Assembly (NCBI GenBank): GCA_024653205.1
Contig: JANLFO010000001.1
Location: forward strand, 124,001 to 188,000
Source: Clostridia bacterium
Lineage (GTDB): Bacteria > Bacillota > DSM-521 > Neomoorellales > SLTJ01
Direction: 5' to 3'
DNA: 64,000 nt
Shown here: piece by piece, positions 1-64,000 of the stretch
How the letters are laid out: every line of letters begins with the position of its first letter
Numbering within the stretch: the first letter of the stretch is position 1
Translations under genes and position numbers: made by a program
The notes under the pieces: generated by a model
Told to the model about the DNA's origin: nothing
The model's database searches: none
The model's input: the letters and a program-made list of their open reading frames with translations, nothing else

Positions 1-1
1 T

Positions 2-412
2 CGCGCCGCCCGTCCTAAGGTTCTCTCAGCTCCTGGTCGGGTACTTTGGTACGTAAGCCAGGAGGAAGGCTGTCTGGGTTCCAAGCACATTAGGGCCTGT
101 TCCATGCTTGACGAACTAGTAATCGGCAAACCCAAGGACCTGTTTCGGCAGTTTCGGCGTCTAGGCATATACGAGTGGAGAGATGTGTTGGCCTTAGCGA
201 GAAACGACCTTGATCGTGATATCATGGCCATTCAGTTTAGCAATACTGAAATATTTGGCAGTCCGATTCCATGGGGAACCCTACAGCAACTGTTATTAGA
301 GGAGAGGGGGTGCGGTTCTCAGGTTCAGTCACCCATTCGCATATCTAATAGCATCTTTATACGCCTTTACCAGCTCGGCCAAACCAAAACGGGGAGCGAT
401 GCTGTTGGATAG
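2..412 (+). CDS. Partial conserved protein of unknown function, 3' end of gene
   Basis: The frame is open from the window edge to the stop at 410-412, so the gene begins outside. The ATG at 104 has no Shine-Dalgarno sequence and lies in the middle of conserved-looking sequence, so it is unlikely to be the start. Visible segments include VLWYVSQEEG, KPKDLFRQFRRLGIYEW and FSNTEIFGSPIPW. The end overlaps the ASCH gene by 14 nt, suggesting translational coupling. I recognise the segments as conserved in style but cannot name the family; a GNAT-like or PUA-like partner of the ASCH protein is possible. No function is claimed. Confidence 0.55.
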   Translation, partial: RAARPKVLSAPGRVLWYVSQEEGCLGSKHIRACSMLDELVIGKPKDLFRQFRRLGIYEWRDVLALARNDLDRDIMAIQFSNTEIFGSPIPWGTLQQLLLEERGCGSQVQSPIRISNSIFIRLYQLGQTKTGSDAVG

Positions 413-935
413 GATACTGATGCTGTCAGTGCGTCCCGAGCACGCCGATAAAATCTTCAGCGGAGTTAAGACAGTCGAGTTACGCCGGCTCTGTCCCAAG
501 CTGGCGAAGGGAGACCTCGTCTTGGTCTACGTGTCTTCCCCAATCAAGAGTCTAGTGGGTGGCTTTAGGGTGGACAAGGTGCTGGCGGAACGGCCCCAGA
601 GCCTCTGGGCAAAGGTGCAATTCCAATCAGGCCTAACGCGCGAGGAATTCGATCTTTACTATCTAGGTGCCCGAATTGGGTACGGAATCGTGATCAGTGA
701 GGCTTGGCGATTACCAAAGCCTCTGAGCCTGTATCACTTGAAGGCGTTGTGGCCAGGCTTTCGTCCTCCCCAAAGTTACTGTTACTTGGTGCCTGGCAAG
801 GCTGGTGCTCAACCGGTTCTTGAGTGCGTGGCCAGGTCACTTGCTGCGGGCGGATGGGACGTCGACGAAGTAAAACTATGGGCAAGCCTCCTGCCAAGCG
901 CCCGGACCCAGGTGCTAAAGAGCGCTGGGGTGTAA
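399..935 (+). CDS. ASCH-domain protein
   Basis: A protein of 178 residues. Its first 65 residues fit the ASCH (PUA-like, RNA-binding-type) fold: LSVRPEHADKIFSGVKTVELRR near the N-terminus, with the usual P-x-x-A-x-x-I-F-x-G-x-K-x-x-E-x-R pattern, followed by VYVSSPIKSLVGGFRV. ASCH proteins are thought to bind RNA and often sit beside acetyltransferase genes. The start ATG is preceded by GGGGAG at suitable spacing and overlaps the end of the upstream gene by 14 nt. The C-terminal half has no motif I can name. The specific role is unknown. Confidence 0.65.
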   Translation: MLLDRILMLSVRPEHADKIFSGVKTVELRRLCPKLAKGDLVLVYVSSPIKSLVGGFRVDKVLAERPQSLWAKVQFQSGLTREEFDLYYLGARIGYGIVISEAWRLPKPLSLYHLKALWPGFRPPQSYCYLVPGKAGAQPVLECVARSLAAGGWDVDEVKLWASLLPSARTQVLKSAGV

Positions 936-1101
936 CCGCTCTCACAGGCTCGGACCTCTGTCTGACCGATATCCGCCTCATCCAGCGGCAGGCGCGGGCA
1001 GGGGACAATCCCGCCCTTCAGCGGCTGGGCGGACCCGGCAGGGTGTGCCTTGCGGCCCGCGTAACGGTCAAGGAGGCTCAAACTGATGCGCGTTCGGGCG
1101 G

Positions 1102-1330
1102 GTCTTCTCGGTGCGCGAGGTAATAGAAGCGGCCGAGGGTCACCGGCCGCAGCCTGATCGTGAAGGAGGGGCCGCGGCGGCCGGGGGACCCGGCGGTGCT
1201 GGTGGCCTCCTCCCGCCGCATCCGGCAGGAGCTGGGCTGGAGCCCGCGCTACGCCGACCTGGAGGCCATCGTCCGCACCGCCTGGGAGTGGCACCGCCGG
1301 CACCCGCAGGGTTACGCGGAGGCGGGTTAG
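1102..1330 (+). pseudogene. galE: galE (UDP-glucose 4-epimerase) C-terminal fragment with frameshift
   Basis: Two consecutive frames give the C-terminal end of UDP-glucose 4-epimerase: [12 protein letters not shown], then after a frame change near 1137-1139, [17 protein letters not shown] followed by LGWSPRY and AWEWHRRHP, ending at the TAG at 1328-1330. Only about 75 of the usual ~330 residues remain and nothing upstream continues the epimerase. A second piece of galE lies at about 3295-3411. The stretch 936-1486 therefore holds only this fragment; I see nothing else supportable there. Confidence 0.8.
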
Positions 1331-1486
1331 AGCGCGACAAGCGCGAACTAAGGCGGTCGCCGGGTGGTTACGGGGCACGCGCTGCTCGTAGCAAGGCAAG
1401 TGGGGGTGAGCGTGCCTGGCCACGGACGTTTGAGCCTCGCACAGAGCAGAGCCTTCAATGAGAAGACCAAGCCGAGGTGGTTATCG

Positions 1487-2026
1487 GTGGAATCGCGAGT
1501 GCCTGATCCGCACGCCTACTTTAGCGAATTGGCACAGTTGTTGGCCAAACATTGCCAGGATCCCGTCCGATTGCCCGAACTGATAGAGTTTAACTTTGAT
1601 AGACAGCGGCGATTGGTGGGGTGGTCCATAAGAGGCAAGCGCTTGCGACTGCGCCGCGCGGCGGTGTACGCCCACAGGGAACTCGCCCGCGAGAAATTCC
1701 GCGACCGCTACGTCATTTTTGATTACTCCTATCACCTGCAGCCCCACCAGGGCACCGGATTGGATCAGTTTCGCGTGGACTTAGAGGAAGGTAGAGCACA
1801 TGCCAACCCCTCCCCGGCAACGGAACGCCAGTTCAGACGGCATGCCGTTGAGGTTTCGGAGACCGTTCTGGACCTAGCGGACCTAAATTTGGCCATTTTT
1901 CTTACCATTTGCTTACAGTACTTAAAGGCTGAGACCTATCCTTTGACTCCCGGGGTCGCGCATACATATAATAGGACAATAGCGCGTCTAAAAAGGAGGC
2001 TGGGCCTTGAGCCAGTTCACTACTAG
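1487..2026 (+). CDS. Hypothetical protein
   Basis: The frame is open from 1364, but the GTG at 1487 has a GAGGTGG six bases upstream and is the best start, giving 179 residues. Upstream in-frame residues look like noise. The protein has a basic middle (GKRLRLRRAAVYAHREL), an aromatic stretch (YVIFDYSYHLQ) and a C-terminal helical part (RTIARLKRRLGLEP). The layout loosely recalls DUF6516-type proteins, but I cannot assign it. It overlaps the next gene by 20 nt, so the two are probably co-translated. Confidence 0.55.
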   Translation: MESRVPDPHAYFSELAQLLAKHCQDPVRLPELIEFNFDRQRRLVGWSIRGKRLRLRRAAVYAHRELAREKFRDRYVIFDYSYHLQPHQGTGLDQFRVDLEEGRAHANPSPATERQFRRHAVEVSETVLDLADLNLAIFLTICLQYLKAETYPLTPGVAHTYNRTIARLKRRLGLEPVHY

Positions 2027-2723
2027 GCAAGTTTGCTATTTCTGGCGACAGGGTAGACACAACCTGCCCACAACCATCGACTTAGTGGCCCGTAGGGCAC
2101 TCGAGGGCGGAATTAAAAGGGTGGTCGTCTTTACCGCCGACGGGGAGGGCCCCGTTCGCTTGGCCGATTCCCTTTCCGGATCGGGGGTTAGCATTATTGC
2201 GGTCACTTTTTCTCATGGCCAGGTAGTCAGGGTGGGCGAGGGGGACGCCGCCAGCGAGGCAAGGCCTCCTGCTGTGTCCGAGGAGGTAAAGGCGCTGCTG
2301 GCGAGCCGAAACATACCCTTAGTTTCCGCCCACGTCCCTTTCCACGAGATTATTCTGCCTGGGACTAGGGACTCCAAGCTGCTCGCCATTCGGCACGTGC
2401 TTAGTATGTTCGGTATCGGAATGCGGATTTGCGTGCAGGCAGTACTGATGGCCACCGACGCCGGTCATGTGGACCCGCTAGAGGAAGTGATCTCCATGAG
2501 TGCCGATACGGCGATCGTGGCCACCGGTTGCCCTACCTACTTATTGTTCCACCCCGAAAAAGGCCTTCAGGTTAAGGAAGTGATATGTAAGCCTCTTCAG
2601 CGAGACGCAGTCGGCACCCGGGAGCCTAATCCGAAAACCGAAGAGAATGGCCGACAGGAGGCGACGCCGGATCAGGGCGAGCCCTGTACCTCGAACGATC
2701 TCCTTGACGGCGCCCCGAATTAG
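2007..2723 (+). CDS. Pyruvate kinase alpha/beta-like domain protein
   Basis: A protein of 238 residues starting at TTG, with AAAGGAGG eight bases upstream deciding the start. Residues ~20-195 resemble the stand-alone domain related to the pyruvate kinase C-terminal domain: IDLVARRALEGGIKRVVVF at the start, then FSHG, and a C-terminal core GIGMRICVQAVLMATDAG with ADTAIVATGC. Stand-alone copies are common in anaerobes and archaea; their role is unknown and they lack the catalytic barrel of pyruvate kinase. The last ~40 residues are polar and probably disordered. The final codons lie in the first copy of a 33-bp direct repeat, so the tail may be a recombination product. Confidence 0.65.
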   Translation: MSQFTTRQVCYFWRQGRHNLPTTIDLVARRALEGGIKRVVVFTADGEGPVRLADSLSGSGVSIIAVTFSHGQVVRVGEGDAASEARPPAVSEEVKALLASRNIPLVSAHVPFHEIILPGTRDSKLLAIRHVLSMFGIGMRICVQAVLMATDAGHVDPLEEVISMSADTAIVATGCPTYLLFHPEKGLQVKEVICKPLQRDAVGTREPNPKTEENGRQEATPDQGEPCTSNDLLDGAPN

Positions 2724-2734
2724 TGTTACGGTAC
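2702..2734. repeat. 33-bp direct repeat, copy 1
   Basis: CCTTGACGGCGCCCCGAATT and the following 13 bases (to GTTACGGTAC) recur exactly at 4139-4171. Copy 1 includes the stop codon of the pyruvate-kinase-like gene. The pair brackets a 1.4-kb segment made largely of gene fragments, suggesting duplication or insertion with flanking homology. Confidence 0.9.
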
Positions 2735-2782
2735 TAACACAAGCTGAGGATGTAACTTGAAGCGTGGATTGGGGATGATCGC

Positions 2783-3427
2783 GTGTACCTGGACGACTTC
2801 CTGGCCGACCCGCAACTGGTTGAGGCAGGGTTTTTGGAGGCGGTAGTTTGGGAGCCGGATTACTCTCGAGGCCGGCTTCTGGAGCTACAGGCGCGCTATG
2901 GGCTAGACACGATGGAAGTTTACGACGAGTACAGGCGCGCCGAGCAGTTTCTGGGGGGCCAGAGGGGGGGGATTCTGGCCTTTATCGATGAGGCGGACCT
3001 GGCGGAGTGGGTCCACTACTACGAGATTTTCAGGGCCAGCGGTGGGGACCCTTGGGAACTGCATGGCGACCCTGAGCCCAGATGGCCGGAGGGAGAAGGA
3101 AGCTTACCGTGCGGCGGCGCTACCGCCGCCTTTCTATTAGGGAGCGAACTTCCTGCAGCCTCTCTAACTCCTGCGCCCCCCGGCCACGGTGATGGCGGTG
3201 GACAGGGCGTTGGCCCGCCACTCTTGTCTGGGCTGGCCGGGATCAGCTCCTCCCGGACCCGGCAAACGGAAAAAGGCCTGAGGCGACTAGCACGGGAAGT
3301 CGGGGCTGTGCTTCACTTTGCCGCCCTCAGCCTTGTGGGCGAGTCCGTTTCTAACCCGGCACTGTACTACGAGAACAACGTTCAAAAGGGGCTTGCGTTC
3401 CTGCACATTATCCCTTCCAGGAATTAA
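2783..3427 (+). CDS. Chimeric ORF: small hypothetical N-terminus joined to a galE fragment
   Basis: Starts GTG. Residues 1-~95 (YLDDFLADPQLVEAGF, ARYGLDTMEVYDEYRRAEQF) look like a genuine small helical protein of a kind often found in toxin-antitoxin neighbourhoods. The middle (~100-170) is low-complexity Gly/Pro/Ser-rich and looks like out-of-frame sequence. The last ~45 residues belong to UDP-glucose 4-epimerase. As a whole it is unlikely to be one functional protein; the N-terminal part may be a real gene whose stop has been lost by rearrangement. Confidence 0.4.
   Translation: MYLDDFLADPQLVEAGFLEAVVWEPDYSRGRLLELQARYGLDTMEVYDEYRRAEQFLGGQRGGILAFIDEADLAEWVHYYEIFRASGGDPWELHGDPEPRWPEGEGSLPCGGATAAFLLGSELPAASLTPAPPGHGDGGGQGVGPPLLSGLAGISSSRTRQTEKGLRRLAREVGAVLHFAALSLVGESVSNPALYYENNVQKGLAFLHIIPSRN
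3295..3411 (+). pseudogene. galE: galE N-terminal-half fragment
   Basis: In the frame of the preceding ORF, VGAVLHFAALSLVGESV and PALYYENNVQKGLAFL match epimerase residues roughly 65-105 (the conserved HFAA-x-x-x-V-G-E-S and Y-Y-x-N-N-x-x-G-x segments). The preceding Rossmann GxxGxxG start and everything after are missing. It is separated from the C-terminal galE fragment at 1102-1330 and lies downstream of it, so the two pieces are in inverted order relative to an intact gene. Confidence 0.75.
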
Positions 3428-3450
3428 CTATAAGAAGTTGGTGAGGAGCT

Positions 3451-4104
3451 GTGGAAACCGTTTTGGTGACCGGTGGGGCCGGCTTTAGTACTTCGCCGCC
3501 GAGTCGCACGTGGACTGCAGCATTATGGACCCGGGGCCCTTCATAGAAACCAACCGCCTACTTCAAGACCCACGGCCTGCCGGTGGTCATCACCCGAGGC
3601 TCCAACAACTACGGCCCTTACCAGTTTCCGGAGAAGCTCATCCCGCTCATGATCACCAACGCCCTGGAGGATAAGCCCCTTCCGGTCTACGGGGACGGCC
3701 GCAACCGGCGCGACTGGCTCTACGTAGAGGACAACTGCCGGGGCCTGGCCCTGGCGGTGGAGAAGGGCGTGCCCGGAGAGGTGTACAATCTAGGGGCGGG
3801 AGAGGAGCGGGAGAACCTAGAGGTGGTGCGGGCGATCCTGCGCCTGTTGGGCAAGCCGGAGGGCCTGATCCGCTTCGTGGCCGACCGGCCGGGGCACGAC
3901 CGCCGCTACGCCCTCAACACCGCCAAGGCCGGTCGGGAGCTGGGCTGGCGGCCGGAGGTGCCTTTCGAGGAGGGCCTTGCCCGCACCGTGGAGTGGTACC
4001 TGGCCAACCGCCCCTGGTGGGAGCGGGTCAAAAGCGGCGAGTACCGCCGCTACGCCGAGGAGTGGTACACCCGCCTCGGCCTGGACAAGGTTGGGCAGGG
4101 CTGA
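3451..4104 (+). pseudogene. rfbB: rfbB (dTDP-glucose 4,6-dehydratase) with internal deletions
   Basis: A GTG start with a GAGG element upstream begins ETVLVTGGAGF, the Rossmann start of RfbB. The gene then jumps to [21 protein letters not shown], jumps again to [20 protein letters not shown], and is intact from there through [16 protein letters not shown] and RPGHDRRYA to the end. The 3' ~510 nt read cleanly, but the active-site Y-x-x-x-K region and most of the cofactor-binding half are deleted. An intact enzyme has ~330-350 residues; fewer than 220 are left. The enzyme made dTDP-4-keto-6-deoxyglucose for rhamnose-type surface sugars. Confidence 0.85.
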
Positions 4105-4138
4105 AACCAGAGCGGCCAACAAGAAGACCCAGTGATCA

Positions 4139-4171
4139 CCTTGACGGCGCCCCGAATTAGTGTTACGGTAC
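4139..4171. repeat. 33-bp direct repeat, copy 2
   Basis: Exact second copy of the repeat at 2702-2734. Both are preceded by GATC plus one differing base. It lies just after the rfbB remnant and before the convergent HepT gene. Confidence 0.9.
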
Positions 4172-4219
4172 AGCGACCTCGACCCGGTGAGTCAAACCTT
4201 TGAGCTGAGGTGCGGCAGG

Positions 4220-4663
4220 TCATTCTGCTTTTGGGCTTTGGCCGTGGCTTTCTAGGTATTCTAGGATATAGCTGGCGAAGCGGGCGAAGTCTTCTAGACG
4301 GCTGGTGATTATTCGGTACATTTCCTGGCCGGTGACTTCGGCGTAGCCGTGGACCAGGCGGTTGCGGTAGCCGGCCATGCCCACGATTTCCCGGGCGAAA
4401 GCCGGGGGCAGTATCTGGTTCTGCCCCAAGATTTCAATTATGGAGCGGTAGTCACGAGGCCGACCCAAACCCTTCTTTACCACAATGTGCCGCCCTATGT
4501 CCAACACGCATTCTAGGGCCCGACGCAAGTGGTGCTCGGCTATGGCATAGTTGTCCGGGTTGGCGACAAACGCTTCCTCCGACAGTTCCCTGAACCTGTT
4601 AAGGCGGTTCACGGAGTTCCGCAGCATGTCCAGGCGTTCTAAGATGAGTTGGCGGTTAAGCAA
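4220..4663 (-). CDS. hepT: HepT-like HEPN RNase toxin
   Basis: A 147-residue all-helical protein with the HEPN signature RNRLVHGY (R-x4-H-x-Y) at about residues 101-108 and the preceding YAIAEHHLRRALECVLDIG. HepT proteins are RNA-cleaving or translation-blocking toxins neutralised by an MntA nucleotidyltransferase, which AMPylates a tyrosine next to the catalytic histidine; the tyrosine is present here. The gene overlaps the upstream mntA-like gene by 8 nt, the standard arrangement. A decayed copy of this gene lies at 17932-18106. Confidence 0.85.
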   Translation of the reverse strand: MLNRQLILERLDMLRNSVNRLNRFRELSEEAFVANPDNYAIAEHHLRRALECVLDIGRHIVVKKGLGRPRDYRSIIEILGQNQILPPAFAREIVGMAGYRNRLVHGYAEVTGQEMYRIITSRLEDFARFASYILEYLESHGQSPKAE

Positions 4664-5045
4664 AGAAGTGGCCCTCCCGGATGGCTTCGACCAGCTCCTG
4701 CTCGCAGCGGGCGAGAACCGGGGCGAAATCGAGGTAGTCGCGGATTACCTCGTCCTCGAAGTCGGTCCGCGCCACGTGGTCGCGGCAGTAAACCACGGTT
4801 CCGGTGCTAACCACTTCGAAGCGAAAGGTAATGCCTTCCCTCTGGAGGAAAACCAGGTCTACCGCCCGGGGCGCGAGCGCTCGGGTCAACTCCGCTTCCA
4901 TCTCTGCCAAGAGGTCCAGGCCGTGTTTGGCCGGTTCGTAGCCGGAAAAGACCACGGCTAGGTCCACGTCGCTTTCCCGCGCCGCCTGGCCGCGGGCGTA
5001 AGAGCCGAAAAGGTAGCAGGTATGCGACCCGAACTTTTCCAGCAC
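4656..5045 (-). CDS. mntA: MntA-like minimal nucleotidyltransferase antitoxin
   Basis: Contains the minimal nucleotidyltransferase motif LFGSYARGQAARESDVDLAV (G-S-x10-D-x-D) near residue 12 and a third acidic position in AVDLVFL. It would transfer AMP to the HepT toxin encoded just downstream. The GTG at 5045 is the first standard start, but the same frame stays open further upstream (…RIGKKIAPVLEKFG) and a CTG at 5087 has GGGAGGCG at good spacing; since the family normally carries a helix before the G-S motif, the CTG at 5087 may be the true start. Coordinates given are the conservative version. Confidence 0.8.
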   Translation of the reverse strand: MLEKFGSHTCYLFGSYARGQAARESDVDLAVVFSGYEPAKHGLDLLAEMEAELTRALAPRAVDLVFLQREGITFRFEVVSTGTVVYCRDHVARTDFEDEVIRDYLDFAPVLARCEQELVEAIREGHFFA

Positions 5046-5175
5046 GGGTGCGATTTTTTTGCCGATTCTTGTGGGGTCCGGTTTCAGAGGTGATTCGCCT
5101 CCCAGCTCGGTTACACCTTGATCATAGCCGGACGGCGCTGCCGGGTCAAGGATCTAGTCGAACTGCGCCAATTCG

Positions 5176-5442
5176 GTGCTGGACCCGTTTCCCCTGGAGG
5201 AAACTCTGGGCTACCTTCTGTCGCCCTGGGAGGACGCCCTGGAAGGCAGTTACTGGGTAGCGGAGTGTGCGAGTCTTCCGGGCTGCATAAGCCAAGGGAG
5301 GACGAAAGAGGAGGCAATTGCCAACATAAGAGAGGCAATTGCCGGCTATATCGCCGCCCTCGAGGAGGACGGTCTCCCTGTCCCGGAAGAGAGATTTTAC
5401 GCGGAGCAGTGGTACTTGCGCCTGGACCTCACCGCGTACTAG
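5176..5442 (+). CDS. hicB: HicB-family antitoxin, orphan
   Basis: An 88-residue protein whose core YWVAECASLPGCISQG followed by TKEEAIANIREAI is the HicB partial RNase-H fold. HicB proteins neutralise the HicA mRNA-cleaving toxin, but no HicA-type gene (short, with G-x-S-H) is next to it on either side. The GTG at 5176 lacks a clear ribosome site and the first ~25 residues are unusual for the family, so the start is uncertain. It has an extra C-terminal stretch (ERFYAEQWYLRLDL). Confidence 0.75.
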   Translation: MLDPFPLEETLGYLLSPWEDALEGSYWVAECASLPGCISQGRTKEEAIANIREAIAGYIAALEEDGLPVPEERFYAEQWYLRLDLTAY

Positions 5443-5591
5443 TAGGCGGCCGATGTGGTATACTTGATTTGCCGGTAGGAGGTTGTGCGTAGAGCGTTCT
5501 ACAGCGAGGGTCCTTTCCGCGGCAGGATACAGGGCCTTAGACGTGCGCGATGTCGGCTTACGGGGTACGAAGGACCGTGAGGTTTTTACTA

Positions 5592-5846
5592 ATGGAAGCA
5601 AATGTGGTGCGGCTGAGTAGCAAGGGGCAGCTAACCCTCCCGGCGGAAATCAGGCGGAAGCTGGGTCTTGAAAAAGGAGCCAGGCTGCTGGTTCTTTTAG
5701 AACACAACGAGATAAGAATCAGGAAACTGAACGAGGGTCGGCCGCCGGCGTTCACTTTTGAAAGCCCCTTCTTCGACCTCATAGGCTCTTTCTCGGGCCC
5801 GGAAGATCTGGCCGAGAACCACGATCGCTATCTGGCGGAGGATTAA
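5592..5846 (+). CDS. AbrB/MazE-type SpoVT-fold antitoxin
   Basis: From the ATG at 5592 (GTGAGG nine bases upstream) this gives 84 residues. VVRLSSKGQLTLPAEIRRKL is the swapped-hairpin AbrB DNA-binding core and LLVLLEHNEIRIRKL completes it. The C-terminal 35 residues (FESPFFDLIGSFSG…AENHDRYLAED) resemble the toxin-binding tail of VapB-type antitoxins. Immediately downstream is the start of a PIN-domain toxin that is cut short, so this is an antitoxin without its partner. The upstream in-frame ATG at 5550 has poor context. Confidence 0.8.
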   Translation: MEANVVRLSSKGQLTLPAEIRRKLGLEKGARLLVLLEHNEIRIRKLNEGRPPAFTFESPFFDLIGSFSGPEDLAENHDRYLAED

Positions 5847-5848
5847 TC

Positions 5849-5929
5849 TTGCGCAGGATTTTTGTGGATACCTCCGGTATTGTGGCCGCCATGAACGCCC
5901 CACGCCCTTCTGCTGGCGCGAGCGGGTAG
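5849..5929 (+). pseudogene. Truncated PIN-domain (VapC-type) toxin
   Basis: A TTG start two bases after the antitoxin stop gives RRIFVDTSGIVAAMNA, the classic first strand and first acidic residue of a PIN nuclease (F-V-D-T-S), then PRPSAGASG and a TAG at 5927-5929. Only 26 of ~130 residues remain; murJ begins 12 bases later. The deletion has removed the other catalytic acids. Confidence 0.8.
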
Positions 5930-5940
5930 GAGGAACGCGC

Positions 5941-7575
5941 TTGCCTGAAGCAGAGGTAATCCCTTCAAAGCGCAATGCCGGCGCTGCCGTGGCCCGGGCC
6001 GCGGCCGGGGTGATGGCCGCCACGTTGGTGAGCAAGTTCCTGGGCTTCGGCCGGGAGGCGGCCCTGGCGGCGGTGTTTGGGGCCAGCGCCCTCACCGACG
6101 CCTACCTGGTGGCGGCGGTGATTCCCACGATGCTTTTCGGCATCGTGAACGCCGCCATCACCACCGTGGGCATCCCGGTGTTGAGCGAGTACCTGCACCG
6201 GGAGGAAAAGCGGCCGCAGTTGCCCTCCCTGGTGTGGAGCAGCTTCCACGCCGTGCTGCTGGTACTGGCTCTGATCTGCCTGGCAGCTCTGCCCCTGGCG
6301 CCGTGGCTGGTGCGGTTATTGGCCCCAGGGTTCGGGCCGGAGCAGGCCGGGCTCACCGCGGCCATGGTGCGCATCATGCTGCCGGCCGCCGTCTTCATGG
6401 GCCTGGCCGGCTGGGCCCAGGGGGTGCTCAACGCCCACCGGCACTTTTTGGTGCCCGCGGCCGTGGGCATACCCTACAACCTCGTGCTGATTTCCGCCAT
6501 CTTCCTCTCCGGCGCCTTCTGGGGCATTACCGGCCTGGCCTGGGCCACGGTGCTGGCCGTGGCCTCGCAGTTTGTCATCCAGCTTCCGGCGCTGCGGCGC
6601 CGGGGCCTGCGCTATGCGCCGGTGCTTGACCCGGCCCATCCGGGGCTGAAGAAGATGGCGGTGCTGGTGCTGCCGGTGCTGGTGGGCGTGGGTGCGGGGC
6701 AGCTCAACCTGGTGGTGGACCGCATGCTGGCCTCCGGCCTGCCGGAGGGCAGCATCTCCGCGCTGAACTACGCCCTCAAAGTAATCCAGATCCCGCAGGG
6801 GCTTTTGGCCGCCTCCCTAATCACCGTGCTTTACCCTTCGTTCGCCCAAAAGGCGGTGGCGCATGACCTGCCCGGATTGCGGATGGCCCTCGCCCGCGGG
6901 CTGGCGGCGCTGGCCGCGGCCGTGGTGCCGGTAGCGGTGGGGGCCATAGTGCTGCGGCGCGAGGTGGTGGCCCTGCTCTTCCAGCGGGGCGCCTTCGACG
7001 CCGCCGACGCCGAAATGACCGGGGTGGCCCTGCTTTTCTATGCCCTGGGCCTTTTGTTTCTCGCCTGGCGGGACTGCCTGGCCCGGGCCTTCTACGCCCT
7101 GCAGGACACCACCACCCCCATGACCACGGGACTGGCGGCGGTGGGGATCAACGTGGGCCTTAACCTTCTGCTGGTGCGACCCCTGGCGCACGGGGGCCTG
7201 GCCCTGGCCACCTCGGCGGCGGCGCTGGCCAACTGCGTACTGATGCTGGTGCGGCTGCGCCGGCGCCTGGGCGGCGTGGGCGGCCGCTACTTCTTGGCCG
7301 ACACGGCCAGGGTGGCGGCGGCCTCGCTGGTGATGGGCCTGGCGGTGTGGGCGCTCAACCGCGCGGCGGAGCCCCTTTTCCCGCCGGTGGCGGCGGGAAG
7401 CGGGAGCCTGGCGGCCTTTGCGCTCCTTGGCCTGCGGGTGGGGCTTTTGGCCCTGGCGGGCGCGCTGGTGTACCTGGCGGGTTGCCGGGCCCTGCTGGTG
7501 CGCGAGGTGGGAAATCTGGTGGTCCTGGTGTGCGCCCGCCTGCTGCGGCCGCCCGGCGGCAGCGCCCCGGCGTAA
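5941..7575 (+). CDS. murJ: MurJ/MviN-family lipid II flippase
   Basis: A 544-residue integral membrane protein with about 14 hydrophobic segments and the family N-terminus LVSKFLGFGREAALAAVFG; FQRGAFDAADAEMTG (the R-G-x-F segment of this family) lies near residues 342-356. MurJ moves lipid II across the membrane for peptidoglycan synthesis; members placed in exopolysaccharide regions may flip other lipid-linked oligosaccharides. The TTG at 5941 is chosen because TAGGAGG precedes it. The gene is longer at the C-terminus than the core family, with two extra membrane segments. It sits next to envelope genes but is separated from them by toxin-antitoxin relics. Confidence 0.9.
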   Translation: MPEAEVIPSKRNAGAAVARAAAGVMAATLVSKFLGFGREAALAAVFGASALTDAYLVAAVIPTMLFGIVNAAITTVGIPVLSEYLHREEKRPQLPSLVWSSFHAVLLVLALICLAALPLAPWLVRLLAPGFGPEQAGLTAAMVRIMLPAAVFMGLAGWAQGVLNAHRHFLVPAAVGIPYNLVLISAIFLSGAFWGITGLAWATVLAVASQFVIQLPALRRRGLRYAPVLDPAHPGLKKMAVLVLPVLVGVGAGQLNLVVDRMLASGLPEGSISALNYALKVIQIPQGLLAASLITVLYPSFAQKAVAHDLPGLRMALARGLAALAAAVVPVAVGAIVLRREVVALLFQRGAFDAADAEMTGVALLFYALGLLFLAWRDCLARAFYALQDTTTPMTTGLAAVGINVGLNLLLVRPLAHGGLALATSAAALANCVLMLVRLRRRLGGVGGRYFLADTARVAAASLVMGLAVWALNRAAEPLFPPVAAGSGSLAAFALLGLRVGLLALAGALVYLAGCRALLVREVGNLVVLVCARLLRPPGGSAPA

Positions 7576-7799
7576 AGGGGGCTCTGCGGTGGACAACCAC
7601 CGTGACCCGGCCGGCTTCGTTCGGTTCCGGGTGCGCAAAGGGGCGCACGTGGTGGTATACGGCCTTGGTTCCCGGCGGTGTTCGGCGCCATCGCCCCTAT
7701 TTTGTGGTAGAATAGTCCTGATAGGGCGTGCGGTGGTGAGAGCGTATTGTTATTTTTGCCTCCGCAAATCATCCCGAGCCAATTCAGGAGGGTACGGAT

Positions 7800-8117
7800 G
7801 TGACCTTGCCGGAAGCAGAGTACAGATATATAGCCCTAGACCACAAGGGCAATGCGATTATCGTTGGGACGACCCTAAAAGTTGTAGAACTTATCTCAGA
7901 GAAGCTGGCCTATGGCTGGAGCCCGGAAGAGATCCGTTTTCAGCATCCATATTTGAGCCTGGGTCAAATTTACTCAGCGCTGGCGTACTATGCTGATCAC
8001 CAAGAGGAAATGGAGAAAGAGATTGGCAAACGTTTGAAGAAGCTGGCCAGGTTCAGAAAGGATTTGGCCGCGCCTAGCCTGACCGCCAGGTTGAGGCGGA
8101 CAAAGGAGTCCCTTTAG
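7800..8117 (+). CDS. DUF433-type antitoxin
   Basis: A 105-residue protein starting GTG with CAGGAGGG upstream. GNAIIVGTTLKVVELISEKL and GWSPEEIRFQHPYLSLGQIY match the DUF433 pattern, a helix-turn-helix-like domain that is usually the antitoxin of PIN-like (DUF5615) toxins. The stop overlaps by one base the start of just such a toxin gene, which is truncated. The region 7576-7799 upstream holds no gene I can support. Confidence 0.75.
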   Translation: MTLPEAEYRYIALDHKGNAIIVGTTLKVVELISEKLAYGWSPEEIRFQHPYLSLGQIYSALAYYADHQEEMEKEIGKRLKKLARFRKDLAAPSLTARLRRTKESL

Positions 8118-8281
8118 TGACCGTATCTTTCTACCTGGATGAACATATACCTCGAGCCATTACCACCGGTTTGCGACTGCGGGGTGTTGACGTTCTTACA
8201 GCCCAGGAAGACGGCAGGTCGGGGGCATCTGATGCCGATTTGCTCGACCGGGCTACGGAACTGGGGCGGATAAGGGGCTAG
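8117..8281 (+). pseudogene. Truncated DUF5615 (PIN-like) toxin
   Basis: GTG overlapping the DUF433 stop gives VSFYLDEHIPRAITTGLRLR, then GVDVLTAQEDGRSGASDADL and a stop at 8279-8281, 54 residues in all. The start matches DUF5615 proteins (L-D-E-H-x-P, then G-x-D-V-x-T), which are normally ~110 residues; the half with the later acidic residues is gone. The DNA to 8430 shows no continuation I can recognise. Confidence 0.75.
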
Positions 8282-8429
8282 CGCGGCGCCAGCCGGCTTT
8301 CTGGCCCGGCAAGTGGCCGAAAAGCCCTCAAGGCGCTACGGGTGCGGTTCAGGGTGGCCCACCGGGACTTTCCCCTTCTATCTACTGCAGGATACACCCC
8401 GGCAAAGCGGGCGAAGTTGCGCAGTATGG

Positions 8430-8458
8430 TTGCGGAGCCGTGCCAAGCATGGTAGAAT
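8430..8458 (+). promoter_or_regulatory. Sigma-A-type promoter for the S-layer gene
   Basis: TTGCGG at 8430-8435, 17-bp spacer, TAGAAT at 8453-8458. It lies 47 bp before the start of the SLH-domain gene, which has a strong GGAGGTGA site. Confidence 0.7.
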
Positions 8459-8504
8459 AATCCTGGTATTTCTTAAGTCTGCGGCGGAAAGGAGGTGAAA
8501 CGAG

Positions 8505-10346
8505 ATGCTAAAGCTGTTCAGCCGCGATCGCTACTTAGCGGGCAACCTGTGCCTGGTCCTCTTCGTGGCCTTCCTGGTTACGCTGGCGGTGACCGCACTG
8601 CCCGGCCCCGGTTACGCCCAGCCCGATCCGCTCCAATTTGACGCCAAGTATCAGGGGAAAAGCCTCAGCTCGGATGAAGGTGATCCTACCGAGGTCCCCC
8701 GCAGCGGAGCCAAACTAACTTTGGAGCTAGAGCCGCTTACCCCGGAGGAGTTCGATGGGATATTCGAGCAACTGCTGTTCAAGGTGATGGTAGACGGCGA
8801 CGTTCGCCAGACGGTTTATGTGAAGGACACCGTCTATTCGATCACCTACGAGGTATACGGCACAGTAGGTTCCACGACCTACTACGCCTACAGCATCGTT
8901 TACAACTTTGTGGCCTCCAACTATGAGCTGGGCTACGGGGATAAGTTCGTGCTGGCGTTTGCTGCGGGCGACGCGCTGGATACCCAGTACTATCTGGAGG
9001 TGCAGCCGAGGCCCCCAAGTGGCGGAGGTGGTCCTGCTGCTGCCCCTGCGCCCGTAACCGAGGAGGAAGCCACTCCCACTCCTTTCGGCACCGTGGCTTG
9101 GGATGAGGAGGCCGGCAAGGGCACGGTCCAGGTGAACGCGGACCTGCTCGCCGACCTGGCCCAGCAGGCCAAGCAGGCCGGCCAGGCCGCGGTGGACCTG
9201 CGCGTTTCCCCGCCCGCTGACGTGACCCTCAAGACCCTCACCGTGGAGGCTCCGGCCCAGGCGGTCCTGGCCGCCCTGAACGCCGGCGTTGGCCTGCTGC
9301 TGGGTACCCCCGATACCTGCGTGGCTTTCGACCCGTCTAAGCTTCCCGCCGACCTCAAAGCTCAATTCGAGGCCAAGCCCGAAGCGGAGCTGAGCCTTAG
9401 CCTGACCGTGCTTTCCGAGGCGGAGGCCAGGCAGGCGGTGGCCATGCCGGCGGATTATCGGCTGGCCGGCCCGGTGGCGGTGCTGGAACTGGCCTTCGAC
9501 GGCAAGGCCCTGCCCGGCACCCTCACCCTGAGCTACGCGGGAGCGACCTCGGCCCGGAGCGGGCTTCTGGCGGCCCTGGATGTCTTTGGACTGTTCCGGG
9601 GGCAGAAGGTGGCTGCTGTGGCCCTGGACGAGGATAAGCTGGGTCTATACCGGTATAACGAGGCCACCCGTACCTGGGAGTACATCGGCGGCCGGGTAGA
9701 CAAGGCGGCCGACACGGTGACCGCCAAGGTGGCGGCCCTGACCCTGGCCAAGTACGCGGTGATGGCCTACGAGAAGACCTTCGCCGACCTGGTGGGCCAC
9801 TGGGCCAAGCGGGACGTGGAGATCATGGCCGCGCGGCACATCGCCGGTGGGGTCAGCGAGACCCTCTTCGAGCCTAACGGGCAGGTTACGCGGGCCCAGT
9901 TCGCGGCCCTGCTGATCCGTACCCTGGGCATTACCGAGGCTAAGCCCACAGCGCCCAGCTTCACGGATGTGGCCGCCTCTGACTGGTACTACGGCGCCGT
10001 GGAGACCGCCCGCGCCGCCGGGCTGGTGGGCGGGTATCCGGACGGCAGCTTCCGGCCAGAGGCGCGCATCACCCGGGAGGAGATCGCGGCCATGGTTTAC
10101 CGGGCTTTGGTCTATGCGGGCAAGCGTCCGGTCCTGGCCGGGCCGCCGGAGACCGTCCTGGCGCGGTTTAGCGACGCCGGGCAGATCGGCGGTTGGGCTA
10201 GAGAGGCCCTGGCCGCGGCGGTGAGCGCGAACATCCTGCGCGGCCGCACCGCGGATACGGTGGTGCCTAAGGGCACGGCCACCCGCGCCGAGGCCACGGT
10301 CATGCTGAAGCGGGCCCTGGTGAACCTGGGCGAGCTTAACGAGTAA
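8505..10346 (+). CDS. SLH-domain cell-surface (S-layer-type) protein
   Basis: A 613-residue exported protein. The N-terminus has a signal peptide (hydrophobic LCLVLFVAFLVTLAVTAL, likely cleaved after GYAQ). Residues ~40-165 are Tyr-rich and beta-like, a Gly/Pro/Ala linker follows at ~168-185, and the middle (~190-420) resembles copper-amine-oxidase-like or cadherin-like surface domains. The last ~190 residues hold three SLH repeats (FADLVGHWAKRDVEIMAARH; FTDVAASDWYYGAVETARA; FSDAGQIGGWAREALAAAV) that anchor proteins to pyruvylated secondary wall polymer. GGAGGTGA and the promoter at 8430 support the start; a terminator follows. It may be a structural S-layer protein or an anchored surface protein. 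Confidence 0.9.
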   Translation: MLKLFSRDRYLAGNLCLVLFVAFLVTLAVTALPGPGYAQPDPLQFDAKYQGKSLSSDEGDPTEVPRSGAKLTLELEPLTPEEFDGIFEQLLFKVMVDGDVRQTVYVKDTVYSITYEVYGTVGSTTYYAYSIVYNFVASNYELGYGDKFVLAFAAGDALDTQYYLEVQPRPPSGGGGPAAAPAPVTEEEATPTPFGTVAWDEEAGKGTVQVNADLLADLAQQAKQAGQAAVDLRVSPPADVTLKTLTVEAPAQAVLAALNAGVGLLLGTPDTCVAFDPSKLPADLKAQFEAKPEAELSLSLTVLSEAEARQAVAMPADYRLAGPVAVLELAFDGKALPGTLTLSYAGATSARSGLLAALDVFGLFRGQKVAAVALDEDKLGLYRYNEATRTWEYIGGRVDKAADTVTAKVAALTLAKYAVMAYEKTFADLVGHWAKRDVEIMAARHIAGGVSETLFEPNGQVTRAQFAALLIRTLGITEAKPTAPSFTDVAASDWYYGAVETARAAGLVGGYPDGSFRPEARITREEIAAMVYRALVYAGKRPVLAGPPETVLARFSDAGQIGGWAREALAAAVSANILRGRTADTVVPKGTATRAEATVMLKRALVNLGELNE

Positions 10347-10406
10347 GCGGAGAGGCGCATACGCGCCCGGGCAACCGGCAAAGTAGCCGGGACCCGGAAA
10401 GGAACG

Positions 10407-10442
10407 GGGGAGCGGGCCCCGCACCCGCTCCCCTCGATTTTC
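10407..10442 (+). terminator. Rho-independent terminator after the S-layer gene
   Basis: A 10-bp GC stem, 10407-10416 with 10424-10433, loop of 7, then CGATTTTT (10435-10441). It ends the S-layer transcript; its T tract overlaps the -35 region of the next promoter. Confidence 0.75.
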
Positions 10443-10465
10443 CGTAGCCACGGCTATGCTATAAT
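10438..10465 (+). promoter_or_regulatory. Sigma-A-type promoter
   Basis: TTTTCC at 10438-10443, 16-bp spacer, perfect TATAAT at 10460-10465. It is followed after 48 bp by the aspartyl-protease-like gene and then the polysaccharide genes. Confidence 0.65.
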
Positions 10466-10513
10466 GGGAGTAGCCGCCGGTTCAGGCGCAGTCTGGGGAG
10501 GCGTCTAAAAGGC

Positions 10514-10927
10514 ATGGGCGAGGTGCGGGTTAGAGCTAGACTGACCAATGCGGTAGATGAGGCCTTGGCCCGCCGGGGCCAGATCCGGCCCGGGGAAGTC
10601 CGGCGCTACGAGGCGGACGCCCAGGTGGATACCGGGGCGGTGAGATCGGTGGTGCCGCCGCAGGTGGTGGAACGCCCGGGTCTGGCCCTGCGGGGTCAGA
10701 GGGTGGCCGAGTATGCGGACGGGCGCAAGGAACCGGTGGGCGTAACCGAGCCGCTGGTGATAGAGCTACAGGGCCGGGATACGCTGGAGGAGGCCCTGGT
10801 TCTGGGCGACGAGGTCATAATCGGCCTGACGGTGCTGGAGAAGCTCGACCTTTTGGTGGACTGCGTGGCCCAGCGCGTGGTTCCCAATCCGGCCCACCCG
10901 GACCAGCCGGTTACCAAGGTAAAATGA
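10514..10927 (+). CDS. Clan AA (retropepsin-like) aspartic protease
   Basis: A 137-residue protein with one aspartic protease motif, DAQVDTGAVRSVVPP, and the later hydrophobic GDEVIIGLTVLEKLDLLVD segment (the I-I-G-x-x-x-L-x-x-L pattern) that completes a single-lobe retropepsin-like fold; it would act as a dimer. Such small soluble clan AA proteins are common in bacteria with unknown substrates. ATG at 10514 has GGGGAGGCG upstream. It lies 10 bp before the tyrosine phosphatase gene and is probably co-transcribed from the 10438 promoter. Confidence 0.75.
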   Translation: MGEVRVRARLTNAVDEALARRGQIRPGEVRRYEADAQVDTGAVRSVVPPQVVERPGLALRGQRVAEYADGRKEPVGVTEPLVIELQGRDTLEEALVLGDEVIIGLTVLEKLDLLVDCVAQRVVPNPAHPDQPVTKVK

Positions 10928-10937
10928 GCGCGGGACC

Positions 10938-11855
10938 ATGAAGTGGTTCGGCCTGGGTAGACGTGCGACACCAGAGGAGCCGTTCTTCGACTGCCACACC
11001 CACCTGCTGCCGGGTCTGGACGATGGCGCCTCTACCTGGGAGGAGGCGGAGGAGCTCATTGCGGCCGCCTATCAGGCGGGCACGCGGGCAATGGTGCTGA
11101 CACCTCATTATATGGTCGGCAGCTACGAGCCCTCGCCGGACGAGATAAAGGCCGCGGCAGAAGAGCTGGCCCGCCGCCTCGAGGGCGTGGTGCCCGTAAC
11201 CCTGGGCACGGGAAGGCCTGCCTCGGCGGCCCGGGCCGAGACGGCCGCCACCGAAGCTTCCAACCTTGCCCGCGCGGCAGATCCGGGCGGCGGCGTCGGA
11301 CCGTCCGAGGTCGCGTGCGCGTCCGATACCGCCGGGGGGGAGGCCGCCGGTCCGGACCCTCGGTTGCGGCTCTTGGTGGGCGCCGAGGCCTATCTGGACC
11401 CCGCCTTGCCTGAGCTTGTGGGCCGGGGCAAGATCCTCACTCTGGGGGACCTGGGAACTCACCTGCTGGTGGAGTTGCCCTTGGCTGAGGTTCCCCGCTG
11501 GGCGGATGAGGTTTTGTTTTCCCTGGCTCTGGCCGGGGTGACGCCGGTTCTGGCCCACCCGGAGCGCTGCGCCGGGGTGCGGCGCCGGCCGGAGTGGCTG
11601 GCGGCGGCGGTAGAGCGGGGTGCCTTGGTTCAGGTGAACGGCGGGAGCCTCACCGGCGCCTACGGCGGGGAGGTGGCCCGGGCGGCGGCGGGCTTGGTGC
11701 GGCGGGGCCTGGTACACTTTTTGGGTTCCGACGCCCACGGCCCGGACCGGCCGGCCTTGTTGGCCGGGGCTGTGGTCAGGGCCGAGAGAATAGCCGGTGC
11801 CGAGGCGGCGCGGCGCCTGGCCTGGCAGAACGCGGCCGCGCTTTTCGGGCTTTAA
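10938..11855 (+). CDS. CpsB/YwqE-type PHP tyrosine phosphatase with insertion
   Basis: A 305-residue protein of the PHP superfamily. DCHTHLLPGLDDGASTWEEA (first metal site), LTPHY, LAHPERC and FLGSDAHGP are the metal-binding segments of Mn-dependent phosphotyrosine phosphatases that reverse CpsD-type kinase phosphorylation and so tune capsule or exopolysaccharide length. Residues ~93-138 are an extra Ala/Gly-rich stretch inside the barrel; the family is usually ~255 residues. The matching kinase is encoded at 16234-16989. The 215 bp after this gene (11856-12070) show no gene, only a short repeated motif (AATG…GAAACCGGCC at ~11978 and ~12024). Confidence 0.88.
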   Translation: MKWFGLGRRATPEEPFFDCHTHLLPGLDDGASTWEEAEELIAAAYQAGTRAMVLTPHYMVGSYEPSPDEIKAAAEELARRLEGVVPVTLGTGRPASAARAETAATEASNLARAADPGGGVGPSEVACASDTAGGEAAGPDPRLRLLVGAEAYLDPALPELVGRGKILTLGDLGTHLLVELPLAEVPRWADEVLFSLALAGVTPVLAHPERCAGVRRRPEWLAAAVERGALVQVNGGSLTGAYGGEVARAAAGLVRRGLVHFLGSDAHGPDRPALLAGAVVRAERIAGAEAARRLAWQNAAALFGL

Positions 11856-12073
11856 GCGGAGCCGAGCGAAGCCGACACTTTTTGCCCCGGTTCGCGGAAG
11901 GATTTCCGGTTCCGGGCGGCAAAGTTTCTTTACTTGACTTGACTTGCAGAAAGTGCAATCCGGCACGGCAGGAGGCAATGAAACCGGCCCTTTTTTGATG
12001 GTCGCCGCGGGGCCGGCGGAGCCAATGGCGAAACCGGCCTGCCCCAGTAAAGACCGGTTGCGGGGGTGGTGTG

Positions 12074-12280
12074 GTGGCAGGCCGGGAGCGGATTCGGGCT
12101 TTGGTGCGGGAGCTGCGGCAGCTCGGCTACTACGAGTTTCAGATTAGGGAGATCATCCGGGAGGCGGCCGGAACCGCCGACGTGGAAAGGCTTTCCTCCG
12201 AGGTGGCGGAAAGGGTGGCCGCGCGCTTGGCCGAGCAGGTGGCCTTTGCCCGGCGTTGTCTCAGCACCCGGGGGGAATAG
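12074..12280 (+). CDS. Small hypothetical protein
   Basis: A 68-residue protein starting at the second of two adjacent GTG codons, which has a GGGGGTG element at better spacing. It is helical and charged (RALVRELRQLGYYEFQIREI, then VAERVAARLAEQVAFARRCL). No signal peptide or metal motif. It lies between the phosphatase and ligase genes of the polysaccharide region and may be a small regulator, but I cannot assign it. Confidence 0.5.
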   Translation: MAGRERIRALVRELRQLGYYEFQIREIIREAAGTADVERLSSEVAERVAARLAEQVAFARRCLSTRGE

Positions 12281-12347
12281 TTGGCAGGAGTTTCCCGCGC
12301 CGCGGCGAAGTGAATGAACCGGAACCCGGAACGGGAGGTTTCGGTAG

Positions 12348-14708
12348 ATGGGAAGTTCGTCCGCGGGCGGGAAACAACCGCCGCTTTTACATATCAATCT
12401 TCGCCCCCTGGTCTGGGCCGGGGTGGGAGCGCTTTTGGTGGTGCCGCCGTACCTGCGCGGCCTGTTTTTTGCTCCGGACCTCTTGACCACCCAGGTATTC
12501 CTGGCCGCGGTTTTTCTCCTCTGGCTGGCCGACCGTCTCCTGCGGCGGCAGGGCCCGGTTTCCCTTGACCTTCTCGACTGGGCAGTGCTGGCCTTCGCCG
12601 GCGCCTACCTTCTTTCCCTTGTCGCCCCGGTGTCGCGCCCTAACGCGGTATCCGCGTTTTTCAAGGCGTTGAGCTACGCCCTGTTGTATTTCATGGTTTC
12701 CCGGCTGGCCACGGGCCCGAAGGGCCTGACGCGGGTGTTGGCCCTTCACTTTTGGGCCGCGGTGGGGGTGGCCCTGGTAGGGCTGGCCGCGGCGGCCGGC
12801 TACCTCTACTACCCAGGTGCCTTTGACGGCCGGGTGATCATGTCCACTCTTCAGTACAAGAACGCCCTGGCCGCCTACCTGGCTACGGCGGCGCTGGGCG
12901 GCCTGGCCCTGCAGGCCCGGCGGTGGCGGCCGGCGCCTATGGTGCTCTACGGTTTGGGCCAGTTCGCCCTGGTAGTGGCCCTTCTGGGCAGCCAGTCCCG
13001 GGGCGGCTGGATAATGTACGGCCTGGCGGCGCTGGCCTACTGCCTGCTTTTGCCCCGGGTCCGGGTGTACCGCACGCTTTTCGGCCTTTTCGTCAGCGTG
13101 GGCGCGGCCGTGCTGGCTACCCGCAGCTTCCTGCCCGCGGCCATGGCCGGAGAGGGGCCGGCGGCGCTGCGCGCCCTGGCCTTTGGGGCGGCGGCGGTGG
13201 CCGGGGTGCAGGTGGGCGTGTACTTCGGTGACCGGCTCCTGCGGCGCCACGCCCGGGAGAGAGTGCGGCGGGCGGTGGGTTTCGGCGGGGTGGTTTACGC
13301 GGCGCTGGTGGCCGTGCTCTATTTGGCTTTGGCCGGGCAGGGCGCGCCCTCGCTGGCCGGAGCCCTCCTGCCTTCGCCGGTTCTGGCCCGGGCCCAGGCC
13401 ATTGCCGGCTACGATCCCAGCTTTCAGATGCGTCTCATGTATGACCGCGACGCCCTGCGCCTGCTGGCGGACTACCCGCTGGTCGGAGCCGGCGGCGGCG
13501 CCTGGAACGCGCTTTACCACCGCTACCAGGATACCCTTTATTTTTCCACCGAGGTGCACAACCACTTCCTCCAGGTGGCGGTGGAAGCCGGGCTTTTGGG
13601 CCTGGCGGCCTTCGGCCTGGCCTGGTACGGCTTCGGCCGCCAATTGTGGCGGCTGCGGCGCCGCCTGGACCCGGAGGAAGATGAAGAGGCCTGGGCTCTG
13701 ATCTGGGCAGCCGGGGTGGGAGCCCTGGCCCTGGGGGCGCATAGCTTCTTTGACTTTAACCTTTCGCTGCCGGCCCTGGCCTACGTGCTCTGGTCCCTTT
13801 GGGGGGCGGTGCGGGCGCAGGAGGGGTACCGGGCGGCGCGGCGGGCCCGGCGGACGGGGCCGGCGCGGGAGAGGCTGGGGCGAATGTTTAGCCACCCGGT
13901 GGCGCAGCCGCTGGTGGCCACGGCCCTGGCGGTGTTGCTGCTCTATCCGTCGTGGTGCTTCTACCGTGCGGGGCGCGTCGGCGCCGAGGCGGCCCGGGCC
14001 ATGGAGGCCAAGGAGCTGGTGCGGGCCCGGGACCTTTACCAGGAGGCGCGGCGCCTGGACCCCTACACCGCCACCTACGCCGCCGATCTGGCCCAGGTGC
14101 TGACCGCCTTAGGCCTGGCCGAAAACCGCGAGGAGGACCTGGCGCGGGCCCGCGACCTGGCCCGGGAGGCGGCCCGGGCCGAGCCTTACAACCCTCAGGT
14201 GCGGGCTGCCCTTTCCCTGGTGTACCTGCTCCAGGGGTACGTGGACGAGGCGGTGGCCGAGGCCGAGGCGGTGGTGCGGGCCAACCCCTGGGACGTGGGC
14301 GCCTGGGAGCAGTTGGGACGCGCTTACGTGGGCGGGGCTCAGTACTACTCGCGCTTCGGTTATGAGCAAGACGCCCAACGGCTGCTGGAGATGGCTCTGA
14401 AGCTCCCCGAGCGGGTGGAAGAGCAGGCGGCGCGCCGCCGTCCCGAGATTCCCTGGCAGGGCCCGGCCCTGCGCGTCACTCCGGCCCTGCGGCTGGTGTA
14501 CGGCCAGGCCGCCTACCTTTTGGGCCGGCCGGGCGAGGCCGCGGCGGCCTTAGAGGTGGCCTACAAGGACAAGAACCTGGCCCGGGAGGCCGCGCCCTGG
14601 CTGGCGGCGGCCCTGACGCGGGACGGCCGGGAGGAGGAGGCGCGGGAGGTGCTGCGCCTTTACCCCGGCGCCAGGCAGGAGTACGAGAATCTGCTGCGCG
14701 GCCGCTGA
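12348..14708 (+). CDS. O-antigen-ligase-like membrane protein with C-terminal TPR repeats
   Basis: A 786-residue protein. Residues ~20-490 hold about 12 membrane helices of the Wzy/WaaL (O-antigen ligase) superfamily, with the large extracytoplasmic loop carrying LVGAGGGAWNALYHRYQ and FSTEVHNHFLQVAVEAGLLG, the typical H-N-x-x-L-x-x-x-x-E-x-G pattern. Residues ~530-786 are TPR-like repeats (AKELVRARDLYQEARRLDPY; ALSLVYLLQGYVDEAVAEAE). Such proteins polymerise or ligate surface glycans. The start has GGGAGG upstream. It precedes the Wzz-type and CpsD-type genes, consistent with one export pathway. Confidence 0.85.
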   Translation: MGSSSAGGKQPPLLHINLRPLVWAGVGALLVVPPYLRGLFFAPDLLTTQVFLAAVFLLWLADRLLRRQGPVSLDLLDWAVLAFAGAYLLSLVAPVSRPNAVSAFFKALSYALLYFMVSRLATGPKGLTRVLALHFWAAVGVALVGLAAAAGYLYYPGAFDGRVIMSTLQYKNALAAYLATAALGGLALQARRWRPAPMVLYGLGQFALVVALLGSQSRGGWIMYGLAALAYCLLLPRVRVYRTLFGLFVSVGAAVLATRSFLPAAMAGEGPAALRALAFGAAAVAGVQVGVYFGDRLLRRHARERVRRAVGFGGVVYAALVAVLYLALAGQGAPSLAGALLPSPVLARAQAIAGYDPSFQMRLMYDRDALRLLADYPLVGAGGGAWNALYHRYQDTLYFSTEVHNHFLQVAVEAGLLGLAAFGLAWYGFGRQLWRLRRRLDPEEDEEAWALIWAAGVGALALGAHSFFDFNLSLPALAYVLWSLWGAVRAQEGYRAARRARRTGPARERLGRMFSHPVAQPLVATALAVLLLYPSWCFYRAGRVGAEAARAMEAKELVRARDLYQEARRLDPYTATYAADLAQVLTALGLAENREEDLARARDLAREAARAEPYNPQVRAALSLVYLLQGYVDEAVAEAEAVVRANPWDVGAWEQLGRAYVGGAQYYSRFGYEQDAQRLLEMALKLPERVEEQAARRRPEIPWQGPALRVTPALRLVYGQAAYLLGRPGEAAAALEVAYKDKNLAREAAPWLAAALTRDGREEEAREVLRLYPGARQEYENLLRGR

Positions 14709-14851
14709 GCCGGCGCATTTTCGGCGCCAGATGCCGACGGGCCAGGAAGGATATGGCGAGTTGGGGTCGAAAAGTAGGGATAAGCGAGGGGAGCGGCGGG
14801 TGAAGAGTATCGACCGGCAACGGCACAGCCCGGCGGGGTTGGAGGGGTAGT

Positions 14852-16273
14852 ATGGAACCGGGAGTCACAGGATCCGCGCCGGTACTGCAGACGCTGGACC
14901 TGCGCGATTATTTGCGGATCATCCGTAAGTGGCGGACCATGATCGTGCTGTTCACGGTCATTGCCGTGGTGACCAGCGGTATTTTCAGCTTCTTTGTTCT
15001 GCCCCCGGTTTACGAGGCGAAGGCGGTGCTGATCGTCACCCAGCCCGCCGACCGGCAGCAGGTGCGGCAGCAGGAGGAAGGCCTGGAGCAGGTGGTGGGC
15101 ACGGTTTCGCGCCTGCCCCAGATGACGGTCAACACCTACGTGGGGCAGGTGAAGGCCGAGGCGGTGCTGCAGCGGGTCATCAAGCGGCTGAACCTGGACC
15201 CCGTGCTCTACACCCCGGCTAGCCTGGGCAAGATGGTCCAGGCTACGGCGGTGAAGGATACCAACCTTATCGAGATCAAGGTGCGGCACAGCGACCCCAA
15301 GCTGGCCGCGGACATCGCCAACACCCTGGCCCAGGAGTTCCTGAGCTTCATCTCCGAGAACAGCCAGGCCCAGATGGCCAAGTCGGTGGAGTTCCTGGAG
15401 CAGCAGCGGGAGAGCGTGCAGCAGGACCTGGCCAAGGCCGCCGCGGCGCTTGGGGAATTCAATTCCAAGCCCCGCGGCGTGGATCTGCTCCAGAAGGAAG
15501 CGGAAAAGCGCATGGCCGACCTCACCCAGTACCAGTCCCAGCTAGACCAGGCCCAGGTGGAGCTGGCCCAGCTCGAGGCGGCGCGGGCGGCCCTGGCAGA
15601 GCGCCTGAGCTCCACCTCGCCCACCATTAAGGTGGAGAAGCCGGTTTCCGCCGAAACCCTCGCCCTGGTGGGAGCAGGCGGCGCCGGGGAAGGCTCGGCG
15701 CCGGCGACCCCGCTGACGGTGACGGTGGAAGAGGTGAACCCGGTTTACGTTAGCCTGCAGCAGGCGGTGGCGGAGAAGGAGGCGGCCATTGCCGAAAAGG
15801 AGGCCCAGATGGCGAGTCTCCGTAGCCTCATCGCCGAAGTGCAGAAGGGGCTGGAGCAGTTGCAGGCGGAGCTTACCGCCAAGACCACGGAGCGCTCGCG
15901 CCTGGAGCGCCAGGTGCAGCAGTTGGAAGAGGCCGAGGCCCTGCTGGCGGAGAAGATCACGGAGACCAAGGTGGCCCGCTCTATGGATTTGGGCTCCGTC
16001 TCCCTGCTGCTGGCCGCCCCTGCCCTGGTGCCCGACCAACCGGTGAAGCCCAACAAGAGGCTGAACCTGGCCGTGGCTGCGGCGGTGGGCCTGGTGGTGG
16101 CGGTGGGCTTGGCCTTGTTGATGGAGTACATGGACAATACCGTGCGGGAGCCGGAAGACCTGGAGCGGCACCTGGGCCTGCCGGTGCTGGGCACGGTGCC
16201 CGAAGCCAGGGTTAGGAAGGGGGTGGGCGAGGCGTGGCGGGGGAGGACCGAGACCGTCGGCCGCTGTTGGTGA
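14852..16273 (+). CDS. Wzz/GumC-type polysaccharide copolymerase
   Basis: A 473-residue protein with a Wzz domain at the N-terminus (LDLRDYLRIIRKWRTMIVLF, first membrane helix ~25-50), a long periplasmic-type coiled coil (~150-370, many Gln/Glu heptads), a Pro-rich juxtamembrane APALVPDQPVKPNKRLN and a second membrane helix (~405-430). It sets glycan chain length and, in this class, activates the partner tyrosine kinase through its cytoplasmic tail. GGAGGGG precedes the ATG. Its 3' end overlaps the kinase gene by 40 nt. Confidence 0.9.
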   Translation: MEPGVTGSAPVLQTLDLRDYLRIIRKWRTMIVLFTVIAVVTSGIFSFFVLPPVYEAKAVLIVTQPADRQQVRQQEEGLEQVVGTVSRLPQMTVNTYVGQVKAEAVLQRVIKRLNLDPVLYTPASLGKMVQATAVKDTNLIEIKVRHSDPKLAADIANTLAQEFLSFISENSQAQMAKSVEFLEQQRESVQQDLAKAAAALGEFNSKPRGVDLLQKEAEKRMADLTQYQSQLDQAQVELAQLEAARAALAERLSSTSPTIKVEKPVSAETLALVGAGGAGEGSAPATPLTVTVEEVNPVYVSLQQAVAEKEAAIAEKEAQMASLRSLIAEVQKGLEQLQAELTAKTTERSRLERQVQQLEEAEALLAEKITETKVARSMDLGSVSLLLAAPALVPDQPVKPNKRLNLAVAAAVGLVVAVGLALLMEYMDNTVREPEDLERHLGLPVLGTVPEARVRKGVGEAWRGRTETVGRCW

Positions 16274-16989
16274 CCAAACGGCATCCGCGCTCGCCGGTTT
16301 CCGAGGCCTTTCGTACCCTGAGAACTAACCTCAGCTACACTTCCCCGGACCAGCCCCTGCGGAGCCTCCTCTTCACCAGCGCCGGGCCGGAAGAAGGAAA
16401 GTCTACGGTGGCGGCCAACCTGGCGGTGGTTTTGGCCCAGGCCGGGAGCCGGGTGCTGGTGGTGGACGCCGACCTGCGCAAGCCGGTGATGCACAAGGCC
16501 TTCAAGCTGGAGAACCGGCGGGGGCTCACCAACGCCCTGGTCGAGGACCTGGACTTTGCGGAGTTGGTTCGCTCCACCGACCTGCCCGGCCTGTTTGTCC
16601 TCACGAGCGGTCCCATCCCGCCCAATCCGGCGGAGCTGTTGGGCTCGGCCCGCATGCAGCGGCTGCTGCCGGCCCTGGCCGCGGCCTACGACCTGGTGCT
16701 GGTGGACACGCCTCCGGTGCTGGCGGTCACCGACGCGGCGGTGCTGGCGCCCCTGGTGGACGGCGCCATTCTGGTGGCCCGGGCGGGGGTTACCCGCACC
16801 GACCTGCTCAAGGAGGCCAAGGAAGCCCTGGAGCGCACCGGGGTGCGCCTGCTGGGCGCGGTGCTCAACGGGCTCAGGCCCGATACCGAGGGGTACTATT
16901 ACTACCACTACCGGTACTACTACGGCGACGGCGCCGGCCGCCGGACGGACCGCGGGGAAGGCACCGAGGGCGCCGGCGAGGAGCTGTAG
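16234..16989 (+). CDS. CpsD/YwqD-type bacterial tyrosine kinase
   Basis: A 251-residue BY-kinase. Walker A SAGPEEGKSTVAANL at ~50-64, Walker A' VLVVDADLRKP at ~75-85 and Walker B LVLVDTPPVL at ~155. The C-terminus carries the tyrosine cluster YYYYHYRYYYG that is autophosphorylated. It would be switched on by the Wzz-type protein whose gene it overlaps and reset by the PHP phosphatase at 10938-11855. The start is GTG inside the upstream gene; the family normally begins shortly before the S-E-A-F-R-x-L-R-T segment, which fits. Confidence 0.92.
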   Translation: MAGEDRDRRPLLVTKRHPRSPVSEAFRTLRTNLSYTSPDQPLRSLLFTSAGPEEGKSTVAANLAVVLAQAGSRVLVVDADLRKPVMHKAFKLENRRGLTNALVEDLDFAELVRSTDLPGLFVLTSGPIPPNPAELLGSARMQRLLPALAAAYDLVLVDTPPVLAVTDAAVLAPLVDGAILVARAGVTRTDLLKEAKEALERTGVRLLGAVLNGLRPDTEGYYYYHYRYYYGDGAGRRTDRGEGTEGAGEEL

Positions 16990-17139
16990 GTACGGGGCCC
17001 TGCGGCCCGTGCAGGGGACCGGACGCTCTCCTTGAAGGGCGGCAGGTTTGTCCGCAGACGATGGCCGCCGAGCGGTCTTTCTATCGGCCGGTACTTTGCG
17101 GCTGCGGCAGGTCCGTGGACCGTAAGGGGAGGCTGGTGG

Positions 17140-17928
17140 GTGGGAAGATGGCATAGTCTTCTGACGCCCTTCGAGAGGGAAGTGGCCGCCCTGGCGAGGG
17201 CGGGGTACAGCCGGAGCCAGATAGCCGCGGCCCTGGGAATAGCTTCGGGCACGGTGAAGGCGGTCCTCCGGGACATACGCGGCAAGCTGGGGCCGGACTG
17301 GCGGGAAAGAGTACCGCCGAAAAAGCCGGGCGACGAGGCGGGGTATAAAGCCCTCGAGGGGAGGGCCGGGCCGGCGTTCGCGGCCGGGGTTTCTCCTTCT
17401 GGAGATAAGGCCCGGCCGGCTGGGTCGGGGCCTGGCCGGGAGGTTCCCGAGGCCGGCGGCACCTACCTCTCGGTGGCCCGGTACGAGCGGGAAGCTCGCG
17501 AGGGGCGTCGAGTGGCGGCCTCTCTGTTGCTGCGCAGCCACGGCCGAACCCTGCTCAAGGTTTCGGGAGACCAGCGCTTCTTTTTAAAGCCGGTGCTGGG
17601 CGCCCTGGAGGCGGAGCGGTACTTACGCCTTTTGGCCGCCGACCGCCACGACCGCTTTGCCCCGCCCTGGCTGCCGGTGGTAAACCGGGGCCGCCGGGCG
17701 GTGCGGGCCGCCGCCTACCTGGTGTGCGACGAACCCCTGGTGCGGGCGGCGCTGGAGGAGTACCTGCGGGCCGGCCTGTCCGGCTATGTGGCCGAACTTT
17801 CGGAGAAACTGGCCGCCGCTCGGAGCTTGACCGGCCCCTGGCGGCGGGCGCAGCTCCCGGACGAGCAGGAGCTGTGGACGTGGGTGCGCCAGGCCTTCGA
17901 CCTGGACGCCCAGACCCCTCCCGGGTAA
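17140..17928 (+). CDS. LuxR-type helix-turn-helix protein with unknown C-terminal domain
   Basis: GTG at 17140 with AAGGGGAGG seven bases upstream gives 262 residues. Residues ~6-50 form a LuxR-type HTH (LTPFEREVAALARAGYSRSQ, then IAAALGIASGTVKAVL). The remainder, after a Gly/Pro linker, is a domain I do not recognise, with LLLRSHGRTLLKVSGDQRFF and a helical C-terminus. There is no receiver domain. It follows the tyrosine kinase gene by 150 bp and may regulate the polysaccharide operon. The frame is open further upstream but without a ribosome site. Confidence 0.65.
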   Translation: MGRWHSLLTPFEREVAALARAGYSRSQIAAALGIASGTVKAVLRDIRGKLGPDWRERVPPKKPGDEAGYKALEGRAGPAFAAGVSPSGDKARPAGSGPGREVPEAGGTYLSVARYEREAREGRRVAASLLLRSHGRTLLKVSGDQRFFLKPVLGALEAERYLRLLAADRHDRFAPPWLPVVNRGRRAVRAAAYLVCDEPLVRAALEEYLRAGLSGYVAELSEKLAAARSLTGPWRRAQLPDEQELWTWVRQAFDLDAQTPPG

Positions 17929-17931
17929 CCG

Positions 17932-18106
17932 GGTTTTGGCCTTCGCTTTCCAGGTATTCCAGGATATAGCCGGCAAAGCGGCCGAAGTCTCTTCTTTACC
18001 ACGATGTGCCGCCCTATGTCCAAAAGGCACTCTAGGGCCCGGCGCAAGTGGTGTTCGGCTATGGCATAGTTGTCCGGGTGGGCGGCGAACGCTTCCTCAG
18101 ATGGGA
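17932..18106 (-). pseudogene. hepT: Decayed hepT copy with internal deletion
   Basis: On the minus strand this reads EEAFAAHPDNYAIAEHHLRR then ALECLLDIGRHIVVKK, nearly identical to the hepT gene at 4220-4663, then jumps to FGRFAGYILEYLESEGQNP, its extreme C-terminus. The DNA matches 4468-4583 and 4232-4300 with the middle, including the catalytic R-x4-H, deleted. No mntA partner accompanies it. Confidence 0.85.
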
Positions 18107-18161
18107 GGAGGGGCCGCGCTGCCTGACCTCCCAAGGCGGAGCCTTTCCTTCTAGGAAGGAC

Positions 18162-18190
18162 TTGCCTTATGAGTGAAGAATTGCTATTCT
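18162..18190 (+). promoter_or_regulatory. Sigma-A-type promoter for the GGDEF/HD-GYP gene
   Basis: TTGCCT at 18162-18167, 17-bp spacer, TATTCT at 18185-18190, 53 bp upstream of the GTG start of the next gene. Confidence 0.55.
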
Positions 18191-18242
18191 CACAGAGGAG
18201 GTCCGCCGGCGTAATGGTCGGCGGCGGCGAGGCGATATACGC

Positions 18243-19796
18243 GTGAGCAGGGAAGAACTTCACGCCTTGGTGGACCTGCTTCCGGAGGAAGCGGTGGGAG
18301 CGGCCAAAGATTTGCTTGAGGGGATCTTGCACGCCGGCTCGGGGTTCGGCCGGGGCCAGCCGGAGGAGAGGGCGATCCTCCTGGAGCAGGTTGTGGATTA
18401 TCTTCCCGACGCCACCCTGGCCGTGGACCGCGAGGGAAAGGTATTGGTGTGGAACCGGGCCGCCGAACAGATGACGGGAGTCAAGAAGGAAGAAATACTG
18501 GGGAAGGGTGGCTACGCTTGCGCCGTTCCCTTTTACGGTCAGCCCCGGCCCTTGCTGGTCAACCTGGTGCTGGGCAACGGCAGGGAGTGGGAGAAGGAGT
18601 ACGACAAGATAGAGCGCATGGGCGAGGTCGTGGCCGCCGAGGGGTTTGCCCCGAACGCTTGCGAAGGCAAGGGGCTTCGCTTCTGGACCCTGGCGGCGCC
18701 GATTTACGCCCCGGACGGAAAGCTGATCGGCGCCGTCCAGTGCATTCGCGACATCGGGGACCGTAAGAAGGCGGAAGAGGAGCTGAAGTACCTTAGCACC
18801 CACGATACCCTCACCGGGCTTTACAACCGTGCCTACTTTGAAGAGGAGCTGCGCCGCCTGGAGAAGAGCCATTTTTTCCCTGTGAGCTTCGTGATCTGCG
18901 ATCTGGACGGGCTAAAAGTGGTAAACGATGCGCTCGGGCATGAACGGGGCGACGAGCTTCTGCGCCGGGCGGCCGCGGCGATAGCGGCCTGCCTGCGGGC
19001 TTCGGACGTGGTGGCCAGGGTGGGCGGAGACGAGTTCGTGGTGCTCCTTCCCGGTACCGACCGGAAGGGGGCGGAGGCGGTGGCGGAGCGGATACTGGCG
19101 GAGGTGGAGGAGGATAACCTGTCCCACCCCGAGTTGCCGCTGAGCCTTTCTATCGGCACGGCGGCGGCGCAGGACGCCTCCGTATCCCTGTGGTCCGTCT
19201 ACAAGGAAGCGGACGATGCCATGTACCGGGACAAGCTGGCCAGAGGGCGCGAGCCGCGCCTGGCGGTACTCCGGGTGCTAAAGGCGGTGCTGGCCGAGAA
19301 GGACCTGCACAGCGAGCGCCTGCGGGAAATGGCCTGTGCGCTGGGCGAGGCGGTGGGGCTTTCGCGGGAGGAGATGGACCGTCTCTGCCTGCTGGTAGAG
19401 GTACACGATATCGGTAAGCTCGGTGTGCCTCGGCATATTCTTCTCAAGCCGGGCACGCTTTCGACGGAAGAGTGGAAGGAGGTTAAGCGCCACCCCGAGA
19501 TCGGGTACCGCATAGCGCTGTCCTCGCCCGAGCTGGCCTCGGTGGCCGACCTTATCCTTCAGTGCCGGGAGCGGTGGGACGGGACGGGTTACCCGCAGGG
19601 CCTGCGCGGAGAGGAAATCCACCTCCTGTGCCGGATACTGGCGGTGGTGGAGGCCTACGAGGTGATGACCACGGATCGGCCCTACCGGAGGGCGCTGAGC
19701 CATCAGGAAGCGGTGGCGGAACTGAAGCGGGGTGCGGGGAGGCAGTTCGACCCTAAATTGGTAGAGATCTTTCTTGGGCTAATCGGGGACTCATAA
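18243..19796 (+). CDS. PAS-GGDEF-HD-GYP cyclic-di-GMP signalling protein
   Basis: A 517-residue cytoplasmic protein (no membrane helix). PAS domain ~45-165 (LPDATLAVDREGKVLVWNRA), GGDEF domain ~175-335 with an intact active site ARVGGDEFVVLLPG and an RxxD inhibitory site (RASD) five residues before it, then an HD-GYP domain ~345-515 with HDIGKLGVP, HPEIGY and RWDGTGYPQG. Both synthesis and breakdown sites look complete, so it may switch between diguanylate cyclase and phosphodiesterase. The first 30 residues are a helical leader. It lies next to envelope polysaccharide genes, a usual target of c-di-GMP. Confidence 0.9.
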   Translation: MSREELHALVDLLPEEAVGAAKDLLEGILHAGSGFGRGQPEERAILLEQVVDYLPDATLAVDREGKVLVWNRAAEQMTGVKKEEILGKGGYACAVPFYGQPRPLLVNLVLGNGREWEKEYDKIERMGEVVAAEGFAPNACEGKGLRFWTLAAPIYAPDGKLIGAVQCIRDIGDRKKAEEELKYLSTHDTLTGLYNRAYFEEELRRLEKSHFFPVSFVICDLDGLKVVNDALGHERGDELLRRAAAAIAACLRASDVVARVGGDEFVVLLPGTDRKGAEAVAERILAEVEEDNLSHPELPLSLSIGTAAAQDASVSLWSVYKEADDAMYRDKLARGREPRLAVLRVLKAVLAEKDLHSERLREMACALGEAVGLSREEMDRLCLLVEVHDIGKLGVPRHILLKPGTLSTEEWKEVKRHPEIGYRIALSSPELASVADLILQCRERWDGTGYPQGLRGEEIHLLCRILAVVEAYEVMTTDRPYRRALSHQEAVAELKRGAGRQFDPKLVEIFLGLIGDS

Positions 19797-19913
19797 TGAG
19801 GCCGGCTCGCCGGGCCCGGGCTACCCTCTTGAAATCCGGGGCAACGGGCCATCGGCTTTTCCAGGGGCAGGAGAACGGCCGGCGGCAACGAATATTTAGG
19901 CAAAACTTACGGT

Positions 19914-21268
19914 TTGGGGGGACGGCTTCTGACCGAGGACGAAACGGTAGTAAGCTGGCTGGATGGTCTGCGCCTGAACCGGTTTCACTACGGGCTGATG
20001 CTCCTGGTGGGATCGGTGGAGCTCTTTTCCGGTTACAACTCCCAAATTATCGCCTACACCCTGCCCCAAATCATGCGGGACTGGCGCCTCAACCCGGTCC
20101 TGGGCGGCACTCTTTCCTCCTACACCTTCATGGGCTTCATGGTGGGCACCGCGGTCCTGGGGGCCGTGGCGGACCGCATAGGGCGCAAACGGGCTCTGAT
20201 GCTGGCGGTGACCGTTTTTGCTCTCTTCGGAGGGCTTGCGGGTCTGGCGCGAGGCTTCTTCTGGTTCGCGATACTGCGTTTTCTGGCGGGCATAGGCATG
20301 GGTGGGGCGCTGCCGATAGCTATTGCCTTGGTGTCCGAGTATGCCCCTGCCCGGGCCCGAGGGAAGGCGGTGACGATCATGGCCTGCGGGTTTAATCTCG
20401 GCTGGGCCGTGGCGGCGCTGGGCGGGATGCTGATTGTGCCCACCCTGGGGTGGCGGGCGGCCCTGCTGGTGGGCATGCTTCCCTTGCTGCTGCTTCCTCT
20501 GTTTTGGCTCCGGCTGCCGGAGTCGGTACAGTTCCTGAGCGTTCGGGGCCGCTACCTGGAGGCGCTCCGCGAAGTCCGGCGCCTGGAGGCGGCGGCCGGG
20601 ACGCCGCCCCGGGAATGGGGCCGGCAACACTTCGCCTTCGTCACCGCATCATCCGGGAGCCGGGCTCGGGACATTTTCGGGTCAGGGCTGGCGCCGACTA
20701 CGCTCCTGCTCTGGATCACCTATTTCTTCGCCTTCTTGGCCGTTTACGGGCTTTCTATATGGTTGCCTTCCCTCCTCCTGGCTTCAGGTTTTTCCGTCAC
20801 CCAGGGCTATGGCTTGGGCATGTTTCAGTCGGTATGCGCCGTGGGGGGAGGGCTGGTTTCCGGCTTGCTCATGGATCGCTGGGGCCGCAAGCCGGTGCTG
20901 GCGGGCTACTACCTGCTCGGCGGCGCGGCCCTGTGCCTTCTCGCCGCCGTCTCCTCGGGCTTGGCCTGGTGGTGGCGGCTGCCGCTACCGGCGCTTTCAT
21001 ATTGTCCGTGCCTATGCCCCAGCACGTGGTGGCAGGAGAGGTGTATCCCACCCGGGTCCGCTCCACCGGGGTGGGCTGGGCGCTTACCTTCGGACGGCTG
21101 GGATCTATTTTGGGGCCGGTTTTGGTAGGCGCCCTGCAGGTGGCGGGGTTCGGCGCGGGCCTGAATTTCTTTGTCCTGGCCCTGCCCTGCTTCCTCTGCG
21201 GGGTGCTGGTGCTGCTGCCGTTTTTCAGGGCCGGAGGGCAGGTGCGGAGCGCCTCGGCGCCGGCCTGA
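19914..21268 (+). pseudogene. MFS transporter (AAHS-like) broken by a frameshift
   Basis: The first ~355 residues read in one frame: IIAYTLPQIMRDWRLNP, GAVADRIGRKRALML (the MFS loop 2-3 motif) and MDRWGRKPVLAGYYLLGG. At about 20960-20985 the frame is lost (a net -1), and the last helices continue in another frame ending at 21268: GAFILSVPMPQHVVAGEVYP, TRVRSTGVGWALTFGRLG. Together they make a normal 12-helix aromatic-acid:H+ symporter-like protein of ~450 residues. Either the gene is inactivated or one base is missing from the assembly. TTG at 19914 is the tentative start. Confidence 0.8.
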
Positions 21269-21844
21269 CCGGCGTCCGAGCCCGGCGCACCTGCCGGCGG
21301 TTGATCCGGCCAACCCCGGAGGTGTTGCCATGCCTTTGCCCGGTGCGGGCGGAGGCAGGAGTGCCATTGCCCTCACCTGCGTGACCCAAAACCCCCAACC
21401 CGGCGCCATATTGGGTATTGGACCCTCCTTCGGCCCGCGCTTTACGGAGTTCTTTATGGCTCATCCTGGCACATGTAGCGGAGCGCTACAGGAATCTCCC
21501 TCCACCTCGGCAGGCTACGGGCAGTCAACCTGACCGGCAGGCATACGCAACCGATGTGCCGTTTCGGGACACTACCGTGCTGCATGAAATTACCAGTCAG
21601 GGCACGGGCCTGGCATTGTTGTTGCTTCCTAGTTTGGACAAACCCACAAACGGCACCCGCATGGCCGGCCATGGGGGCCTAGGCAGTCCTCTTCGGAGGA
21701 TTGGCTTTCTGACTACACTTATCCGGATTGCCCCGCGAACAGGGTCCTTTGTGCGTCACGGCATCTTCCGGGACAGCATCTTCATTAGGGCCGGTTACCG
21801 TCGGTGGGAGGACTCGGCTACTAGATTGGGGAGGGGTGGACCAG
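21269..21844. other. Intergenic region with no supportable gene
   Basis: 576 bp between the MFS gene and the sigma-54 activator gene. The open frames here are not supported by ribosome sites or family resemblance. The one signal I see is a sigma-54-type -24/-12 element at 21611-21626. Confidence 0.6.
21611..21626 (+). promoter_or_regulatory. Possible sigma-54 (-24/-12) promoter upstream of the activator gene
   Basis: TGGCATTGTTGTTGCT fits TGGCAC-N5-TTGCW with one mismatch and correct spacing. It lies about 220 bp before the start of the enhancer-binding protein gene. It could drive auto-activation, but the long leader makes this less certain than the 23947 promoter. Confidence 0.4.
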
Positions 21845-23839
21845 ATGGGGCAGAACCGAGTAGAAAGGGTTTATCGTCTCTGGGAGGCCGTTGTTTTTCG
21901 GCGCGGCAGTCCCGACACGGCGGCCAGGTACGTGGACCCGGCCATTATTCAATCGTGGCAGCGGTGTCTGTCGAGGAACCTCAGTCCCGAGCGGCCGGTA
22001 GCCAAGCGGCTCGACGACGGCGAAATAAGAGCCCGACGAAAGCAGTACGCCAGGCTGATCGAGATTGCCCGGCTCTTTCTGGAGCGGCTCTACCACCTGG
22101 TTACGGGTTCCGGCTTTGTAGTGGTTCTGCTGGACCGGGAAGCCTGCATCCTCGAGCTCATGGGCGACGAAGAAATCCTCAATCGGGACTACTACTTTCG
22201 GGTGGGCGAATTCTGGGACGAAGAAAGCAAGGGAACCAACGCCATGGGCCTGGCCAAGGTGGAGCAGAAGCACGTGCAGGTGTACGCCACCGAGCACTAC
22301 TGCCGGGCTAACCACTGGCTGACTTGCTCTGCCGCTCCCATCCGCAACGAGGACGGCGAGATGATCGGAATTCTCGACGTCTCCGGGGACTACCGGCGGG
22401 CTCACGCCCACACCCTGGGAATGGTGGTGGCGGCCGTTCAGGCCATCGAGAATCATCTGCGCTTGGAAGCGGCCGGTGCGGAGATCTCTCGTTCCTACAG
22501 CAATATTGCCGCCATAGTGGAGGCCATCTCCGACGGGCTGGTATCCTTTGACCACCACGGATCGGTGACCATGGTGAACCACGTGGCGGCCAGGATGCTG
22601 GGGGTCACCGTAGCCGATTGCCTGGGACAGCCGCTGGACAAGATGCTCAACCTGCCGACGGCGACCATTAGGAATATCATTGAGGGCCAGCAGGTGCTCA
22701 CCGATCAAGAGATCTTCGTAGACACGGGGCGAGGCCCCATGTATTTCCTGATGTCCGGGCGGCCGATACTGGACGGAGAGCAGAAGGTGTGCGGGGGCGT
22801 GGTCACCCTGCGGCCCATGGGCAGCGTGCACAGGTTAATAACCAAGATGGTGGGCGCGAGTGCGCGTTTCACCTTCGAGGATATTCTGGGCAGCAGCCCG
22901 TCCATCCGCCGGGCCATCCAGGCAGCCAAGTCGGTGGCGCGCAGCACGTCGACCGTATTGCTGGAAGGGGAGAGTGGAACCGGCAAGGAGATGTTCGCCC
23001 AGGCCATTCACAACGCCAGCCCGGTGGCGGCGGGGCCGTTTGTGGCCATAAACTGTGGGGCAATTCCCCGGGAGCTGGTGGAGAGCGAGCTTTTCGGGTA
23101 CGAGGAGGGGGCGTTTACCGGCGCCAGGCGCGGCGGTCGGCCGGGCAAGTTCGAGCTGGCCAACGGCGGGACGGTTTTCCTGGACGAGGTGGGCGACATG
23201 CCCTGGGAGACGCAGGCGGCCCTCCTGCGGGTGCTTCAGGAGAAACAGGTGGTACGGGTGGGTGGGTTAAAGCCAATCCCGGTGACCATCAGGGTGATCG
23301 CCGCGACCAATAGGGATCTAAAGAAGGAAGTGGAGAAAGGCAATTTTCGGGGCGATCTCTACTACCGGCTCAACGTGGTAAGCATCAGGGTGCCGCCGCT
23401 GCGCGAGCGCAGGGAAGACATCGCCCTTCTGGTTCAGCACTTCATCCAGAAGTTTTCCGCCCTCTTACGCATGCCGCCCAATGAGATAGACCCGGCGGTG
23501 CTGGACATATTCTACCTCTATTCCTGGCCGGGAAACGTTAGGGAGTTGTCCAACCTGATCGAGAGGGCGGTCAACCTGGCCCAGGGAAAGCCCATTGCCG
23601 TTGAGCATCTGCCCGACTACCTGCAGGCGATGCTCAAGGCCGGCGGGACGGCCAACCTGACGGTCCCCCACTTGCCGGAGGCGGCGTTTTATCGTCAGCA
23701 GCGCCAGCTGATAGTAGAAACGCTCGAGACGGTTGAGGGTAACATTGCCAAGTGTTCGCGCGTGCTGGGCATCAGCCGGAGCACCCTGTACCGAAAGCTC
23801 AAGAGATACGGGATCAGCGTGCCTCGAAAGATCATGTAG
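21845..23839 (+). CDS. Sigma-54-dependent enhancer-binding activator, AcoR-like
   Basis: ATG at 21845, with GGGGAGGGG upstream, gives 664 residues. Domain order: GAF-like sensor ~70-220 ([20 protein letters not shown]), PAS ~230-340 ([20 protein letters not shown]), AAA+ ~355-590 with Walker [16 protein letters not shown], the sigma-54 contact loop [12 protein letters not shown], Walker B FLDEVGDM and the arginine-finger region, then a Fis-type HTH at the end ([19 protein letters not shown]). This is the AcoR/DhaR architecture, whose GAF domains sense small organic molecules such as acetoin or dihydroxyacetone. A palindrome and a sigma-54 promoter follow directly, so the C1 gene cluster is its probable target. 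Confidence 0.92.
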
Positions 23840-23843
23840 CACC

Positions 23844-23866
23844 TGTGTCAGGCAACAGGTGACACA
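23844..23866. promoter_or_regulatory. Palindromic upstream activating site
   Basis: TGTGTCA (23844-23850) and TGACACA (23860-23866) form an inverted repeat with a 9-bp centre, overlapped by a second one, CACCTGT/ACAGGTG. Its centre is about 90 bp upstream of the -24 element at 23947, the usual distance for an enhancer of a sigma-54 activator. Confidence 0.65.
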
Positions 23867-23946
23867 TGCTTCAGATTGGGCCACAGGCCGCGCACCTGCG
23901 GCACGCAGAAAGGGCCTGGCAGCTGCACTTCATCCCTAAGAGGGGC

Positions 23947-23962
23947 TGGCATGGTAGTTGCG
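23947..23962 (+). promoter_or_regulatory. Sigma-54 (-24/-12) promoter of the DUF2193 / C1 cluster
   Basis: TGGCATGGTAGTTGCG matches TGGCAC-N5-TTGCW closely, with GG and GC at the required 10-bp spacing. Transcription would start near 23974, about 33 bp before the GTG of the DUF2193 gene. Confidence 0.8.
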
Positions 23963-24006
23963 TAGACAGACTTAGTTGAAAAGTCTTCCGGTGGGGGTGT
24001 TGAGCA

Positions 24007-25488
24007 GTGAGTGAAGCCCTTTATTCCAAGATGGCGGCCGAAGCCATGGCCGCACAAAAGGCGGACCTCGAGGTGATCAGGGAAAAGCGCGGTAGCCGTT
24101 TTCGCGTTACCGACGCCAAACCCTACGTGGACGCGGTCAACGGTATGCAGCCCGCCGAGGGGCAGAGTGCGGAAGTCTTCCGGCTCCATGTGGATTCGGT
24201 CAATGCCCACTACCAGATTCTCTGCCAGCTCACCGACACGGTGCGGCCAGAGGATGATCCCTTCGTAGAGCACTATCAGACGCCGGCGGTTCTGGAAATC
24301 CTCTACGCACTGGACCCGCCCTTCCGCAGGGCGGTAGAAGCCTTCATCAAAGCCATCGAGGATAACGAGGTGCTTATCGGCCGGGAGGCGGTCCGCCGCT
24401 ACGGGGGCTTTTACGGCCCCACCTGCGTGGTGGACTTTGCCTTCTGCCCCGGCTCAACCCGCAACGTGGTGAATACGATCCTGAACGGTCTCGACATCGA
24501 TAGGGCGTACAAGCAGGCCATCCTGTCGGCCAAGTCCTGGGGAATGAATACCTCCTACGGAATAGGGGCGGCTTTCGCCGCGGCGCTGGAAGCCGGGAAG
24601 ACGGTTGCCGAAGCGGTAAGGGCAGAGATCGAGACCCTCAAGCTGGTCTACGATCGGCCGATCGAGGCCCAGGCCAAGCTCATGGCCGAGGCCGGCCATG
24701 CCTCGTTCGACGTGAAAGCCTACATGGAAAGGTATAAGGAGAGCATCAAGCCCGCGGTGGAGGCGGCGGTCAAGGCCGGAGTCCACTACGGCAACATCGT
24801 AACCGTACCCGCTTACTGTGTGGGAGATGTGGCCCACCACATCAGCCAGTCGATGTACAACATGGCCAAGGACGACGTAACCATGGCCATCATCGACGCG
24901 GTTTCCCGGGTTATGGAGGAAACCCTGAACCACGGCCTGCAGCAGGGCTACAAGAGCGCCTACGACGTTCTCAGCGTGGCCACCGGATCTACGGCGGCGG
25001 CCACCGCCTACATCCTGGAGAAAGACGGGTTTACCGTTCCCATGGTGGTCGATCTGCTGGTTAAGCGTTTCACCAACTACGTCCAGATGTACCCGAACCG
25101 GGGAGCGGCGGCGGAGCTGCATAACTGCGACTTCATGGACATGATCCTCCGGGGCGCCAAGATTCTGGAGCCCGCGCCCATAGGTTCGGGCGGCAAGGTG
25201 CGCGGCGTGGAGGTGCAGCTCGCTCCGGTGGACCAGAACGAGGTGCTGAGCAACCCGCAGCGGTACACCTATCCCGCTTGCGCCATAACCGTGAGGTTCT
25301 CTTCGCTGATGCGCCTGGCCGACTTCCCCTGCCTGCTCACCAGCGAGCCGGTGACCGCCACTCTGATGACCAACATCATCGCCCTGGAGCCGACAAAGCC
25401 CGGTTCGCCGGCGCGGGTGTGCAAGGACTGTGCGGTGTGCACGCTGGTCAAGCGTCACAACCACTGCAACTGGAAGGAAGCGGTGTAA
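24007..25488 (+). CDS. DUF2193-family protein (methanogen-type, function unknown)
   Basis: A 493-residue soluble protein starting GTG. The sequence (RRYGGFYGPTCVVDFAF, SAKSWGMNTSYGIG, GVHYGNIVTVPAYCVGD, AAAELHNCDFMDMI, NPQRYTYPACAITVRFSSLM) corresponds, as I recall it, to DUF2193, a family reported almost only from methanogenic archaea. The C-terminus carries a cysteine cluster C-x2-C-x2-C-x8-C (residues 472, 475, 478, 487), suited to an Fe-S cluster or zinc. It is the first gene after the sigma-54 promoter and is followed by a MIP channel and the H4MPT cluster, so a role in bringing a C1 substrate into that pathway is a reasonable inference. The reaction is unknown. Confidence 0.75.
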   Translation: MSEALYSKMAAEAMAAQKADLEVIREKRGSRFRVTDAKPYVDAVNGMQPAEGQSAEVFRLHVDSVNAHYQILCQLTDTVRPEDDPFVEHYQTPAVLEILYALDPPFRRAVEAFIKAIEDNEVLIGREAVRRYGGFYGPTCVVDFAFCPGSTRNVVNTILNGLDIDRAYKQAILSAKSWGMNTSYGIGAAFAAALEAGKTVAEAVRAEIETLKLVYDRPIEAQAKLMAEAGHASFDVKAYMERYKESIKPAVEAAVKAGVHYGNIVTVPAYCVGDVAHHISQSMYNMAKDDVTMAIIDAVSRVMEETLNHGLQQGYKSAYDVLSVATGSTAAATAYILEKDGFTVPMVVDLLVKRFTNYVQMYPNRGAAAELHNCDFMDMILRGAKILEPAPIGSGGKVRGVEVQLAPVDQNEVLSNPQRYTYPACAITVRFSSLMRLADFPCLLTSEPVTATLMTNIIALEPTKPGSPARVCKDCAVCTLVKRHNHCNWKEAV

Positions 25489-25531
25489 GGAGAGGAACCC
25501 GAAGCAGAGGTGGAGACGGGCGAGGGAGCAA

Positions 25532-25608
25532 GGGACGGGCGGTCGGCGTCATGGCGGTGCGCAGCTGCGAACCGGGGTGGAGTGGCGCGCTGCCCGTCCT
25601 TCTTTTTT
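25532..25608 (+). terminator. Large hairpin with T tract between DUF2193 and channel genes (attenuator-like)
   Basis: GGACGGGC (25533-25540) pairs with GCCCGTCC (25592-25599), followed by TTCTTTTTT. The 51-base apical part folds further and contains GAACCGGGGTGGAGTGGCGC, which resembles the 3' part of a T-box leader (GGGTGGNACCGCG) but lacks the ACC. It is either a partial terminator that lowers expression of the channel and downstream genes or a degenerate regulatory leader. Confidence 0.6.
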
Positions 25609-25650
25609 GGCTCCGGTCAGTTCTCACAAAGAAGGAGGAGCAGGATTGCC

Positions 25651-26400
25651 ATGGCTTACTCCCTGGGAAAGAAGTTTCTGGCCGAACTCATCGGCACCTG
25701 GATGCTGGTGATCGTGGGGCCGGGAGCCGCCGCGGTGACGCTGATGTTGGCAGCGGGCGAGCAGAAGGCCTCCAGCTTTAACATCGGTATCGGGGCCCTC
25801 GGCGGGCTGGGAGACTGGTTTGCCGTCGGCATGGCCTTCGCCATCATTATCGCCGCCGCCATATACGTTTTCGGCCCGGTATCGGGGTGCCACATTAATC
25901 CCGCCGTGAGCATAGCGCTGTGGGCGGGCAAGAAGCTTCCGGCCAAAGAGCTGGTACCTTACCTGGTGGCTCAGTTTCTGGGTGCGGCGCTGGGCTCTCT
26001 CACCTTGCTGGGTCTGCTGGGGTACGAGGGCTCCACGGTAGGCGGGCTTGGCGCTCCCGCTCCCTTCCCGGGACTTACCGTTTTCCAGGCTTTCTGGGCC
26101 GAGACTTTCGGCACCTTTGTTCTCATGTTGACCATTATGGGCATCGCCGTGGATCGCAGGGCTCCGCAGGGCTGGGCCGGCCTCATCATCGGTCTCACCG
26201 TGGGCGGTCTGATCACCACCCTGGGCAACATTTCGGGTTGTGGCATCAATCCGGCCCGTACTTTCGGACCCTACCTGATCGACAGCCTGGTAGGGGGCCC
26301 CAACCTCTGGGCCAACTTCTGGGCTTATCTGGTGGGGCCCATTATCGGAGCCCTTTTGGCGGTCCTGGTTTATGAGGGTGTGGTGAAGCAGAAGGAGTAG
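25651..26400 (+). CDS. MIP-family channel (aquaporin / glycerol-facilitator type)
   Basis: ATG at 25651, with AAGGAGGAG upstream, gives 249 residues and six membrane helices. Both pore half-helices are present: SGCHINPAVSIALW (~84-97) and SGCGINPARTFGPYL (~200-214). MIP channels pass water, glycerol or other small neutral solutes. Its place between the DUF2193 gene and the H4MPT cluster suggests passage of a small C1 compound or polyol that feeds the pathway, but the sequence alone does not tell the solute. It is separated from DUF2193 by a strong hairpin. Confidence 0.9.
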   Translation: MAYSLGKKFLAELIGTWMLVIVGPGAAAVTLMLAAGEQKASSFNIGIGALGGLGDWFAVGMAFAIIIAAAIYVFGPVSGCHINPAVSIALWAGKKLPAKELVPYLVAQFLGAALGSLTLLGLLGYEGSTVGGLGAPAPFPGLTVFQAFWAETFGTFVLMLTIMGIAVDRRAPQGWAGLIIGLTVGGLITTLGNISGCGINPARTFGPYLIDSLVGGPNLWANFWAYLVGPIIGALLAVLVYEGVVKQKE

Positions 26401-26414
26401 CTGCGCCCGAGCTT

Positions 26415-26479
26415 GGCCCGGGGCGTTCCCGGGCCTTGACGGTGCCGGGGGGCGTCCTGCGCTCGAACGGGACGCCCCC
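26415..26479. other. Two adjacent GC-rich hairpins before the H4MPT cluster
   Basis: Stem 1 is 26415-26422 with 26428-26435; stem 2 is 26448-26457 with 26470-26479. Neither is followed by a T tract, so they are more likely mRNA processing or stability elements than terminators. Confidence 0.5.
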
Positions 26480-26498
26480 TCACGGAGGGGAGACAGAG

Positions 26499-27518
26499 AT
26501 GGGCGGGGTACGGGTACGCACGGGAGCCAGGTTGCACCTGGGCCAGCTTGACCTGTGCGGGAACCTCGGTCGGAGGTTCGGCAGCGTAGGGGTGGCCATC
26601 GAGCGCCCCGGTTGGGAGGTGGTGGTCGAACGAGGTTCGGGGCTTCGCGTGGAAGTATCGGGGGAGGTCGAGGAGAGTGCCGCCTCCCGGGCGGCGGCCC
26701 TGGTGCAGGAGTACCTGGATCATTACTCCCTGCCGGGGGCCCGCCTGCGCATTCTCAGCTCCATACCTGCCCACAGGGGGCTGGGGTCGGGAACCCAGCT
26801 GGCCCTGGCGGTGGGCGTAGCGGTTACCCGGCTGTACGGCCTCCGCCCTTCGGTTTGGGAACTGGCGCAGGTAACCGACCGGGAGGGGAGCCGATCCGGC
26901 ATCGGGGTGGCGGCCTTTGCCCATGGCGGCCTGGTGGTTGATGGCGGTCTGCGGGTGCCTTCTCCCGGATCGCCTCCACGGCGTTCCCTTCCGCCGGTAA
27001 CTGCCCGGATTCCGTTTCCCAGGAGCTGGGGAATTGTGGTGGGCCTGCCGCCCTCCGTCCGGGAAGTGGCCGGGGAAGAGGAGGCAGCAGCCTTCGCCGG
27101 GCTCGAACCCATGGACGAGGGGACTGCCGGGTATCTCGCCCGCCTGGTCTTGATGAAGCTTCTGCCGGCGGTGGTGGAGGAGGACCTGGTGGCCTTTGGA
27201 GAAGCGGTCACCGCCATGCAGAAGACGATCGGCGGGTACTTTGCTTCCGTCCAGGGAGGGGTATTCTCCACCGGGCTGGGGGCGGAGCTGGCGGAATTCT
27301 TCTTGCGGCACGGAGCGGCAGGGGTGGGCCAGAGTTCCTGGGGGCCGACGGTCTACGGGTTTGCTCCCCGCGGGAAGGTCGAGGACCTGGTGAGAAAGGC
27401 CCGGCTGGCTTTCGGTGCTCGCGTTCAGGTTTTCGGTGCGGCCGCCATGAACCGCGGCGCCCTGTGCGGTCCGGCCGAGGAGAACACCATGGCCCTTTAC
27501 GGACGGGGGAAGAACTGA
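26499..27518 (+). CDS. mptG: Beta-ribofuranosylaminobenzene 5'-phosphate synthase (H4MPT biosynthesis)
   Basis: A 339-residue GHMP-kinase-fold protein; GGAGGGGAGA precedes the ATG. RVRTGARLHLGQLDL near the N-terminus and the phosphate loop SSIPAHRGLGSGTQLALAV (~86-105) are typical, as is REGSRSGIGVAAFAHGGLVV. The enzyme joins 4-aminobenzoate (or 4-hydroxybenzoate) to PRPP with loss of CO2, the first committed step of the methanopterin aryl-ribitol side chain. It is the marker gene for H4MPT in bacteria. It opens a tightly packed run of cofactor genes. Confidence 0.88.
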   Translation: MGGVRVRTGARLHLGQLDLCGNLGRRFGSVGVAIERPGWEVVVERGSGLRVEVSGEVEESAASRAAALVQEYLDHYSLPGARLRILSSIPAHRGLGSGTQLALAVGVAVTRLYGLRPSVWELAQVTDREGSRSGIGVAAFAHGGLVVDGGLRVPSPGSPPRRSLPPVTARIPFPRSWGIVVGLPPSVREVAGEEEAAAFAGLEPMDEGTAGYLARLVLMKLLPAVVEEDLVAFGEAVTAMQKTIGGYFASVQGGVFSTGLGAELAEFFLRHGAAGVGQSSWGPTVYGFAPRGKVEDLVRKARLAFGARVQVFGAAAMNRGALCGPAEENTMALYGRGKN

Positions 27519-27522
27519 ACCC

Positions 27523-28062
27523 ATGAGCATTGCCTGGGGGATTACCGGCGCGGGACATTTTCTCCGGGAGTGCGCGGAGCTTCTCCGTTCGCTGAAGGAA
27601 GTGGACGTATTCGTTACCGAGGCAGGGTATCAGGTGCTCAGGAGTTACGGGCTCCTCCAGACGATCCAGGAGGCGGCGCGCCGGTTCTACCGGGACGATC
27701 GGAACGGTAACCGGGCGGTAGGCCGCCTGTACACCTCGATCTACCGCCTGGTGGTGATCGCCCCGGCCACCTCCAACTCGGTGGCCAAGATGGCCTGCGG
27801 GATATCCGATACGGTGGTCACCAACCTTTTCGCCCATGCGGGCAAGTGCCGGATACCGCTGGTAGTGCTTCCCACCGATACGACAGGGGAGGTAGTCTCC
27901 GAAGCTCCGGGCCGAAGGCGGGTGGTGGCTTTTCCCCGTCCGATAGATCTGGAAAACGCGGAGCGCCTTTCGTCCTGGCCGGGGGTGACGGTGGTCCGCA
28001 GTACTGAAGAACTCGGGGACCGGCTTCGGGCTTGGGTCAGGGATAGCGGTCGGGCCGGCTAG
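27523..28062 (+). CDS. Archaeal-type flavoprotein (AfpA/DmrB-like) of the H4MPT cluster
   Basis: A 179-residue protein of the HFCD (flavoprotein) superfamily: WGITGAGHFLRECAELLR binds FMN phosphate, and VVIAPATSNSVAKMACGISD is the family's P-A-T-x-N-x-x-A segment. Homologues in methanogens and methylotrophs include dihydromethanopterin reductases that convert H2MPT to H4MPT. That role fits here, because the cluster otherwise lacks a reductase for the last pterin step. The gene starts 5 nt after mptG. Confidence 0.75.
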   Translation: MSIAWGITGAGHFLRECAELLRSLKEVDVFVTEAGYQVLRSYGLLQTIQEAARRFYRDDRNGNRAVGRLYTSIYRLVVIAPATSNSVAKMACGISDTVVTNLFAHAGKCRIPLVVLPTDTTGEVVSEAPGRRRVVAFPRPIDLENAERLSSWPGVTVVRSTEELGDRLRAWVRDSGRAG

Positions 28063-28072
28063 GGGGTGCAGG

Positions 28073-29443
28073 ATGTACGTCTTCGTTACCGGAAAGCTGG
28101 CCGCCAGGGCGTTGGAGCGGGAAGTGGCCGGGATTCTTCCGCCCGGCGGCTATGAGATCAAGGTGCTGGACCGCCGGGTGGCGGCGCTGATGAGTACCGA
28201 ATACATCGCCCGCTGCTTGGCCCGGAGTGTGTGGCCCGCCCGGCCCGAAGTTGTGGTCATACCGGGAAGGTGTGTGGGGCCCCTCGAGCCCATACAGGGG
28301 GCAACCGGCAGCCGGGTCCTCCGCGGCCCGGACGACCTGAAGGACCTTGCCGTCTTCTGGAGGCAAGAAATGGGCCTGGAGGGGAGAGATCCTCCCGGGG
28401 AGGATGCCCGGCCGCCCCGGAGACCCCAGATCCTGGCGGAAATCGTGGATGCCGCCGGGCTGGGCAGGGAGGAGATCCTCTGCCGGGCCCGTTATTACCG
28501 CGAAAGCGGCGCGGACATTATCGACCTCGGATGCTTTGCGGATAGGCCATTTCCCGGTCTGGGGAAGGTGATCCGGGCGCTCAAGGACGAAGGTTTCCGC
28601 GTGAGTGTGGACGGCTGCCGGTCTGAGGACCTCCTGGAAGCAAGTGAGGCGGGGGCGGACCTGCTCCTGAGCCTAAGCCTCCGCCACCTGCCCCTGATTC
28701 CCGAACTCTCCTGCCCGGCGGTGGTGATCCCCGAGGAGGAAGACGACCTGGCGTCCCTGTACCGGGTGATCGAGGCTATGGAGAGGTGGGGCAGGACCTA
28801 CGTAATCGACCCCATACTCCAGCCGCCCGGGCTGGGGTTGGCCCGGTCCCTGGAGCGTTACCTGCGCCTGCGGCACGAGTTTCCGGACAAACCGTTCCTC
28901 ATGGGGTTGGGAAACGTCACCGAACTGGTGGATGCAGACAGCATCGGGATCAACGCTTTGCTGGTGGGGATAGCCTCAGAACTGGAAATAGACTACGTCC
29001 TGACCACCGAGGTCAGCGCCCGGGCCGTGGGTGCGGTGCGGGAAGTAGCCCTTGCCCGCCGCCTCATGCACCGGGCACGGACTCTGGGCAGATTGCCCAA
29101 GCACGTGGACTACGGCCTTCTGGTGCTTAAGGAACCGCGGCGGGAGGTGTTCGGTGAGGAAGAGCTGACGGAGATGCAGGCCCTGGTAAGAGACCGCCAC
29201 TATCGGATTTTTGTAGGGGCGGAAAGCATATACGTCTTCAACCGCTCCGTCTTCGTCCGCGGCCGCCGCGCCGAGGAGTTGTTCGAGGCGCTTGACGTGT
29301 CGGACCCCGGGCACGCGTTCTATCTCGGCCGGGAGCTGGAGAGGGCCGAGACCGCCCTTCGGCTGGGCAAGAAGTACGTTCAGGATTGCCCGCTGCGGTG
29401 GGGATACCTGGATGAGCGGGACGGCAGGGGGAGGAGTTCGTGA
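28073..29443 (+). CDS. Dihydropteroate-synthase-related protein of H4MPT clusters
   Basis: A 456-residue protein with an N-terminal domain (~1-100, VFVTGKLAARALEREVAGIL) and a TIM barrel related to dihydropteroate synthase (YRESGADIIDLGC at ~145; VSVDGCRSEDLLEASEAGAD; PFLMGLGNVTELVDADSIG). This is the archaeal DHPS-like family (TIGR00284 as I recall) found with H4MPT genes in methanogens and methylotrophs. It probably helps couple the pterin and arylamine halves of the cofactor, but the exact reaction is not settled. The last 4 nt overlap the next gene. Confidence 0.75.
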   Translation: MYVFVTGKLAARALEREVAGILPPGGYEIKVLDRRVAALMSTEYIARCLARSVWPARPEVVVIPGRCVGPLEPIQGATGSRVLRGPDDLKDLAVFWRQEMGLEGRDPPGEDARPPRRPQILAEIVDAAGLGREEILCRARYYRESGADIIDLGCFADRPFPGLGKVIRALKDEGFRVSVDGCRSEDLLEASEAGADLLLSLSLRHLPLIPELSCPAVVIPEEEDDLASLYRVIEAMERWGRTYVIDPILQPPGLGLARSLERYLRLRHEFPDKPFLMGLGNVTELVDADSIGINALLVGIASELEIDYVLTTEVSARAVGAVREVALARRLMHRARTLGRLPKHVDYGLLVLKEPRREVFGEEELTEMQALVRDRHYRIFVGAESIYVFNRSVFVRGRRAEELFEALDVSDPGHAFYLGRELERAETALRLGKKYVQDCPLRWGYLDERDGRGRSS

Positions 29444-30057
29444 TCCGGGAGACCATAGTGTCCAGCGCGGACGCGGCGGGAAACCCCAACTTTGCCCCGA
29501 TGGGGGTGGTCGTGGAGGAGGCAGACATCGGGCGCGGGGCGGAAATAGGGCTCCGGGTGTACCGGGGGTCGCGAACCGGGGCCAACCTTCTGGAAGTGCG
29601 ACAGGGGGTAGTCAATCTCGTCGACGACGTGCTGCTCTACGTAACCACGGCCCTCTTCGACGCCCTACCGGAATGGGAACCGTCGTTCGCGGTGCGTCCG
29701 CCGGGGATGAGAGGCGCGCCGGGGCGGTGGGAATTCGTTGTAGTGGCGGCGGAGGAGGAGGTGCGGCGGGGAGCAAGGGTTGACCGGGTTACCGGCCGGG
29801 TGGTCCACACTGTGGGCGGCCACGGCGGGTTCAAGGGCTTTTGCCGGGCCCAGTGGGCGGTGCTGGAGGCCACGATAGCCGCTACCCGGGTGGGTTATGT
29901 GGGACCGGAGGTTCTGGCCTGCTGGGACTACTGGCAGAGGCTGGTGGAAAGGACCGGCGGTCCCCGGGAGAAGACGGCCTTCCGCCTGGTACGTGACTAT
30001 CTTGAGGCGCGGGGCCTCAGACCTCCGGTGCCGCCGGCGGGACGGGCGGGTTCGTGA
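29440..30057 (+). CDS. DUF447-family flavin-binding-barrel protein
   Basis: A 205-residue protein starting GTG, overlapping the previous stop. IRETIVSSADAAGNPNFAPM and EIGLRVYRGSRTGANLL match DUF447, a split-barrel FMN-binding-like family of methanogens and H4MPT-using bacteria. It is conserved in these clusters, and mutants in methylotrophs suggest a role in H4MPT synthesis, but no reaction is known to me. The C-terminal ~80 residues are helical. Confidence 0.75.
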   Translation: MIRETIVSSADAAGNPNFAPMGVVVEEADIGRGAEIGLRVYRGSRTGANLLEVRQGVVNLVDDVLLYVTTALFDALPEWEPSFAVRPPGMRGAPGRWEFVVVAAEEEVRRGARVDRVTGRVVHTVGGHGGFKGFCRAQWAVLEATIAATRVGYVGPEVLACWDYWQRLVERTGGPREKTAFRLVRDYLEARGLRPPVPPAGRAGS

Positions 30058-30091
30058 TCGGTGAAAGCTTCGGATCGGAGGTGAGGAGACC

Positions 30092-30946
30092 GTGAGACCG
30101 GTCCTGCTGCACCTTGACGTTGACCCCAAGCCTAGCGCGTTCGACCTCATCACCGCCTGTGACGCGGGGGCAGAGGTGGTCCTCCCGTACGGCGGCGTGA
30201 CGCCCGGGGAAGTCGGCGCCCTGGTGTACGGGGCACTGTTCACCCGCAAGGTGTCCCACCTGCGGCATACGGCCATATTCGTTGGCGGTTCTAAAGTGGA
30301 CGAGGCGGAGGAGGTCATGGGGCAGGTTCTCAAGACCTTCTTCGGACCTTTCCGGGTTTCGGTAATGTTCGACGCCAACGGCTGCAACACCACGGCTGCG
30401 GCGGCGGTCAGAAAGATGGCTTCGGCTCTGAAGCTGGAGGGCAGAAGGGTGCTGGTGTTGGCCGGAACCGGGCCGGTGGGGCTCAGGGCGGCGGCGTTGC
30501 TGGCTCGCGAAGGGGCCAGGGTCAGGCTCTCCTCCCGAAGCCCGGATAGAGCCCGGTCCGCGGCCGAAAAGCTTCGGGAGCAGCGAGGCCTGGAGGTGGA
30601 GCCCATCTGTGTCACCGGAGGGGAGGACCTGGAGGCAGCCCTGAACGGAGCAGAAGCAGTACTGGCCTGCGGCGCTGCCGGCGTCAGGCTGGTGCCCGGA
30701 GAGACCTGGGTTTCCCGGCCTGAACTCAAGGTGCTGGCAGATGTGAATGCGGTAGAGCCTTTAGGGATCGAAGGTATCAAGGCCACGGACGACGGTGAGG
30801 AACGGGAAGGCAAGATCGTGTTCGGCGCTCTGGCCATCGGCGGGCTGAAGATGAGGATTCACCATACCGCTTTGGGCAGGCTGTTCGAGGCCAACGACCA
30901 GGTTTTCGACCTGGAGGAGATCTACGAGCTCAGCGGGCACCTATGA
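30092..30946 (+). CDS. mtdB: NAD(P)-dependent methylene-H4MPT dehydrogenase
   Basis: A 284-residue protein starting GTG with GGAGGTGAGGAG upstream. HLDVDPKPSAFDLITACDAG, FTRKVSHLRHTAIFVGGS and FFGPFRVSVMFDANGCNTTA are the substrate-side signature of MtdA/MtdB. The Rossmann half follows with VLVLAGTGPVGLRAAALLAR. It oxidises methylene-H4MPT to methenyl-H4MPT with NAD(P)+, or the reverse. This bacterial type is unrelated to the F420-dependent Mtd of methanogens, so electrons go to a nicotinamide. Confidence 0.9.
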   Translation: MRPVLLHLDVDPKPSAFDLITACDAGAEVVLPYGGVTPGEVGALVYGALFTRKVSHLRHTAIFVGGSKVDEAEEVMGQVLKTFFGPFRVSVMFDANGCNTTAAAAVRKMASALKLEGRRVLVLAGTGPVGLRAAALLAREGARVRLSSRSPDRARSAAEKLREQRGLEVEPICVTGGEDLEAALNGAEAVLACGAAGVRLVPGETWVSRPELKVLADVNAVEPLGIEGIKATDDGEEREGKIVFGALAIGGLKMRIHHTALGRLFEANDQVFDLEEIYELSGHL

Positions 30947-32205
30947 AGAGCCAAGGCACGCTCCTTCTGGTGGGTACCAGTACCCGGGCGCTGGCCGAGT
31001 CGGCGGTCAGGTCGGGTTTTAGCGTAATGGGCTTCGACTTCTTCGCCGATATGGATCAGCAGGCTTTCTGCCCGGTGATTACCCCGGAGCGGCGAGGACG
31101 GAAGTTGACGGTGCCCGCCCTGCTCGAGCTGGCTCAGAACGAGATCCGGTCTGGCGCCGGCAAGGGCGGGGGTATAGGCGGCCTGGTCTTGGCTTCAGGG
31201 CCGGAAAACCACCCGGAGGCGCTGCGGTGGTTCTGGGAGAGAGGGCTGCTGCTGGGTAATTCCCCCGATACCCTGCAGCAGGTTAGGAATCCGTTTCGGC
31301 TGGCCGAGGCCGTCAGGGATACGGGCGTCCGCTTCCCGGAGACCTACCCCTGGGAGCAAGGGCCCCGGCTGCCGGGCGGAGCCAGGAGGTGGCTGGTGAA
31401 GCCGCTTCGGGGCGGCGGCGGTCGAGGGATCCGGCCGCTGCCGCCTGCGGGTCGGTCACGGTCCGGTGCGGTAATCGCCGGCGAGGGGACTTGCGTCATA
31501 CAGGAATTCGTTCCCGGCCTGGCGTGTTCCGCCACCTTCGCGGCCGATGGGAAACGGGCGGTAGTGATCGGAGCCAGTCTCCAGCTCCTGGCCGGCCGGC
31601 CGGAAAGGCCGTTTGGCTACGGCGGCAACATCGTCCCCCTGATCCCTCCCGAAGCCCTAAGACCTCCCTTCTGGAGGGAGAGGCTGGTGGAGGCAACGCG
31701 GGCGCTGACGGCCCGGTTCGGCCTCAGAGGGCTGAATACGGTGGATTTCATCCTCAATGCGGAAGGCATTTGGATTCTTGAAGTAAACCCGAGGTGGTCC
31801 GGCTCGGTGGAGCTGTTCGAGCAATTGAGGGGAAAGCCGCTCTTCCCGCTGCACCTTTCCGCCTGCAGCGGCGAGGGTCTTGGCGACCGGGACGAAAGGG
31901 GCGGCGGGATGGGGTTGGCTTGGGGCCCTGACCTGGCCGGGTGCCCCGGGCCGGCCTGCCGGGGAAAGGCCATACTTTATGCGCCCTACGACTTTAAGGT
32001 GAGCCCGGAATGGCCCTGGGAGCAGCTGTACCGGTGGGGCATGCGGGATATCCCCCAGCCGGGGACCCCGGTGAAGGCGGGACGCCCGGTGTGCACGGTG
32101 CTGGCGGCCGGAGATTCTTGGGCTCACTGCCGGCGGCAGCTGGCCGCCAGGCTGGAGTGGGCGCTGCGGACGCTGGAAGGCAGGAGAATTCAGGCCGTGC
32201 GGTGA
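30943..32205 (+). CDS. ATP-grasp protein of the H4MPT cluster
   Basis: A 420-residue ATP-grasp enzyme overlapping mtdB by 4 nt. WLVKPLRGGGGRGIRPL and FVPGLACSATF are the ATP-binding loops; EGIWILEVNPRWSGSVELFE is the metal-binding end with the E-x-N pair. The C-terminal RGKAILYAPYDFKV segment is typical of the ATP-grasp protein found in methylotroph H4MPT clusters, required for H4MPT synthesis but of unknown reaction. It should form an amide or acyl-phosphate type bond in cofactor assembly. Confidence 0.75.
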   Translation: MKSQGTLLLVGTSTRALAESAVRSGFSVMGFDFFADMDQQAFCPVITPERRGRKLTVPALLELAQNEIRSGAGKGGGIGGLVLASGPENHPEALRWFWERGLLLGNSPDTLQQVRNPFRLAEAVRDTGVRFPETYPWEQGPRLPGGARRWLVKPLRGGGGRGIRPLPPAGRSRSGAVIAGEGTCVIQEFVPGLACSATFAADGKRAVVIGASLQLLAGRPERPFGYGGNIVPLIPPEALRPPFWRERLVEATRALTARFGLRGLNTVDFILNAEGIWILEVNPRWSGSVELFEQLRGKPLFPLHLSACSGEGLGDRDERGGGMGLAWGPDLAGCPGPACRGKAILYAPYDFKVSPEWPWEQLYRWGMRDIPQPGTPVKAGRPVCTVLAAGDSWAHCRRQLAARLEWALRTLEGRRIQAVR

Positions 32206-32214
32206 GGTTGGCGG

Positions 32215-33156
32215 ATGCTGAGACGGGATATCGCGCTGGCGGCCCAGGCCGCCTGCTGTCTGGAGGTGGCCGCGCCCAAGGTAGGCAACGTGAACCGTCA
32301 TCACGACTTTCCCGATTGCACCCTGGAGGACTTCCTTCTGAGCGCGGCGGCCATAGCCTGGGTGCTGGCAAAAATCGAGAGCTGCTCGGTGGGCCGGGCG
32401 GTCCTGGCGTGCGTGGAGGCCACGCGGGCCTGGGTGCCGGTCAACACCAATCTGGGAATCGTGCTCCTGTTCGCCCCTCTGGCGCGGGCCTGGGCAGAGT
32501 GGGCGCCGGGCGAAAGATGTGCCGACCCTTGCCGGATGGGCCTGGAAGTCCCGGAGTCCCTGCGCCGGACCCTGGCCCGGATCCTGACGGATTTGGGACG
32601 GGAAGACGCCGGCCACGTCTACCGGGCCATCCGGCTGGCCTCACCCGGGGGCCTGGGAAAGGCGGACACCCACGATGTTTCCCAGACCGAGCGGCCGGAG
32701 ATTACCCTGCTCGAGGCCATGAAACTGGCGGCCGAGCGCGACCTGGTGGCGGGAGAGTACGCGAACGGCTTCGCCCTGACTCTGGATGAAGCGCTGCCTG
32801 CCCTGGACCGGGCCCTGAGACGGGGACTGCCGTTGCCGGAGGCGGTGGCAGACGCCCACGTCTATCTCTTGGCCCGCGCCGGCGATACCCTGATCGCCCG
32901 GAAGAAAGGACGGGAGGCCTCTGGCGAAGCGTCCCTCCGGGCCCGGGCAGTCGGCGCCGCCGGGGGCTGGGGGACGCCGGCCGGCCGGGAGCAGGCGGCC
33001 GAGCTGGATCGGTGGTTGAGGGGCGGCGGAGGCCTTGGCCTCCTCAATCCGGGGTCCACGGCGGATATCGTCACTGCCGCCCTCTTTCTGGCTTTTCTAC
33101 TTCAGGGGCCCGGCTGGTGGAAGGAAGTACGGCCGGGAAGACGGGGGGTTGCCTAG
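32215..33156 (+). CDS. Triphosphoribosyl-dephospho-CoA synthase-like protein (CitG family)
   Basis: A 313-residue protein with VAAPKVGNVNRHHDFPDCTL at ~18-38 and NTNLGIVLLFAPLARAW at ~78-94, the CitG/MdcB core. There are no citrate lyase or malonate decarboxylase genes nearby. Members of this family sit in H4MPT clusters of methylotrophs and methanogens and are thought to act in cofactor synthesis, perhaps in the ribitol-ribosyl linkage, since CitG builds an alpha-1,2 ribosyl link. Confidence 0.75.
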   Translation: MLRRDIALAAQAACCLEVAAPKVGNVNRHHDFPDCTLEDFLLSAAAIAWVLAKIESCSVGRAVLACVEATRAWVPVNTNLGIVLLFAPLARAWAEWAPGERCADPCRMGLEVPESLRRTLARILTDLGREDAGHVYRAIRLASPGGLGKADTHDVSQTERPEITLLEAMKLAAERDLVAGEYANGFALTLDEALPALDRALRRGLPLPEAVADAHVYLLARAGDTLIARKKGREASGEASLRARAVGAAGGWGTPAGREQAAELDRWLRGGGGLGLLNPGSTADIVTAALFLAFLLQGPGWWKEVRPGRRGVA

Positions 33157-33171
33157 GAGGTGAGAGGAAGG

Positions 33172-33918
33172 TTGCCTGAGACCTCCCGGTCCGAAAAGGC
33201 GTGGCCGTTGCTCCTGGTTAGCGTGGTTTCTGCCCGGGAGGCGCTGGAGGCCCTCCACGGCGGGGCCGACGTGATCGACGTGAAGAATCCGGCCGAGGGC
33301 CCTCTGGGCGCGCCGCAGCCCCGAACGGTGGGCGAGATAATGCAGGCGGTAGCCCGACGAAAACCGGTGAGCCTCGCCCTGGGCGAATATCCCGGCCGGC
33401 CCACCTCGGCCGCCTGGGCGGCCTTGGGTGCCGCCGGCTTCGCTCCGGCTTACTTGAAGATCGGCTTTCCCGGCTGGGTGGAAAAGGAGGAAATCGACCG
33501 CACCCTGAAGCTGGTGGTGCAGGCGGTGGCTGAACTCGGGGGCGAGACACTTCCCCGGGTAGTGGCCGTGGGGTACGCCGACACCACGGGCCGTAGCTGG
33601 CGCCCGGCCGACCTGCCGGGGCTGGCAAAGGAAGCCGGAGCCGCGGGTTGCCTCCTGGACACCTGGGATAAGACGGGCCCTCCTCTGCCTAGAGTGACGG
33701 CCACCGCCGAGCTGGAGGCCTTTGTGGGGACCTGCCGGGCGAACGGCCTCACCAGCGGGCTGGCGGGCAGGCTGGGCGAAGAAGAGGTGGTCGAACTGCT
33801 CGCCCTGTGCCCCACGGTCATCGGGATTCGGTCCGCCGCCTGCGTGGGCGACCGGGTAAACGGGTGCGTCACGGCGGAACGGGTCGGCAGGCTCAAGCGC
33901 CTCCTGCAGCCGAGTTGA
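33172..33918 (+). CDS. mfnB: (5-formylfuran-3-yl)methyl phosphate synthase (methanofuran biosynthesis)
   Basis: TTG at 33172 is preferred because GGAGGTGA lies eight bases before it, giving 248 residues. LLVSVVSAREALEALHGGAD and VIDVKNPAEGPLGAPQP form the MfnB signature with the Schiff-base lysine in V-K-N-P; SLALGEYPG and PAYLKIGFPG follow. The enzyme condenses two glyceraldehyde-3-phosphates into the furan of methanofuran. Its 3' end overlaps by 26 nt the convergent HisA-like gene. Confidence 0.9.
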   Translation: MPETSRSEKAWPLLLVSVVSAREALEALHGGADVIDVKNPAEGPLGAPQPRTVGEIMQAVARRKPVSLALGEYPGRPTSAAWAALGAAGFAPAYLKIGFPGWVEKEEIDRTLKLVVQAVAELGGETLPRVVAVGYADTTGRSWRPADLPGLAKEAGAAGCLLDTWDKTGPPLPRVTATAELEAFVGTCRANGLTSGLAGRLGEEEVVELLALCPTVIGIRSAACVGDRVNGCVTAERVGRLKRLLQPS

Positions 33919-34705
33919 AGGCGGCCAGGTCCTCCACGGTCAGCTTTCCCTGATGAAGCAGGGTGGCCACCAGGGCGCCGGCGGCTCCGGCCTCCTGTAG
34001 CCACCTCAGGTCCTCGAGGCACCGCACCCCGCCGCCGGCGAGAAGACCACCGCCCGGTAACGCCTCTGCTTCCAGGGTCCGGAGACAGAGGGAGACCAGG
34101 TCGCGGTTGATCCCCCGGCCGGTACCCACCCGGTCGATCTCCAGCAGGATTACCGAGGCAACGCCCAGGCGCGCAAGCAGGCGAAGGGCTTCGGTCGGCG
34201 TTAGGAGCTGGAGTTCCGGGGAGCGACTGAGGACCCGGCCCTGCAGGAGGTCGAGGCTTACCACGATCTTTTCCGGTCCCCAGACCCTGACCGCCTTTTC
34301 GAGCTCGCCGAGGTCTGCCAGGGTTTCCGTCCCCATGACCGCCTGGTGGATTCCCAGCGAGAAAAGGCAGGGCAGTTCGCGGTGGGAGGTTACGCCGGCA
34401 TCTACCAGGCAGGTGATCGGCCGGTCTGTCAGGAGTTTCTGCAACAGCTTCAGGTTGGAGGTGGGACGCAGGGGACGGGTCGGCGAGGAACGGGATCCGG
34501 GTTGGATGGGGCCCAGAGCGTCCAGATCGGCCACGTAAAAACGGGAAAGACCGAGTCTTTGGCAGGCGTCCACCACTGCCTCCAGAGTGGGGGAACCGGC
34601 AATGGCGCTGCGTACAGGGCGGTACTGCCGCCGCTTTCCTCCCAGGCCGTGGACCACCACTCCGGACTTCAGGTCGATGGCCGGTATGATCTGAAAAGGC
34701 TTCAT
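33893..34705 (-). CDS. HisA/HisF-related TIM-barrel protein of H4MPT clusters
   Basis: A 270-residue barrel related to HisA: IIPAIDLKSGVVVHGLGGKR at the N-terminus, FYVADLDALG, CLVDAGVTS, LAGGGVRCLEDLRWLQEAGA. It has the phosphate-binding ends of the HisA/HisF barrel, but this branch (TIGR00734 as I recall) occurs with H4MPT and MF genes rather than histidine genes. Its substrate is unknown; a role in cofactor synthesis is inferred. It is the only gene on the minus strand within the cluster, convergent with mfnB and divergent from the next gene. Confidence 0.75.
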   Translation of the reverse strand: MKPFQIIPAIDLKSGVVVHGLGGKRRQYRPVRSAIAGSPTLEAVVDACQRLGLSRFYVADLDALGPIQPGSRSSPTRPLRPTSNLKLLQKLLTDRPITCLVDAGVTSHRELPCLFSLGIHQAVMGTETLADLGELEKAVRVWGPEKIVVSLDLLQGRVLSRSPELQLLTPTEALRLLARLGVASVILLEIDRVGTGRGINRDLVSLCLRTLEAEALPGGGLLAGGGVRCLEDLRWLQEAGAAGALVATLLHQGKLTVEDLAAFNSAAGGA

Positions 34706-34757
34706 GGCTTCCTCCCGTTCGGACGATTCTCCCCTCGTTCTCTATGGTACAGGGAAA

Positions 34758-34792
34758 CTGCCGGCCGGTCAAAGGACAGGTTCGGCCGGCAG
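34758..34792. promoter_or_regulatory. Palindrome in the divergent intergenic region
   Basis: CTGCCGGCCG (34758-34767) and CGGCCGGCAG (34783-34792) are a perfect 10-bp inverted repeat with a 15-bp centre, between the HisA-like gene and the plus-strand gene. It could be an operator shared by both directions or a hairpin at the 5' end of the plus transcript. Confidence 0.45.
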
Positions 34793-34815
34793 CGCACCGG
34801 CTGCCAACCCAGGGG

Positions 34816-35994
34816 GTGGCAGGCCTGATTCTGGGTCTGGACATCGGTGGCGTCAACACCAAGGCCTGTTTCCTGTTTTCCGCTGCCGGAACTCCGGTCG
34901 GGGCAGGGGAGCCCCTGCGGTGCTGCGGGGTGAGCGTGAGCCACCAGGTATTCGCAGACGTGGAGGGTCTGGAGCGGGTCCTCGGGGGCTTGCGGAGTTC
35001 GGCCTCCCTTTTGGTGCCGGAGCAGAGGCTGCAGGCGGTAGGGGTAACCACAACCGCCGAACTCTGTGACGTGTTCGCGAGCCGCGTGGTGGGAGTCAGG
35101 CGGATACTCGAGGCGGTGAGAGCGGCCTTCGAGGGCGTACCGGTGTGGGTCTGGACCCTGGACTGCCGGTTTGAGCAACTCTCGTACGCTTACGACCGTC
35201 CGCTGGCGGCTGCCGCCGCCAACTGGCTGGCCGGGGCACTTGTGATGTCGCGGTGCTGGCCCGGTCCGGGCCCGGCCCTGCTGCTGGACATGGGCAGCAC
35301 CACTACCGATATCGTACCCCTCGTTCCTAACAAGGTGCTGGCGGCCGGATACACGGATCAGCAGCGCCTGGCCTGCGGGGAACTGGTGTACACCGGATTG
35401 CTGAGAACGCCGGTTCAGGACATAGCGGGGCGGGTCTATCTTGACGGCGCATGTTGCCGCACCACGGCAGAGTACTTCACCGTGGCGGGAGACGTCTACC
35501 GCCTTCTGGGGTGGCTGGATGCGGAGCAGTACGGTATCCCGGCGCCGGACAAGAGGTCGCCGGGACCGGTGGACTGCGCCCGCCGGTTGGCCCGGCTGGT
35601 GGCGCAGGACCTGGAAGCGATGGGATGGGAGGAGATCCTGCTGCTGGCCCACCAGGTAAAGGAAAAACACCTGAGCCTGGTACTGGAGGCCATCTGGCAG
35701 GTGCTTTCCAGAAAGGAGATCGCCCGTCTTCTCTTTCGGCCCGACCGTTTGGAGGAGAAAAGAGAGAACTTCCGGGTCTGGCCGGATGGCATCACGCTGA
35801 TACTTGCCGGCCTCGGCGTGCCTTTTCTGGCAGAGGTGGCCAGAAGGCTGGGGGTTGGAGCCCGGCGGTGGTGGGAGCTCGTGCCGGTTGCCGCTGCAAG
35901 CGAGGAATCCGGGGCCGGGGAGCCGGCGGCCCTGACCGCTTTCGCCGTCGCCTGGCTGCTGGCCGACTGCCTACAAGGCGGAGGCCGTAGATAG
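34816..35994 (+). CDS. Hydantoinase/oxoprolinase-like protein of H4MPT-linked C1 clusters
   Basis: About 392 residues of the ASKHA fold: LILGLDIGGVNTKACFLF at the start and LLLDMGSTTTDIVPLVP at ~155-171 are the two phosphate loops; QQRLACGELVYTGLLRTPVQ follows. This branch (one-carbon uncharacterised family, TIGR03123 as I recall) occurs with H4MPT and MF genes; disruption in methylotrophs affects the pathway, but the reaction is unknown. The GTG at 34816 has weak spacing to its ribosome site and a CTG at 34825 is an alternative start. It restarts the plus-strand cluster. Confidence 0.75.
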   Translation: MAGLILGLDIGGVNTKACFLFSAAGTPVGAGEPLRCCGVSVSHQVFADVEGLERVLGGLRSSASLLVPEQRLQAVGVTTTAELCDVFASRVVGVRRILEAVRAAFEGVPVWVWTLDCRFEQLSYAYDRPLAAAAANWLAGALVMSRCWPGPGPALLLDMGSTTTDIVPLVPNKVLAAGYTDQQRLACGELVYTGLLRTPVQDIAGRVYLDGACCRTTAEYFTVAGDVYRLLGWLDAEQYGIPAPDKRSPGPVDCARRLARLVAQDLEAMGWEEILLLAHQVKEKHLSLVLEAIWQVLSRKEIARLLFRPDRLEEKRENFRVWPDGITLILAGLGVPFLAEVARRLGVGARRWWELVPVAAASEESGAGEPAALTAFAVAWLLADCLQGGGRR

Positions 35995-36100
35995 TTCCGG
36001 CTGTGACCCGGTAACCGGCCGTGACCGGAGGTTAAATGCCTCTTGGTCGGGGCCGGTTGACCGAAAAGGCTTGCAGCCGCCGTGGCGGGGAGGGCGGAGT

Positions 36101-36766
36101 ATGGACAACCGTTCGGCCAAACCGCTGGTGAAGATTGGGGGTAGCCTGGTTTACCAACGAGACGGGGAGACTTTAAAGGAGCTCCTTGCCGTTTTGGGGA
36201 AGGCGGCCCGGGAAACCCCGCTACGGCTTGCCCTGGTGCCGGGCGGTGGCCCTTTTGCGGACGGGGTAAGGTACTGGTCGGCCGTGTTGGGATTGGGTCA
36301 GGAAGCAGCTCATTTCATGGCGCTAAAGGCTATGGACCAGTACGGCTACGTTCTGCACCACTTCCTGCCGGGAAGCCGGGTTCTGGAGATCTCCGGGCTT
36401 CGGAGGCCGGGGCAGGCGTTTCCTCCCGGGGTGCCGACGGTACTGTTGTGCGCCTCCTTCATGAGGAAGGTGCCGCCGGAGGAATTGCCGCGTTCTTGGG
36501 AGGCGACCTCCGATTCTGTAGCCGCCTACCTGGCGCGCCGCCTCGGGGCCGACCGCCTGGTGCTGGTAAAACCGGGATGTCCTTCGGCGATCCCGCCGGC
36601 CGAACTGGTAGATCCGTGTTTCCCGGAGCTGGTGCCGCCGGGGACAGACGCGTGGGTGGTGCAGGGGACGGATCCGGAGCTGGTGCTCAGGGCGGTTCTG
36701 GGGCAGGCCGAGGAAGGCCGGGGAGCGGTCAGGTGCCCTCCGGGGGGAAGAGGGGCAGCATGGTAG
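36101..36766 (+). CDS. mfnE: Amino-acid-kinase-fold methanofuran biosynthesis kinase (MfnE)
   Basis: A 221-residue protein; GGGGAGGGCGGAG precedes the ATG. KPLVKIGGSLVYQRDGETLK and LALVPGGGPFADGVR are the amino-acid-kinase phosphate loops; WEATSDSVAAYLARRLGADR and LVLVKPGC complete the nucleotide site. MfnE phosphorylates the aminomethyl-furanmethanol phosphate made downstream of MfnB to the diphosphate that is joined to tyramine. Its 3' end overlaps the next gene by 7 nt. Confidence 0.85.
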   Translation: MDNRSAKPLVKIGGSLVYQRDGETLKELLAVLGKAARETPLRLALVPGGGPFADGVRYWSAVLGLGQEAAHFMALKAMDQYGYVLHHFLPGSRVLEISGLRRPGQAFPPGVPTVLLCASFMRKVPPEELPRSWEATSDSVAAYLARRLGADRLVLVKPGCPSAIPPAELVDPCFPELVPPGTDAWVVQGTDPELVLRAVLGQAEEGRGAVRCPPGGRGAAW

Positions 36767-37794
36767 TCTTCGCCTACGAGTGGTTTTGTGCCCGTGGGGA
36801 AGTCGGAGCCGGGAACGGGGCCCTGGGCCGAGAGGGGTATGCAATGCTGGCGAGCCTAATCGGCGAGTTCCTAGAGATCCCGGAGGTGGAAGTGTTGACC
36901 GTTCTCCGGGAGGATCTGGTGCCACTTTTCCCCGCCGACCACCCTCGTCTGCAGATTCGGTGTTCCGGTTCCCCGCGGGCCTTTGCGGATTGTCTGTCCG
37001 GCTGCGAGGCGGTGGTGCTGATTGCCCCGGAAACCGGAAGGAGGCTCGAGGAACTGACCTCCCTGGCGGAACGGGAGAGGAAACCGGTGCTCGGGAGCAC
37101 GTCTCTGGGCGTTCGAAAGGCGGCGGACAAGGCAGCTGCCGCCGGCCTCTTGAGCCGACGGGGAATACCCGTGCCCGGAGGCCGTTCTTTTCCCTTGCGG
37201 GCGGTGCGGGAAGTGGCCGGTTCCTTGTGCTATCCGGTGGTGGTCAAGCCGCTGGACGGGGCCGGGACCACGGCCACGTTCCTGGTCCGGGACGGTGCCC
37301 GGCTGCGTGAGGCGGTGGAACAAATTGAAGCCGCTTCCGCCGTCTCCGCCTTCCTGGTCCAGGACTACGTGCCGGGAGAGGCGGTGAGCGTGAGCCTGCT
37401 GGTGTTGCCCGGCACGGGTCGTTGCCTGGCATTGAGCCTGAACAGGCAATTGGTGTACCTGGACGAGCGGGGAGTTTTCCGGTACCGGGGGGTTAGCGTG
37501 CCCTATGCCCATCCCCAGGCCCAGAAGGCACTCTCTCTGGCCGCCCGCGTGCCGGCGGCCCTTCCCGGCCTGGCCGGGTACGTGGGGGTGGACATGGTTC
37601 TCGGCCCGGCCGGCCCGGTGGTGCTGGAGGTCAATCCCCGCATAACCGACTCCTGGGTGGCTTTGGCCAGGGTGAGCAAGACCAACCTGGCGGCGGCGTT
37701 GCTGGACGCCTGTCTGCGCCTGCGGCTGCCCGAAGACTGGGCCGTAGAGGGGCAGGCCGAATTCCGCCTGGCCGAAAATCCCAACGGGAGGTGA
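36760..37794 (+). CDS. mfnD: ATP-grasp ligase, MfnD-like (tyramine-glutamate ligase type)
   Basis: A 344-residue ATP-grasp enzyme. VVFAYEWFCARGE at the N-terminus with LGREGYAMLASLIGEF is the family start; CYPVVVKPLDGAGTTATFLV is the ATP loop and GPVVLEVNPRITDSW the metal site. In methanogens this family attaches glutamate to tyramine for methanofuran. The assignment to that reaction is inferred from N-terminal pattern and from the position between mfnE and fwdD; other ATP-grasp proteins in the cluster could take this role. Confidence 0.65.
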   Translation: MVVFAYEWFCARGEVGAGNGALGREGYAMLASLIGEFLEIPEVEVLTVLREDLVPLFPADHPRLQIRCSGSPRAFADCLSGCEAVVLIAPETGRRLEELTSLAERERKPVLGSTSLGVRKAADKAAAAGLLSRRGIPVPGGRSFPLRAVREVAGSLCYPVVVKPLDGAGTTATFLVRDGARLREAVEQIEAASAVSAFLVQDYVPGEAVSVSLLVLPGTGRCLALSLNRQLVYLDERGVFRYRGVSVPYAHPQAQKALSLAARVPAALPGLAGYVGVDMVLGPAGPVVLEVNPRITDSWVALARVSKTNLAAALLDACLRLRLPEDWAVEGQAEFRLAENPNGR

Positions 37795-37800
37795 TCGCTT

Positions 37801-38145
37801 CTGACTACGGTTTTCGGAACCCTGATCACCGTACGGAGTCTGAAGCAGGGCGTATCCGTAGCCCGGGGCAAGCAAGCGCCCGAGTACCAGGAAACGGTAG
37901 CGGTATTGGAAATGGCGCGGGAGGACATGGGCCGACTGGGCATCGCGCCGGGCGGGAGGGTCCGGGTGCGGAGCCTTCACGGAGAGATCGTTGTCGCCTG
38001 CAGGGAAGCAGATCTCCCCGGCGGCCTGTTCTGCCTGGCCATGGGCCCGGTGGCCAACCGGCTGGTGGATCCGGATACCGGGGGTTCGGGAATGCCTGCT
38101 TTCAAGAGTACGGCGGTGAGTGTGGAGCCGTGCACGGGAGAGTGA
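37801..38145 (+). CDS. fwdD: Formylmethanofuran dehydrogenase subunit D (molybdopterin-binding)
   Basis: GGAGGTGA lies six bases before a CTG at 37801, giving 115 residues: VFGTLITVRSLKQGVSVARG, KQAPEYQETVAVLEM, then LGIAPGGRVRVRSLHGEIVV. The first ATG (37906) would remove the conserved A-R-G-K segment, so a CTG start is likely. This is the beta-barrel that covers the tungsto- or molybdopterin guanine dinucleotide in archaeal Fwd. The Fhc complex of methylotrophic proteobacteria lacks it. The gene sits 5 bp before fwdB. Confidence 0.85.
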   Translation: MTTVFGTLITVRSLKQGVSVARGKQAPEYQETVAVLEMAREDMGRLGIAPGGRVRVRSLHGEIVVACREADLPGGLFCLAMGPVANRLVDPDTGGSGMPAFKSTAVSVEPCTGE

Positions 38146-38150
38146 GGGGC

Positions 38151-39440
38151 GTGGTCGTCGGCGACGTGGTCTGTACCTTTTGCGGAAGCCTTTGCGACGA
38201 TCTCGAAGTGGAGCTGGAGGGCGGGAGCATACGGGGGGTGAGACGGGCCTGCGCCGTTGGCCGGGCCAAGTTTCTGGCCGCCCGGGACACGGCCTCCCCG
38301 TCGATAAACGGGCAGCCGGCTTCCCCGGAGGCGGCCCTGGAGGAGGCGGCCCGGCTGCTCTTGCGGGCCGGCTATCCGCTGATCTACGGCCTGAGCACGA
38401 TCCCGGCCGAGGCGCAGAAGGAGGCCATAGCCCTGGCCGAGCTGCTGGGGGCCAATATCGACAGCACTTCCTCTCACTGTCACGGCCCCTCCACCATGGC
38501 CCGGCAACAGACCGGACTCCCCACGTGCAGCCTGGGCGAGGCGAAGAACCGGGCCGATCTGGTGGTCTTCTGGGGGAGCAATCCGGCCGAATCCAGCCCC
38601 AGGCATTTCGTCCGCTATTCCGTCGGCGCCAGGGGACTGCTGACGCCCCAAGGGAGAAAGGACCGAACCGTGGTGGTAGTGGACGTGAGGCCCACGGCTA
38701 CGGCGCGGCTGGCAGACGAGTTCCTGCAGATTGCCCCGGGGCAGGACTACGAGGCCCTGACCGTACTGCGGGCCCTGGTCAAGGGGGTGGCGGTGGAGGG
38801 GCGGCACCCGGCGGGGGTGCCCGTAGAGAGGTGGGCCCGACTGGCGGAGCTAATGAAGAAATGCCGGTACGGCGCGGTCTTCTTCGGCATGGGGTTGACC
38901 ATGAGCCGGGGAAGGGAGGCCAACCTGGAGTTGCTGTTGACGCTGGTAAAGGAACTCAACGCCTACACCAGGTTCCACGCCCTGCCGATGCGGGGACACG
39001 GCAACGTGGCCGGGAGCGAGAACGTGCTGGCCTGGCAGACCGGTTTTCCGTTCGGGGTGAATTTCAGTGCCGGATACCCGCGGTTCAATCCCGGCGAGTT
39101 TACCGCCGTGGACCTTCTGGCCCGCGGGGAGGTCGACGCCTGTCTGGTAATAGGCGCCGATCCGGCAGCCCACCTTCCCGGGACGTGCGTTCGGCACCTG
39201 GCCTCCATTCCGGTAATCGTGATCGATCCTCACCCCAACCTAACGGCTTCCCTCGCCCGGGTAACCATCCCGGTAGCCCCGGCCGGGGTAGCCGCGGCGG
39301 GCACTTTTTACCGGATGGACAACGTTCCCCTACGGGCAAAGAAGCTCGTGGATCTGGGCCTTCCCTCGGACGAAGAAGTCTTGAGACGATTAAGGGAGAG
39401 GATCGCCCGTGCTGAGGATCGCCAACGGTCTCATTATTGA
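38151..39440 (+). CDS. fwdB: Formylmethanofuran dehydrogenase subunit B (Mo/W catalytic)
   Basis: GTG at 38151 gives 429 residues, normal for FwdB. The N-terminal cysteines C8, C11, C15 and C34 (VVCTFCGSLCDD … RRACAVG) form the [4Fe-4S] site, and C110 in SSHCHGPSTMARQQTG is at the position of the Cys or Sec that ligates W or Mo in archaeal enzymes. Proteobacterial FhcB has lost these features, so this subunit should be redox-active: CO2 + MF to formyl-MF, or the reverse, with ferredoxin-like carriers. No carrier gene is adjacent. The 3' end overlaps fwdA by 32 nt. Confidence 0.9.
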   Translation: MVVGDVVCTFCGSLCDDLEVELEGGSIRGVRRACAVGRAKFLAARDTASPSINGQPASPEAALEEAARLLLRAGYPLIYGLSTIPAEAQKEAIALAELLGANIDSTSSHCHGPSTMARQQTGLPTCSLGEAKNRADLVVFWGSNPAESSPRHFVRYSVGARGLLTPQGRKDRTVVVVDVRPTATARLADEFLQIAPGQDYEALTVLRALVKGVAVEGRHPAGVPVERWARLAELMKKCRYGAVFFGMGLTMSRGREANLELLLTLVKELNAYTRFHALPMRGHGNVAGSENVLAWQTGFPFGVNFSAGYPRFNPGEFTAVDLLARGEVDACLVIGADPAAHLPGTCVRHLASIPVIVIDPHPNLTASLARVTIPVAPAGVAAAGTFYRMDNVPLRAKKLVDLGLPSDEEVLRRLRERIARAEDRQRSHY

Positions 39441-41034
39441 CCCCGCCAACGGGCCGAGTGGCCGGGTAGGAGACCTGTTTATCGAAGGGGGCAAGATTGT
39501 CCCCCCGCCTTCCCCGGACCGGCGGTGCGAGGTTCTGGACGCTACCGGTCTGATCGTAACCCCGGGAGCGGTGGAAATCCATAGCCATATCGCCGGCCCG
39601 AAGGTAACCTCGGGCCGCATCCTGCTGCCCGAGGACCACTACGCGCACCCGGTCAGGCGGAGGCGGGACTTCCGGTCCGGTACCGGCCGCACGGTTCCCA
39701 GCATCTTCGTAACCGGCTACCGCTACGCCGGCCTGGGCTACACCACCGTGTTTGAGGCCAGCGTGCCGCCTCTTAAGGCCAGGCACGTCCACGAAGAGCT
39801 GGCCGATCTCCCCCTGGTGGACAAGGGCTGCTACGTCCTCATGGGCAACAACTACTTCGTCATGAAGGCCATCAAGACCGGGGACAGGGGCCTGCTGAAA
39901 GAGTTGGTAGGCTGGTTGCTTCGGGCGGCCGGCGGATACGCCGTAAAGGTGGTCAACCCGGGAGGGGTGGAGAACTGGAAGTGGGGCCGGGGAGCGGTTA
40001 CCCTGGACACGCCGGTTCCTCCCTTCGAGATCACTCCCAGGGATATCCTGCTGGCTCTCGTGGAAGTCGCCGAAGATCTGGGCCTGCCGCACCCGGTGCA
40101 CATTCACGCCAACGACATCGGCCGGGCGGGGAATGTGACGACCACGCTGGAAACCATGCGGGCTCTGGCCGGGAGGCGGGCACACTTCGCCCACCTCCAG
40201 TTTCACTCCTATGACGTCAACAAGAAAGGACGGTTTCGTTCCGGGGCGGCCTCGGTGGCCGAGTTCCTGAACGAACACCCGGAGTTCACGGCGGACGTAG
40301 GGCAGGTAATGTTCGGGCCGGCCGCCACCATGACCGCCGATTCCCCCCTGGAGTACAGTCTCTATCGCCTGACCGGGGGCAAGTGGGGCAGCTGCGATCT
40401 GGAGCTGGAAACCGGCTCCGGCGTGGTACCCATGGTCTACCGCCGGAACGCTCTCGTCAACGCCGTGCAGTGGGCCGTGGGGCTGGAGCTTCTTCTCCTG
40501 GTCAACCCCTGGCAGATGTTCCTGACCACCGACCATCCCAACGGCGCTCCCTTCCACGTCTACCCGGAAATAATCAGGCTGCTTATGGATCCGGACTACC
40601 GGCGGTCGGAACTGGAGCGCCTGCCGGCCGGGGTGCGCCGGCTGACCCAACTGGCGTCCCTGGATCGGGCCTACAGCCTGGAGGAGGTGGTAATCACTAC
40701 CCGGGCGGGACCGGCCAGGGCTCTGGGCCTCAAGGGCAAAGGGCATCTGGGGGTGGGGGCAGATGCGGATGTGGTCCTCTACCGGAAGCAGGAGGACGTG
40801 GCGGCCATGTTCTCGCGGCCGGTCTACGTCTTCAAGAGAGGCCGGCTGGTGGTCAGGGAAGGCGAGCCGGTGGCGGACGCCGAGGGCAAGACGCTGGGGG
40901 TCGAGTTCAGAAGCGACTACCGGTTTCCTTCCGCTTTTCGCCAGGAGTTTGCGAGCTACTACAGCATTTCTCCGGCCAACTACCCGGTGGAGGACGACTA
41001 CTTTCGCCTGCGGGAGGTGGTAGTTTGTTCCTGA
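39409..41034 (+). CDS. fwdA: Formylmethanofuran dehydrogenase subunit A (amidohydrolase)
   Basis: A 541-residue protein starting GTG with GGGAGAGG seven bases before. Binuclear zinc amidohydrolase signature: EIHSHIAG (H58, H60), the carboxylated-lysine segment GGYAVKVVNPGG, VHIHANDIG, FAHLQFHSY and TTDHPNGAPFH. It interconverts formate and formyl-MF; in archaeal Fwd, formate made at the FwdB site travels through a tunnel to this site. All metal ligands appear present. It overlaps ftr by 10 nt. Confidence 0.92.
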   Translation: MLRIANGLIIDPANGPSGRVGDLFIEGGKIVPPPSPDRRCEVLDATGLIVTPGAVEIHSHIAGPKVTSGRILLPEDHYAHPVRRRRDFRSGTGRTVPSIFVTGYRYAGLGYTTVFEASVPPLKARHVHEELADLPLVDKGCYVLMGNNYFVMKAIKTGDRGLLKELVGWLLRAAGGYAVKVVNPGGVENWKWGRGAVTLDTPVPPFEITPRDILLALVEVAEDLGLPHPVHIHANDIGRAGNVTTTLETMRALAGRRAHFAHLQFHSYDVNKKGRFRSGAASVAEFLNEHPEFTADVGQVMFGPAATMTADSPLEYSLYRLTGGKWGSCDLELETGSGVVPMVYRRNALVNAVQWAVGLELLLLVNPWQMFLTTDHPNGAPFHVYPEIIRLLMDPDYRRSELERLPAGVRRLTQLASLDRAYSLEEVVITTRAGPARALGLKGKGHLGVGADADVVLYRKQEDVAAMFSRPVYVFKRGRLVVREGEPVADAEGKTLGVEFRSDYRFPSAFRQEFASYYSISPANYPVEDDYFRLREVVVCS

Positions 41035-41912
41035 ACGGGGTAGAAATCGAGGACACTTTTGCCGAGGCCTTCTCCATGTACGCGGCCCGGGTTACCATTA
41101 CCGCCGTTAGCGAACAATGGGCCCGGAAGGCCGCGGCTGCGGCCACCGGCTTTGCCACCTCGGTAATCGGCTGCGGCATCGAGGCGGGGGTGGAGGGGCC
41201 GGCTTCGGATACCCCCGACGGACGGCCCGGCGTGGACTGCCTCTTCTTCGCACCTCGCCGGGAAGACCTGGAGAAGCACCTCCTGCTGCGTATCGGCCAG
41301 GCGGTGATGACCGCTCCCACCACGGCTTGCTTTGACGGGCTGAGCAAGGAGCCGAACAGGGTAAACGTGGGCGGCAGGCTCCGCTTTTTTGGAGACGGCT
41401 TTCAGGCCAGCAAGGTGATAGGCGGACGCCGCTTCTGGCGCATCCCGGTCATGGAAGGCGAGTTTCTGGTAGACGAGGAATTCGGGGTGGTCAGAGGAGT
41501 CGGCGGCGGCAATTTCATCCTCATGGCCCGCTCGGTGGAGACGGCCCTGGAGGCGGCGGAGGCGGCGGTGGCAGCCCTAACCCCGGTGCGGGGCGTGATC
41601 GCTCCTTTTCCCGGCGGCATTGTGCGAAGCGGCAGCAAGGTGGGGTCCAGGTACAAGTTCCTCAGCGCCTCCACCAACGAGCGGCTCTGCCCCACCCTCA
41701 GGGGAAGAGTGGAACTGACGCTGGTGCCCAAGGAGGCGAACGCCGTGCTGGAGATCGTGCTCGACGGCCTGTCGCTGGAGGCGGTGCTGGAGGCCATGCG
41801 CCTCGGTATAACCGCAGCCTGTCGCGAAGGGGTGGTAAGGATAACCGCCGGCAACTACGGCGGGAAGCTGGGCAAGTATCAAATTCGCCTGCGGGACGTG
41901 ATGGAACAATGA
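41025..41912 (+). CDS. ftr: Formyl-MF:H4MPT formyltransferase
   Basis: TTG at 41025, after GGGAGGTGG, gives 295 residues. FLNGVEIEDTFAEAFSMYAA, then ARVTITAVSEQWARKAA and SVIGCGIEAGVEGP match Ftr (called FhcD in methylotrophs). It moves the formyl group between methanofuran and H4MPT. The open frame extends further upstream inside fwdA but that part is out-of-frame noise. Placed between fwdA and fwdC, it follows the bacterial habit of embedding ftr among the dehydrogenase genes. Confidence 0.92.
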   Translation: MFLNGVEIEDTFAEAFSMYAARVTITAVSEQWARKAAAAATGFATSVIGCGIEAGVEGPASDTPDGRPGVDCLFFAPRREDLEKHLLLRIGQAVMTAPTTACFDGLSKEPNRVNVGGRLRFFGDGFQASKVIGGRRFWRIPVMEGEFLVDEEFGVVRGVGGGNFILMARSVETALEAAEAAVAALTPVRGVIAPFPGGIVRSGSKVGSRYKFLSASTNERLCPTLRGRVELTLVPKEANAVLEIVLDGLSLEAVLEAMRLGITAACREGVVRITAGNYGGKLGKYQIRLRDVMEQ

Positions 41913-42766
41913 GGGCCGAGGTCCGGTGGCGGCCGCCGGAAGATTATCGCCGGCCGACGGTGCTGCGCCTGCGGGAAGCCCCCCCGGTACCGGTGGAAGC
42001 CGGGATTATCATGCCGTCCAACCTGTGCGGCAAGAGCCGGCGCGAGATAGAGGAGTTGCGGTTCCTGGTTGGAAACCGGGAGGAGCCGCTGGGAAGGTAC
42101 TTTGCGGTGGAAGCGGGAGAAGATGCGGCCTTGCGGGTTGAGGGCGATCTGAGCCGCTTCAAGCGTGTGGGCGCGGGAATGGACGGCGGCCTGCTCCACG
42201 TCGTCGGCCCGGTAGGGCCCCACGCCGGGGCCCAAATGCGTTCGGGGCTTCTGGTGGTGGAAGGGACGGCGGGAGACTGGCTGGGCGCTCATCTGGAAGG
42301 CGGCAAGATCGTGGTGCTCGGCGATGCCGGGCACCGGGCGGGAGCGGCCTATTGCGGCTATGCCACCGGAATGAAAGGCGGACTGATAATCATTTCCGGC
42401 CGGGCCGGACAGATGGTGGGGGCGCGCATGCGCCGGGGCATCATTGCCGTGGGCGGTGGAGCCCTGGATTTCGCCGGCTACGGCATGAGGGGCGGCACGC
42501 TCCTGGTCTGCGGGGAAGCCGGGGAACGGGTTGGGGCCACCATGAGGCGGGGAACCGCGATACTCTTTTCGCCCTGCGAATTGCTGCCGACGTTCCGGTA
42601 CGGCGGCCTTTTTACCCCGCTTTTCTGGCTGGTCCTGAAGAATTACCTGGATAGGGAGGGCTTCCGGCTGCCGGAGGAGGCGGTCCGGAGCGGGTTTCAC
42701 CGGTTCACCGGCGATCACAACGAGCTGGGGAAAGGAGAAGTCTTGATATGGGCGGGCACGAACTGA
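41909..42766 (+). CDS. fwdC: Formylmethanofuran dehydrogenase subunit C
   Basis: A 285-residue protein starting at ATG overlapping the ftr stop. It carries a run of G-x-x-G-x-x-x-G repeats (VGAGMDGGLLHVVGPVGPHA, MKGGLIIISGRAGQMVG, MRGGTLLVCGEAGERVG), the right-handed beta-helix also found in glutamate synthase. FwdC organises the complex and holds FwdA and FwdB together. It overlaps mch by 19 nt. Confidence 0.92.
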   Translation: MRAEVRWRPPEDYRRPTVLRLREAPPVPVEAGIIMPSNLCGKSRREIEELRFLVGNREEPLGRYFAVEAGEDAALRVEGDLSRFKRVGAGMDGGLLHVVGPVGPHAGAQMRSGLLVVEGTAGDWLGAHLEGGKIVVLGDAGHRAGAAYCGYATGMKGGLIIISGRAGQMVGARMRRGIIAVGGGALDFAGYGMRGGTLLVCGEAGERVGATMRRGTAILFSPCELLPTFRYGGLFTPLFWLVLKNYLDREGFRLPEEAVRSGFHRFTGDHNELGKGEVLIWAGTN

Positions 42767-43719
42767 GCCTGAACGGGCGGGCGGCAGCCTTGGTGCAGGA
42801 GATGCTCGCCCGCCGCCGGGAACTCCGCATCTCGGCTGCCGAAGTGGCCGGAGCCACAGTTGTCGACTGCGGCGTGCAGGCTCCGGGCGGTTGGGAAGCC
42901 GGGCTCTATTTTGCCCGGATCTGTCTGGCCGATCTGGCCTGTGTCGCCCTTCTGCCGGGGGAATTCGGGGGAAAGGTTTGGCCGGCGGTAATGGTGGCCA
43001 CGGATCACCCGGCACTGGCCTGCCTGGGAAGCCAGTATGCCGGCTGGTCTCTCCGCCGCGACGGGTACGGGGCTATGGGTTCCGGTCCGGCCCGCCTTCT
43101 GGCCCGGGCAGAGGAGTTGGTCGGGCGCCTGGGTTACGGGGAGCAGGCCGACTGCGCCGTCCTGGCCCTGGAGGCGGGTCAACTGCCTTCCCCGGCGGTA
43201 ATCGAGTACGTCGCGGAGAAGTGCGGGGTTCCCCCTTCTGGTTTATACGTGCTGGTGGCGCCCACCGCCTCCCCGGTGGGATCGGTGCAGGTGGCGGCCC
43301 GGATGGTGGAAACCGGGCTCCACAAGATGCTGGCCGTGGATTACGACCCCAGGCGGGTGGTACGCGCCTGGGGTACCTGCGTGGTGCCGCCCGTCGCGGC
43401 CGACGATACCGAGGCGCTCGGACGCACGAACGATGCGGTGCTTTACGGTTCCACAGTATGCTACACGGTAGACGACGGGGACGAGGCTCTGGAGAGGCTG
43501 GCCAGGGAGCTTCCTTCACGGGCCTCGCGGGACTGGGGAAAGCCTTTCGGCGAGTTGTGGCGGCAGTACGGGGACTTCTACGCCATCGATCCGCACCTGT
43601 TCAGCCCCGCCGAGGTATGCCTTTCCAGCCCGGTGAGCGGACGAACCTTTCGCGCCGGAAGCAGGCGGGCAGACCTCCTGGCCCGGTCCTTTGCCCTGAC
43701 CGAGATCCAGGGGGAGTGA
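42748..43719 (+). CDS. mch: Methenyl-H4MPT cyclohydrolase
   Basis: A 323-residue protein; ATG inside the end of fwdC with GGGGAAAGGAGAAG upstream. VVDCGVQAPGGWEAGLYFAR, SGPARLL, PSGLYVLVAPTASPVGSVQV and KMLAVDYDPRRVV are Mch signatures. It converts methenyl-H4MPT to N5-formyl-H4MPT, linking MtdB to Ftr. With MtdB, Ftr and Fwd it completes the path between methylene-H4MPT and CO2. Confidence 0.92.
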   Translation: MGGHELSLNGRAAALVQEMLARRRELRISAAEVAGATVVDCGVQAPGGWEAGLYFARICLADLACVALLPGEFGGKVWPAVMVATDHPALACLGSQYAGWSLRRDGYGAMGSGPARLLARAEELVGRLGYGEQADCAVLALEAGQLPSPAVIEYVAEKCGVPPSGLYVLVAPTASPVGSVQVAARMVETGLHKMLAVDYDPRRVVRAWGTCVVPPVAADDTEALGRTNDAVLYGSTVCYTVDDGDEALERLARELPSRASRDWGKPFGELWRQYGDFYAIDPHLFSPAEVCLSSPVSGRTFRAGSRRADLLARSFALTEIQGE

Positions 43720-43729
43720 TCGCGGCGGG

Positions 43730-44635
43730 ATGGAACGTCCACGGGTGGGAATTCTCGCCGGCAGGAACAGCCGCGAGGCCGGGCTGTTGGAGGAAGCCCT
43801 GCGGCGTGAGGAAGCAACGGTCTGCCGTCTCTCCCCCAGGGGGTTCGTCAGCCGGGTGGCGGCGGGGACAGGGGGCTTCGTTTGCCGGGTAGAAGACCTC
43901 TCGGGTGTCGCCCTCCACGAACTCGACGCTCTGGTAGTGCGATCGCTGCCCGGGGGCTCCCTGGAGCAGGTAGTCTACCGGCTGGACGTCCTGCACCAGC
44001 TTGAGGGCGACGGAGTACTGGTGGTGAACCGGCCCGCAGTCCTGGAGAAGACGGTGGACAAGTTTTTCACCACCTTTCACCTGGCCGGGCACGGCCTGCC
44101 GGTACCCGCCACCGTGGTGGTGGAGCGTTTCGACCAGGCCATGTCCGCCTTCGAGGCCATGGGCCGGGCAGTCCTGAAACCCCTTTTCGGTTCGCGGGGG
44201 GTGGGGATGGTGCTGCTGGAAGACCCAGACATTGCTTACCGGGTCTTCCGCTCTCTGGAACTGGGTCGCTACGTGTACTACCTCCAGCAGTTTCTCGGCC
44301 ACCACAAAGAGGATCTGCGGGTCTTCGTGCTGGGAGGAGCGGTCCTGGCCGCCATGCGCAGGTGTTCGGCGTCCTGGAAGAGCAACCTGGCCTGCGGCGG
44401 GTGGCCGGAGCCGGCGGATCTCGACCCGCGGCTGGCGGCGTTGGCCGTGGATACGGCCCGGGTGCTGGGCGCGGACTATCTGGGAGTTGACCTGGCCGTA
44501 GTAGAGGGTAGCCCGTACGTGATCGAAGCCAACGGGATTCCGGGTTGGGTAGGACTCCAATCCGTGGCGGAGCCGGATATTGCCCGGGCTATTGCCGGGC
44601 ATGTTCTGGCAAGAATCGGGGGGCGGAAAAGGTGA
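43730..44635 (+). CDS. RimK-type ATP-grasp glutamate ligase of the H4MPT cluster
   Basis: A 301-residue ATP-grasp protein 10 bp after mch. RVGILAGRNSREAGLLEEAL at the start, MGRAVLKPLFGSRGVGMVLL as ATP loop, LGADYLGVDLAV and PYVIEANGIPGW at the metal end. Homologues near H4MPT genes are alpha-L-glutamate ligases such as MptN, which adds glutamate to H4MPT. It might instead lengthen the glutamate tail of methanofuran; the sequence does not separate these. Confidence 0.78.
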   Translation: MERPRVGILAGRNSREAGLLEEALRREEATVCRLSPRGFVSRVAAGTGGFVCRVEDLSGVALHELDALVVRSLPGGSLEQVVYRLDVLHQLEGDGVLVVNRPAVLEKTVDKFFTTFHLAGHGLPVPATVVVERFDQAMSAFEAMGRAVLKPLFGSRGVGMVLLEDPDIAYRVFRSLELGRYVYYLQQFLGHHKEDLRVFVLGGAVLAAMRRCSASWKSNLACGGWPEPADLDPRLAALAVDTARVLGADYLGVDLAVVEGSPYVIEANGIPGWVGLQSVAEPDIARAIAGHVLARIGGRKR

Positions 44636-44647
44636 GAGGTGGCCTTC

Positions 44648-45583
44648 ATGGAGCCGTACGCTTGGTTGCGGTCCAAGTTCCGGGGCTGCCTGCTGGGCCT
44701 GGCTCTCGGCGATGCCCTGGGGGCTCCCTTCGAGGGCCGGGCAGCAGTGAGCAAGGCGGAGGTCCGGACGGCCGCCGGCAATCGGGAAGTCCTGCGCTAC
44801 ACCGACGATACGCATATGGCCGTGGGAGCGGCCGAGTCTTTGATTGCGTGCCGGGGTTTCGATGCCCGGCACATGATCAACACCTGGTTGCACAACTACG
44901 AGCGGGAGCCCTGGCGGGGGTACGGGCTGACGGCGCCGCGCGTCTTCGAGATGGTGAAAGCGGGGCTGCCGTGGGATAGGGCCGCGGAAACGGTGGGCGT
45001 GGGGGGCTCCTCTACCAACGGGGCGGCCATGAGGGTGGCACCCATCGGACTTTTCTACCACCGGTGCCCGGCAAGGCTCCGCGAGGTGGCCCTGTCGGCC
45101 AGCAGTCTGACCCATGCCCATCCCTCCGGCCGGGAGGGGGCCCTGATCCAGGCCCAGGCGGTAGCCCTGGCCCTGCTTCTGGGCCCCAGGGCTTCTCCGG
45201 ACGAGTTTCTGGACCGCCTCATGGGTTTTACCACCCACCGGGAATTCAGGGACAGGCTGCGTATGGTGAGAGAGCTTGTCTCCGCCGGGAACAAGGAAGA
45301 GCTCGTCGCCCGGTTGGGGAACGGGGTAGAGGCTCTCCGATCCGTGCCTACTGCCGTCTGCTGTTTTCTCCGGAATCCCCATTGCTTCGAGCGGGCGGTG
45401 GTGGAGGCAGTGAGCCTGGGAGGGGATGCGGACACCATCGCCGCCATGACCGGTGCCCTTTCCGGGGCCTGGCTCGGCAACGAGGGGCTTCCGGAAGCGT
45501 GGGTGAAGAAGCTCGAGAACCGGGAATACCTGGAGCTTCTGGCGGAAGCTCTCTGGCAGGCGGCGACGGCACAAGGCGACTGA
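44648..45583 (+). CDS. ADP-ribosylglycohydrolase family protein (DraG-like)
   Basis: ATG at 44648, after GAGGTGG, gives 311 residues. FRGCLLGLALGDALGAPFEG, YTDDTHMAVGAAES (metal-binding T-D-D-T) and SLGGDADTIAAMTGALSGAW (second metal site) are the DraG/ARH signature. The family removes ADP-ribose from proteins or small molecules. It follows the RimK-like gene by 12 bp, so it is probably the last gene of the C1 operon; no DraT-type transferase is nearby. Its link to H4MPT metabolism is not known to me. Confidence 0.88.
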   Translation: MEPYAWLRSKFRGCLLGLALGDALGAPFEGRAAVSKAEVRTAAGNREVLRYTDDTHMAVGAAESLIACRGFDARHMINTWLHNYEREPWRGYGLTAPRVFEMVKAGLPWDRAAETVGVGGSSTNGAAMRVAPIGLFYHRCPARLREVALSASSLTHAHPSGREGALIQAQAVALALLLGPRASPDEFLDRLMGFTTHREFRDRLRMVRELVSAGNKEELVARLGNGVEALRSVPTAVCCFLRNPHCFERAVVEAVSLGGDADTIAAMTGALSGAWLGNEGLPEAWVKKLENREYLELLAEALWQAATAQGD

Positions 45584-45607
45584 GGACCTGAGGCCTGGCG
45601 GGCGGGG

Positions 45608-46831
45608 TCAGGCCCGGAGGCGCCCCGGTTCCTCCTCAGACAGGCGCGCGGTTGCCTGCGGCGCGGGCGCGGGTCGGGCCAGAAGGAATATGATCAGGCT
45701 AAGCAGTATCGTGGCGGCTGCGGCAACGTACATGGTCGAGAACCCCCACCCTTGCGCGACCAGGCCCAGGGCAATGCTGCCGGCGCCCACCCCCAGGTCC
45801 AACGCGGAAAAATAGGTGGCGTTGGCTGCGCCCCGGCGCTCGGGAGGAAGATTCGCTACCGACATGGCCTGAAAGCTGGGGAGCAGCGCGCCGTGGCCCA
45901 TGCCGTACAGCAGCCCGCCGAACAGAAACCAGGCCAGGGAGGAAGCGCGGGATATCATTAGCAGGGCCACTATGACCACGCAAAGGCCGGGTATTACCAC
46001 CACACCGGGACCGCGTCGGTCGAAAGTGCGGCCGGCCAGCGGCCGCACGCACATTAACGCCAGCGCCTGGACGGTGAAGAACGCACCCACGTTGGGCACG
46101 CCGCGTTGCTGGGCGTGAAGCTGCAAAAAGGTTCCTATGCCTGCCTGGGCAAAGCTCAACAGCAGGACAAGGATGCCCGCGAAAACGGCCCCGGGCTCGA
46201 AAAGGGCGCTCGCGCCCTGCGGTGCGCGTTGAGAGGTGGCAGACGGCCGATCCTGGCCCAGGCGGGTGGCGAGGTAAAGGGCGACCAGGGCCAGGCCGGT
46301 GGAGGCGTAGAACAGGGGCGGGTAGTGATAGTGGTAGATTATGTAAAGCCCGGCGGCGGGGGCTATGGCCAGGGCCAAATTCATGAACATGCCGTAGTAG
46401 CCCAGGCCCTCGCCCCGCCGCTCCGGCGGCACCAGATCGGTTACAATGGTTCCGGCCGCGGTAGTCGCCACTCCCCAGGCAAAACCGTGGGCCAGGCGTA
46501 CCGTCAGCACCCAGCCCGGGCTGTACGCCCAGCGGTAGGTCAGCACCGCCAGGGCGAACAACACCAGGCCCAGGCGGTAAATACTCCGGCGGCCCCGGCG
46601 ATCCAGCTCGCGGCCGATGAAGGGACGTACCATGAGGGCGGAGGCAGCGAATAGGCCGGTCACCAGACCGATGACACCCTCCGAGGCCCCCAGGGTCTGC
46701 ACGTATGTAGGCAGGGTGGGCGTCAGCATCTGGAACGAGAAGAGGTGGAAGAAAGTGGCCAGAGAGATCAGCCAGAAATCCTTGGTCCACAGGCGTGAGT
46801 GTGGGGAACTGCTGCCGGAATCGTGCTCCAT
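45608..46831 (-). CDS. MFS transporter, drug-exporter type
   Basis: Using the ATG at 46831 gives 407 residues and 12 membrane helices, the normal size; a longer open frame upstream looks spurious. FQMLTPTLPTYVQTLGASEG, GRELDRRGRRSIYRLGLVLF (loop 2-3 motif) and FAWGVATTAAGTIVTDLVPP (motif C-like region) fit the YfcJ/arabinose-efflux branch of exporters. Substrate unknown. It is convergent with the DraG-like gene and has its own promoter at 46866-46893. Confidence 0.85.
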   Translation of the reverse strand: MEHDSGSSSPHSRLWTKDFWLISLATFFHLFSFQMLTPTLPTYVQTLGASEGVIGLVTGLFAASALMVRPFIGRELDRRGRRSIYRLGLVLFALAVLTYRWAYSPGWVLTVRLAHGFAWGVATTAAGTIVTDLVPPERRGEGLGYYGMFMNLALAIAPAAGLYIIYHYHYPPLFYASTGLALVALYLATRLGQDRPSATSQRAPQGASALFEPGAVFAGILVLLLSFAQAGIGTFLQLHAQQRGVPNVGAFFTVQALALMCVRPLAGRTFDRRGPGVVVIPGLCVVIVALLMISRASSLAWFLFGGLLYGMGHGALLPSFQAMSVANLPPERRGAANATYFSALDLGVGAGSIALGLVAQGWGFSTMYVAAAATILLSLIIFLLARPAPAPQATARLSEEEPGRLRA

Positions 46832-46865
46832 GCATATCAGCCTTTCTCTGTAGTTCCTTTTTACC

Positions 46866-46893
46866 ATTGTAGTCCTTGTGGCCGTGACGTCAA
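46866..46893 (-). promoter_or_regulatory. Sigma-A-type promoter for the MFS gene
   Basis: On the minus strand TTGACG (46893-46888), 16-bp spacer, TACAAT (46871-46866), close to consensus, 35 bp from the MFS start. Confidence 0.8.
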
Positions 46894-46895
46894 CA

Positions 46896-47218
46896 CCTTG
46901 TTGGCCCGAGTTATCCCCAGTTCGTCCCGGGGCAGTGCTGGTTTCCCCTCGTACCGGTCGCTTAGCCGACCAAACTAGGGTTCGACCTTCGCGCTTCGGC
47001 CGGCTTCCCGCGCAAGAACCCGTCCATGGCGCCGGCGCGGCTCCGGCCATCCTTGGCCTCCGACCGGCCTCCGCGCTCGCTCTCACCCAGTTCGGTACCC
47101 GGCACGCTTCAGGTACTCGGGCAAAACCAGCACTGCCCTCGAAGAAGTGGGGATCCACCAGCTTGTTGGCCCGAAAATCCCGTGGTCCTGTCCCGGGGGA
47201 CACTCCTGGTTCTCGGGG
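46896..47218. repeat. Three degenerate copies of a ~55-bp repeat in an intergenic region
   Basis: Unit 1 (about 46896-46955) and unit 3 (about 47161-47218) are direct, both beginning with CTTGTTGGCCCGA and containing TCCCGGGG and CTGGTT. A segment at about 47111-47157 is an inverted match to unit 1 (GGGCAGTGCTGGTTT is shared). The 46832-47440 gap shows no gene I can support; the repeats look like a decayed small mobile or REP-type element. Confidence 0.6.
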
Positions 47219-47440
47219 GAAACCCGGACTGCCCGTGGGAAGTGGAGATGACTCGCCTCATGCCCCTGTTGCCGCTGCTCGGCCGGTCCGTGCCGCAGGC
47301 TCGCCCACGTTTCCAGGAGGAAATCGTACTCCAAGGAAGAAATGACACTAAATACGTCGTACGAGCGCAGGGCCGGGCCGCCGCCCTGGGGCCGGACCCC
47401 GCGGCCGAACCCGGTGTCCTGAGAAAGGGGCGTTGCTCTT

Positions 47441-48289
47441 ATGGCCGAGGAAGTCATCGGACGTCAATACGCGGCAGAGGAGGAGATAGATCTCCGGGAA
47501 TACGCGGCGGTCATCTGGCGCTTCAGGTGGCCGGTAGCGGCAGTGGTGGCCGCCGCCGTGGTGTTGGCCGCGGTTTGGAGCTACGTCTTGCCCCCGGTGT
47601 ACCGGGTGGAGAGCCTGTTCGCCCTTCCCCAGATGTCGGGAGGGCTTTACGCTAACGCCGCCACGGCCAGGGAGATCCTGACCAGTCCGGATTTTTTGGG
47701 CCGGGCGGCCCGGCGGGCGGGCGTGGCCTCCGACCCGGTCTCGGTCCAGCAGCTCAGGTTGGCTCTAAGAGTAGAACCGGTCCAGAACTCCAGCCTGGTA
47801 CGGATCGCCCTGGAGACGGCGGAGCCTTCCGCGGGTGAGGCGCTGATAAAGAGCCTTATTGAACTCTACGCCGGGGAGAGCGAAAGCGAGATTGCCGTGC
47901 TGCGGAACCTGTTGCAGCAGCAACTGTCCACGGTGAAGCAGAGACTGGCAGAAGTGCAGACCGCCATCGAGCAATCGCGGCGGTTCCTGGCGGCCCCCGC
48001 CTCGGACGAGCCCGTAGAAGCCCGGTTTGAGCGGGCCATGGTCCTTACCAGCGTTCAAGGGCAGGAAGAGGTGCAGCTGGGACTTACCGACCGCTACCTC
48101 AGCCTGCAGCGGGAGCTGGCCTCCTTAAAGGGTGTACAGGTGGTGCAGCCGGCCGATACCCTTCCCGACCCGGTGCGGCCCCGACCGGCGCTGAACATGG
48201 CCGTAGCCGGAGTACTAGGCTTGATGGTTTCCGTGCTCTGGGCCTTCGGAAAAGAATACTGGCGCCGCTCCGGGTCTGCGGAGAAATAG
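47441..48289 (+). CDS. Second Wzz-type chain-length determinant protein
   Basis: A 282-residue protein with a Wzz domain (EEEIDLREYAAVIWRFRWPV, first membrane helix ~32-55), a coiled-coil middle (~140-235: LRNLLQQQLSTVKQRLAEV), a Pro-rich DTLPDPVRPRPALN and a second membrane helix (~252-272). It is shorter than the copy at 14852 and has no kinase gene beside it. It stands alone, facing the GerMN gene, so which glycan it serves is not visible here. Confidence 0.85.
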   Translation: MAEEVIGRQYAAEEEIDLREYAAVIWRFRWPVAAVVAAAVVLAAVWSYVLPPVYRVESLFALPQMSGGLYANAATAREILTSPDFLGRAARRAGVASDPVSVQQLRLALRVEPVQNSSLVRIALETAEPSAGEALIKSLIELYAGESESEIAVLRNLLQQQLSTVKQRLAEVQTAIEQSRRFLAAPASDEPVEARFERAMVLTSVQGQEEVQLGLTDRYLSLQRELASLKGVQVVQPADTLPDPVRPRPALNMAVAGVLGLMVSVLWAFGKEYWRRSGSAEK

Positions 48290-48333
48290 GGGCCGGCGGT
48301 CACAACTTGCCGCTCGGCAGCCGATCGGGCCGC

Positions 48334-48939
48334 CTACGAGCTTCCTTCCAACCGCACTACGGCGTCATTCCGGCCCACCGGTTGCGAGATGTCAACGTGA
48401 CCGGCCAGGCTTTCCACCTTCTTCCCCTCGACCAGTATCTGAACCCTTTCCACTTCCGGGAACTTGGTCAGGGTGTTGGCGATGGCCGCCACCACCAGGG
48501 CCTCGCCCTGGCTGCCCACGGAGAGCCGGGTGATTTCCGCGGAGAAATCGGGGTAGGCGACGAAGTCCTTCACGCTAACGTTCAGAACCCGGGTTTCTTT
48601 GGGAATGGGCAGGGAAGGCAGTTTTATCAGTTCTTCCAGGGCCGCCTTGAGCATGTTCGACTGCCGGGGAAGGCGGTGCAGTTCGGGAACCAGCCAGAAC
48701 TCGGTGGGGGAACTTTCCAGCCGATAAAGGGTTATGGTTTCCTCCTGCTGCTGGACCGCCCGGAGACGCTGCTCCAATTCCTCCACCTGCCGTTCCAGCT
48801 CCTGGTTGCGGCTTTCCAGTTCCGAGGTGCCGGTACCGGGAGTCGTGCAGGCGGCCAGTCCCAGGAGCAGCAGCCCCACCGCCACGGCCGGCAAACGGCC
48901 CGCGAACCCCCTTCTTCGTTCTGATCCGTTGAGCCTCAC
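48334..48939 (-). CDS. GerMN-domain lipoprotein
   Basis: GTG at 48939, with AGAAAGGAG nine bases before, gives 201 residues. The N-terminus is a lipoprotein signal with lipobox LLGLAAC, then a Gln/Glu coiled coil (~38-70), then one GerMN domain (~85-195: LLKAALEELIKLPS-type segment, VKDFVAYPDFSAEI, GSQGEALVVAAIANTLTKFP). GerMN domains occur in the spore germination protein GerM and in exported proteins of sporulating firmicutes. Promoter at 49039-49068. Confidence 0.85.
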   Translation of the reverse strand: MRLNGSERRRGFAGRLPAVAVGLLLLGLAACTTPGTGTSELESRNQELERQVEELEQRLRAVQQQEETITLYRLESSPTEFWLVPELHRLPRQSNMLKAALEELIKLPSLPIPKETRVLNVSVKDFVAYPDFSAEITRLSVGSQGEALVVAAIANTLTKFPEVERVQILVEGKKVESLAGHVDISQPVGRNDAVVRLEGSS

Positions 48940-49038
48940 AGCCCGATTCTCCTTTCTGAGGGCCCGGCGCACCGCTGCCGGCGAGCCGGAGGATGTTGGC
49001 GGAGCCGGTTTTCTCCAGGGAAAGCAGCTCCTGCAAGA

Positions 49039-49068
49039 ATTGTACCCCTATTCTTCGCCCGCATGCAA
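49039..49068 (-). promoter_or_regulatory. Sigma-A-type promoter for the GerMN gene
   Basis: On the minus strand TTGCAT (49068-49063), 18-bp spacer, TACAAT (49044-49039), followed about 100 bp later by the GerMN GTG. Confidence 0.7.
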
Positions 49069-49092
49069 CCGTCAGGCCGGCACGGTTCTTTA

Positions 49093-50541
49093 CTACCGGC
49101 TCCAGCCTTCCCGGCTGAGCAGGGCCAGCAACGGGTAAATCTCAAGCCTTCCCAGCAGCATGAGGAGAGACAGGAGGTACTTGGCGGCGTCGGGAAGGTG
49201 GGCGAAGTTCGCCGCCGGCCCTACCGCCCCCAGGCCGGGACCTACGTTGCCCAGGGTGGTGGCCACGGCGCTCAAAGTGGTGTCCAAATTGGCCTCGGTA
49301 AGGGCGCTCAGGGCCAGCACTCCCATTCCGGCCAGGAAGAGGTAGAGGCCGACGTAGTTGAGCACCGCCACCACCACTTCGTTGGCCACCGTCTGCTCCC
49401 GGCCCCAGGTTACGCGCAGCACCGCGTGAGGGTGGATTATCCTTCTTATTTCCGCCAGGGTGTGCTTGGCCAGAAGCAGGATCCTCCCGACCTTGATGGC
49501 GCCGCCGGTGGATCCGTAGCAGCCGCCGACAAACATCAGCAGCAGCAAGAGGGTGCGCGAGAAAGAGGGCCAAAGGTCAAAATTGGTGGTGGCGTAACCG
49601 GTGGTGGTCATCACCGAAACCACCTGGAAAAAGGCCGCCCGGACCAGCGGTTCGCCCGAATATCGTCCTTGTGCGTAGAGTTCTACCGCCACCGCCGAGC
49701 CGGCGGCAAATACTATCCCCGCATAGAAGCGGAACTCAGGGTCTTTCCAGAAGGTGGCCAGGCTGCGGCGCCGGAGGGCCGAATGGCAGAGGGCGAAATT
49801 GGCGCCGGCCAGGAACATGAAGCCGGTAATGGCCCAGTGGATTAAAGGGTCTTGGTAGTAGCCGATGCTGGCGTTCTTGGGGGAAAAGCCGCCGGTGGCC
49901 ATGGTGGTGAAGGAGTGGGCCACGGCGTCGAAGAGGGGCATGCCCAGGGCCCAAAGAAGCAGCATCTCCGCCCCGGTCAGGGAGCTGTAGATCAGCCACA
50001 GCACCCGGGCGGTAGCGGCCATTTTGGGTTTTAGTTTTTCCACTGCGGGCCCCGGCACCTCGGCGTGTAGCGCATGCAGGCCGCCGGCCCTCAAAAAGGA
50101 AAGGAAGGCCAGAGTCAGCACCACTATGCCCATGCCGCCCAGCCACTGGGTGAGGGCCCGCCAGAGCAGGACGGCCCGGCCGTGAGCTTCCACGTCGGTC
50201 ATCACGCTGGCCCCGGTGGTAGTGAAGCCGGAGACGGTCTCGAAAAAGGCGTCGGCAAAGCTGGTGAAGGTGCCGGCCATAAGGTAGGGAAGGCTTCCCA
50301 GCAGGGAAGCCCCCAACCAGGCCAGGGCCACGATGTAGTAGCCTTCGCGTCGGTAAAGGCCCCCGCCCTTCTTGCCTAGCCGTACCAGCAGCAGTCCGGC
50401 GGATACGCCGATCAGCAAAGTGCAGGCGAAGGGGAGCCAGGCCTCACCGTGGTAAAGGGCGGTCACCAGGGGTAAGATCAGGGCGGCGCTAACGGTAATA
50501 AAGACTCTTCCCAGTATACTGGCCAGGATACGGTAATCCAT
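49093..50541 (-). CDS. trkH: Trk-type potassium uptake membrane subunit
   Basis: A 482-residue protein with ~10 membrane helices and the four degenerate selectivity-filter loops of TrkH/KtrB: FETVSGFTTTGASV, FTTMATGGFSPKN, SVMTTTGYATTNF and ATTLGNVGPGLG. ATG has GGAGGGGAGC upstream inside the trkA gene; the two overlap by 53 nt, indicating translational coupling. It imports K+ together with the TrkA regulatory protein. Confidence 0.93.
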   Translation of the reverse strand: MDYRILASILGRVFITVSAALILPLVTALYHGEAWLPFACTLLIGVSAGLLLVRLGKKGGGLYRREGYYIVALAWLGASLLGSLPYLMAGTFTSFADAFFETVSGFTTTGASVMTDVEAHGRAVLLWRALTQWLGGMGIVVLTLAFLSFLRAGGLHALHAEVPGPAVEKLKPKMAATARVLWLIYSSLTGAEMLLLWALGMPLFDAVAHSFTTMATGGFSPKNASIGYYQDPLIHWAITGFMFLAGANFALCHSALRRRSLATFWKDPEFRFYAGIVFAAGSAVAVELYAQGRYSGEPLVRAAFFQVVSVMTTTGYATTNFDLWPSFSRTLLLLLMFVGGCYGSTGGAIKVGRILLLAKHTLAEIRRIIHPHAVLRVTWGREQTVANEVVVAVLNYVGLYLFLAGMGVLALSALTEANLDTTLSAVATTLGNVGPGLGAVGPAANFAHLPDAAKYLLSLLMLLGRLEIYPLLALLSREGWSR

Positions 50542-51892
50542 GCCCCCTGCTCCCCTCCAGGCAGAAGATCCGTTCCAGGGTGGGTACGGCGTCGGGCAGG
50601 GCCAGAACTACCGCGTGGTCTCCGGCGAGAAGGGCATCTTTGCCCCGCGGTATCAGCACTTCTTCGCCCCGCACAATGGCTCCTATTATGGTGTTGCGGG
50701 GAAGGCCCGCCTCCTTAAGCGGTTTGCCCACCAGGGGGCAGCGAGAGGTGACCAGGAATTCTATCATTTCCGCCTTGTCTTGGCCCACGAAGCTGAGGAA
50801 GGCGATCTGGTTGTAGTGGATGAACTGGAGGATTTGGGCGGCGGTGAGCAAGCGGGGACTGACCACCACGTCCACGCCGACCTTTTGCATCAGGTGGGCG
50901 TAGTCCGACCGGCGGACCTGCGCCAAGACCTTCTTGGCGCCCAAGGTCTTGGCCAGAAGGCATACCAGCAGATTGACCTTGTCGTCCGGGGTCAGGGCGG
51001 CGAACAGGTCGGCCCGATCGACGCCTTCTTCCTCCATCAGCTTGACGTCGGTTCCGTCGCCGTGAATTACCGTGGCGGAGGGGAACTTTTCGGTAAAGGC
51101 CTCACACTGTTCCAGATCCTTATCGATAATCTTGAGCTCGATGTGCCTGCCGGCCAGTTCTTTGGCCAGGTAGTGGGCCGTGCCCGTGCCCCCCACCACC
51201 ATCACGTTCTGGGTACGCCGGTGCCTTTGCCCGAAGAAGTGCTCCACCTGCTCCATTTGCCGGCTGGGCGCCAGCACGAACACCCGGTCGCCGGCCAGAA
51301 GCTCATCCTGGCCACGGGGAATTATCACCCTGTCGCCCCGGATGATACCCACTATCAGGTAGGGGGGGTTGGGCGGCAGATCGCGCAGTTTGCGGTTTAT
51401 CACCGGCGTCCGGGCGGTAAGGGTCAGCTCCAAAAGCTGAATCCTGCCCCCGGCGCAGTACTCCACCCCTTCTGCCTCAGGGAACTGGAGCAGCTTGGCG
51501 ATAGCCGCAGCGGTGACCTGTTCCGGGTTGATGAGCAGGTCTATACCCAGGTTCGCCCCCAAGTTCAGCCCGTCCTCGGGCAGATAGTCCGGGTTGGACA
51601 CCCGGGCCACCACCTTGCCCACGCCGAGCTGCTTGGCGATGGTGCCGATCACCAGGTTGGTTTCGTCGTCGCCGGTAACCGCCACCAGCAGGTCGGTCTG
51701 CGGGGCACCTATTTCCCGCAGCAGCTGCGGGCTGGTAGCCTGCCCGCACACGGTCTGGACGTCGAGCTGCTTTTCCACCACCTGGCACCGGACCCGGTCC
51801 TCGTCGACCATTACCACCTCGTGCTCCATCTGGGAGAGCATCTCCGCCAGCTTGAAACCGACCTTTCCCGCGCCAACGATGATGATGCGCAT
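50489..51892 (-). CDS. trkA: Trk potassium uptake regulatory subunit
   Basis: ATG at 51892, after AAAGGTGG, gives 467 residues with two RCK repeats: Rossmann IIVGAGKVGFKLAEMLSQME (res 4-23) plus TrkA_C, then VMVVGGTGTAHYLAKELAG plus a second TrkA_C. The acidic end of the second strand (IIDKDLEQC) suggests NAD binding. RCK pairs gate TrkH. The C-terminal ~25 residues overlap the trkH start. Confidence 0.93.
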   Translation of the reverse strand: MRIIIVGAGKVGFKLAEMLSQMEHEVVMVDEDRVRCQVVEKQLDVQTVCGQATSPQLLREIGAPQTDLLVAVTGDDETNLVIGTIAKQLGVGKVVARVSNPDYLPEDGLNLGANLGIDLLINPEQVTAAAIAKLLQFPEAEGVEYCAGGRIQLLELTLTARTPVINRKLRDLPPNPPYLIVGIIRGDRVIIPRGQDELLAGDRVFVLAPSRQMEQVEHFFGQRHRRTQNVMVVGGTGTAHYLAKELAGRHIELKIIDKDLEQCEAFTEKFPSATVIHGDGTDVKLMEEEGVDRADLFAALTPDDKVNLLVCLLAKTLGAKKVLAQVRRSDYAHLMQKVGVDVVVSPRLLTAAQILQFIHYNQIAFLSFVGQDKAEMIEFLVTSRCPLVGKPLKEAGLPRNTIIGAIVRGEEVLIPRGKDALLAGDHAVVLALPDAVPTLERIFCLEGSRGHGLPYPGQYTGKSLYYR

Positions 51893-51926
51893 GGGCCACT
51901 TCCACCTTTCGGGTTTTCCGCACCAA

Positions 51927-51951
51927 GGCGGAAGGGCCGCGCCCTTCCGCC
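51927..51951 (-). promoter_or_regulatory. Hairpin in the trkA leader
   Basis: Perfect 10-bp stem, 51927-51936 with 51942-51951, loop of 5, in the 5' leader of trkA between promoter and start. No T tract follows, so it is not a plain terminator; it may stabilise the mRNA or control ribosome access. Confidence 0.5.
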
Positions 51952-51981
51952 TTCTCCAAAAGACCCGTAACTTTAACTTCA

Positions 51982-52010
51982 ACTCTACCTCGGCGGCGAG
52001 CTTCCGTCAA
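51982..52010 (-). promoter_or_regulatory. Sigma-A-type promoter of trkA-trkH
   Basis: On the minus strand TTGACG (52010-52005), 17-bp spacer, TAGAGT (51987-51982), about 85 bp upstream of the trkA start. Confidence 0.75.
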
Positions 52011-52033
52011 GGGGGTGTTGGGCCCAAAGGAGA

Positions 52034-52062
52034 TTGTCCCGGTAGCGGAGGCAGGGTAAAAT
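52034..52062 (+). promoter_or_regulatory. Sigma-A-type promoter of the cyclophilin-like / trmK operon
   Basis: TTGTCC (52034-52039), 17-bp spacer, TAAAAT (52057-52062), divergent from the trk promoter and 30 bp before the next ATG. Confidence 0.7.
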
Positions 52063-52092
52063 GAAAGAAAAGTGATGCCAGGGGGTGGCGCA

Positions 52093-52473
52093 ATGCGGGC
52101 AGTACTCCGGGCAGGAGGAGCAGAAGTAGAGATCGAGTTTAACGCCGGCGCCACGGCCGTCAAGATCTGGAAGGCACTTCCCCTGCAGGCAGAAGCCCAG
52201 ACCTGGGGAGACGAGGTGTACTTCACCATTCCTGTGGAGGCCGAACTGGAAGACCCACGGGAACTGGTCGAGATGGGCGACGTGGGCTACTGGCCGCCGG
52301 GACGTGCCCTGTGCCTGTTTTTCGGCCCCACGCCGGTTTCGCGTCCCGGCGAAATCCGGCCCTACAGCCCGGTTACGGTGGTGGGCCGGGTACTCGGTGA
52401 CCCGCAGGCGCTGAAGGCGGTCCGAAGCGGGGATCGGGTGCGGGTATGGCCTCGGGAGGGCGAGGCAAGGTAG
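52093..52473 (+). CDS. Cyclophilin-like fold protein (TM1367 family)
   Basis: A 126-residue protein; AGGGGGTGG precedes the ATG. VKIWKALPLQAEAQTWGDEV and YFTIPVEAELED, then GDVGYWPPGRALCLFFGPTP, are the hallmark of the small cyclophilin-like family found in thermophiles and archaea. The W-G-D-E-V-Y-F and G-D-V-G-Y-W-P-P segments are well kept. It lacks evidence of prolyl isomerase activity and its role is unknown. The 3' end overlaps trmK by 28 nt if trmK uses its ATG. Confidence 0.8.
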   Translation: MRAVLRAGGAEVEIEFNAGATAVKIWKALPLQAEAQTWGDEVYFTIPVEAELEDPRELVEMGDVGYWPPGRALCLFFGPTPVSRPGEIRPYSPVTVVGRVLGDPQALKAVRSGDRVRVWPREGEAR

Positions 52474-53189
52474 GGGAAGGAGGGGCAAGGCCGGTTCTGC
52501 CTCGCCGGCTGCGGGCGGTGGCGGCCTACGTCCGGCCGGGGGAGAAGGTGGCGGATATCGGCTGCGGGGACGGCCGCCTGGCCGCCTACCTGGCCACGGT
52601 ACGGGGCTGCCGGGTAATAGCCACCGAGGCCAGCCTGGCCGGATACGGCCTGGCGTCGGAAAGGCTGCGTCCCCTCTCCGGCCGGGTGGAGGTCCGTTTC
52701 GGCCGTGGACTGGCGCCGTTGCGGCCGGGGGAGGCAGAGGTTATAATTATTGCCGGCATGGGCGGGATTACCATGGCCGGTATCCTGGAGGCGCGGCCCC
52801 AGGGGCTCCGGCCCCGCTGCTTCGTGCTGCAACCGGTGGCCCGCACCGCCTACCTGCGCCGGTGGCTCTACCGCGCTGGCTGGGCCCTGCTGGACGAGGA
52901 CCTGGTGGAGGACGGGAGGCGCATCTACGAGATAGTCGTAACCGCTCCCGGGGCCGGCGGAGTGCCGGCCGGGGGAGAGAAGCTTCTGGCCGGGGGCGAG
53001 GTGGGCACCCTGGCGTTTGCCCGACGGCACCCGCTGCTCGGGCCCTTCCTGCAGCAGAAGCTCGCCCGCTACCGCCGCCTGGCGGGCCAGGTGCGGGAGG
53101 CCCGGGGAGAGGCCCGGGAGAAGGTGCTTTCGGTGCTGAGGGAACTGGAAGTCCTGGCCGCCGCCCTGGAGGCGGGGCGGGACCGGTAA
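52446..53189 (+). CDS. trmK: tRNA (adenine-22-N1)-methyltransferase
   Basis: A 247-residue SAM-dependent methyltransferase: VADIGCGDGRLAAYLATV (SAM loop), VIATEASLAGYGLASERLRP, IIIAGMGGITMAGILEARPQ and LQPVARTAYLRRWLYRAGW are TrmK signatures. It methylates A22 of tRNAs such as tRNA-Ser and tRNA-Tyr and is typical of Gram-positive bacteria. The ATG at 52446 has weak upstream context; a start near 52497 after GGAAGGAGGGG is possible. The trmK-nif3 order is the usual firmicute one. Confidence 0.88.
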   Translation: MASGGRGKVGEGGARPVLPRRLRAVAAYVRPGEKVADIGCGDGRLAAYLATVRGCRVIATEASLAGYGLASERLRPLSGRVEVRFGRGLAPLRPGEAEVIIIAGMGGITMAGILEARPQGLRPRCFVLQPVARTAYLRRWLYRAGWALLDEDLVEDGRRIYEIVVTAPGAGGVPAGGEKLLAGGEVGTLAFARRHPLLGPFLQQKLARYRRLAGQVREARGEAREKVLSVLRELEVLAAALEAGRDR

Positions 53190-53202
53190 GGGGAGACCGA
53201 AC

Positions 53203-54309
53203 TTGGGCCGTACCTGTGCGGAAGTAGCGGCCGTGTTGGAGGAATTGGCCCCGCCGGAACTGGCCGAGGCGGGGGATAACATCGGGCTGCAGGTGGGCCG
53301 TCCGGACCGGACGGTGGAGCGGCTTCTCATCGGGCTGGAGGTGAACCCGGACCTGCTGGAGGAAGCCTCGCAGCGCGGGGCGCAGATGCTGGTGGTGCAT
53401 CATCCCCTAATCTACGAGCCGCTGGCGGCCCTGCGCCTGGATCGGCCGGGACCGGGCCTGCTGGCCGAGGCGGTGCGGCGGGACCTGGCGGTGTACGTGC
53501 TCCACACCAACTGGGACCTGGCCCCGGGCGGAGTGAGCCACTGCCTGGCGCAGGCCCTGGGGCTGGAGGAAATCGTACCCCTGCAGCCGGCCCCGGCGGG
53601 TGTCTACTACAAGCTGGTTACCTTTGTGCCCGAAGGCTACGAGGATCGGGTGCGCCAGGCCCTGGCCGAAGCCGGCGCGGGACGGATCGGCGCCTACAGC
53701 CACTGTTCGTTCGAAGCCGAAGGTACGGGGACCTTCCTGCCCCTTGAGGGGGCCCGGCCTTTCCTGGGCCGGCCGGGCAATCTGGAGCGGGCGCGGGAGC
53801 GACGCCTGGAGATGCTCCTGCCCCGGCGCCTGCTGGGTCGGGCGCTGGAGGCCCTGCTTTCCGCCCACCCCTACGAGGAGGTGGCCTACGACCTTTATCC
53901 GCTGGACAACTCTCCCTCCGGAGCCGGGCTGGGAGCCTTGGGACGACTGCCGTCACCGGAGAGTCTGGCCGTACTGGCGACGCGGGTCAAGGATACCCTG
54001 GGTCTTACCGGGGTGCGCCTGGCGGGCGATCCGGAACGGGAGGTGCGGCGGGTGGCGGTATGCGGGGGTAGCGGCGGCTCCCTGGTTCAGGCGGCGCGGG
54101 ACCGGGGGGCAGAGGTATTGATCACCGGGGACGTCAGGTACCACCAGGTGCTTTCCGCGCTGGCCCTGGACCTGGCGGTTATCGATGCCGGGCACGCGGC
54201 CACGGAGAGGGTGAGCCTGCCCTGCCTGGCCGAGCGCCTGCAGCAAGCGCTCCCGGATGTGGATGTGGCAGTGGAGCCGGGCGCCGTTGATCCCTGGCGG
54301 TATTTCTAG
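53203..54309 (+). CDS. NIF3-like dinuclear metal-binding protein
   Basis: A 368-residue protein starting TTG after AGGGGAGA. Metal ligands in QMLVVHHPLIYEPL, VLHTNWDLAPGGV and the C-terminal VIDAGHAATERVSLP; the YHQVLSAL segment precedes the last. A ~100-residue PII-like insert (~130-235) is typical of the long firmicute form. Sometimes annotated as GTP cyclohydrolase 1 type 2 homologue; the true substrate is unsettled. It follows trmK by 13 bp. Confidence 0.88.
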   Translation: MGRTCAEVAAVLEELAPPELAEAGDNIGLQVGRPDRTVERLLIGLEVNPDLLEEASQRGAQMLVVHHPLIYEPLAALRLDRPGPGLLAEAVRRDLAVYVLHTNWDLAPGGVSHCLAQALGLEEIVPLQPAPAGVYYKLVTFVPEGYEDRVRQALAEAGAGRIGAYSHCSFEAEGTGTFLPLEGARPFLGRPGNLERARERRLEMLLPRRLLGRALEALLSAHPYEEVAYDLYPLDNSPSGAGLGALGRLPSPESLAVLATRVKDTLGLTGVRLAGDPEREVRRVAVCGGSGGSLVQAARDRGAEVLITGDVRYHQVLSALALDLAVIDAGHAATERVSLPCLAERLQQALPDVDVAVEPGAVDPWRYF

Positions 54310-54413
54310 GCCTGGGTCGGTCGACGAAGCGACCGGAGGGAGGGGGAACCGCGACTACCGGTAAGGGCGCTGGCAGGTCCGGGTCGTGGTACTGATGTTG
54401 TAGGAGGTAACGA

Positions 54414-54851
54414 ATGGCGTCCGGTGAAGCCAAGAGCAAGAGGCTCATTCTCTACATAGACGGTGCCTCCCACGGTAACCCGGGTCCTTCCGGCTACGGC
54501 GTGGTGGTCGAGGACGCGCGGGGCGGGGTTTTGGCCGAACTTTCCGGCAGCCTGGGGGTAACCACCAACAACGTGGCCGAGTATACCGCCCTGCTCAAGG
54601 CCCTGGAAGAGGCCAGGGCCCGGGGAGCGGAGGAAGTGGAGATCCGCACCGACAGCGAACTCCTGGCGCGTCAGATCAACGGCAGCTACGCGGTAAGGAG
54701 CCCACGGCTGCTACCCCTGTATCAGAGGGCCCGGGCCGCCCTGGCGGGATTCCGGAGCTACCGGGTGGTGCACGTGGGCCGGGAGGAAAACCGTTCGGCG
54801 GACGCCCTGGCCGGCCGCGGGGCGCGGGCGGCGGAGGTGGAGGACAGGTGA
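54414..54851 (+). CDS. rnhA: Ribonuclease HI
   Basis: A 145-residue protein; TAGGAGGTAA precedes the ATG. Catalytic acids are in LYIDGASHGNPGPSGYG (D), NNVAEYTALLKALE (E), IRTDSELLARQINGSY (D) and EENRSADALA (D). It cuts RNA in RNA-DNA hybrids. It is of the short archaeal/firmicute type without a basic protrusion. The stop overlaps the next start by 4 nt. Confidence 0.9.
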   Translation: MASGEAKSKRLILYIDGASHGNPGPSGYGVVVEDARGGVLAELSGSLGVTTNNVAEYTALLKALEEARARGAEEVEIRTDSELLARQINGSYAVRSPRLLPLYQRARAALAGFRSYRVVHVGREENRSADALAGRGARAAEVEDR

Positions 54852-55984
54852 GCCAGGTGCTGGACGCCGCTGCGCTGGAACGCATCCTGCGACAGACGCT
54901 GCAGGCGATAGAGCAGTCCAAGGAGGAGATGTTCGCCATTGCCGAAAGCGCCCGGCAAGAGCGGCAGCGCACGGCGCGGGAGCTGGAGCGAGTGAAGGAG
55001 CAGGCCCGGCGGATGGTGGAGGAGGTGGATCGCTGTCAGAAAGAGGATCAACGCGCCCGCAGGCGCCTGGCGGAGGTGAGCCGCCGCTTTGACCTTTACA
55101 CCGAAGAAGACATCCGTCAGGCCTACGAAGAGGCGCGGGAGGTGGTGGTGCGCCTCACCCTCCTGCAGGAAAGGGAGAGACAGCTCTTGGCCCGGCGTCG
55201 GGAACTGGAAGTAGCCTACCGCCAGCTGGAGGAGACCCAGGCGCGGGCGGAGCGCCTTGTATCCCGGGTAGGGGTGGTAATGGATTTCCTGGGCTCCAAC
55301 CTGCAGCAGCTGTGGGAGATGGTGGAGCAGCTGCGGGGCGACCCGCAGGCAACGCTGGCCGTGATCCAGGCCCAGGAGGAGGAGCGGCGCCGGATCGCCC
55401 GGGGCATCCACGACGGCCCGGCCCAGATCCTCACCCGGGTGGTCATGCAGGCGGAATACTGCCAGAAGCTGGGGGAAGTCAAGCCCGAGGCCCTGCCGGT
55501 GGAGCTGAACGTGCTCAAGGAGCAGGCCCGCGATTGTCTGGCAGAGCTTAGGAAGATTATCTTTGACCTCCGTCCGGTAGATCTCTCCCAGGGCCTGGTC
55601 AGGGCGGTGGAGAAGTATCTGGCCGATTTTCGAGAGCGCACGGGGCTTGCGGTGCACTTTGAAACCCGGGGAGGCCGGGTGGCCTGCCGGCCCCAGGTGG
55701 AGGTAACGCTTTTCCGGATCCTGCAGGAGGCTCTGAACAACGTCTACAAGCACGCCGAGGCCCGCTCGGTCCGGGTGGTGGTGGAGGCGCAGGGCAAGTC
55801 CCTGGCGGTTTCGGTGGAGGATGACGGCCGGGGCTTCGACTTGTCTCCCGCGCCCGAACGCCGAACCTACGGCCTGACCAGCATGGAGGAATGGGCCCGG
55901 CTGGTAAACGCTCACCTGAAGGTGGACTCTCGGCCCGGCGCGGGGACGAGGGTGAAGGTTTGGGTGGAGGCGCAGGCCACATGA
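54848..55984 (+). CDS. DegS-type sensor histidine kinase
   Basis: A 378-residue soluble kinase starting GTG. Residues ~15-150 are a long coiled coil (RQERQRTARELERVKEQARR), as in DegS; HisKA_3 box at ~180-195 with EEERRRIARGIHDGPAQI (phospho-accepting H in G-I-H-D-G), LRKIIFDLRPVDLSQ, and HATPase ~275-375 (N box QEALNNVYKHAEA; VEDDGRGFD; YGLTSMEEWARL). No membrane segment, so a cytoplasmic signal is sensed. Overlaps the regulator gene by 4 nt. Confidence 0.9.
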   Translation: MSQVLDAAALERILRQTLQAIEQSKEEMFAIAESARQERQRTARELERVKEQARRMVEEVDRCQKEDQRARRRLAEVSRRFDLYTEEDIRQAYEEAREVVVRLTLLQERERQLLARRRELEVAYRQLEETQARAERLVSRVGVVMDFLGSNLQQLWEMVEQLRGDPQATLAVIQAQEEERRRIARGIHDGPAQILTRVVMQAEYCQKLGEVKPEALPVELNVLKEQARDCLAELRKIIFDLRPVDLSQGLVRAVEKYLADFRERTGLAVHFETRGGRVACRPQVEVTLFRILQEALNNVYKHAEARSVRVVVEAQGKSLAVSVEDDGRGFDLSPAPERRTYGLTSMEEWARLVNAHLKVDSRPGAGTRVKVWVEAQAT

Positions 55985-56616
55985 AAAGCGTACGGGTACT
56001 GATAGTGGACGACCACCAACTGATACGTGAAGGCTTGACGAAGGTGCTGGCCCTGCACCCGGAAATCCAGGTGGTGGGCGAGGCGGCCACGGGGGAAGAA
56101 GCCCTGCAGCGGGCGTCGGAGTTGGAGCCGGACGTGGTGCTGCTGGACTTGAACCTGCCCGGCATGGACGGGGTGGAGGTGTGCCGGGTCCTGACCGGCA
56201 ACGGCCGCTGCCGGGTGATTGCCCTGACGGTATACGACGACGACGAACACGTGTTTGCCGCGGTGAGGGCCGGTGCCGCCGGCTACCTGCTGAAGGACGT
56301 CAGCCCGGACGAGCTGGCCCGGGCCGTCCGGGCGGTGGCCGACGGGGAGGGGGTCATGCACCCCCGGGTGACGGGGAAGATCATGCGCGAGTTTAACCGT
56401 CTCTCCGGAAGGCAGTCGCTGCCCGTTCCGCTCACCCCACGCGAGGTGGAGGTGCTGAAGCTGGTAGCCCGGGGGTATTCCAACAAGGCCATAGCCGCCG
56501 AACTTTACATAAGCCAGAAGACGGTAAAGAACCACATAACCAGCATCCTGCGCAAGCTGGAATTGGAGGACCGGACCCAGGCGGCGGTGTGGGCGGTAAG
56601 GGCCCGGTTGGTCTAG
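55981..56616 (+). CDS. DegU/NarL-type response regulator
   Basis: ATG at 55981 gives 211 residues. Receiver domain 1-~120 with VLIVDDHQLIREGLTKVLAL, phospho-acceptor in VVLLDLNLPGMDG, and ALTVYDDDEHVFAAVRAGA; LuxR HTH at ~148-205 (LTPREVEVLKLVARGYSNKA, YISQKTVKNHITSILRKLEL). It pairs with the overlapping DegS-type kinase. A terminator follows at 56732-56758. Confidence 0.93.
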   Translation: MKSVRVLIVDDHQLIREGLTKVLALHPEIQVVGEAATGEEALQRASELEPDVVLLDLNLPGMDGVEVCRVLTGNGRCRVIALTVYDDDEHVFAAVRAGAAGYLLKDVSPDELARAVRAVADGEGVMHPRVTGKIMREFNRLSGRQSLPVPLTPREVEVLKLVARGYSNKAIAAELYISQKTVKNHITSILRKLELEDRTQAAVWAVRARLV

Positions 56617-56731
56617 GACCGGGTCCCAGGAAAAATGAGGCTGCGGGCCGATTGGCGACCGAGGGGAGCGGGGTTAGGATATAGGCAAAGGTTTCAACCT
56701 CCCAAAAGGCGCTTGGATGCCGGTTTTGCGG

Positions 56732-56758
56732 GCGGCCGTTCGGGGCCGCTCTTTTTTT
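56732..56758 (+). terminator. Rho-independent terminator
   Basis: GCGGCC (56732-56737), 6-base loop, GGCCGC (56744-56749), then TCTTTTTTT. It ends the rnhA-degS-degU transcript. Confidence 0.85.
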
Positions 56759-56764
56759 GGCTCG

Positions 56765-56793
56765 TTGCCCGCCCATCCGGCTCGTGTTATACT
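56765..56793 (+). promoter_or_regulatory. Sigma-A-type promoter of the EndoQ-UvrD gene
   Basis: TTGCCC (56765-56770), 17-bp spacer, TATACT (56788-56793), 17 bp before the ATG at 56811. Confidence 0.75.
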
Positions 56794-56810
56794 GACCTTG
56801 GGGTGGGCCG

Positions 56811-59800
56811 ATGGAATTCGTAGCCGACCTGCACGTGCACTCCCGGTATTCGCGGGCGACCAGTCCGGACGCCACGCCGGAAAGCTATTACCGCTGGGCA
56901 CTATACAAGGGCGTGACCCTGGTGGGCACGGGCGATTTCACCCACCCGGGCTGGCGCGAGGAACTGCGCCGGAAGCTGGAGCCGGCGGAAGAGGGGCTCT
57001 ACCGCCTGCGGGAGGCGGAGGCCCACTGGCCGGGGGAGCTTTACCCCGAAAGCTTCTCATGGTCCGGCCCCAGGGAAGAAGACGGGAGGCCGGCGGTACG
57101 GTTCGTGGTTTCCGGGGAGATCAGCACCATCTACAAGAAGGGCGGCCGGGTGCGCAAGGTACACCACCTGATCCTGCTTCCCGATCTGGAGGCGGCGGAA
57201 GCCCTAAGCCGTCGTTTGGAAGGGATCGGCAACCTGGGGTCGGACGGCCGGCCCATCCTGGGGCTGGACGGCCGGAGCCTGCTGGAGACGGTCCTGGAGG
57301 TCTGCTCCCGGGCGATTTTCATCCCCGCCCATATCTGGACGCCGCACTTCTCCCTCCTGGGGGCCAACTCCGGCTTTGATTCTATAGAGGAGTGCTTTGA
57401 AGACCTGAGCCCTTACATATGGGCCCTGGAAACCGGGCTTTCCTCCGATCCTCCCATGAACTGGCGGGTTTCTGCCCTGGACCGCTGCCGCCTGGTTTCC
57501 AATTCCGACGCCCATTCCCCGCGCAACCTGGCGCGGGAGGCCAACCTTTTCCGCAGTGAACTCTCCTACTCCGGGCTCTACCGGGCCCTCGGGGAGCCGG
57601 ACGGCGACGGCCTGGCCGGCACCCTGGAGTTCTTCCCCGAAGAGGGCAAGTATCACTACGACGGTCACCGGGCCTGCCGCCTGAGGTGGCACCCGGCCCA
57701 GACCCGGGCGGCCGGGGGGAGGTGCCCGGTGTGCGGCCGGCCGGTTACGGTCGGGGTGCTGCACCGGGTGGAAGAGCTGGCCGACCGGGAGGAAGGGGCG
57801 CGCCCGGACGGGGCCCGGCCCTACCAGAGCCTGGTTCCCCTCCCGGAGGTCATAGCCTCGGCTCTGGGGGCGGGACCTTCGGCGCGCGCGGTGGGGCAGA
57901 CCTGCTCTGCCCTCCTGACCCGTTTGGGCCCGGAGCTGGTGGTGCTGAGGCAGGCACCCATAGAAGAGGTGGCCCGGGTGGCCGGACCGCTGGTGGCCGA
58001 AGCCGTGCGCCGGGTGCGGGCGGGGGAAGTGGAGGCCGAACCGGGCTTTGACGGCCAGTACGGCAAGATCGTGGTGCTCCGGCCGGAAGTGCGCCGGGCC
58101 CTGGCCGGGCAGGCGTCGCTTTTTGCCTCGCCGTCGGCGGGCGGAGCGCAGCCCAAGAGCGCCCGGTCCCCGGTACCGAAGACGGTACGGGCGGTCCCGG
58201 CGGCGGAATCGAATCGCCTCCTTCAGGCCGCCAAAGCAGACGTGACGGCAACGCTGACTCCGGAGCAGGAGGAGGCGGTGACCGCCGCCGAGGGCCCGAT
58301 AATAGTGGTGGCCGGACCGGGCACCGGGAAGACCCGGACCTTGGTATACCGTATCGCCCACCTCATCCGCGAGCGCGGCGTGCCCGCCCGGGAGATCGCC
58401 GCGGTTACCTTCACCAACAAGGCGGCCCGGGAGATCCGGGAGCGGGTGGCCGGGTTGCTGGGCGCGGAGGAGGAAATACGGGGCCTGACCGTGGGCACCT
58501 TTCACAGCCTGTGCCTGGACTTGCTGCGGCGCCACCTCGGCTTCACCCTGCTGGACGAGCCGGAGGCCCGCCGGGTACTGGCCGAGGCCCTGGCCGAAAC
58601 CGGCGGGAGACCGGCGGAGGTCCGACGGCTGGCGGAGAGAATCTCCTTCTACAAGAGCCGGGGTCTGGGCCCGGACGCGGACGAGGTACCGGCCGAACTG
58701 CGGCCCGCCTATCGGGCCTATCTGGAGAAACTCGCGGCCTACCGCGCCCTGGATTACGACGACCTGCTGCTGAAGGCGGTGGAACTGCTTGAGGCGCGGG
58801 CGGCTGCGGGCGGGCGGGTAGAAGGCTATCCCCATCTTCTGGTGGACGAGTTCCAGGACCTCAACCCGGTGCAGTACCGGCTGGTGCGGCTCTGGGCCGG
58901 AGAAGGCAGGAACCTGTTTGTGATCGGCGACCCCGACCAGGCCATATACGGTTTCCGGGGAGCAGACCGCCGGCTTTTCGAGCGGCTACAAAGGGATTAT
59001 CCGCACGCCCGGGTGTTACGCCTGCGCACCAATTTTCGCTCCCGGGCGGTGATCGTTCGTGCCGCCCGGTCGCTCATGGGCGACGCCGCCGGAGAAGAAC
59101 TGGCGGCCGTTCGTGAGGGCGGGCCGAAGCTGCTGTGCCTGGAGGTGGCCTCGGAACTCGCCGAGGGTATCGCCGTGGTGCGGGAAATAGGCGGCCTGGT
59201 GGGGGGAGCCAGCCTGCTGGCCGCCGATACGGCTCCTGCCGGGCTTCTGGCCGGGAGGCTGGGAGAGGGAAGATGGGGCTTTGCCGACGTGGCGGTGCTC
59301 TTCCGCACCGGCCGCCAGGGGGAACTGCTGGAAGAGTGCTTTTTGCGCGAGGGCCTGCCCTACCGTCTGGTGGGGCGCGAAAGCTTCCTTGAGGAGCCCC
59401 CGGTGCGGCGGGCCCTGGCCTTCATGCGCTTTCTGGCCGACCCGCAGGACGAGTACCACCTCTGGCGCTGCCTGAGCGAAGGCCGCTTCGGCCTGAGCGG
59501 CTCGGCCCGGCAGCGGCTGCGGGAGGCAGGGGCGGAGTGGGGCGGTCTGTGGCCGGCGGTGGAGGAGCTGGTTTCGGACGGCGGGGCCTTGCGGGCACAG
59601 GACCGGGAGCGACTGGCCCGCTTCCGGGAGGCGGTAGAAGCCTACCGGGAAATGGCGGCCGGAGTGGGGGCGGAGGAACTCTTGCTCCGCTGGCAGCGGG
59701 AGGAGGAGGTGGCGGAGGCGGCGGCCGAATCCCTGGCCCGGTTGTGCCGGGTAGCCGGCCGCTTCGCCGATCTGAGGTCGTTTCTGCGCGGCCTGGCCCT

Positions 59801-60197
59801 GGCCCAGGAGGGCGACTGGGAGCGGCCGGGCGCCAGGACCGGTCCGGACGCGGTCAGCCTGATGACCCTGCATGCCGCCAAGGGCCTGGAGTTTCCCGTT
59901 GTGTTCATAGCGGGTGTGGAGGAAGGGCTCATTCCCTTGCCGGAGCGGGGCGACGAGGGCAGAGGGGGTGCGGACCCGGACGAGGAGAGGCGCCTGTTCT
60001 ACGTGGGCCTCACCCGGGCGCAGGAGGCGGTGGTACTGGTGTCGTGCCGCACGCGTACCCGCCGGGGGAGCCGGGTCGAAACCCGGCCCTCACCCTTCTT
60101 GAGAGAGATTCCGGGCGAATGCCTGGAGCGTGTTCGGGTGGACGGCGCCGAACGGGTGGCCCGCCCGCCGGGTTACCGCCAGCTGCGCCTCTTTTGA
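56811..60197 (+). CDS. Endonuclease Q (PHP)-UvrD/Rep helicase fusion protein
   Basis: A 1128-residue fusion. Residues 1-~430 are an EndoQ-type PHP nuclease: ADLHVHSRYSRATSPDATPE (first metal site), GTGDFTHPGW, FVVSGEISTIYKKGGRVRK, IFIPAHIWTPHFSLLG, LVSNSDAHSPRNLAREAN, and a zinc finger around CPVCGRPVTVGVLHRVEELA. Residues ~455-1128 are an SF1A helicase: VAGPGTGKTRTLVYR (motif I), LVDEFQDLNPVQYRLV (II), IGDPDQAIYGFRGAD (III), LMTLHAAKGLEFPVVFIAG (V) and FYVGLTRAQEAVVL (VI). EndoQ cuts 5' to deaminated bases or abasic sites; the helicase could open or remove the nicked strand, a one-polypeptide repair machine. It has its own promoter. Confidence 0.92.
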   Translation: MEFVADLHVHSRYSRATSPDATPESYYRWALYKGVTLVGTGDFTHPGWREELRRKLEPAEEGLYRLREAEAHWPGELYPESFSWSGPREEDGRPAVRFVVSGEISTIYKKGGRVRKVHHLILLPDLEAAEALSRRLEGIGNLGSDGRPILGLDGRSLLETVLEVCSRAIFIPAHIWTPHFSLLGANSGFDSIEECFEDLSPYIWALETGLSSDPPMNWRVSALDRCRLVSNSDAHSPRNLAREANLFRSELSYSGLYRALGEPDGDGLAGTLEFFPEEGKYHYDGHRACRLRWHPAQTRAAGGRCPVCGRPVTVGVLHRVEELADREEGARPDGARPYQSLVPLPEVIASALGAGPSARAVGQTCSALLTRLGPELVVLRQAPIEEVARVAGPLVAEAVRRVRAGEVEAEPGFDGQYGKIVVLRPEVRRALAGQASLFASPSAGGAQPKSARSPVPKTVRAVPAAESNRLLQAAKADVTATLTPEQEEAVTAAEGPIIVVAGPGTGKTRTLVYRIAHLIRERGVPAREIAAVTFTNKAAREIRERVAGLLGAEEEIRGLTVGTFHSLCLDLLRRHLGFTLLDEPEARRVLAEALAETGGRPAEVRRLAERISFYKSRGLGPDADEVPAELRPAYRAYLEKLAAYRALDYDDLLLKAVELLEARAAAGGRVEGYPHLLVDEFQDLNPVQYRLVRLWAGEGRNLFVIGDPDQAIYGFRGADRRLFERLQRDYPHARVLRLRTNFRSRAVIVRAARSLMGDAAGEELAAVREGGPKLLCLEVASELAEGIAVVREIGGLVGGASLLAADTAPAGLLAGRLGEGRWGFADVAVLFRTGRQGELLEECFLREGLPYRLVGRESFLEEPPVRRALAFMRFLADPQDEYHLWRCLSEGRFGLSGSARQRLREAGAEWGGLWPAVEELVSDGGALRAQDRERLARFREAVEAYREMAAGVGAEELLLRWQREEEVAEAAAESLARLCRVAGRFADLRSFLRGLALAQEGDWERPGARTGPDAVSLMTLHAAKGLEFPVVFIAGVEEGLIPLPERGDEGRGGADPDEERRLFYVGLTRAQEAVVLVSCRTRTRRGSRVETRPSPFLREIPGECLERVRVDGAERVARPPGYRQLRLF

Positions 60198-60199
60198 AG

Positions 60200-60275
60200 A
60201 ACCTTGGTGCAGAATGTGGTCCTGAGAAACCTCAGTCTTATCGGTGAGGCCGCCAAGAGGGTTCCAAATAAATAA
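60200..60275 (+). pseudogene. Fossil fragment of the HEPN toxin gene
   Basis: 76 bp nearly identical to 60780-60850 inside the hepT-like gene downstream (shared run CTGAGAAACCTCAGT, then TTATCGGTGAGGCCGCCAAG). It encodes LRNLSLIGEAAKRVP before a TAA. The piece starts two bases after the EndoQ-UvrD stop and is a remnant of a duplicated or replaced toxin cassette. Confidence 0.85.
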
Positions 60276-60296
60276 CTATCCTGGCCTGACGGCGGG

Positions 60297-60325
60297 TTGC
60301 GGAGAGCCGGGTATTGGCGTATGAT
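60297..60325 (+). promoter_or_regulatory. Sigma-A-type promoter of the mntA-hepT pair
   Basis: TTGCGG (60297-60302), 17-bp spacer, TATGAT (60320-60325), about 50 bp before the mntA GTG. Confidence 0.7.
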
Positions 60326-60377
60326 TTAATGTAGGTGAGAATGGCCTTAGTAAGGGCGGGTAAGGTGGGATCGGCAG

Positions 60378-60695
60378 GTGTTTGACCCGGGCACCGGAAG
60401 TCTGACCAAGGAAGAGGTGCTGAAAAAGTTGGGGGACGCGGCACCGCTAATAAGAAGCTACGGTGTCCGCCGAATAGGGATCTTCGGGTCGGTAGTGCGC
60501 GGGCAAGCTGGGAGAACCAGCGACGTAGACGTACTGGTTGAGTTCTCGGAAAAGACGTTTGATAACTACTATGACCTTAAGTGGTTTCTGGAAACCCTGC
60601 TGGGAAGGCGGGTAGACCTGGTTATTGCCGAGGACGTTAAGCCGCGGCTGAAGCCCCAGATACTAAGAGAGGTTGAGTATGCCCAGGGATTTTAG
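60378..60695 (+). CDS. mntA: MntA-like minimal nucleotidyltransferase antitoxin
   Basis: A 105-residue protein starting GTG after [28 protein letters not shown] (G-S-x-x-R-G-x4-S-D-x-D) and the third acid in [10 protein letters not shown] complete the active site. The substrate in this class is the partner HEPN toxin. It overlaps the hepT gene by 17 nt. A different subfamily from the 4656 copy (E-F-S-E-K-T-F and L-G-R-R-V-D-L signatures). Confidence 0.88.
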
Positions 60696-61014
60696 GGTGT
60701 ACCTAGAGGATATTTTGGAAGCGATCCGACGAATAAGGCGATATACCGATGGCTACTCATTTGACGATTTCCGTCGCAACCTCTTGGTGCAGGATGCGGT
60801 CCTGAGAAACCTCAGTGTTATCGGTGAGGCCGCCAAGAAGGTTCCAGAAGGGGTTCGGGTTCGCTTCCCGGAGGCCGAATGGCGCAAAATCGCCGGTATG
60901 CGTGATATTTTGGTACACGACTACTTTAGTGTCGATATAGAGATAGTGTGGGACGTGCTTGAGAACAAGCTCCCGGTTCTGGAGCGCGTGGTGACCAGGA
61001 TCCTGGTCGGTTGA
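60679..61014 (+). CDS. hepT: HepT-like HEPN (DUF86) RNase toxin
   Basis: ATG at 60679, after GAGAGG, gives 111 residues; a TTG at 60673 is possible. [15 protein letters not shown] at the start, [17 protein letters not shown] in the middle and the HEPN core [19 protein letters not shown] (R-x4-H-x-Y) near residues 72-90. All catalytic positions and the AMPylation tyrosine are present. A fragment of the same gene lies upstream at 60200-60275. Confidence 0.88.
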
Positions 61015-61039
61015 CGGGAGGCGTCGTCGGTGCTACAAT
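61011..61039 (+). promoter_or_regulatory. Sigma-A-type promoter of rnpB
   Basis: TTGACG (61011-61016, overlapping the hepT stop), 17-bp spacer, TACAAT (61034-61039). A near-consensus promoter directly before the RNase P RNA. Confidence 0.85.
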
Positions 61040-61076
61040 AACCTACGGCATCGAGATTGGCCCTAAGAGAGCGGAA

Positions 61077-61435
61077 AGCCGAGTAGGCCGGGTGGTCGCG
61101 GGCTTCGGCGTGGTGCCGGAGCCTGAGGAAAGTCCGAGCTCCGCAGGGCAGGGTGCTGGGTAACGCCCAGTGGGGGCGACCCCAAGGAAAGTGCCACAGA
61201 AACAGACCGCCGGCGGCCCCAATGCCGCCGGTAAGGGTGGAAAGGTGAGGCAAGAGCTCACCAGCGGCGAGAGCGATCCGCCGGCTCGGTAAACCCCACC
61301 CGGAGCAAGACCGAATAGGGGAATAATGGAGTGGCCCGCTCCGTTCCCGGGTCAGGTCGCCGGAGGCGGCAGGCAACTGCCGTCCCAGATAGATGACCAT
61401 CCTCGACAGAACTCGGCTTACAGGCCTGCTCGGTC
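61077..61435 (+). ncRNA. rnpB: RNase P RNA (type A)
   Basis: Conserved blocks in order: GAGGAAAGTCCGAGCTCC with GCAGGGCAGGGTGCTGG (CRI), GAAAGTGCCACAGAAACAGA (CRII-III), GGTAAGGGTGGAAAGGTG, GTAAACCCCACCCGGAGCAA (CRIV region) and AGATAGATGACC … CAGAACTCGGCTTA (CRV). Ends pair as P1: 61079-61089 with 61423-61433. It is the catalytic RNA that trims the 5' ends of pre-tRNAs. The layout with a long P12 region and a P15-17 loop is the ancestral bacterial A type rather than the Bacillus B type. Confidence 0.97.
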
Positions 61436-61437
61436 GC

Positions 61438-61470
61438 GCCCAACCGCAGCCTAACCCGCGGTTGGGCCTT
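61438..61470 (+). terminator. Terminator-like hairpin after rnpB
   Basis: 10-bp stem, 61438-61447 with 61458-61467, loop of 10, then CTTCTGATT; the T tract is poor but the stem directly abuts the P1 end of rnpB. Confidence 0.65.
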
Positions 61471-61733
61471 CTGATTCCTGCATTTGAGGTAGGTTACAGC
61501 GGAGTTACACCCGGGAAGTTATGTCGATGAAGTTGTCTTGGTGCCTATATTCGGTGCCGCTGTCCTTATTCCTGCCGGCCGGACAGAAAAAAGTAGGGCG
61601 GTGCGGGTGCACGGTACTTGATTTTTCTCCGAAGCGGTGCTAATTTGGAATCGAAGGTGCGAATGGTCGTCCCTTGGTCCGACTGAGGGACGGGGTGAAG
61701 TAAAGTACGGCGGTCCTTGCGGCGCGATCGAGG

Positions 61734-61777
61734 GGCCGAGACAGTAACGGCTTTTGCCGTTGTCTGTCTCGGCCTTT
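61734..61777 (+). terminator. Strong compound hairpin upstream of the recombinase gene
   Basis: GGCCGAGACAG (61734-61744) pairs with CTGTCTCGGCC (61764-61774); inside it AACGGC and GCCGTT pair around TTTT; then TTTGTACTTTT. It is a terminator or attenuator, possibly from a lost upstream gene. The rest of 61471-61733 has a small hairpin at about 61669-61691 (GTCCCT/AGGGAC) and no gene I can support. Confidence 0.6.
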
Positions 61778-61801
61778 GTACTTTTAGGGCAGGTGGGCCT
61801 G

Positions 61802-62410
61802 GTGACGCTAGACAAGGCAATCGAGAAATACTTCGAGGTTGCGGTCGGCCTCCGGGGCATGGCAGCTGGTACCGTGGAGGCCTACAGGGCCGATTTTCGT
61901 GACTTTCTCCGCTTCGCCTCTAGCCTGGGCTTGCGGGAAGTCGCGGACGTCACCACGGCCCACGTAAACGAGTATCTTCTTGGGTTGCGGCGCCGGGGCC
62001 TGAAGCTAGCCACCCTGCATCGTCGGCGGAACGCGCTGAGTTCCCTCTTTCGGTTTGCCGAGGAGCAGGGCTGGGTTGGGAGGAACCCGGTGTCCGCTGC
62101 CAGGCTGCAGCCCCGGCCGCGCGCTGGGCGGGAGGTGGTGCTTAGCGGCGAGGAGGTGCGCGCGTTCCTGCGGGCAGACGTGAGCTACCGCACGGTCGCG
62201 GCCGAAGTGGTAGACGCACTCCGGTTACTCCTGGTGTTCACTGGGCTCCGCTGCTCCGAGCTTTTGAAACTCGACTGGACGCATATAGATCTGGACGCCC
62301 GCCTGCTTACTGTCTACGACAGTAAGAACTCCAATAGGAAAGGGTTACCTAGAAACAAGGACCGTGATAGAAGGCTGACCCCGCCTGCGCCTGCGGGTAC
62401 AACTGCCTGA
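61802..62410 (+). pseudogene. Truncated tyrosine recombinase (integrase)
   Basis: Starts GTG (LDKAIEKYFEVAVGLRGMAA). The N-terminal core-binding domain is complete (TVEAYRADFRDFLRFASSLG … LATLHRRRNALSSLFRFAEE) and the catalytic domain begins with the first active-site arginine in LLLVFTGLRCSELLKLDW. It then stops at ~200 residues after LPRNKDRDRRL; the H-x-x-R box and the tyrosine are missing. It is a XerC/phage-integrase-type relic, probably of a former mobile element at this end of the window. Confidence 0.8.
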
Positions 62411-62485
62411 AGTGCTCGCCTGCGGCCGTCGGGTAGCCGGCCCGGCTTGCGGCTGTCCCAATGCGTTTACGGGAGGGGTTTGCGA

Positions 62486-63010
62486 GTGGTGCTCCCTGAC
62501 CTGCTGGCGCCGGGATTGAAGGTCGTGTTCTGCGGTACGGCTGCCGGCACCTCTTCCGCCAGGCGCGGCGTCTACTACGCCGGACCGGGCAACAAGTTTT
62601 GGGATGTGCTTCACCGCGTGGGCCTCACCCCGACACGTTTCGCACCGGAAGAATACCGCGAGCTCTTGCGCTACGGTATAGGGCTTACCGACCTGAACAA
62701 GAACCAGGCAGGGATGGACAGCCGGCTCCAAGAGCGCCACTTTGATCGGGATGCCCTCACAGAGAAGATCATCAGGTACGGACCCAAGGTTCTGTGCTTT
62801 AACGGCAAGCGAGCGGCGCAGGCTTATTACGGTTCAGCCGGGACCGGGCAGTTTGACTACGGCAGGCAGCCCGCCGCCATCGGCAGCACAGCGGTGTTCG
62901 TCCTTCCCTCTACCTCCGCGGCAGCCGCGAGGTGGTGGGACGAAGGGTACTGGGTGGAGGCCGCTGCTTATATAAAAAGCCTGACGTTGACTGGCCGAAA
63001 TCGTAGCTGA
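62486..63010 (+). CDS. mug: Mug-type (UDG family 2) G/U mismatch DNA glycosylase
   Basis: GTG at 62486, with GGGAGGGG seven bases before, gives 174 residues. VVFCGTAAGTSSARRGVYYA then GPGNKFW is the active-site loop of Mug/TDG; GIGLTDLNKNQAG and VLPSTSAAAARWW (minor-groove wedge region) follow. The G-x-x-x-G-x-x-S pattern is kept. It removes uracil or thymine-like bases from G:U and G:T mispairs. It could complement the EndoQ-UvrD protein upstream in repair of deaminated DNA in a thermophile. Confidence 0.88.
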   Translation: MVLPDLLAPGLKVVFCGTAAGTSSARRGVYYAGPGNKFWDVLHRVGLTPTRFAPEEYRELLRYGIGLTDLNKNQAGMDSRLQERHFDRDALTEKIIRYGPKVLCFNGKRAAQAYYGSAGTGQFDYGRQPAAIGSTAVFVLPSTSAAAARWWDEGYWVEAAAYIKSLTLTGRNRS

Positions 63011-63101
63011 TCATAAGTGGGCAGAGTAAAGTCCTTCCCTATAATCCTCATAAGAGGCCAGGAGTGGCTAAGAGTATGAGTCATCAGCCTCTCGGCGTGG
63101 A

Positions 63102-63311
63102 GTGCTAGTCGGGGAAGCCATTCTAAACGGAGAGATCATCGAGTAGTATCCGGAAGACAATTATTCCCCGAGCTGCCTTGTCCTGGGCCGAACGGAGCGG
63201 GGGCGGTTTCTACACGTCCAGGTTTCACTGCCACCCAACGTGGTAATTATTACGGTGTACGAGCCCGACCCTAAGCAGTGGGTTGACTACAGGAGCAGGT
63301 TTAGGGGGTAA
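63102..63311 (+). pseudogene. DUF4258-type gene remnant with in-frame TAG
   Basis: The frame reads VGEAILNGEIIE, TAG at 63144-63146, then YPEDNYSPSCLVLGRTERGR and VVIITVYEPDPKQWVDYRSR to a TAA at 63309-63311. This matches the C-terminal half of DUF4258 proteins (toxin-like partners of YgiT zinc-finger proteins). The N-terminal part is unrecognisable and the TAG breaks it, so it is a relic. Confidence 0.7.
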
Positions 63312-63317
63312 GCTTGG

Positions 63318-63611
63318 GTGCCATGTGTATTCTGCGGGGGCGAGCTAGAAGCGCGGCGGGTAACCTTCACCCATGAACAGGACGGAAAGTACCTGGTGGT
63401 AAAGAACGTCCCGGCCGAAGTCTGCACCAAGGCCGGAGAGAGAACCTACTCTGCTGAGGTTGCCGACGAGTTGCCCAGGTTTGCCCAACGGGAGTTCAAG
63501 CCGGTGAGAAAAGTGCCCGTCTTTGATTTCACCAAAGGGCGAGGGCGTAGTTGCGGTAGCACCCGGCGATGGGTACGGGGAAGGACCAGGAGGATATCGG
63601 AGACAGCCTAG
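63318..63611 (+). CDS. YgiT-type zinc-finger protein, degraded
   Basis: GTG start 6 nt after the DUF4258 remnant. PCVFCGGELEARRVTFTHEQ has the first C-x2-C; VVKNVPAEVCTKAGERTYSA has the second site, but its second cysteine is replaced (C-T-K-A instead of C-x2-C), so zinc binding is doubtful. Family similarity ends at KVPVFDFTKG; the following ~25 residues are Arg-rich read-through, suggesting a lost stop codon. YgiT/MqsA-N proteins are antitoxin components. Confidence 0.6.
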   Translation: MPCVFCGGELEARRVTFTHEQDGKYLVVKNVPAEVCTKAGERTYSAEVADELPRFAQREFKPVRKVPVFDFTKGRGRSCGSTRRWVRGRTRRISETA

Positions 63612-64000
63612 CCTGAGCCCGGCACCTACGGAAGCAGGCCGAACGGCGCGGCAGGGACTAATCATGATTATCCCGGGCTGCGACGTCATGGTTGAACCTG
63701 GTAGAGACTTCTTCGAGCCCTGCTCCAGCCTGCTTCGGCGGTCACGCCGGCTGGGTGGGGGGGGGGGGGGGCCAGAAGGGCCGCCGCTTTCTCGGCATTT
63801 CGCGCCCCGTCCCGTCGCCTCCGGCGGGGACCAGGCGGTTTACGAATTCATATTCGAGGCGCGGACAGGGAACAGCTTAAGACCCGTTTCCTAGAGAGTC
63901 TGAGTCAACATTATCCGGTTACTGTTCCTTTTGGCCGCCAAAGCGAGAAGAGCCAAGGAAGTGCCCTCAGCTCAGGGTGGGTCCACCGTAGAGCCAGTGC
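63612..64000. other. Terminal region without a supportable gene; contains a G15 tract
   Basis: No frame here resembles a known family. A run of 15 G lies at 63757-63771. Open frames through it are rich in Gly/Pro/Arg and lack ribosome sites. Confidence 0.5.

Follow-up and report, generated by a model that had tools for sequence, protein, structure and literature searches.

The window, by which we mean the whole 64,000-nucleotide stretch of Clostridia bacterium DNA analysed here, carries a sigma-54 control unit ahead of its C1 genes, an observation of the earlier note that is confirmed here. An activator gene, a probable operator, a -24/-12 promoter and a transcript led by the DUF2193 gene very probably make up a single inducible unit, as is indicated by the parts themselves, their conserved placement and the presence of RpoN. 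The unit heads about 20 genes of H4MPT/methanofuran C1 metabolism, with DUF2193 as the first. The host genome (2.46 Mb in 51 contigs, 98.8% complete) groups by kinship with Moorella sulfitireducens in the order that contains Moorella, whose members are anaerobes. A search for rpoN, proposed in the earlier note as a check, returned a single match to the Pfam profile (PF04552, E 3.6e-55), which leaves the sigma-54 reading unrefuted, and the same genome encodes six full-length sigma-54 activators (E ≤7.5e-64).

The promoter, CTGGCATGGTAGTTGCG (23946..23962, + strand), is of the GG-N10-GC type and reaches 0.92 of the highest score possible under a weighted sigma-54 consensus; this consensus and its weights were chosen by the analyst, and all box scores given below rest on them. 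In the 167-bp gap between the activator and DUF2193 genes such a box has p = 0.002 (1000 shuffles). Transcription would be expected to start at 23973 (+ strand), 12 nt past the C of the -12 GC (23961). The DUF2193 start, which had been put about 33 bp beyond this point, lies 34 bp from it (GTG 24007). On single-locus evidence both the box and the upstream dyad described below are moderately significant, and the promoter is accepted because the comparison of loci settles the matter.

The relatives of DUF2193 used in this comparison were taken from named genomes (best 80 of 280 loci) and from members of the phylum. At all 13 Bacillota loci outside Halanaerobium (L009-L021; named set, best 80 of 280), an activator gene immediately precedes DUF2193 in the same orientation. 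Two further loci (L104 and L105) share this arrangement, which together with the window makes 16. A -24/-12 box is found in the gap at all 16 Bacillota loci with the adjacent pair (relatives again partly from the best 80 of 280), scoring 0.82-1.00, its end 42-133 bp upstream of the start codon, with shuffle p-values of 0.001-0.019 for the individual gaps. The combined p of 3e-25 over the 16 loci is too good and overstated, because the loci share kinship. Nevertheless, fifteen related loci carry this kind of switch in the corresponding position, and the switch is therefore very likely real. Distances between activators and between DUF2193 proteins are correlated as well (r = 0.94, n = 15), much of which could be explained by shared species history alone.

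Where no activator adjoins DUF2193, none of 43 upstream regions holds a box of at least 0.82 (best 0.81); these controls were picked by hand from 62 non-Bacillota loci (best 80 of 280), mostly those with 300 upstream bases, and the four Halanaerobium loci and L062 were scored apart. RpoN is encoded in 13 of the 14 tested genomes bearing the activator, the exception (G343) being 79% complete, and in none of the three tested Chloroflexi/Actinomycetes carriers of DUF2193 without it. In Halanaerobium, DUF2193 and RpoN occur together in 3/3 genomes; no good box precedes DUF2193 there (best 0.77-0.83 in all four loci), and no box of at least 0.85 was detected across 7.1 kb in the three cases examined.

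The activator (a bEBP of 664 aa) is encoded at 21845..23839 on the + strand, downstream of an MFS transporter gene (19914-21128, + strand) that is not common to the relatives' flanks in the flank comparison. Its start was set from the sequence and the ortholog lengths at ATG 21845, which has GGAGGGG upstream, rather than at TTG 21728, where the listed ORF opens; the open frames of the orthologs measure ~651-685 aa. The assignment of the protein to the AcoR type with an intact GAFTGA loop was borne out by its domain order: GAF, PAS, AAA+ (with GAFTGA) and a Fis-type HTH follow one another in the AcoR/DhaR order, with matches to Sigma54_activat (E 2.5e-70), AAA_lid_14, HTH_8, PAS and GAF, and the best NCBIfam model is DhaR (NF008485; 457.9 bits, below its curated cut-off of 551). 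The sensory region of 14 relatives shows 34-66% identity to that of the window over its whole length, and in a fifteenth, which is cut (L012), the match extends over 66 aa. Meanwhile, three of the five other activators of the host genome give short, weak matches to this region. By these alignments the activators of the relatives are orthologs over the sensory half.

The activator would be made at a basal level and would sense its signal through the GAF and/or PAS domain, the signal being most likely a small C1-related molecule. Conserved control by an activator argues for a cluster that is induced rather than constitutive. The interpretation in the earlier note is thus supported in part; on its further proposals, GAF would be the domain that senses the inducer and the pathway would be catabolic. 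The unit might instead respond to the redox or energy state through PAS, or to the lack of a preferred carbon source, and not to a substrate through GAF. The PAS fold is indeed present, with a PAS_4 match (E 9.7e-13) stronger than that of GAF (E 4.3e-7), and the flanks of the unit share no substrate-specific enzyme family. However, dedicated ligand-sensing activators usually sit beside one pathway, and this activator adjoins a single pathway in all 16 loci; a redox or carbon-status signal appears rather unlikely.

Upstream of the promoter, the inverted repeat TGTGTCA-N9-TGACACA (23844..23866) is, on the strength of a half-site model built from relatives only, a probable operator (UAS) with altered spacing. 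It had been described as lying about 90 bp above the box, and indeed ~92 bp separate its centre from the TGG in the -24 element. The enhancer of the relatives was derived from an unbiased search of 64 x 21 = 1344 self-complementary trinucleotide dyads in 15 upstream regions (that of L003 partial). TGT-N11-ACA, a 17-bp dyad, ranks first, being present in 11 of the 15 regions against 0.88 expected (z about 11, the next-best dyad having z about 5). With L105 added, the exact form is found in 12 of 16 loci; it is missing from the window, L104, L010 and L016. L104, one of the two nearest relatives (activator 67% identical), has a weak site only, and the sites of L010, L016 and L021 are weak or partial. 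In many relatives the 17-bp sites stand in tandem with centres 17-18 bp apart (L009, L011-L015, L017), and L011 and L013-L015 have a third one ~72-75 bp upstream of the -24 element. The motif agrees with the enhancers of Clostridiales sigma-54 regulons, described in the portion of PMC6615313 available to us as TGT/ACA with a spacer of 10-12 bp.

The dyad of the window departs from this pattern: it spans 23 bp and reads TGT-N17-ACA. Hence the “textbook spacing” of the earlier note holds for the distances between UAS, promoter and gene and was dropped for the inside of the dyad, since the orthologous loci have N11 and the published class, as far as the available text of PMC6615313 describes it, N10-12. 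Within the window's upstream region no 17-bp TGT-N11-ACA site is present, and pairs spaced by N3 score poorly at best (p 0.05-0.06); the final 400 bp of the activator gene contain no N3-spaced site, and nowhere in the window does one score 13 or more. The half-sites themselves, however, are those of the relatives. In a model built from 26 sites of relatives with the window excluded (the use of their sites makes the relatives' own p-values circular), TGTGTCA and TGACACA tie for first place among the half-sites of the 106 bp that precede the box in the window, TGCTTCA being third. The dyad is significant because its halves match this model (p = 0.0015 for any spacing of 0-15; the N9 pair is beaten by 2 of 2000 shuffles). 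Its pattern is unique in the 2,455,280 bases of the genome, allowing up to two mismatches. Directly abutting it is TGCTTCA-N5-GGCCACA (23867..23885), a possible second, degenerate operator in which TGCTTCA is the third-best half-site and GGCCACA is weak. The layout, an operator abutting a TGC(T/G)TCA half-site, resembles by eye the 17-mers that lie in tandem in Moorella sulfitireducens (L009). Because of the matching half-sites and this resemblance, the dyad was kept as a probable operator, and it seems a reasonably good candidate for this lineage's activator operator with altered spacing.

It is unlikely, though it has to be weighed, that promoter and activator are real but do without the dyad as operator, the activator using degenerate or single half-sites or acting from solution. 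The window is alone among the 16 loci in having its best pair at spacer 9, the relatives having spacer 3. The DNA helix makes a turn in about 10.5 bp, and half-sites set 6 bp further apart would face a different side of it. Moreover, an inverted repeat alone is weak evidence, because some perfect 7-bp repeat arises in 12.3% of cases when the 106 bp are shuffled. Against this stand the exact identity of the repeat with the relatives' half-site, its position at the usual distance from the promoter and its uniqueness in the genome. The recognition helix differs too: SRSTLYRK is found in the window's activator only, its S being replaced in all 15 relatives (11 N, 4 T). It is quite improbable that the dyad serves a different regulator, such as a repressor, as an operator superimposed on the sigma-54 unit. 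Its geometry is unlike that of the orthologs, and its bases are shared by an overlapping repeat, CACCTG-N10-CAGGTG; but the half-site is identical with that of the orthologs' enhancer, and the second copy within two mismatches that a global regulator would be expected to have is absent. That box and dyad are non-functional products of chance, with the cluster read from a sigma-70 promoter, is hardly credible: consensus matches are cheap (8 sites of at least 0.82 in the whole window, both strands), but the box is kept in 16 of 16 loci and a simple scan of 23750-43700 returned no sigma-70-type site on the + strand (4 were found, all on the - strand).

With the dyad taken as the activator's operator, the activator would assemble on 23844-23866, and perhaps also on 23867-23885, and reach the promoter by looping of the DNA. 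Its GAFTGA loops would then use ATP to drive the opening of the RNA polymerase-sigma-54 complex at 23946-23962. The transcript, beginning near 23973, would carry the genes for DUF2193 and the MIP channel and, probably, those of the H4MPT/methanofuran pathway. The altered spacing constitutes a small natural experiment on the distance allowed between the half-sites of such an activator.

The DUF2193 gene (24007..25488, + strand) encodes 493 aa (PF09959, E 1.4e-248) from a GTG start that follows GGTGGGGG. Next comes a MIP-family, aquaglyceroporin-like channel (25651..26400, + strand; Pfam, NCBIfam), whose ATG at 25651 has GGAGG upstream. Within 26436..33918 (+ strand) Pfam and NCBIfam models identified beta-RFAP synthase, an AfpA-like flavoprotein, a DHPS-like DUF6513 protein, DUF447, an MtdB-like methylene-H4MPT dehydrogenase, an ATP-grasp protein, a CitG-like protein and MfnB. 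The + strand stretch 34744..45583 encodes MfnF-like, ATP-grasp, FhcB, FhcA, FhcD, FhcC, Mch, MptN-like and ADP-ribosylglycohydrolase-like proteins (NCBIfam), the last of which (44639-45583, + strand) marks the end of the C1 cluster and falls below the DraG cut-off. Since FhcA-D and Mch exceed their NCBIfam cut-offs and the MtdB-like protein is recognised by Pfam Mpt_N, genes of the H4MPT/methanofuran pathway are present. Strand and order alone would assign the genes of 34744..45583 to the same operon. One long transcription unit fits the + strand free of sigma-70-type sites and the number of terminator-like sites, which is at chance level in 23750-43700 (16 against 14.1 expected; simple scan). 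DUF2193 followed by a MIP channel gene is seen in archaeal loci too (L022-L024, L026-L028), and this adjacency suggests, at the level of gene order, a shared small uncharged substrate or product.

Among 19 sets of flanking ORFs, no family outside the known cluster that could represent a substrate gene was common to most. The widest family, found in 5 of the 19 sets, comprises small ORFs just before FhcB, which we guess may be FwdD. Other families occur in 3-4 sets and consist partly of wrong-strand ORFs or housekeeping-like genes.

DUF2193 proteins have about 490 residues, many of them invariant from bacteria to archaea, and many methanogens carry one. The AlphaFold2 model (46 sequences, mean pLDDT 85.5) is almost all helix. 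Neither Foldseek against the PDB (nothing at E ≤0.001, best 0.08) nor VIA-align (Z at most 5.0, with unrelated chains) nor a sequence search (best E 0.052) recognised a known fold for this predicted structure; the fold is not thereby shown to be new, and no function follows from the model. In the literature searched, DUF2193 appears only, in the available part of PMC9431491, as a Methanococcus voltae protein more abundant on pyrite and with possible Fe-S ligands.

Fae (PF08714) is absent from the 98.8% complete host genome, so the usual formaldehyde entry is missing. All 17 Bacillota genomes with DUF2193 that were tested (the host and 16 others) lack it, but so do all 15 tested Bacillota genomes that encode Mch and no DUF2193; of six DUF2193 carriers tested outside the Bacillota, three have it. 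This pattern across genomes does not single out DUF2193, and DUF2193 as a simple replacement of Fae was rejected. Because 15 of 15 genomes lack Fae without having DUF2193 and three of six have both, DUF2193 as entry enzyme is a proposal and not a finding. In the phylum sample Mch occurs in 25 and DUF2193 in 10 of 398 genomes, so DUF2193 is not obligatory for Mch. As a side observation, six Bacillota genomes without DUF2193 (G034, G095, G117, G150, G203, G227) have 2-5 Mch matches each, several of them only 1-5 kb apart, as tandem paralogs. Only tentatively, and with considerable doubt, can we propose an undescribed sigma-54 regulon that senses the substrate on which an anaerobic H4MPT C1 pathway without Fae runs, in which DUF2193 would be the entry enzyme loading C1 units onto H4MPT and the MIP channel would admit the substrate.

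The control unit belongs to a known type. Activators of the AcoR/DhaR class share the domain order, GAFTGA, the Fis-type HTH and a gene adjoining the target operon; unlike theirs, the target here is an H4MPT C1 cluster and not acetoin or dihydroxyacetone genes. The available text on Clostridiales sigma-54 regulons describes -24/-12 promoters with an adjacent activator, as found here, and its main text mentions neither “methanopterin” nor “Moorella” (PMC6615313). The H4MPT/methanofuran pathway of methylotrophs, so far as the accessible portion of PMC5020050 sets it out, has FhcABCD, Mch, MtdB-like and cofactor genes as in the window; unlike those aerobic organisms, the organism studied here has no Fae in its genome and has anaerobic kin, and its cluster has DUF2193 and a MIP channel at its head. 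RpoN sites have been placed before nitrogen genes in the part of PMC12403871 at hand, and H4MPT, formaldehyde and sigma-54 find no mention in PMC9768040 on strain DCMF, the source of one of the 16 loci; PMC12316311 contains none of five terms looked up in it. A literature search of limited depth returned no paper that had already described H4MPT genes as controlled by sigma-54; a sigma-54 regulon for a DUF2193-led C1 pathway is thus known in type, its target not having been found in print. The activator and its conserved promoter offer a handle on an anaerobic C1 pathway of Bacillota, its substrate and its entry step. A compound that switches on the promoter would be a direct clue to the food of the pathway, and DUF2193 would gain a physiological context from the control unit.

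A second -24/-12-like box, CTGGCATTGTTGTTGCT (21610-21626, + strand; score 0.91), lies 235 bp before the activator start. Ten of the 16 loci have no such box at 0.8 before the activator. Boxes of like score precede it in L009 (0.91) and L105 (0.89) and weaker ones in L018-L020 (0.81-0.82), and autoregulation of the activator through the box at 21610-21626 is possible.

Follow-up and report, generated by a model that had tools for sequence, protein, structure and literature searches.

Methanogens and aerobic methylotrophs are the organisms with which H4MPT and methanofuran chemistry is normally associated. Genes for formylmethanofuran dehydrogenase (Fwd) and H4MPT enzymes are nonetheless already on record in anaerobic bacteria and thus not unprecedented there (PMC10100899, PMC6025917, PMC7325909). 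The acquisition of bacterial FwdB by transfer has also been published. Hakuba Actinobacteria possess a fwdDBA-ftr-fwdC operon without E, F or G subunits, and methanopterin biosynthesis genes were reported to be absent from them (PMC7325909). The Fwd, Mch and Ftr genes of Acetomicrobium hydrogeniformans were mentioned only as archaeal-like, with neither DUF2193 nor a pathway described (PMC6025917). For the methanogen DUF2193 protein Mvol_0354, an Fe-S role was suggested and no link to AqpM or H4MPT was drawn (PMC9431491). Beyond these papers, the open-access literature that we searched held nothing specific about H4MPT in either Moorella or Synergistota, or about bacterial FwdB with selenocysteine; Adam et al. 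2019 may already list some of the taxa.

Here we describe such a locus in a 64-kb window (the whole stretch of DNA analysed, to which all coordinates refer) of Clostridia bacterium GCA_024653205.1, contig JANLFO010000001.1. The window cluster has the same operon order as that of the Hakuba Actinobacteria and, unlike the latter, carries methanopterin biosynthesis genes. The same module is present in A. hydrogeniformans, where it is seen here to include DUF2193 and MtdB. Mvol_0354 belongs to the same family as the DUF2193 protein of the window and has a C-terminal Cys motif in common with it. What is new here is that DUF2193 (24007-25488) and the AqpM-type channel, located just outside the 26499-44635 span, belong to the module.

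Gene content and genomic context

A single near-continuous cluster at 26.4-44.6 kb contains genes for H4MPT synthesis, methanofuran synthesis and the interconversion of methylene-H4MPT and CO2, the last comprising mtdB, mch, ftr and fwdDBAC (Table 1). Nearly all of them are on the plus strand and overlap or nearly overlap. The functional unit extends upstream, over 21.7-26.4 kb, to a sigma-54 activator, DUF2193 and the AqpM-type channel. Family-profile matches recovered all H4MPT and methanofuran genes listed in the earlier note, in much the same positions and mostly overlapping. Their identities were borne out too, with some refinements: the HisA-like gene lies on the minus strand, the gene called oxoprolinase-like belongs to that family but is more closely identified as MfnF-like, and fwdD is present as a short ORF that probably starts at a CTG codon. 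Judging from these matches, a complete and apparently intact set of genes to build both cofactors is encoded here, along with the enzymes leading from methylene-H4MPT to CO2.

Table 1. Genes of the H4MPT/methanofuran unit, in window coordinates
Feature	Position	Strand	Evidence and remarks
Sigma-54 dependent activator (DhaR/PrdR-like)	21728..23839	+	NCBIfam PRK11388 458 bits
DUF2193 protein (PF09959), candidate C1-loading enzyme for H4MPT	24007..25488	+	PF09959 826 bits, residues 4-493
AqpM-type aquaporin	25510..26400	+	phmmer 311 bits to AqpM 3ne2; probable true start around 25651
mptG-like beta-RFAP synthase	26499..27518	+	Subfamily TIGR00144 179 bits
AfpA/DmrB-like flavoprotein, dihydromethanopterin reductase candidate	27523..28062	+	TIGR02699 113 bits, TIGR02700 101 bits
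Dihydropteroate-synthase-like protein	28073..29443	+	TIGR00284 201 bits; DUF6513, PterinBD
DUF447 protein	29440..30057	+	PF04289, PF20766
mtdB, NAD(P)-type methylene-H4MPT dehydrogenase	30092..30946	+	PF09176 101 bits; phmmer 247 bits to 1lu9, 6tge
ATP-grasp ligase	30943..32205	+	PF02655; conserved position between mtdB and fwdD
CitG-like protein	32215..33156	+	PF01874 231 bits
mfnB, (5-formylfuran-3-yl)methyl phosphate synthase	33160..33918	+	PF04476 201 bits
HisA/HisF-like protein	33893..34705	-	TIGR00734 119 bits
mfnF-like (hydantoinase/oxoprolinase family)	34744..35994	+	TIGR03123 248 bits, MfnF 156 bits
mfnE-like amino acid kinase	36071..36766	+	NF040622 63 bits, PF00696
mfnD-like ATP-grasp tyramine-glutamate ligase	36760..37794	+	NF040722 81 bits, PF02655 109 bits
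fwdD, molybdopterin-binding C-terminal subunit	37801..38145	+	Start uncertain; Moorella loci have a 50% identical ORF at this position
fwdB, catalytic subunit	38142..39440	+	TIGR03129 535 bits
fwdA, amidohydrolase subunit	39409..41034	+	TIGR03121 684 bits
ftr, formylmethanofuran:H4MPT formyltransferase	41022..41912	+	TIGR03119 407 bits
fwdC	41909..42766	+	TIGR03122 224 bits
mch, methenyl-H4MPT cyclohydrolase	42748..43719	+	TIGR03120 368 bits, PF02289 399 bits
mptN/RimK-like glutamate ligase	43730..44635	+	NF040720 215 bits, under equivalog cut-off

The host, which had been taken for a firmicute, is indeed a member of Bacillota, from the same order as Moorella sulfitireducens, and single-family searches of its genome identified both FTHFS and CODH/ACS. 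The H4MPT/methanofuran route is therefore additional to the folate Wood-Ljungdahl pathway, with which it coexists. The cluster was found in 3 of the 22 genomes of the host's class, and its distribution is patchy even between sister species. Although the genome is split over 51 contigs, the chance that the cluster stems from contamination or mis-assembly is negligible: it sits inside a 237 kb contig of a genome with 0.4% contamination, the flanking helicase gene resembles the helicases of all class members, and the gene order is identical in the isolates M. sulfitireducens SLA38 and Desulfosporosinus lacus DSM 15449. These syntenic clusters in isolate genomes rule out the assembly error raised in the earlier note.

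Fwd compared with archaeal and methylotroph enzymes

The window FwdB is similar to its counterparts in archaeal tungsten Fwd (433 bits to 8rja_B and 398 bits to 5t5i_B), versus 52 bits to 6s6y_B from the Fhc complex of aerobic methylotrophs. With the archaeal FwdABCD it shares the N-terminal four-Cys [4Fe-4S] motif (C9, C12, C16 and C35), the HGP motif following a Cys or Sec metal ligand (Cys111 here, numbering from 38148), a separate FwdD and a FwdA that can be aligned over its full length. The fwdD ORF is conserved in position and sequence, archaeal fwd loci included. Unlike in the archaeal systems, the window Fwd is encoded together with an NAD(P)-type MtdB and the biosynthesis genes in one bacterial cluster, and the annotation of the cluster and window shows neither FwdF nor FwdG ferredoxin subunits. 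Fhc loci share the fwdB-A-ftr-C order, with Ftr nearby; some also have MtdB and mfn/mpt genes close by. However, Fhc is devoid of FwdD, and in the four FhcB compared, which come from methylotroph-type plasmid clusters, the ligand is replaced by Ala or Gly and HGP is lost; the N-terminal four Cys are kept in these proteins too. Since the window FwdB retains both the ligand Cys and HGP, its Fwd is predicted to be of the catalytic kind and not an Fhc-type hydrolase. In the FwdA tree, a comparison with methylotroph sequences that the earlier note had proposed, Fhc forms a separate branch (SH-aLRT 100).

Five bacterial relatives have an in-frame TGA (selenocysteine) at the position of the FwdB ligand. 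Hairpins 3' of the fwdB TGA are no stronger than those of shuffled sequences (z -1.1 and -1.8), so the selenocysteine assignment is based on where the codon lies, on its frame and on its conservation. A selenocysteine reading of the window fwdB was rejected, the codon there being TGT.

DUF2193 and the AqpM-type channel

The 493-aa DUF2193 product matches PF09959 over its full length and above the cut-off; an initial guess of glycerol kinase, based on size and the MIP neighbour, was rejected accordingly. The protein is helical, conserved and rich in His, Cys and carboxylates, with 130 nearly invariant columns across both domains and many invariant His, Cys and Asp residues. Its AlphaFold model (pLDDT 79, pTM 0.84) had no significant Foldseek match in the PDB (best E 0.065, TM about 0.2 or less). 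DUF2193 is common to methanogens and anaerobic bacteria of the Bacillota, Synergistota and Desulfovibrionaceae. It was found in 10 of 399 Bacillota genomes, adjoining H4MPT genes in all ten (Fisher p=3e-12 against Mch of at least 390 bits), and in 12 of 111 Synergistota, all 12 with Mch (p=1e-13). In Synergistota and DTU030, mtdB adjoins DUF2193. By association, DUF2193 belongs to the H4MPT module, even if the two may occur together in part because a single transferred cluster was inherited as a whole. Mch (PF02289) alone proved a misleading pathway marker: many Bacillota have lone Mch-like genes (32-38% identical) located beside nucleoside-type ABC transporters and without other H4MPT genes, and a genome with a 400-bit Mch match (G143) likewise has no cluster.

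The channel is best matched by AqpM, versus about 67 bits or less for AqpZ/GlpF. DUF2193 and AqpM are adjacent in 30/30 methanogen loci; at the Synergistota DUF2193 loci AqpM is not adjacent, and in Acetomicrobium an MFS transporter gene precedes DUF2193. The sigma-54 activator, whose presence suggests substrate-inducible catabolism, immediately precedes DUF2193 in Moorella, Desulfosporosinus, Peptococcaceae and DTU030 as well. By association, both the activator and the channel belong to the same unit as the H4MPT cluster.

Direction and function of the pathway

MtdB has the Mpt_N domain (PF09176) and matches MtdA/MtdB over its full length. Such NAD(P)-type enzymes are known from Methylobacterium and serve oxidation in methylotrophs. 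The annotation of the window contains neither mer nor mtr, and within this gene set the encoded pathway appears to have no outlet at methylene-H4MPT. Fae (PF08714), encoded beside fhc in Azoarcus and Aquabacterium, was found in none of 19 genomes, the host's included, while positive controls were detected. With no outlet and no Fae, an entry enzyme appears to be missing, a gap that DUF2193 would fit. We give a probability of about 0.5 to the reading that the region is a self-contained H4MPT/methanofuran C1-oxidation module of anaerobic bacteria, in which AqpM serves as the way in for the substrate and DUF2193 as the enzyme that places the substrate's carbon on H4MPT. The substrate and the oxidative direction are both inferred. 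AqpM would let a small uncharged substrate, with methanol and formaldehyde as first candidates, diffuse into the cell, and DUF2193 would take the place of Fae, attaching its formaldehyde-level carbon to H4MPT. MtdB would then form methenyl-H4MPT, Mch formyl-H4MPT and Ftr formylmethanofuran, which FwdDBAC, with its catalytic residues intact, would oxidize to CO2. The NAD(P)H and low-potential electrons released could be used by the host; acetogens could spend them on the folate Wood-Ljungdahl pathway. That DUF2193 is specifically a new-fold helical enzyme that feeds AqpM-admitted carbon into an anaerobic, Fae-independent route ending in (seleno)Fwd is a more tentative proposal. Several observations count against the oxidation module: FwdF/G were not seen in the window, AqpM is not adjacent in Synergistota, the pathway enzymes are reversible in principle, and the DUF2193-AqpM pair is found in methanogens as well, including hydrogenotrophic ones that are not known to use C1 alcohols for growth.

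The earlier note envisaged the opposite direction, with Fwd reducing CO2 and the H4MPT enzymes carrying it to methylene-H4MPT as a second, archaeal-type methyl branch of CO2 fixation. The branch is indeed extra to the folate route, Fwd, with its catalytic Cys/Sec, belongs to the archaeal type that reduces CO2, and the host has CODH/ACS. However, the gene set of the window stops at methylene-H4MPT, without mer, mtr or another outlet, MtdB is the NAD(P) and not the F420 enzyme, and CODH/ACS is missing from several carriers. Because FTHFS and CODH/ACS are both present, a second route is not needed for CO2 reduction. The reductive direction also leaves DUF2193 and AqpM, whose unit suggests an oxidative C1 route, unexplained, and we consider it unlikely. 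A similarly low likelihood applies to DUF2193 and AqpM serving CO2 or another gas, for instance in CO2 supply or hydration for Fwd, or to DUF2193 being a step of H4MPT biosynthesis. Their pairing in methanogens and the many invariant His, Cys and Asp residues fit such roles, as does the roughly four-fold upregulation of aqpM in Methanocalculus under high pressure and low CO2 (PMC12727201). Yet DUF2193 is present in just 37 of 148 genomes of the methanogen-phylum sample and went undetected in the M. jannaschii control, which argues against a general need for it in CO2 supply or cofactor synthesis, and neither the sigma-54 control nor the AqpM-less Synergistota would be explained. Mere detoxification of intracellular formaldehyde is improbable: H4MPT enzymes could use spontaneously formed methylene-H4MPT without Fae, but a dedicated channel and a sigma-54 activator exceed what this needs, and the cluster is patchy, differing between sister species.

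Relatives of anaerobic acetogens and sulfate reducers, including culturable ones, carry a whole syntenic and apparently transferable module whose Fwd is of the catalytic kind and in some cases contains selenium. We know of no settled physiological solute for the methanogen aquaporin AqpM. The link of both DUF2193 and AqpM to this module across two domains provides a testable function for two orphans, a conserved archaeal protein and this aquaporin.

Host and extent of the one-carbon gene cluster

The window is internal to a 237 kb contig; the genome to which it belongs measures 2.46 Mb (98.8% complete, 0.4% contamination). We infer that the host is a Moorella-order member of Bacillota, because it shares its order with genome G013, matched to Moorella sulfitireducens SLA38; the same gene cluster is found in the latter (NZ_JANRHG010000003.1). 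The window genome encodes FTHFS and the CODH/ACS beta subunit, and the flanking helicase is common to all members of the host's class (22 genomes in our collection). Thus, the host of the cluster is a Firmicute of the Wood-Ljungdahl type, as the earlier note had guessed. The mis-assembly which that note had considered is contradicted by the recurrence of the gene order in other genomes, e.g., M. sulfitireducens and Desulfosporosinus lacus, and the cluster is no artefact.

Family searches and gene calls bear out the gene list previously proposed for 26.5-44.6 kb of the window, where nearly all cluster genes are on the plus strand. In the family searches, the core enzymes have scores well beyond those expected by chance (FwdA, 684 bits; FwdB, 535; Ftr, 407; Mch, 368). 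The unit is bigger than the span first reported, with a sigma-54 activator, DUF2193 and an AqpM-type channel directly upstream.

Features of the window and of the loci compared
Feature	Location	Strand	Remarks
S-layer-homology protein and exopolysaccharide gene set	window 8505-16273		upstream of module; Cps4B-like capsule synthesis, O-ligase-like, Wzz-type chain-length protein
MFS transporter (aromatic-acid/H+ symporter type)	window 19914-21268		just 5' of sigma-54 activator; apparent frameshift at ~20.9 kb
Sigma-54 activator	window 21728-23839		directly 5' of DUF2193
DUF2193	window 24007-25488		PF09959, 826 bits
AqpM-type channel	window 25510-26400		311 bits to AqpM
Cluster, first half			mptG, AfpA/DmrB-like flavoprotein, DHPS-like, DUF447, mtdB, ATP-grasp, citG-like, mfnB
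hisA-like gene	between mfnB and mfnF	minus	
Cluster, second half			mfnF, mfnE, mfnD-like, fwdD, fwdB, fwdA, ftr, fwdC, mch, mptN
TIGR00375-family domain fused to UvrD-like helicase	window 56811-60197		in most genomes of the class
In-frame TGA at FwdB metal-ligand codon	L009:11173-12459		
Same	L012:2931-4226	minus	
Same	L019; L020; L025		
Lone Mch-like genes, Bacillota	L013:15247-16209; L015:12349-13305; L016:10911-12703		and others; 32-38% identical
DUF1464	L152:4528-5613	minus	311 bits; beside FolE2-type GTP cyclohydrolase, within another Bacillota H4MPT cluster
Fused HPPK-FolE2 (GCHY-1)	L035:12909-14375		within Acetomicrobium H4MPT cluster

G013/M. sulfitireducens (loci L009, L010), their congener G009 (whose genome is one contig of 3.3 Mb), D. 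lacus DSM 15449, Gracilibacter BRH_c7a and a Peptococcaceae MAG share the gene order of the cluster; in Synergistaceae, Acetomicrobium, DTU030 and Solidesulfovibrio, its genes are rearranged. Within the host's class, the distribution is patchy (3/22 genomes). Moorella, Desulfosporosinus and Peptococcaceae retain the order sigma54-DUF2193-AqpM-mptG; DTU030 and others have sigma54-DUF2193-mtdB, and Synergistota DUF2193-mtdB. In Gracilibacter, sigma54-DUF2193-AqpM is separated from fwd and accompanied by mptG-like (GHMP kinase) and DHPS-like genes of its own. DUF1464 is possibly another orphan family tied to H4MPT/methanofuran cofactors.

FwdB and FwdA

Window FwdB scores 398-433 bits to archaeal FwdB structures versus 52 to FhcB, and retains four N-terminal cysteines and the metal-ligand cysteine in CHGP. 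By contrast, FhcB proteins from plasmids of Thiodictyon, Azospirillum, Azoarcus and Aquabacterium have Ala or Gly at the ligand position and lack HGP. On sequence grounds, the window enzyme is assigned to Fwd, not Fhc. The ligand codon of fwdB is TGA in M. sulfitireducens, G009, D. lacus, Gracilibacter and Solidesulfovibrio, five bacterial genomes in which the frame is otherwise open and 55-63% identical to window FwdB; this points to selenocysteine, like in the Methanopyrus enzyme. Hairpins are present 3' of the TGA codon, without significance on their own. Gene callers will split or truncate such genes. In the Desulfosporosinus sp. SbF1 MAG (L017), AGA occupies this position, which may reflect a sequencing error or an inactive copy.

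In a quick FwdA tree, sequences from the window, Moorella, Desulfosporosinus, Gracilibacter, the Peptococcaceae MAG, Solidesulfovibrio, three MAGs of Synergistaceae and one of Planctomycetaceae form a single branch with SH-aLRT support of 99; the Fhc sequences are on a branch of their own, with 100. Different phyla are intermixed within the former, which fits transfer among anaerobes.

Association and conservation of DUF2193

DUF2193 is present in 10/399 Bacillota genomes, and in all ten the contig that carries it also has genes for H4MPT or methanofuran (the contigs of G144, G344 and G365 are short and without mch). Eight Bacillota genomes have an Mch scoring 390 bits or more; seven of them have DUF2193 (Fisher p = 3e-12, ignoring shared ancestry), and the eighth carries a lone gene without a cluster. 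Of 111 Synergistota, 12 encode DUF2193 and 15 Mch, and all 12 DUF2193 genomes have Mch (p = 1e-13, shared ancestry again ignored). DUF2193 is also found in 37/148 genomes of the Methanoculleus phylum, adjoined by an AqpM-like gene in 30/30 loci retrieved. FwdB occurs without DUF2193 in Desulfosporosinus SbF1, one Planctomycetaceae and one Synergistaceae genome, all three MAGs.

The lone Mch-like genes of Bacillota, devoid of other H4MPT genes, lie next to BMP/PnrA-type nucleoside ABC transporters, amidohydrolases, FMN reductase or Fe-alcohol dehydrogenase. Some genomes contain several, and some copies form a tandem with a shorter one. The lone genes probably encode cyclohydrolases acting on another substrate, and would mislead surveys.

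Methanogen and bacterial DUF2193 proteins are ~60% identical, and 130 columns of a 62-sequence alignment are at least 97% identical. Near-invariant residues include H61, H68, H89, H260, D274, H277, H278, H372, C442, C472, C475 and C487. The AlphaFold model is all helical (pLDDT 79, pTM 0.84), with no significant match in the PDB. DUF2193 of Methanococcus voltae was mentioned as a possible Fe-S protein (PMC9431491).

Bacterial FwdB of archaeal origin (PMC10100899), FwdB as a methanogen selenoprotein (2026 review, PMC13188914) and remarks on Acetomicrobium (PMC6025917) and Hakuba Actinobacteria (PMC7325909) are already in print. In the open-access literature, we found no description of a complete cofactor-and-pathway cluster from the Moorella order, a selenocysteine FwdB in bacteria or the DUF2193-AqpM partnership, the last of which stands out above all.

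A possible loading step

The MtdB-to-Fwd steps, assigned from protein families, are strongly supported: the encoded chain would lead from methylene-H4MPT through methenyl and formyl to formylmethanofuran and CO2. Neither a methyl-level outlet nor a Fae-type entry is found within the window, and Fae is absent from all 19 genomes tested, including that of the window. Sigma-54 activators of this kind are typical of inducible catabolism, and AqpM-type channels are for small uncharged solutes. DUF2193 is the only additional conserved enzyme-like component, often beside mtdB and accompanied by the channel and the activator. From all of these features, we infer that the module would oxidise a C1 substrate, with the direction of flow towards CO2, and that DUF2193 may catalyse the loading step.

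Follow-up and report, generated by a model that had tools for sequence, protein, structure and literature searches.

A probably redox-active formylmethanofuran dehydrogenase operon of archaeal type and its C1 gene neighbourhood in a Clostridia bacterium

Five consecutive genes of a Clostridia bacterium probably encode an archaeal-type, redox-active formylmethanofuran dehydrogenase (Fwd) together with a formyltransferase, net oxidation of C1 units being the likelier direction. They lie at 37801-42766 of the window, by which we mean the whole 64,000-nucleotide stretch of DNA that was analysed, and are arranged as fwdD-fwdB-fwdA-ftr-fwdC, all five intact and tightly packed or overlapping; mch and an mptN-like gene come next (Table 1). 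The subunits, the metal ligand, the cluster cysteines and the gene set of the complex are established at the level of sequence. FwdB, FwdA, Ftr, FwdC and Mch each exceed the NCBIfam cutoff for their own family, and both FwdA and FwdC (TIGR03121, TIGR03122), which are subunits of the redox-type enzyme, are encoded. The ftr gene is situated between fwdA and fwdC, a detail not given in the first-pass annotation.

Table 1. Features of the fwd operon and of the genes upstream and downstream of it (window coordinates)
Feature	Position	Strand	Remarks
Sigma-54 activator with GAF and PAS domains	21728..23839	+	PF00158; upstream of the DUF2193 gene, conserved
DUF2193 protein, candidate C1-entry enzyme	24007..25488	+	PF09959, 825.8 bits
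MIP-family channel	25510..26400	+	PF00230; paired with DUF2193
H4MPT biosynthesis-type genes	26436..33156	+	six genes
GHMP kinase (RFAP synthase-like)	from 26436	+	
Afp flavoprotein	from 27523	+	
DHPS-like	from 28073	+	
DUF447	from 29440	+	
mtdB-type methylene-H4MPT dehydrogenase	30092..30946	+	PF09176 Mpt_N, 100.8 bits
ATP-grasp (H4MPT set)	from 30943	+	
CitG-like	from 32215	+	
Methanofuran biosynthesis-type genes	33160..37794	+	most below NCBIfam cutoffs; TIGR03123 above
mfnB	from 33160	+	
HisA-like	33893-34705	-	inside the methanofuran gene stretch
mfnF-like	from 34744	+	
mfnE-like	from 36071	+	
mfnD-like ATP-grasp	from 36760	+	
fwdD	37801..38145	+	MGD-binding C-terminal-type subunit; phmmer to PDB FwdD chains
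fwdB	38142..39440	+	Mo/W catalytic subunit; TIGR03129, 536.5 bits (cutoff 327.8)
FwdB [4Fe-4S] cysteines C11, C14, C18, C37	38172..38252	+	
FwdB C113 codon (TGT)	38478..38480	+	predicted Mo/W ligand
fwdA	39409..41034	+	amidohydrolase-type subunit; TIGR03121, 684 bits; PDB alignments
ftr/fhcD, formyl-MF:H4MPT formyltransferase	41025..41912	+	start approximate; TIGR03119, 409.2 bits
fwdC	41909..42766	+	TIGR03122, 224.1 bits
mch, methenyl-H4MPT cyclohydrolase	42748..43719	+	TIGR03120, 367.7 bits
mptN-like ATP-grasp ligase	43730..44635	+	NF040720, 214.8 bits, below cutoff 350

No ATG, GTG or TTG start can include the N-terminus of fwdD, the first in frame being codon 36, and the likely start is the CTG at 37801, which follows GGGAGGTGAT and lies 9 nt after GGAGG. 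That a separate FwdD is encoded just before FwdB, as the first-pass annotation had it, is confirmed by matches to five solved FwdD chains (2ki8, 8rja, 5t5i, 9sfi and 7bkb; phmmer, E 1e-19 to 5e-14); against the strict archaeal NCBIfam model NF042908 the protein scores 79.5 bits, below the cutoff. FwdD retains 14 of the 19 archaeal-conserved positions, a count that weighs against the redox-Fwd explanation. Pseudogenes or frameshifts among the fwd genes are ruled out by the intact reading frames, and a chance motif in FwdB by the full-length homology.

The catalytic cysteine of FwdB, C113 in the motif SSHCHGPS, aligns by phmmer with SVCHGPS of the solved chains 5t5i_B (Methanothermobacter, 397.8 bits) and 8rja_B (Ethanoperedens, 433.1 bits), and so falls at the metal-ligand position. 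The first-pass annotation had numbered the protein from 38151 and named C110 as this residue and cysteines 8, 11, 15 and 34 as cluster ligands; counted from the GTG at 38142, which we use here, these are C113 and C11, C14, C18 and C37, and both assignments hold. The four N-terminal [4Fe-4S] cysteines read CCCC in every relative covering them, and the ligand codon is Cys or TGA throughout, except for one AGA in a Desulfosporosinus MAG. An AlphaFold2 model of FwdB matches Methanothermobacter FwdB (5t61_H) with Z 42.6 over 407-408 residues (rmsd 5.4) and Methylorubrum FhcB with Z 27.9 over 334 residues; its pLDDT is low at residues 112-129, the active-site loop, and for this reason the ligand assignment is taken from the sequence alignment.

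As a control on constraint, we took the FwdB columns with at least 95% invariance across 61 archaeal sequences. Of these 77 columns the window protein keeps 73 and eleven other bacterial Fwd proteins keep 70-73, against 32-42 in four FhcB proteins; the same count in FwdA gives 93/103 for the window and 81-86/103 for Fhc. The FwdB columns are lost in FhcB while those of FwdA are kept in both, so that FhcB has selectively lost a constraint that the window retains. For the MGD-binding residues the analysis covered these whole-column counts in FwdB and FwdD. Judged by these comparisons, the Mo/W site of the window FwdB is intact.

The Fhc comparison set consisted of four loci from plasmid records (L092-L095). 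Like the Fhc complex (PDB 6s6y and these loci), the window encodes A, B, C and Ftr subunits in the order B-A-ftr-C, with ftr between A and C. Unlike the window, the four Fhc loci carry other residues in place of the ligand Cys of FhcB, lack many further FwdB positions and give no match to FwdD. With the archaeal tungsten enzymes (5t5i, 8rja) the window shares FwdA through FwdD, the ligand cysteine and the cluster cysteines, its FwdB being 44-48% identical in structural alignment; it differs from them in its bacterial host, in having ftr inside the operon and in that no FwdF, FwdG or FwdI was found nearby. An Fhc-like hydrolase with a vestigial metal site, releasing formate, would account for the shared gene order, for ftr inside the operon and for the lack of electron-module genes in the 64-kb window. 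It is nevertheless highly improbable, given that the ligand, the Fe-S cysteines and 73/77 invariant positions are retained, unlike in FhcB, that fwdD is retained, and that relatives probably carry selenocysteine at the ligand (see below). The intact ligand, the presence of FwdD and the differences from Fhc make a redox-type Fwd the best inference, and the earlier proposal that this bacterial complex performs real redox chemistry is thereby supported.

One scan of GTDB genomes gave 80 loci. The bacterial ones belong to Moorella, Desulfosporosinus, Gracilibacter, Peptococcaceae, Synergistaceae, Acetomicrobium, Solidesulfovibrio, Pseudodesulfovibrio, a Clostridia MAG and one Planctomycetaceae MAG, the others being archaeal; viral contigs scanned with FwdB held no relative. 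The four Firmicutes loci that are long enough (L013-L016) have much the same island order as the window, running from the Afp flavoprotein gene to mtdB, fwdDBA-ftr-fwdC, mch and mptN and on to the methanofuran genes, and the core order fwdDBA-ftr-fwdC is common to Hadesarchaea and some Bathyarchaeota. FwdB is present in 12 of 398 genomes sampled from the host phylum and in only two of 60 near relatives of the host. In trees of FwdA and of concatenated FwdA-Ftr-FwdC the window falls within a bacterial clade (support 100/99 and 100/100, respectively), and in both a 100/100 branch separates the archaea from all bacterial sequences, Fwd and Fhc alike. The AU test did not reject a grouping of Fhc with the archaea (p 0.175 and 0.079); a grouping of Fhc with the bacterial Fwd sequences is thus favoured rather than established.

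In five bacterial loci an in-frame TGA stands exactly at the ligand codon, with full-length homology on both sides. These are M. sulfitireducens, D. lacus, Gracilibacter, S. magneticus and a genome of the host's own order (G011), which shares its genus code with M. sulfitireducens, both being Moorella-group. Each of the five genomes also scores above cutoff for selB, and a GGGCGUUNUCGCCC-type hairpin can form just 3′ of the TGA codon. Dinucleotide-shuffle z-scores for this hairpin are weak (-0.7 to -1.9), and a synonymous-recoding control was therefore added; by this measure the hairpin is stronger than most recodings in each of the five loci (P 0.014-0.042), and the Cys fwdB of the window lacks it (P 0.65); low values are not exclusive to TGA copies, since some Cys relatives, such as L018 and L090, are also low. 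Rfam found no SECIS match in a stretch of one TGA locus. From the TGA at the ligand with its flanking homology, selB and the hairpin, selenocysteine is the best reading, and these five relatives probably carry it. Selenocysteine FwdB of methanogens has a UHxP motif at the metal ligand (PMC13188914), the motif that TGA would also give in the bacterial relatives; the methanogen cases are archaeal, and the window itself has Cys. The reviews found in a limited literature search describe selenocysteine FwdB only from methanogenic archaea or do not name bacteria.

The H4MPT-type gene order upstream of the operon recurs, except for the CitG-like gene, in the Moorella, Desulfosporosinus, Gracilibacter and Peptococcaceae loci. 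The host genome (98.8% complete) has AcsB and FTHFS (formyl-H4F ligase), and neither the Fae nor the Mer model finds a match in it; the Mer model also has no match in ten bacterial genomes that carry Fwd. With AcsB and FTHFS present and no Fae or Mer match, the H4MPT set resembles a line of its own from methylene to CO2, next to a Wood-Ljungdahl pathway of folate type.

We infer the cofactor, activity, direction, electron acceptor and C1 source of the complex as follows. MtdB, Mch and Fwd/Ftr would form the segment from methylene-H4MPT to CO2, to which the DUF2193-channel module may supply C1 units. Ftr would move the formyl group between H4MPT and methanofuran, and FwdA would hydrolyse formyl-MF to formate, which would travel inside the complex to FwdB-FwdD. 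There a bis(pyranopterin) of Mo or W with Cys113 as ligand would interconvert formate and CO2, and the FwdB [4Fe-4S] cluster would hand the electrons on to a carrier outside the complex, probably ferredoxin.

Archaeal Fwd fixes CO2 to formyl-MF. The same direction here, in which CO2 would pass through formyl-MF to methylene-H4MPT and so enter C1 metabolism by a second route that needs no ATP, would also suit the intact metal site and the AcsB of the genome. It is unlikely: FTHFS already provides formyl entry, the cluster is patchy in the host's order and missing from most relatives, and the presence of AcsB and FTHFS, with no Mer match here or in the ten Fwd-bearing genomes to link methylene-H4MPT to a methyl group, makes CO2 fixation the weaker option. 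Thermodynamics would allow CO2 reduction by reduced ferredoxin, which counts against the oxidative reading. With moderate confidence we favour C1 oxidation to CO2 with release of low-potential electrons. Among solved relatives the one with the best score, 8rja, runs towards CO2, the formyl-MF/CO2 couple standing at -530 mV (PMC11493965); this potential and the FwdB cluster make ferredoxin a plausible acceptor. In the window no ORF has even one CxxCxxCxxxC motif, and the genome search found no FwdF relative, although none of the searched genomes provided a positive control. FwdF is not universal among Fwd enzymes (PMC11493965). That no FwdF-type polyferredoxin was found in these searches counts against the redox-Fwd explanation.

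Most Fwd relatives adjoin a conserved protein, DUF2193. In the nearest fwd loci its identity is 73-82%, exceeding the conservation of FwdB, and among 61 genomes (host and relatives) it occurs in exactly three, the three with FwdB. In the 398-genome sample it occurs in ten, seven of them with FwdB (hypergeometric P 3e-10, a value that ignores ancestry). Among archaea, a Thermofilaceae MAG and Methanoculleus carry the DUF2193-MIP pair as well. The neighbours of DUF2193 in S. magneticus are genes resembling the two NfnAB subunits and mtdB, with DUF2193 between them. Sequence profiles found no structural relative in the PDB and Foldseek none at E <= 0.001; the best VIA Z, 4.8, has no bearing on function, and the only paper naming DUF2193 in a limited literature search gives none. 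The sigma-54 promoter pattern has a single one-mismatch match at 21611, not above chance, and no consistent site was found upstream of DUF2193.

Within the oxidative reading, a redox Fwd serving mainly formaldehyde detoxification and not growth would agree with MtdB, Mch, Ftr and Fwd as a formaldehyde-oxidation line and with the adjoining regulator and channel. We consider this sub-case rather unlikely, as there is no Fae match and the strongly conserved DUF2193 protein would be left unexplained. We hypothesize that DUF2193 feeds C1 units into the Fwd pathway. The wider proposal, which we make tentatively, is of an undescribed catabolic C1 pathway in scattered anaerobic bacteria, in which a small neutral substrate would be taken up by the MIP channel and DUF2193 would pass the C1 unit of this substrate on to H4MPT; its oxidation to CO2 by MtdB, Mch, Ftr and an Fwd with Cys or Sec would yield low-potential electrons.

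A bacterial redox-type Fwd is not new in kind, enzymes with fwdD and the catalytic Cys having been published (PMC7325909, PMC5020050, PMC10100899). Merino and colleagues (2020) described the same operon, fwdDBA-ftr-fwdC, with the catalytic Cys in Hakuba actinobacteria and made the same redox inference (PMC7325909). The two share gene order, [4Fe-4S] N-terminus, catalytic Cys and the lack of fwdE/F/G; H4MPT-biosynthesis genes were reported as not observed in the Hakuba genomes, whereas the window has them alongside, together with mch and mtdB. Chistoserdova (2016) noted fwdD in Firmicutes and Synergistetes (PMC5020050), the Acetomicrobium genome paper lists formylmethanofuran dehydrogenase genes, and a 2023 survey gives 149 bacterial FwdB representatives. 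The present analysis adds the TGA-containing, probably selenocysteine FwdB of the relatives, the cofactor-biosynthesis and Mch/MtdB gene set in a genome with no Fae or Mer match, and the DUF2193-channel-sigma-54-activator module; the probable selenocysteine relatives and the DUF2193 module are the parts most worth following.

If the complex is redox-active, a Wood-Ljungdahl bacterium could exchange CO2 and methanofuran-bound formyl units at no ATP cost, and very low-potential electrons would come from C1 oxidation. The apparent selenocysteine copies would extend selenocysteine FwdB from archaea to bacteria. Operons with an intact FwdB-FwdD and an Fhc-like order are a natural comparison for the origin of the metal-free Fhc of aerobic methylotrophs, and the cultured hosts Moorella sulfitireducens, Desulfosporosinus lacus and Acetomicrobium hydrogeniformans make both the redox activity and this comparison testable.

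The metal-ligand codon of FwdB, the Mo/W catalytic subunit of formylmethanofuran dehydrogenase, is TGT (Cys113) in the window and an in-frame TGA followed by a hairpin in five bacterial relatives, the genomes of which contain selB. Judged from sequence, FwdB of these five relatives is probably a bacterial selenoprotein. In Desulfosporosinus SbF1 the ligand codon is AGA (Arg; L012:597-599), and the downstream hairpin is retained despite this change; the sequence fits both a genuine loss and an assembly error, and either may account for it.

Features located in the window and in loci of relatives (L-numbers)
Feature	Location	Strand
fwdB, in-frame TGA at ligand codon and following hairpin	L006:9337-9393	-
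Same	L013:10319-10375	
Same	L014:10319-10375	
Same	L015:10319-10375	
Same	L020:10322-10378	
DUF2193 and MIP channel genes, adjoining C1 cluster	window 24007-26400	
CpsB/CapC, Wzy_C, Wzz, ParA-like ATPase	within window 10938-16989	

The start codon of fwdD, at 37801 of the window, is apparently CTG. Upstream of the C1 cluster are found genes of the polysaccharide synthesis type, namely CpsB/CapC, Wzy_C, Wzz and a ParA-like ATPase. Redox-type fwdD, fwdB, fwdA and fwdC are present on a contig of a Planctomycetaceae MAG (L017), which clusters with Solidesulfovibrio in the FwdA tree; the contig is possibly mis-binned.

Within the host phylum DUF2193 co-occurs with FwdB. The DUF2193-MIP pair is also found in Methanoculleus and a Thermofilaceae MAG (L106:7105-9626, L110:124-2401), and in an ANME-2 MAG (L111:3598-6145) the DUF2193 gene adjoins a member of the luciferase family (PF00296), which includes Mer. 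In Solidesulfovibrio (L108:1481-7121), nfnA-like and nfnB-like genes precede DUF2193 and mtdB, and this gene content suggests that the ferredoxin and NAD(P)H pools are coupled.
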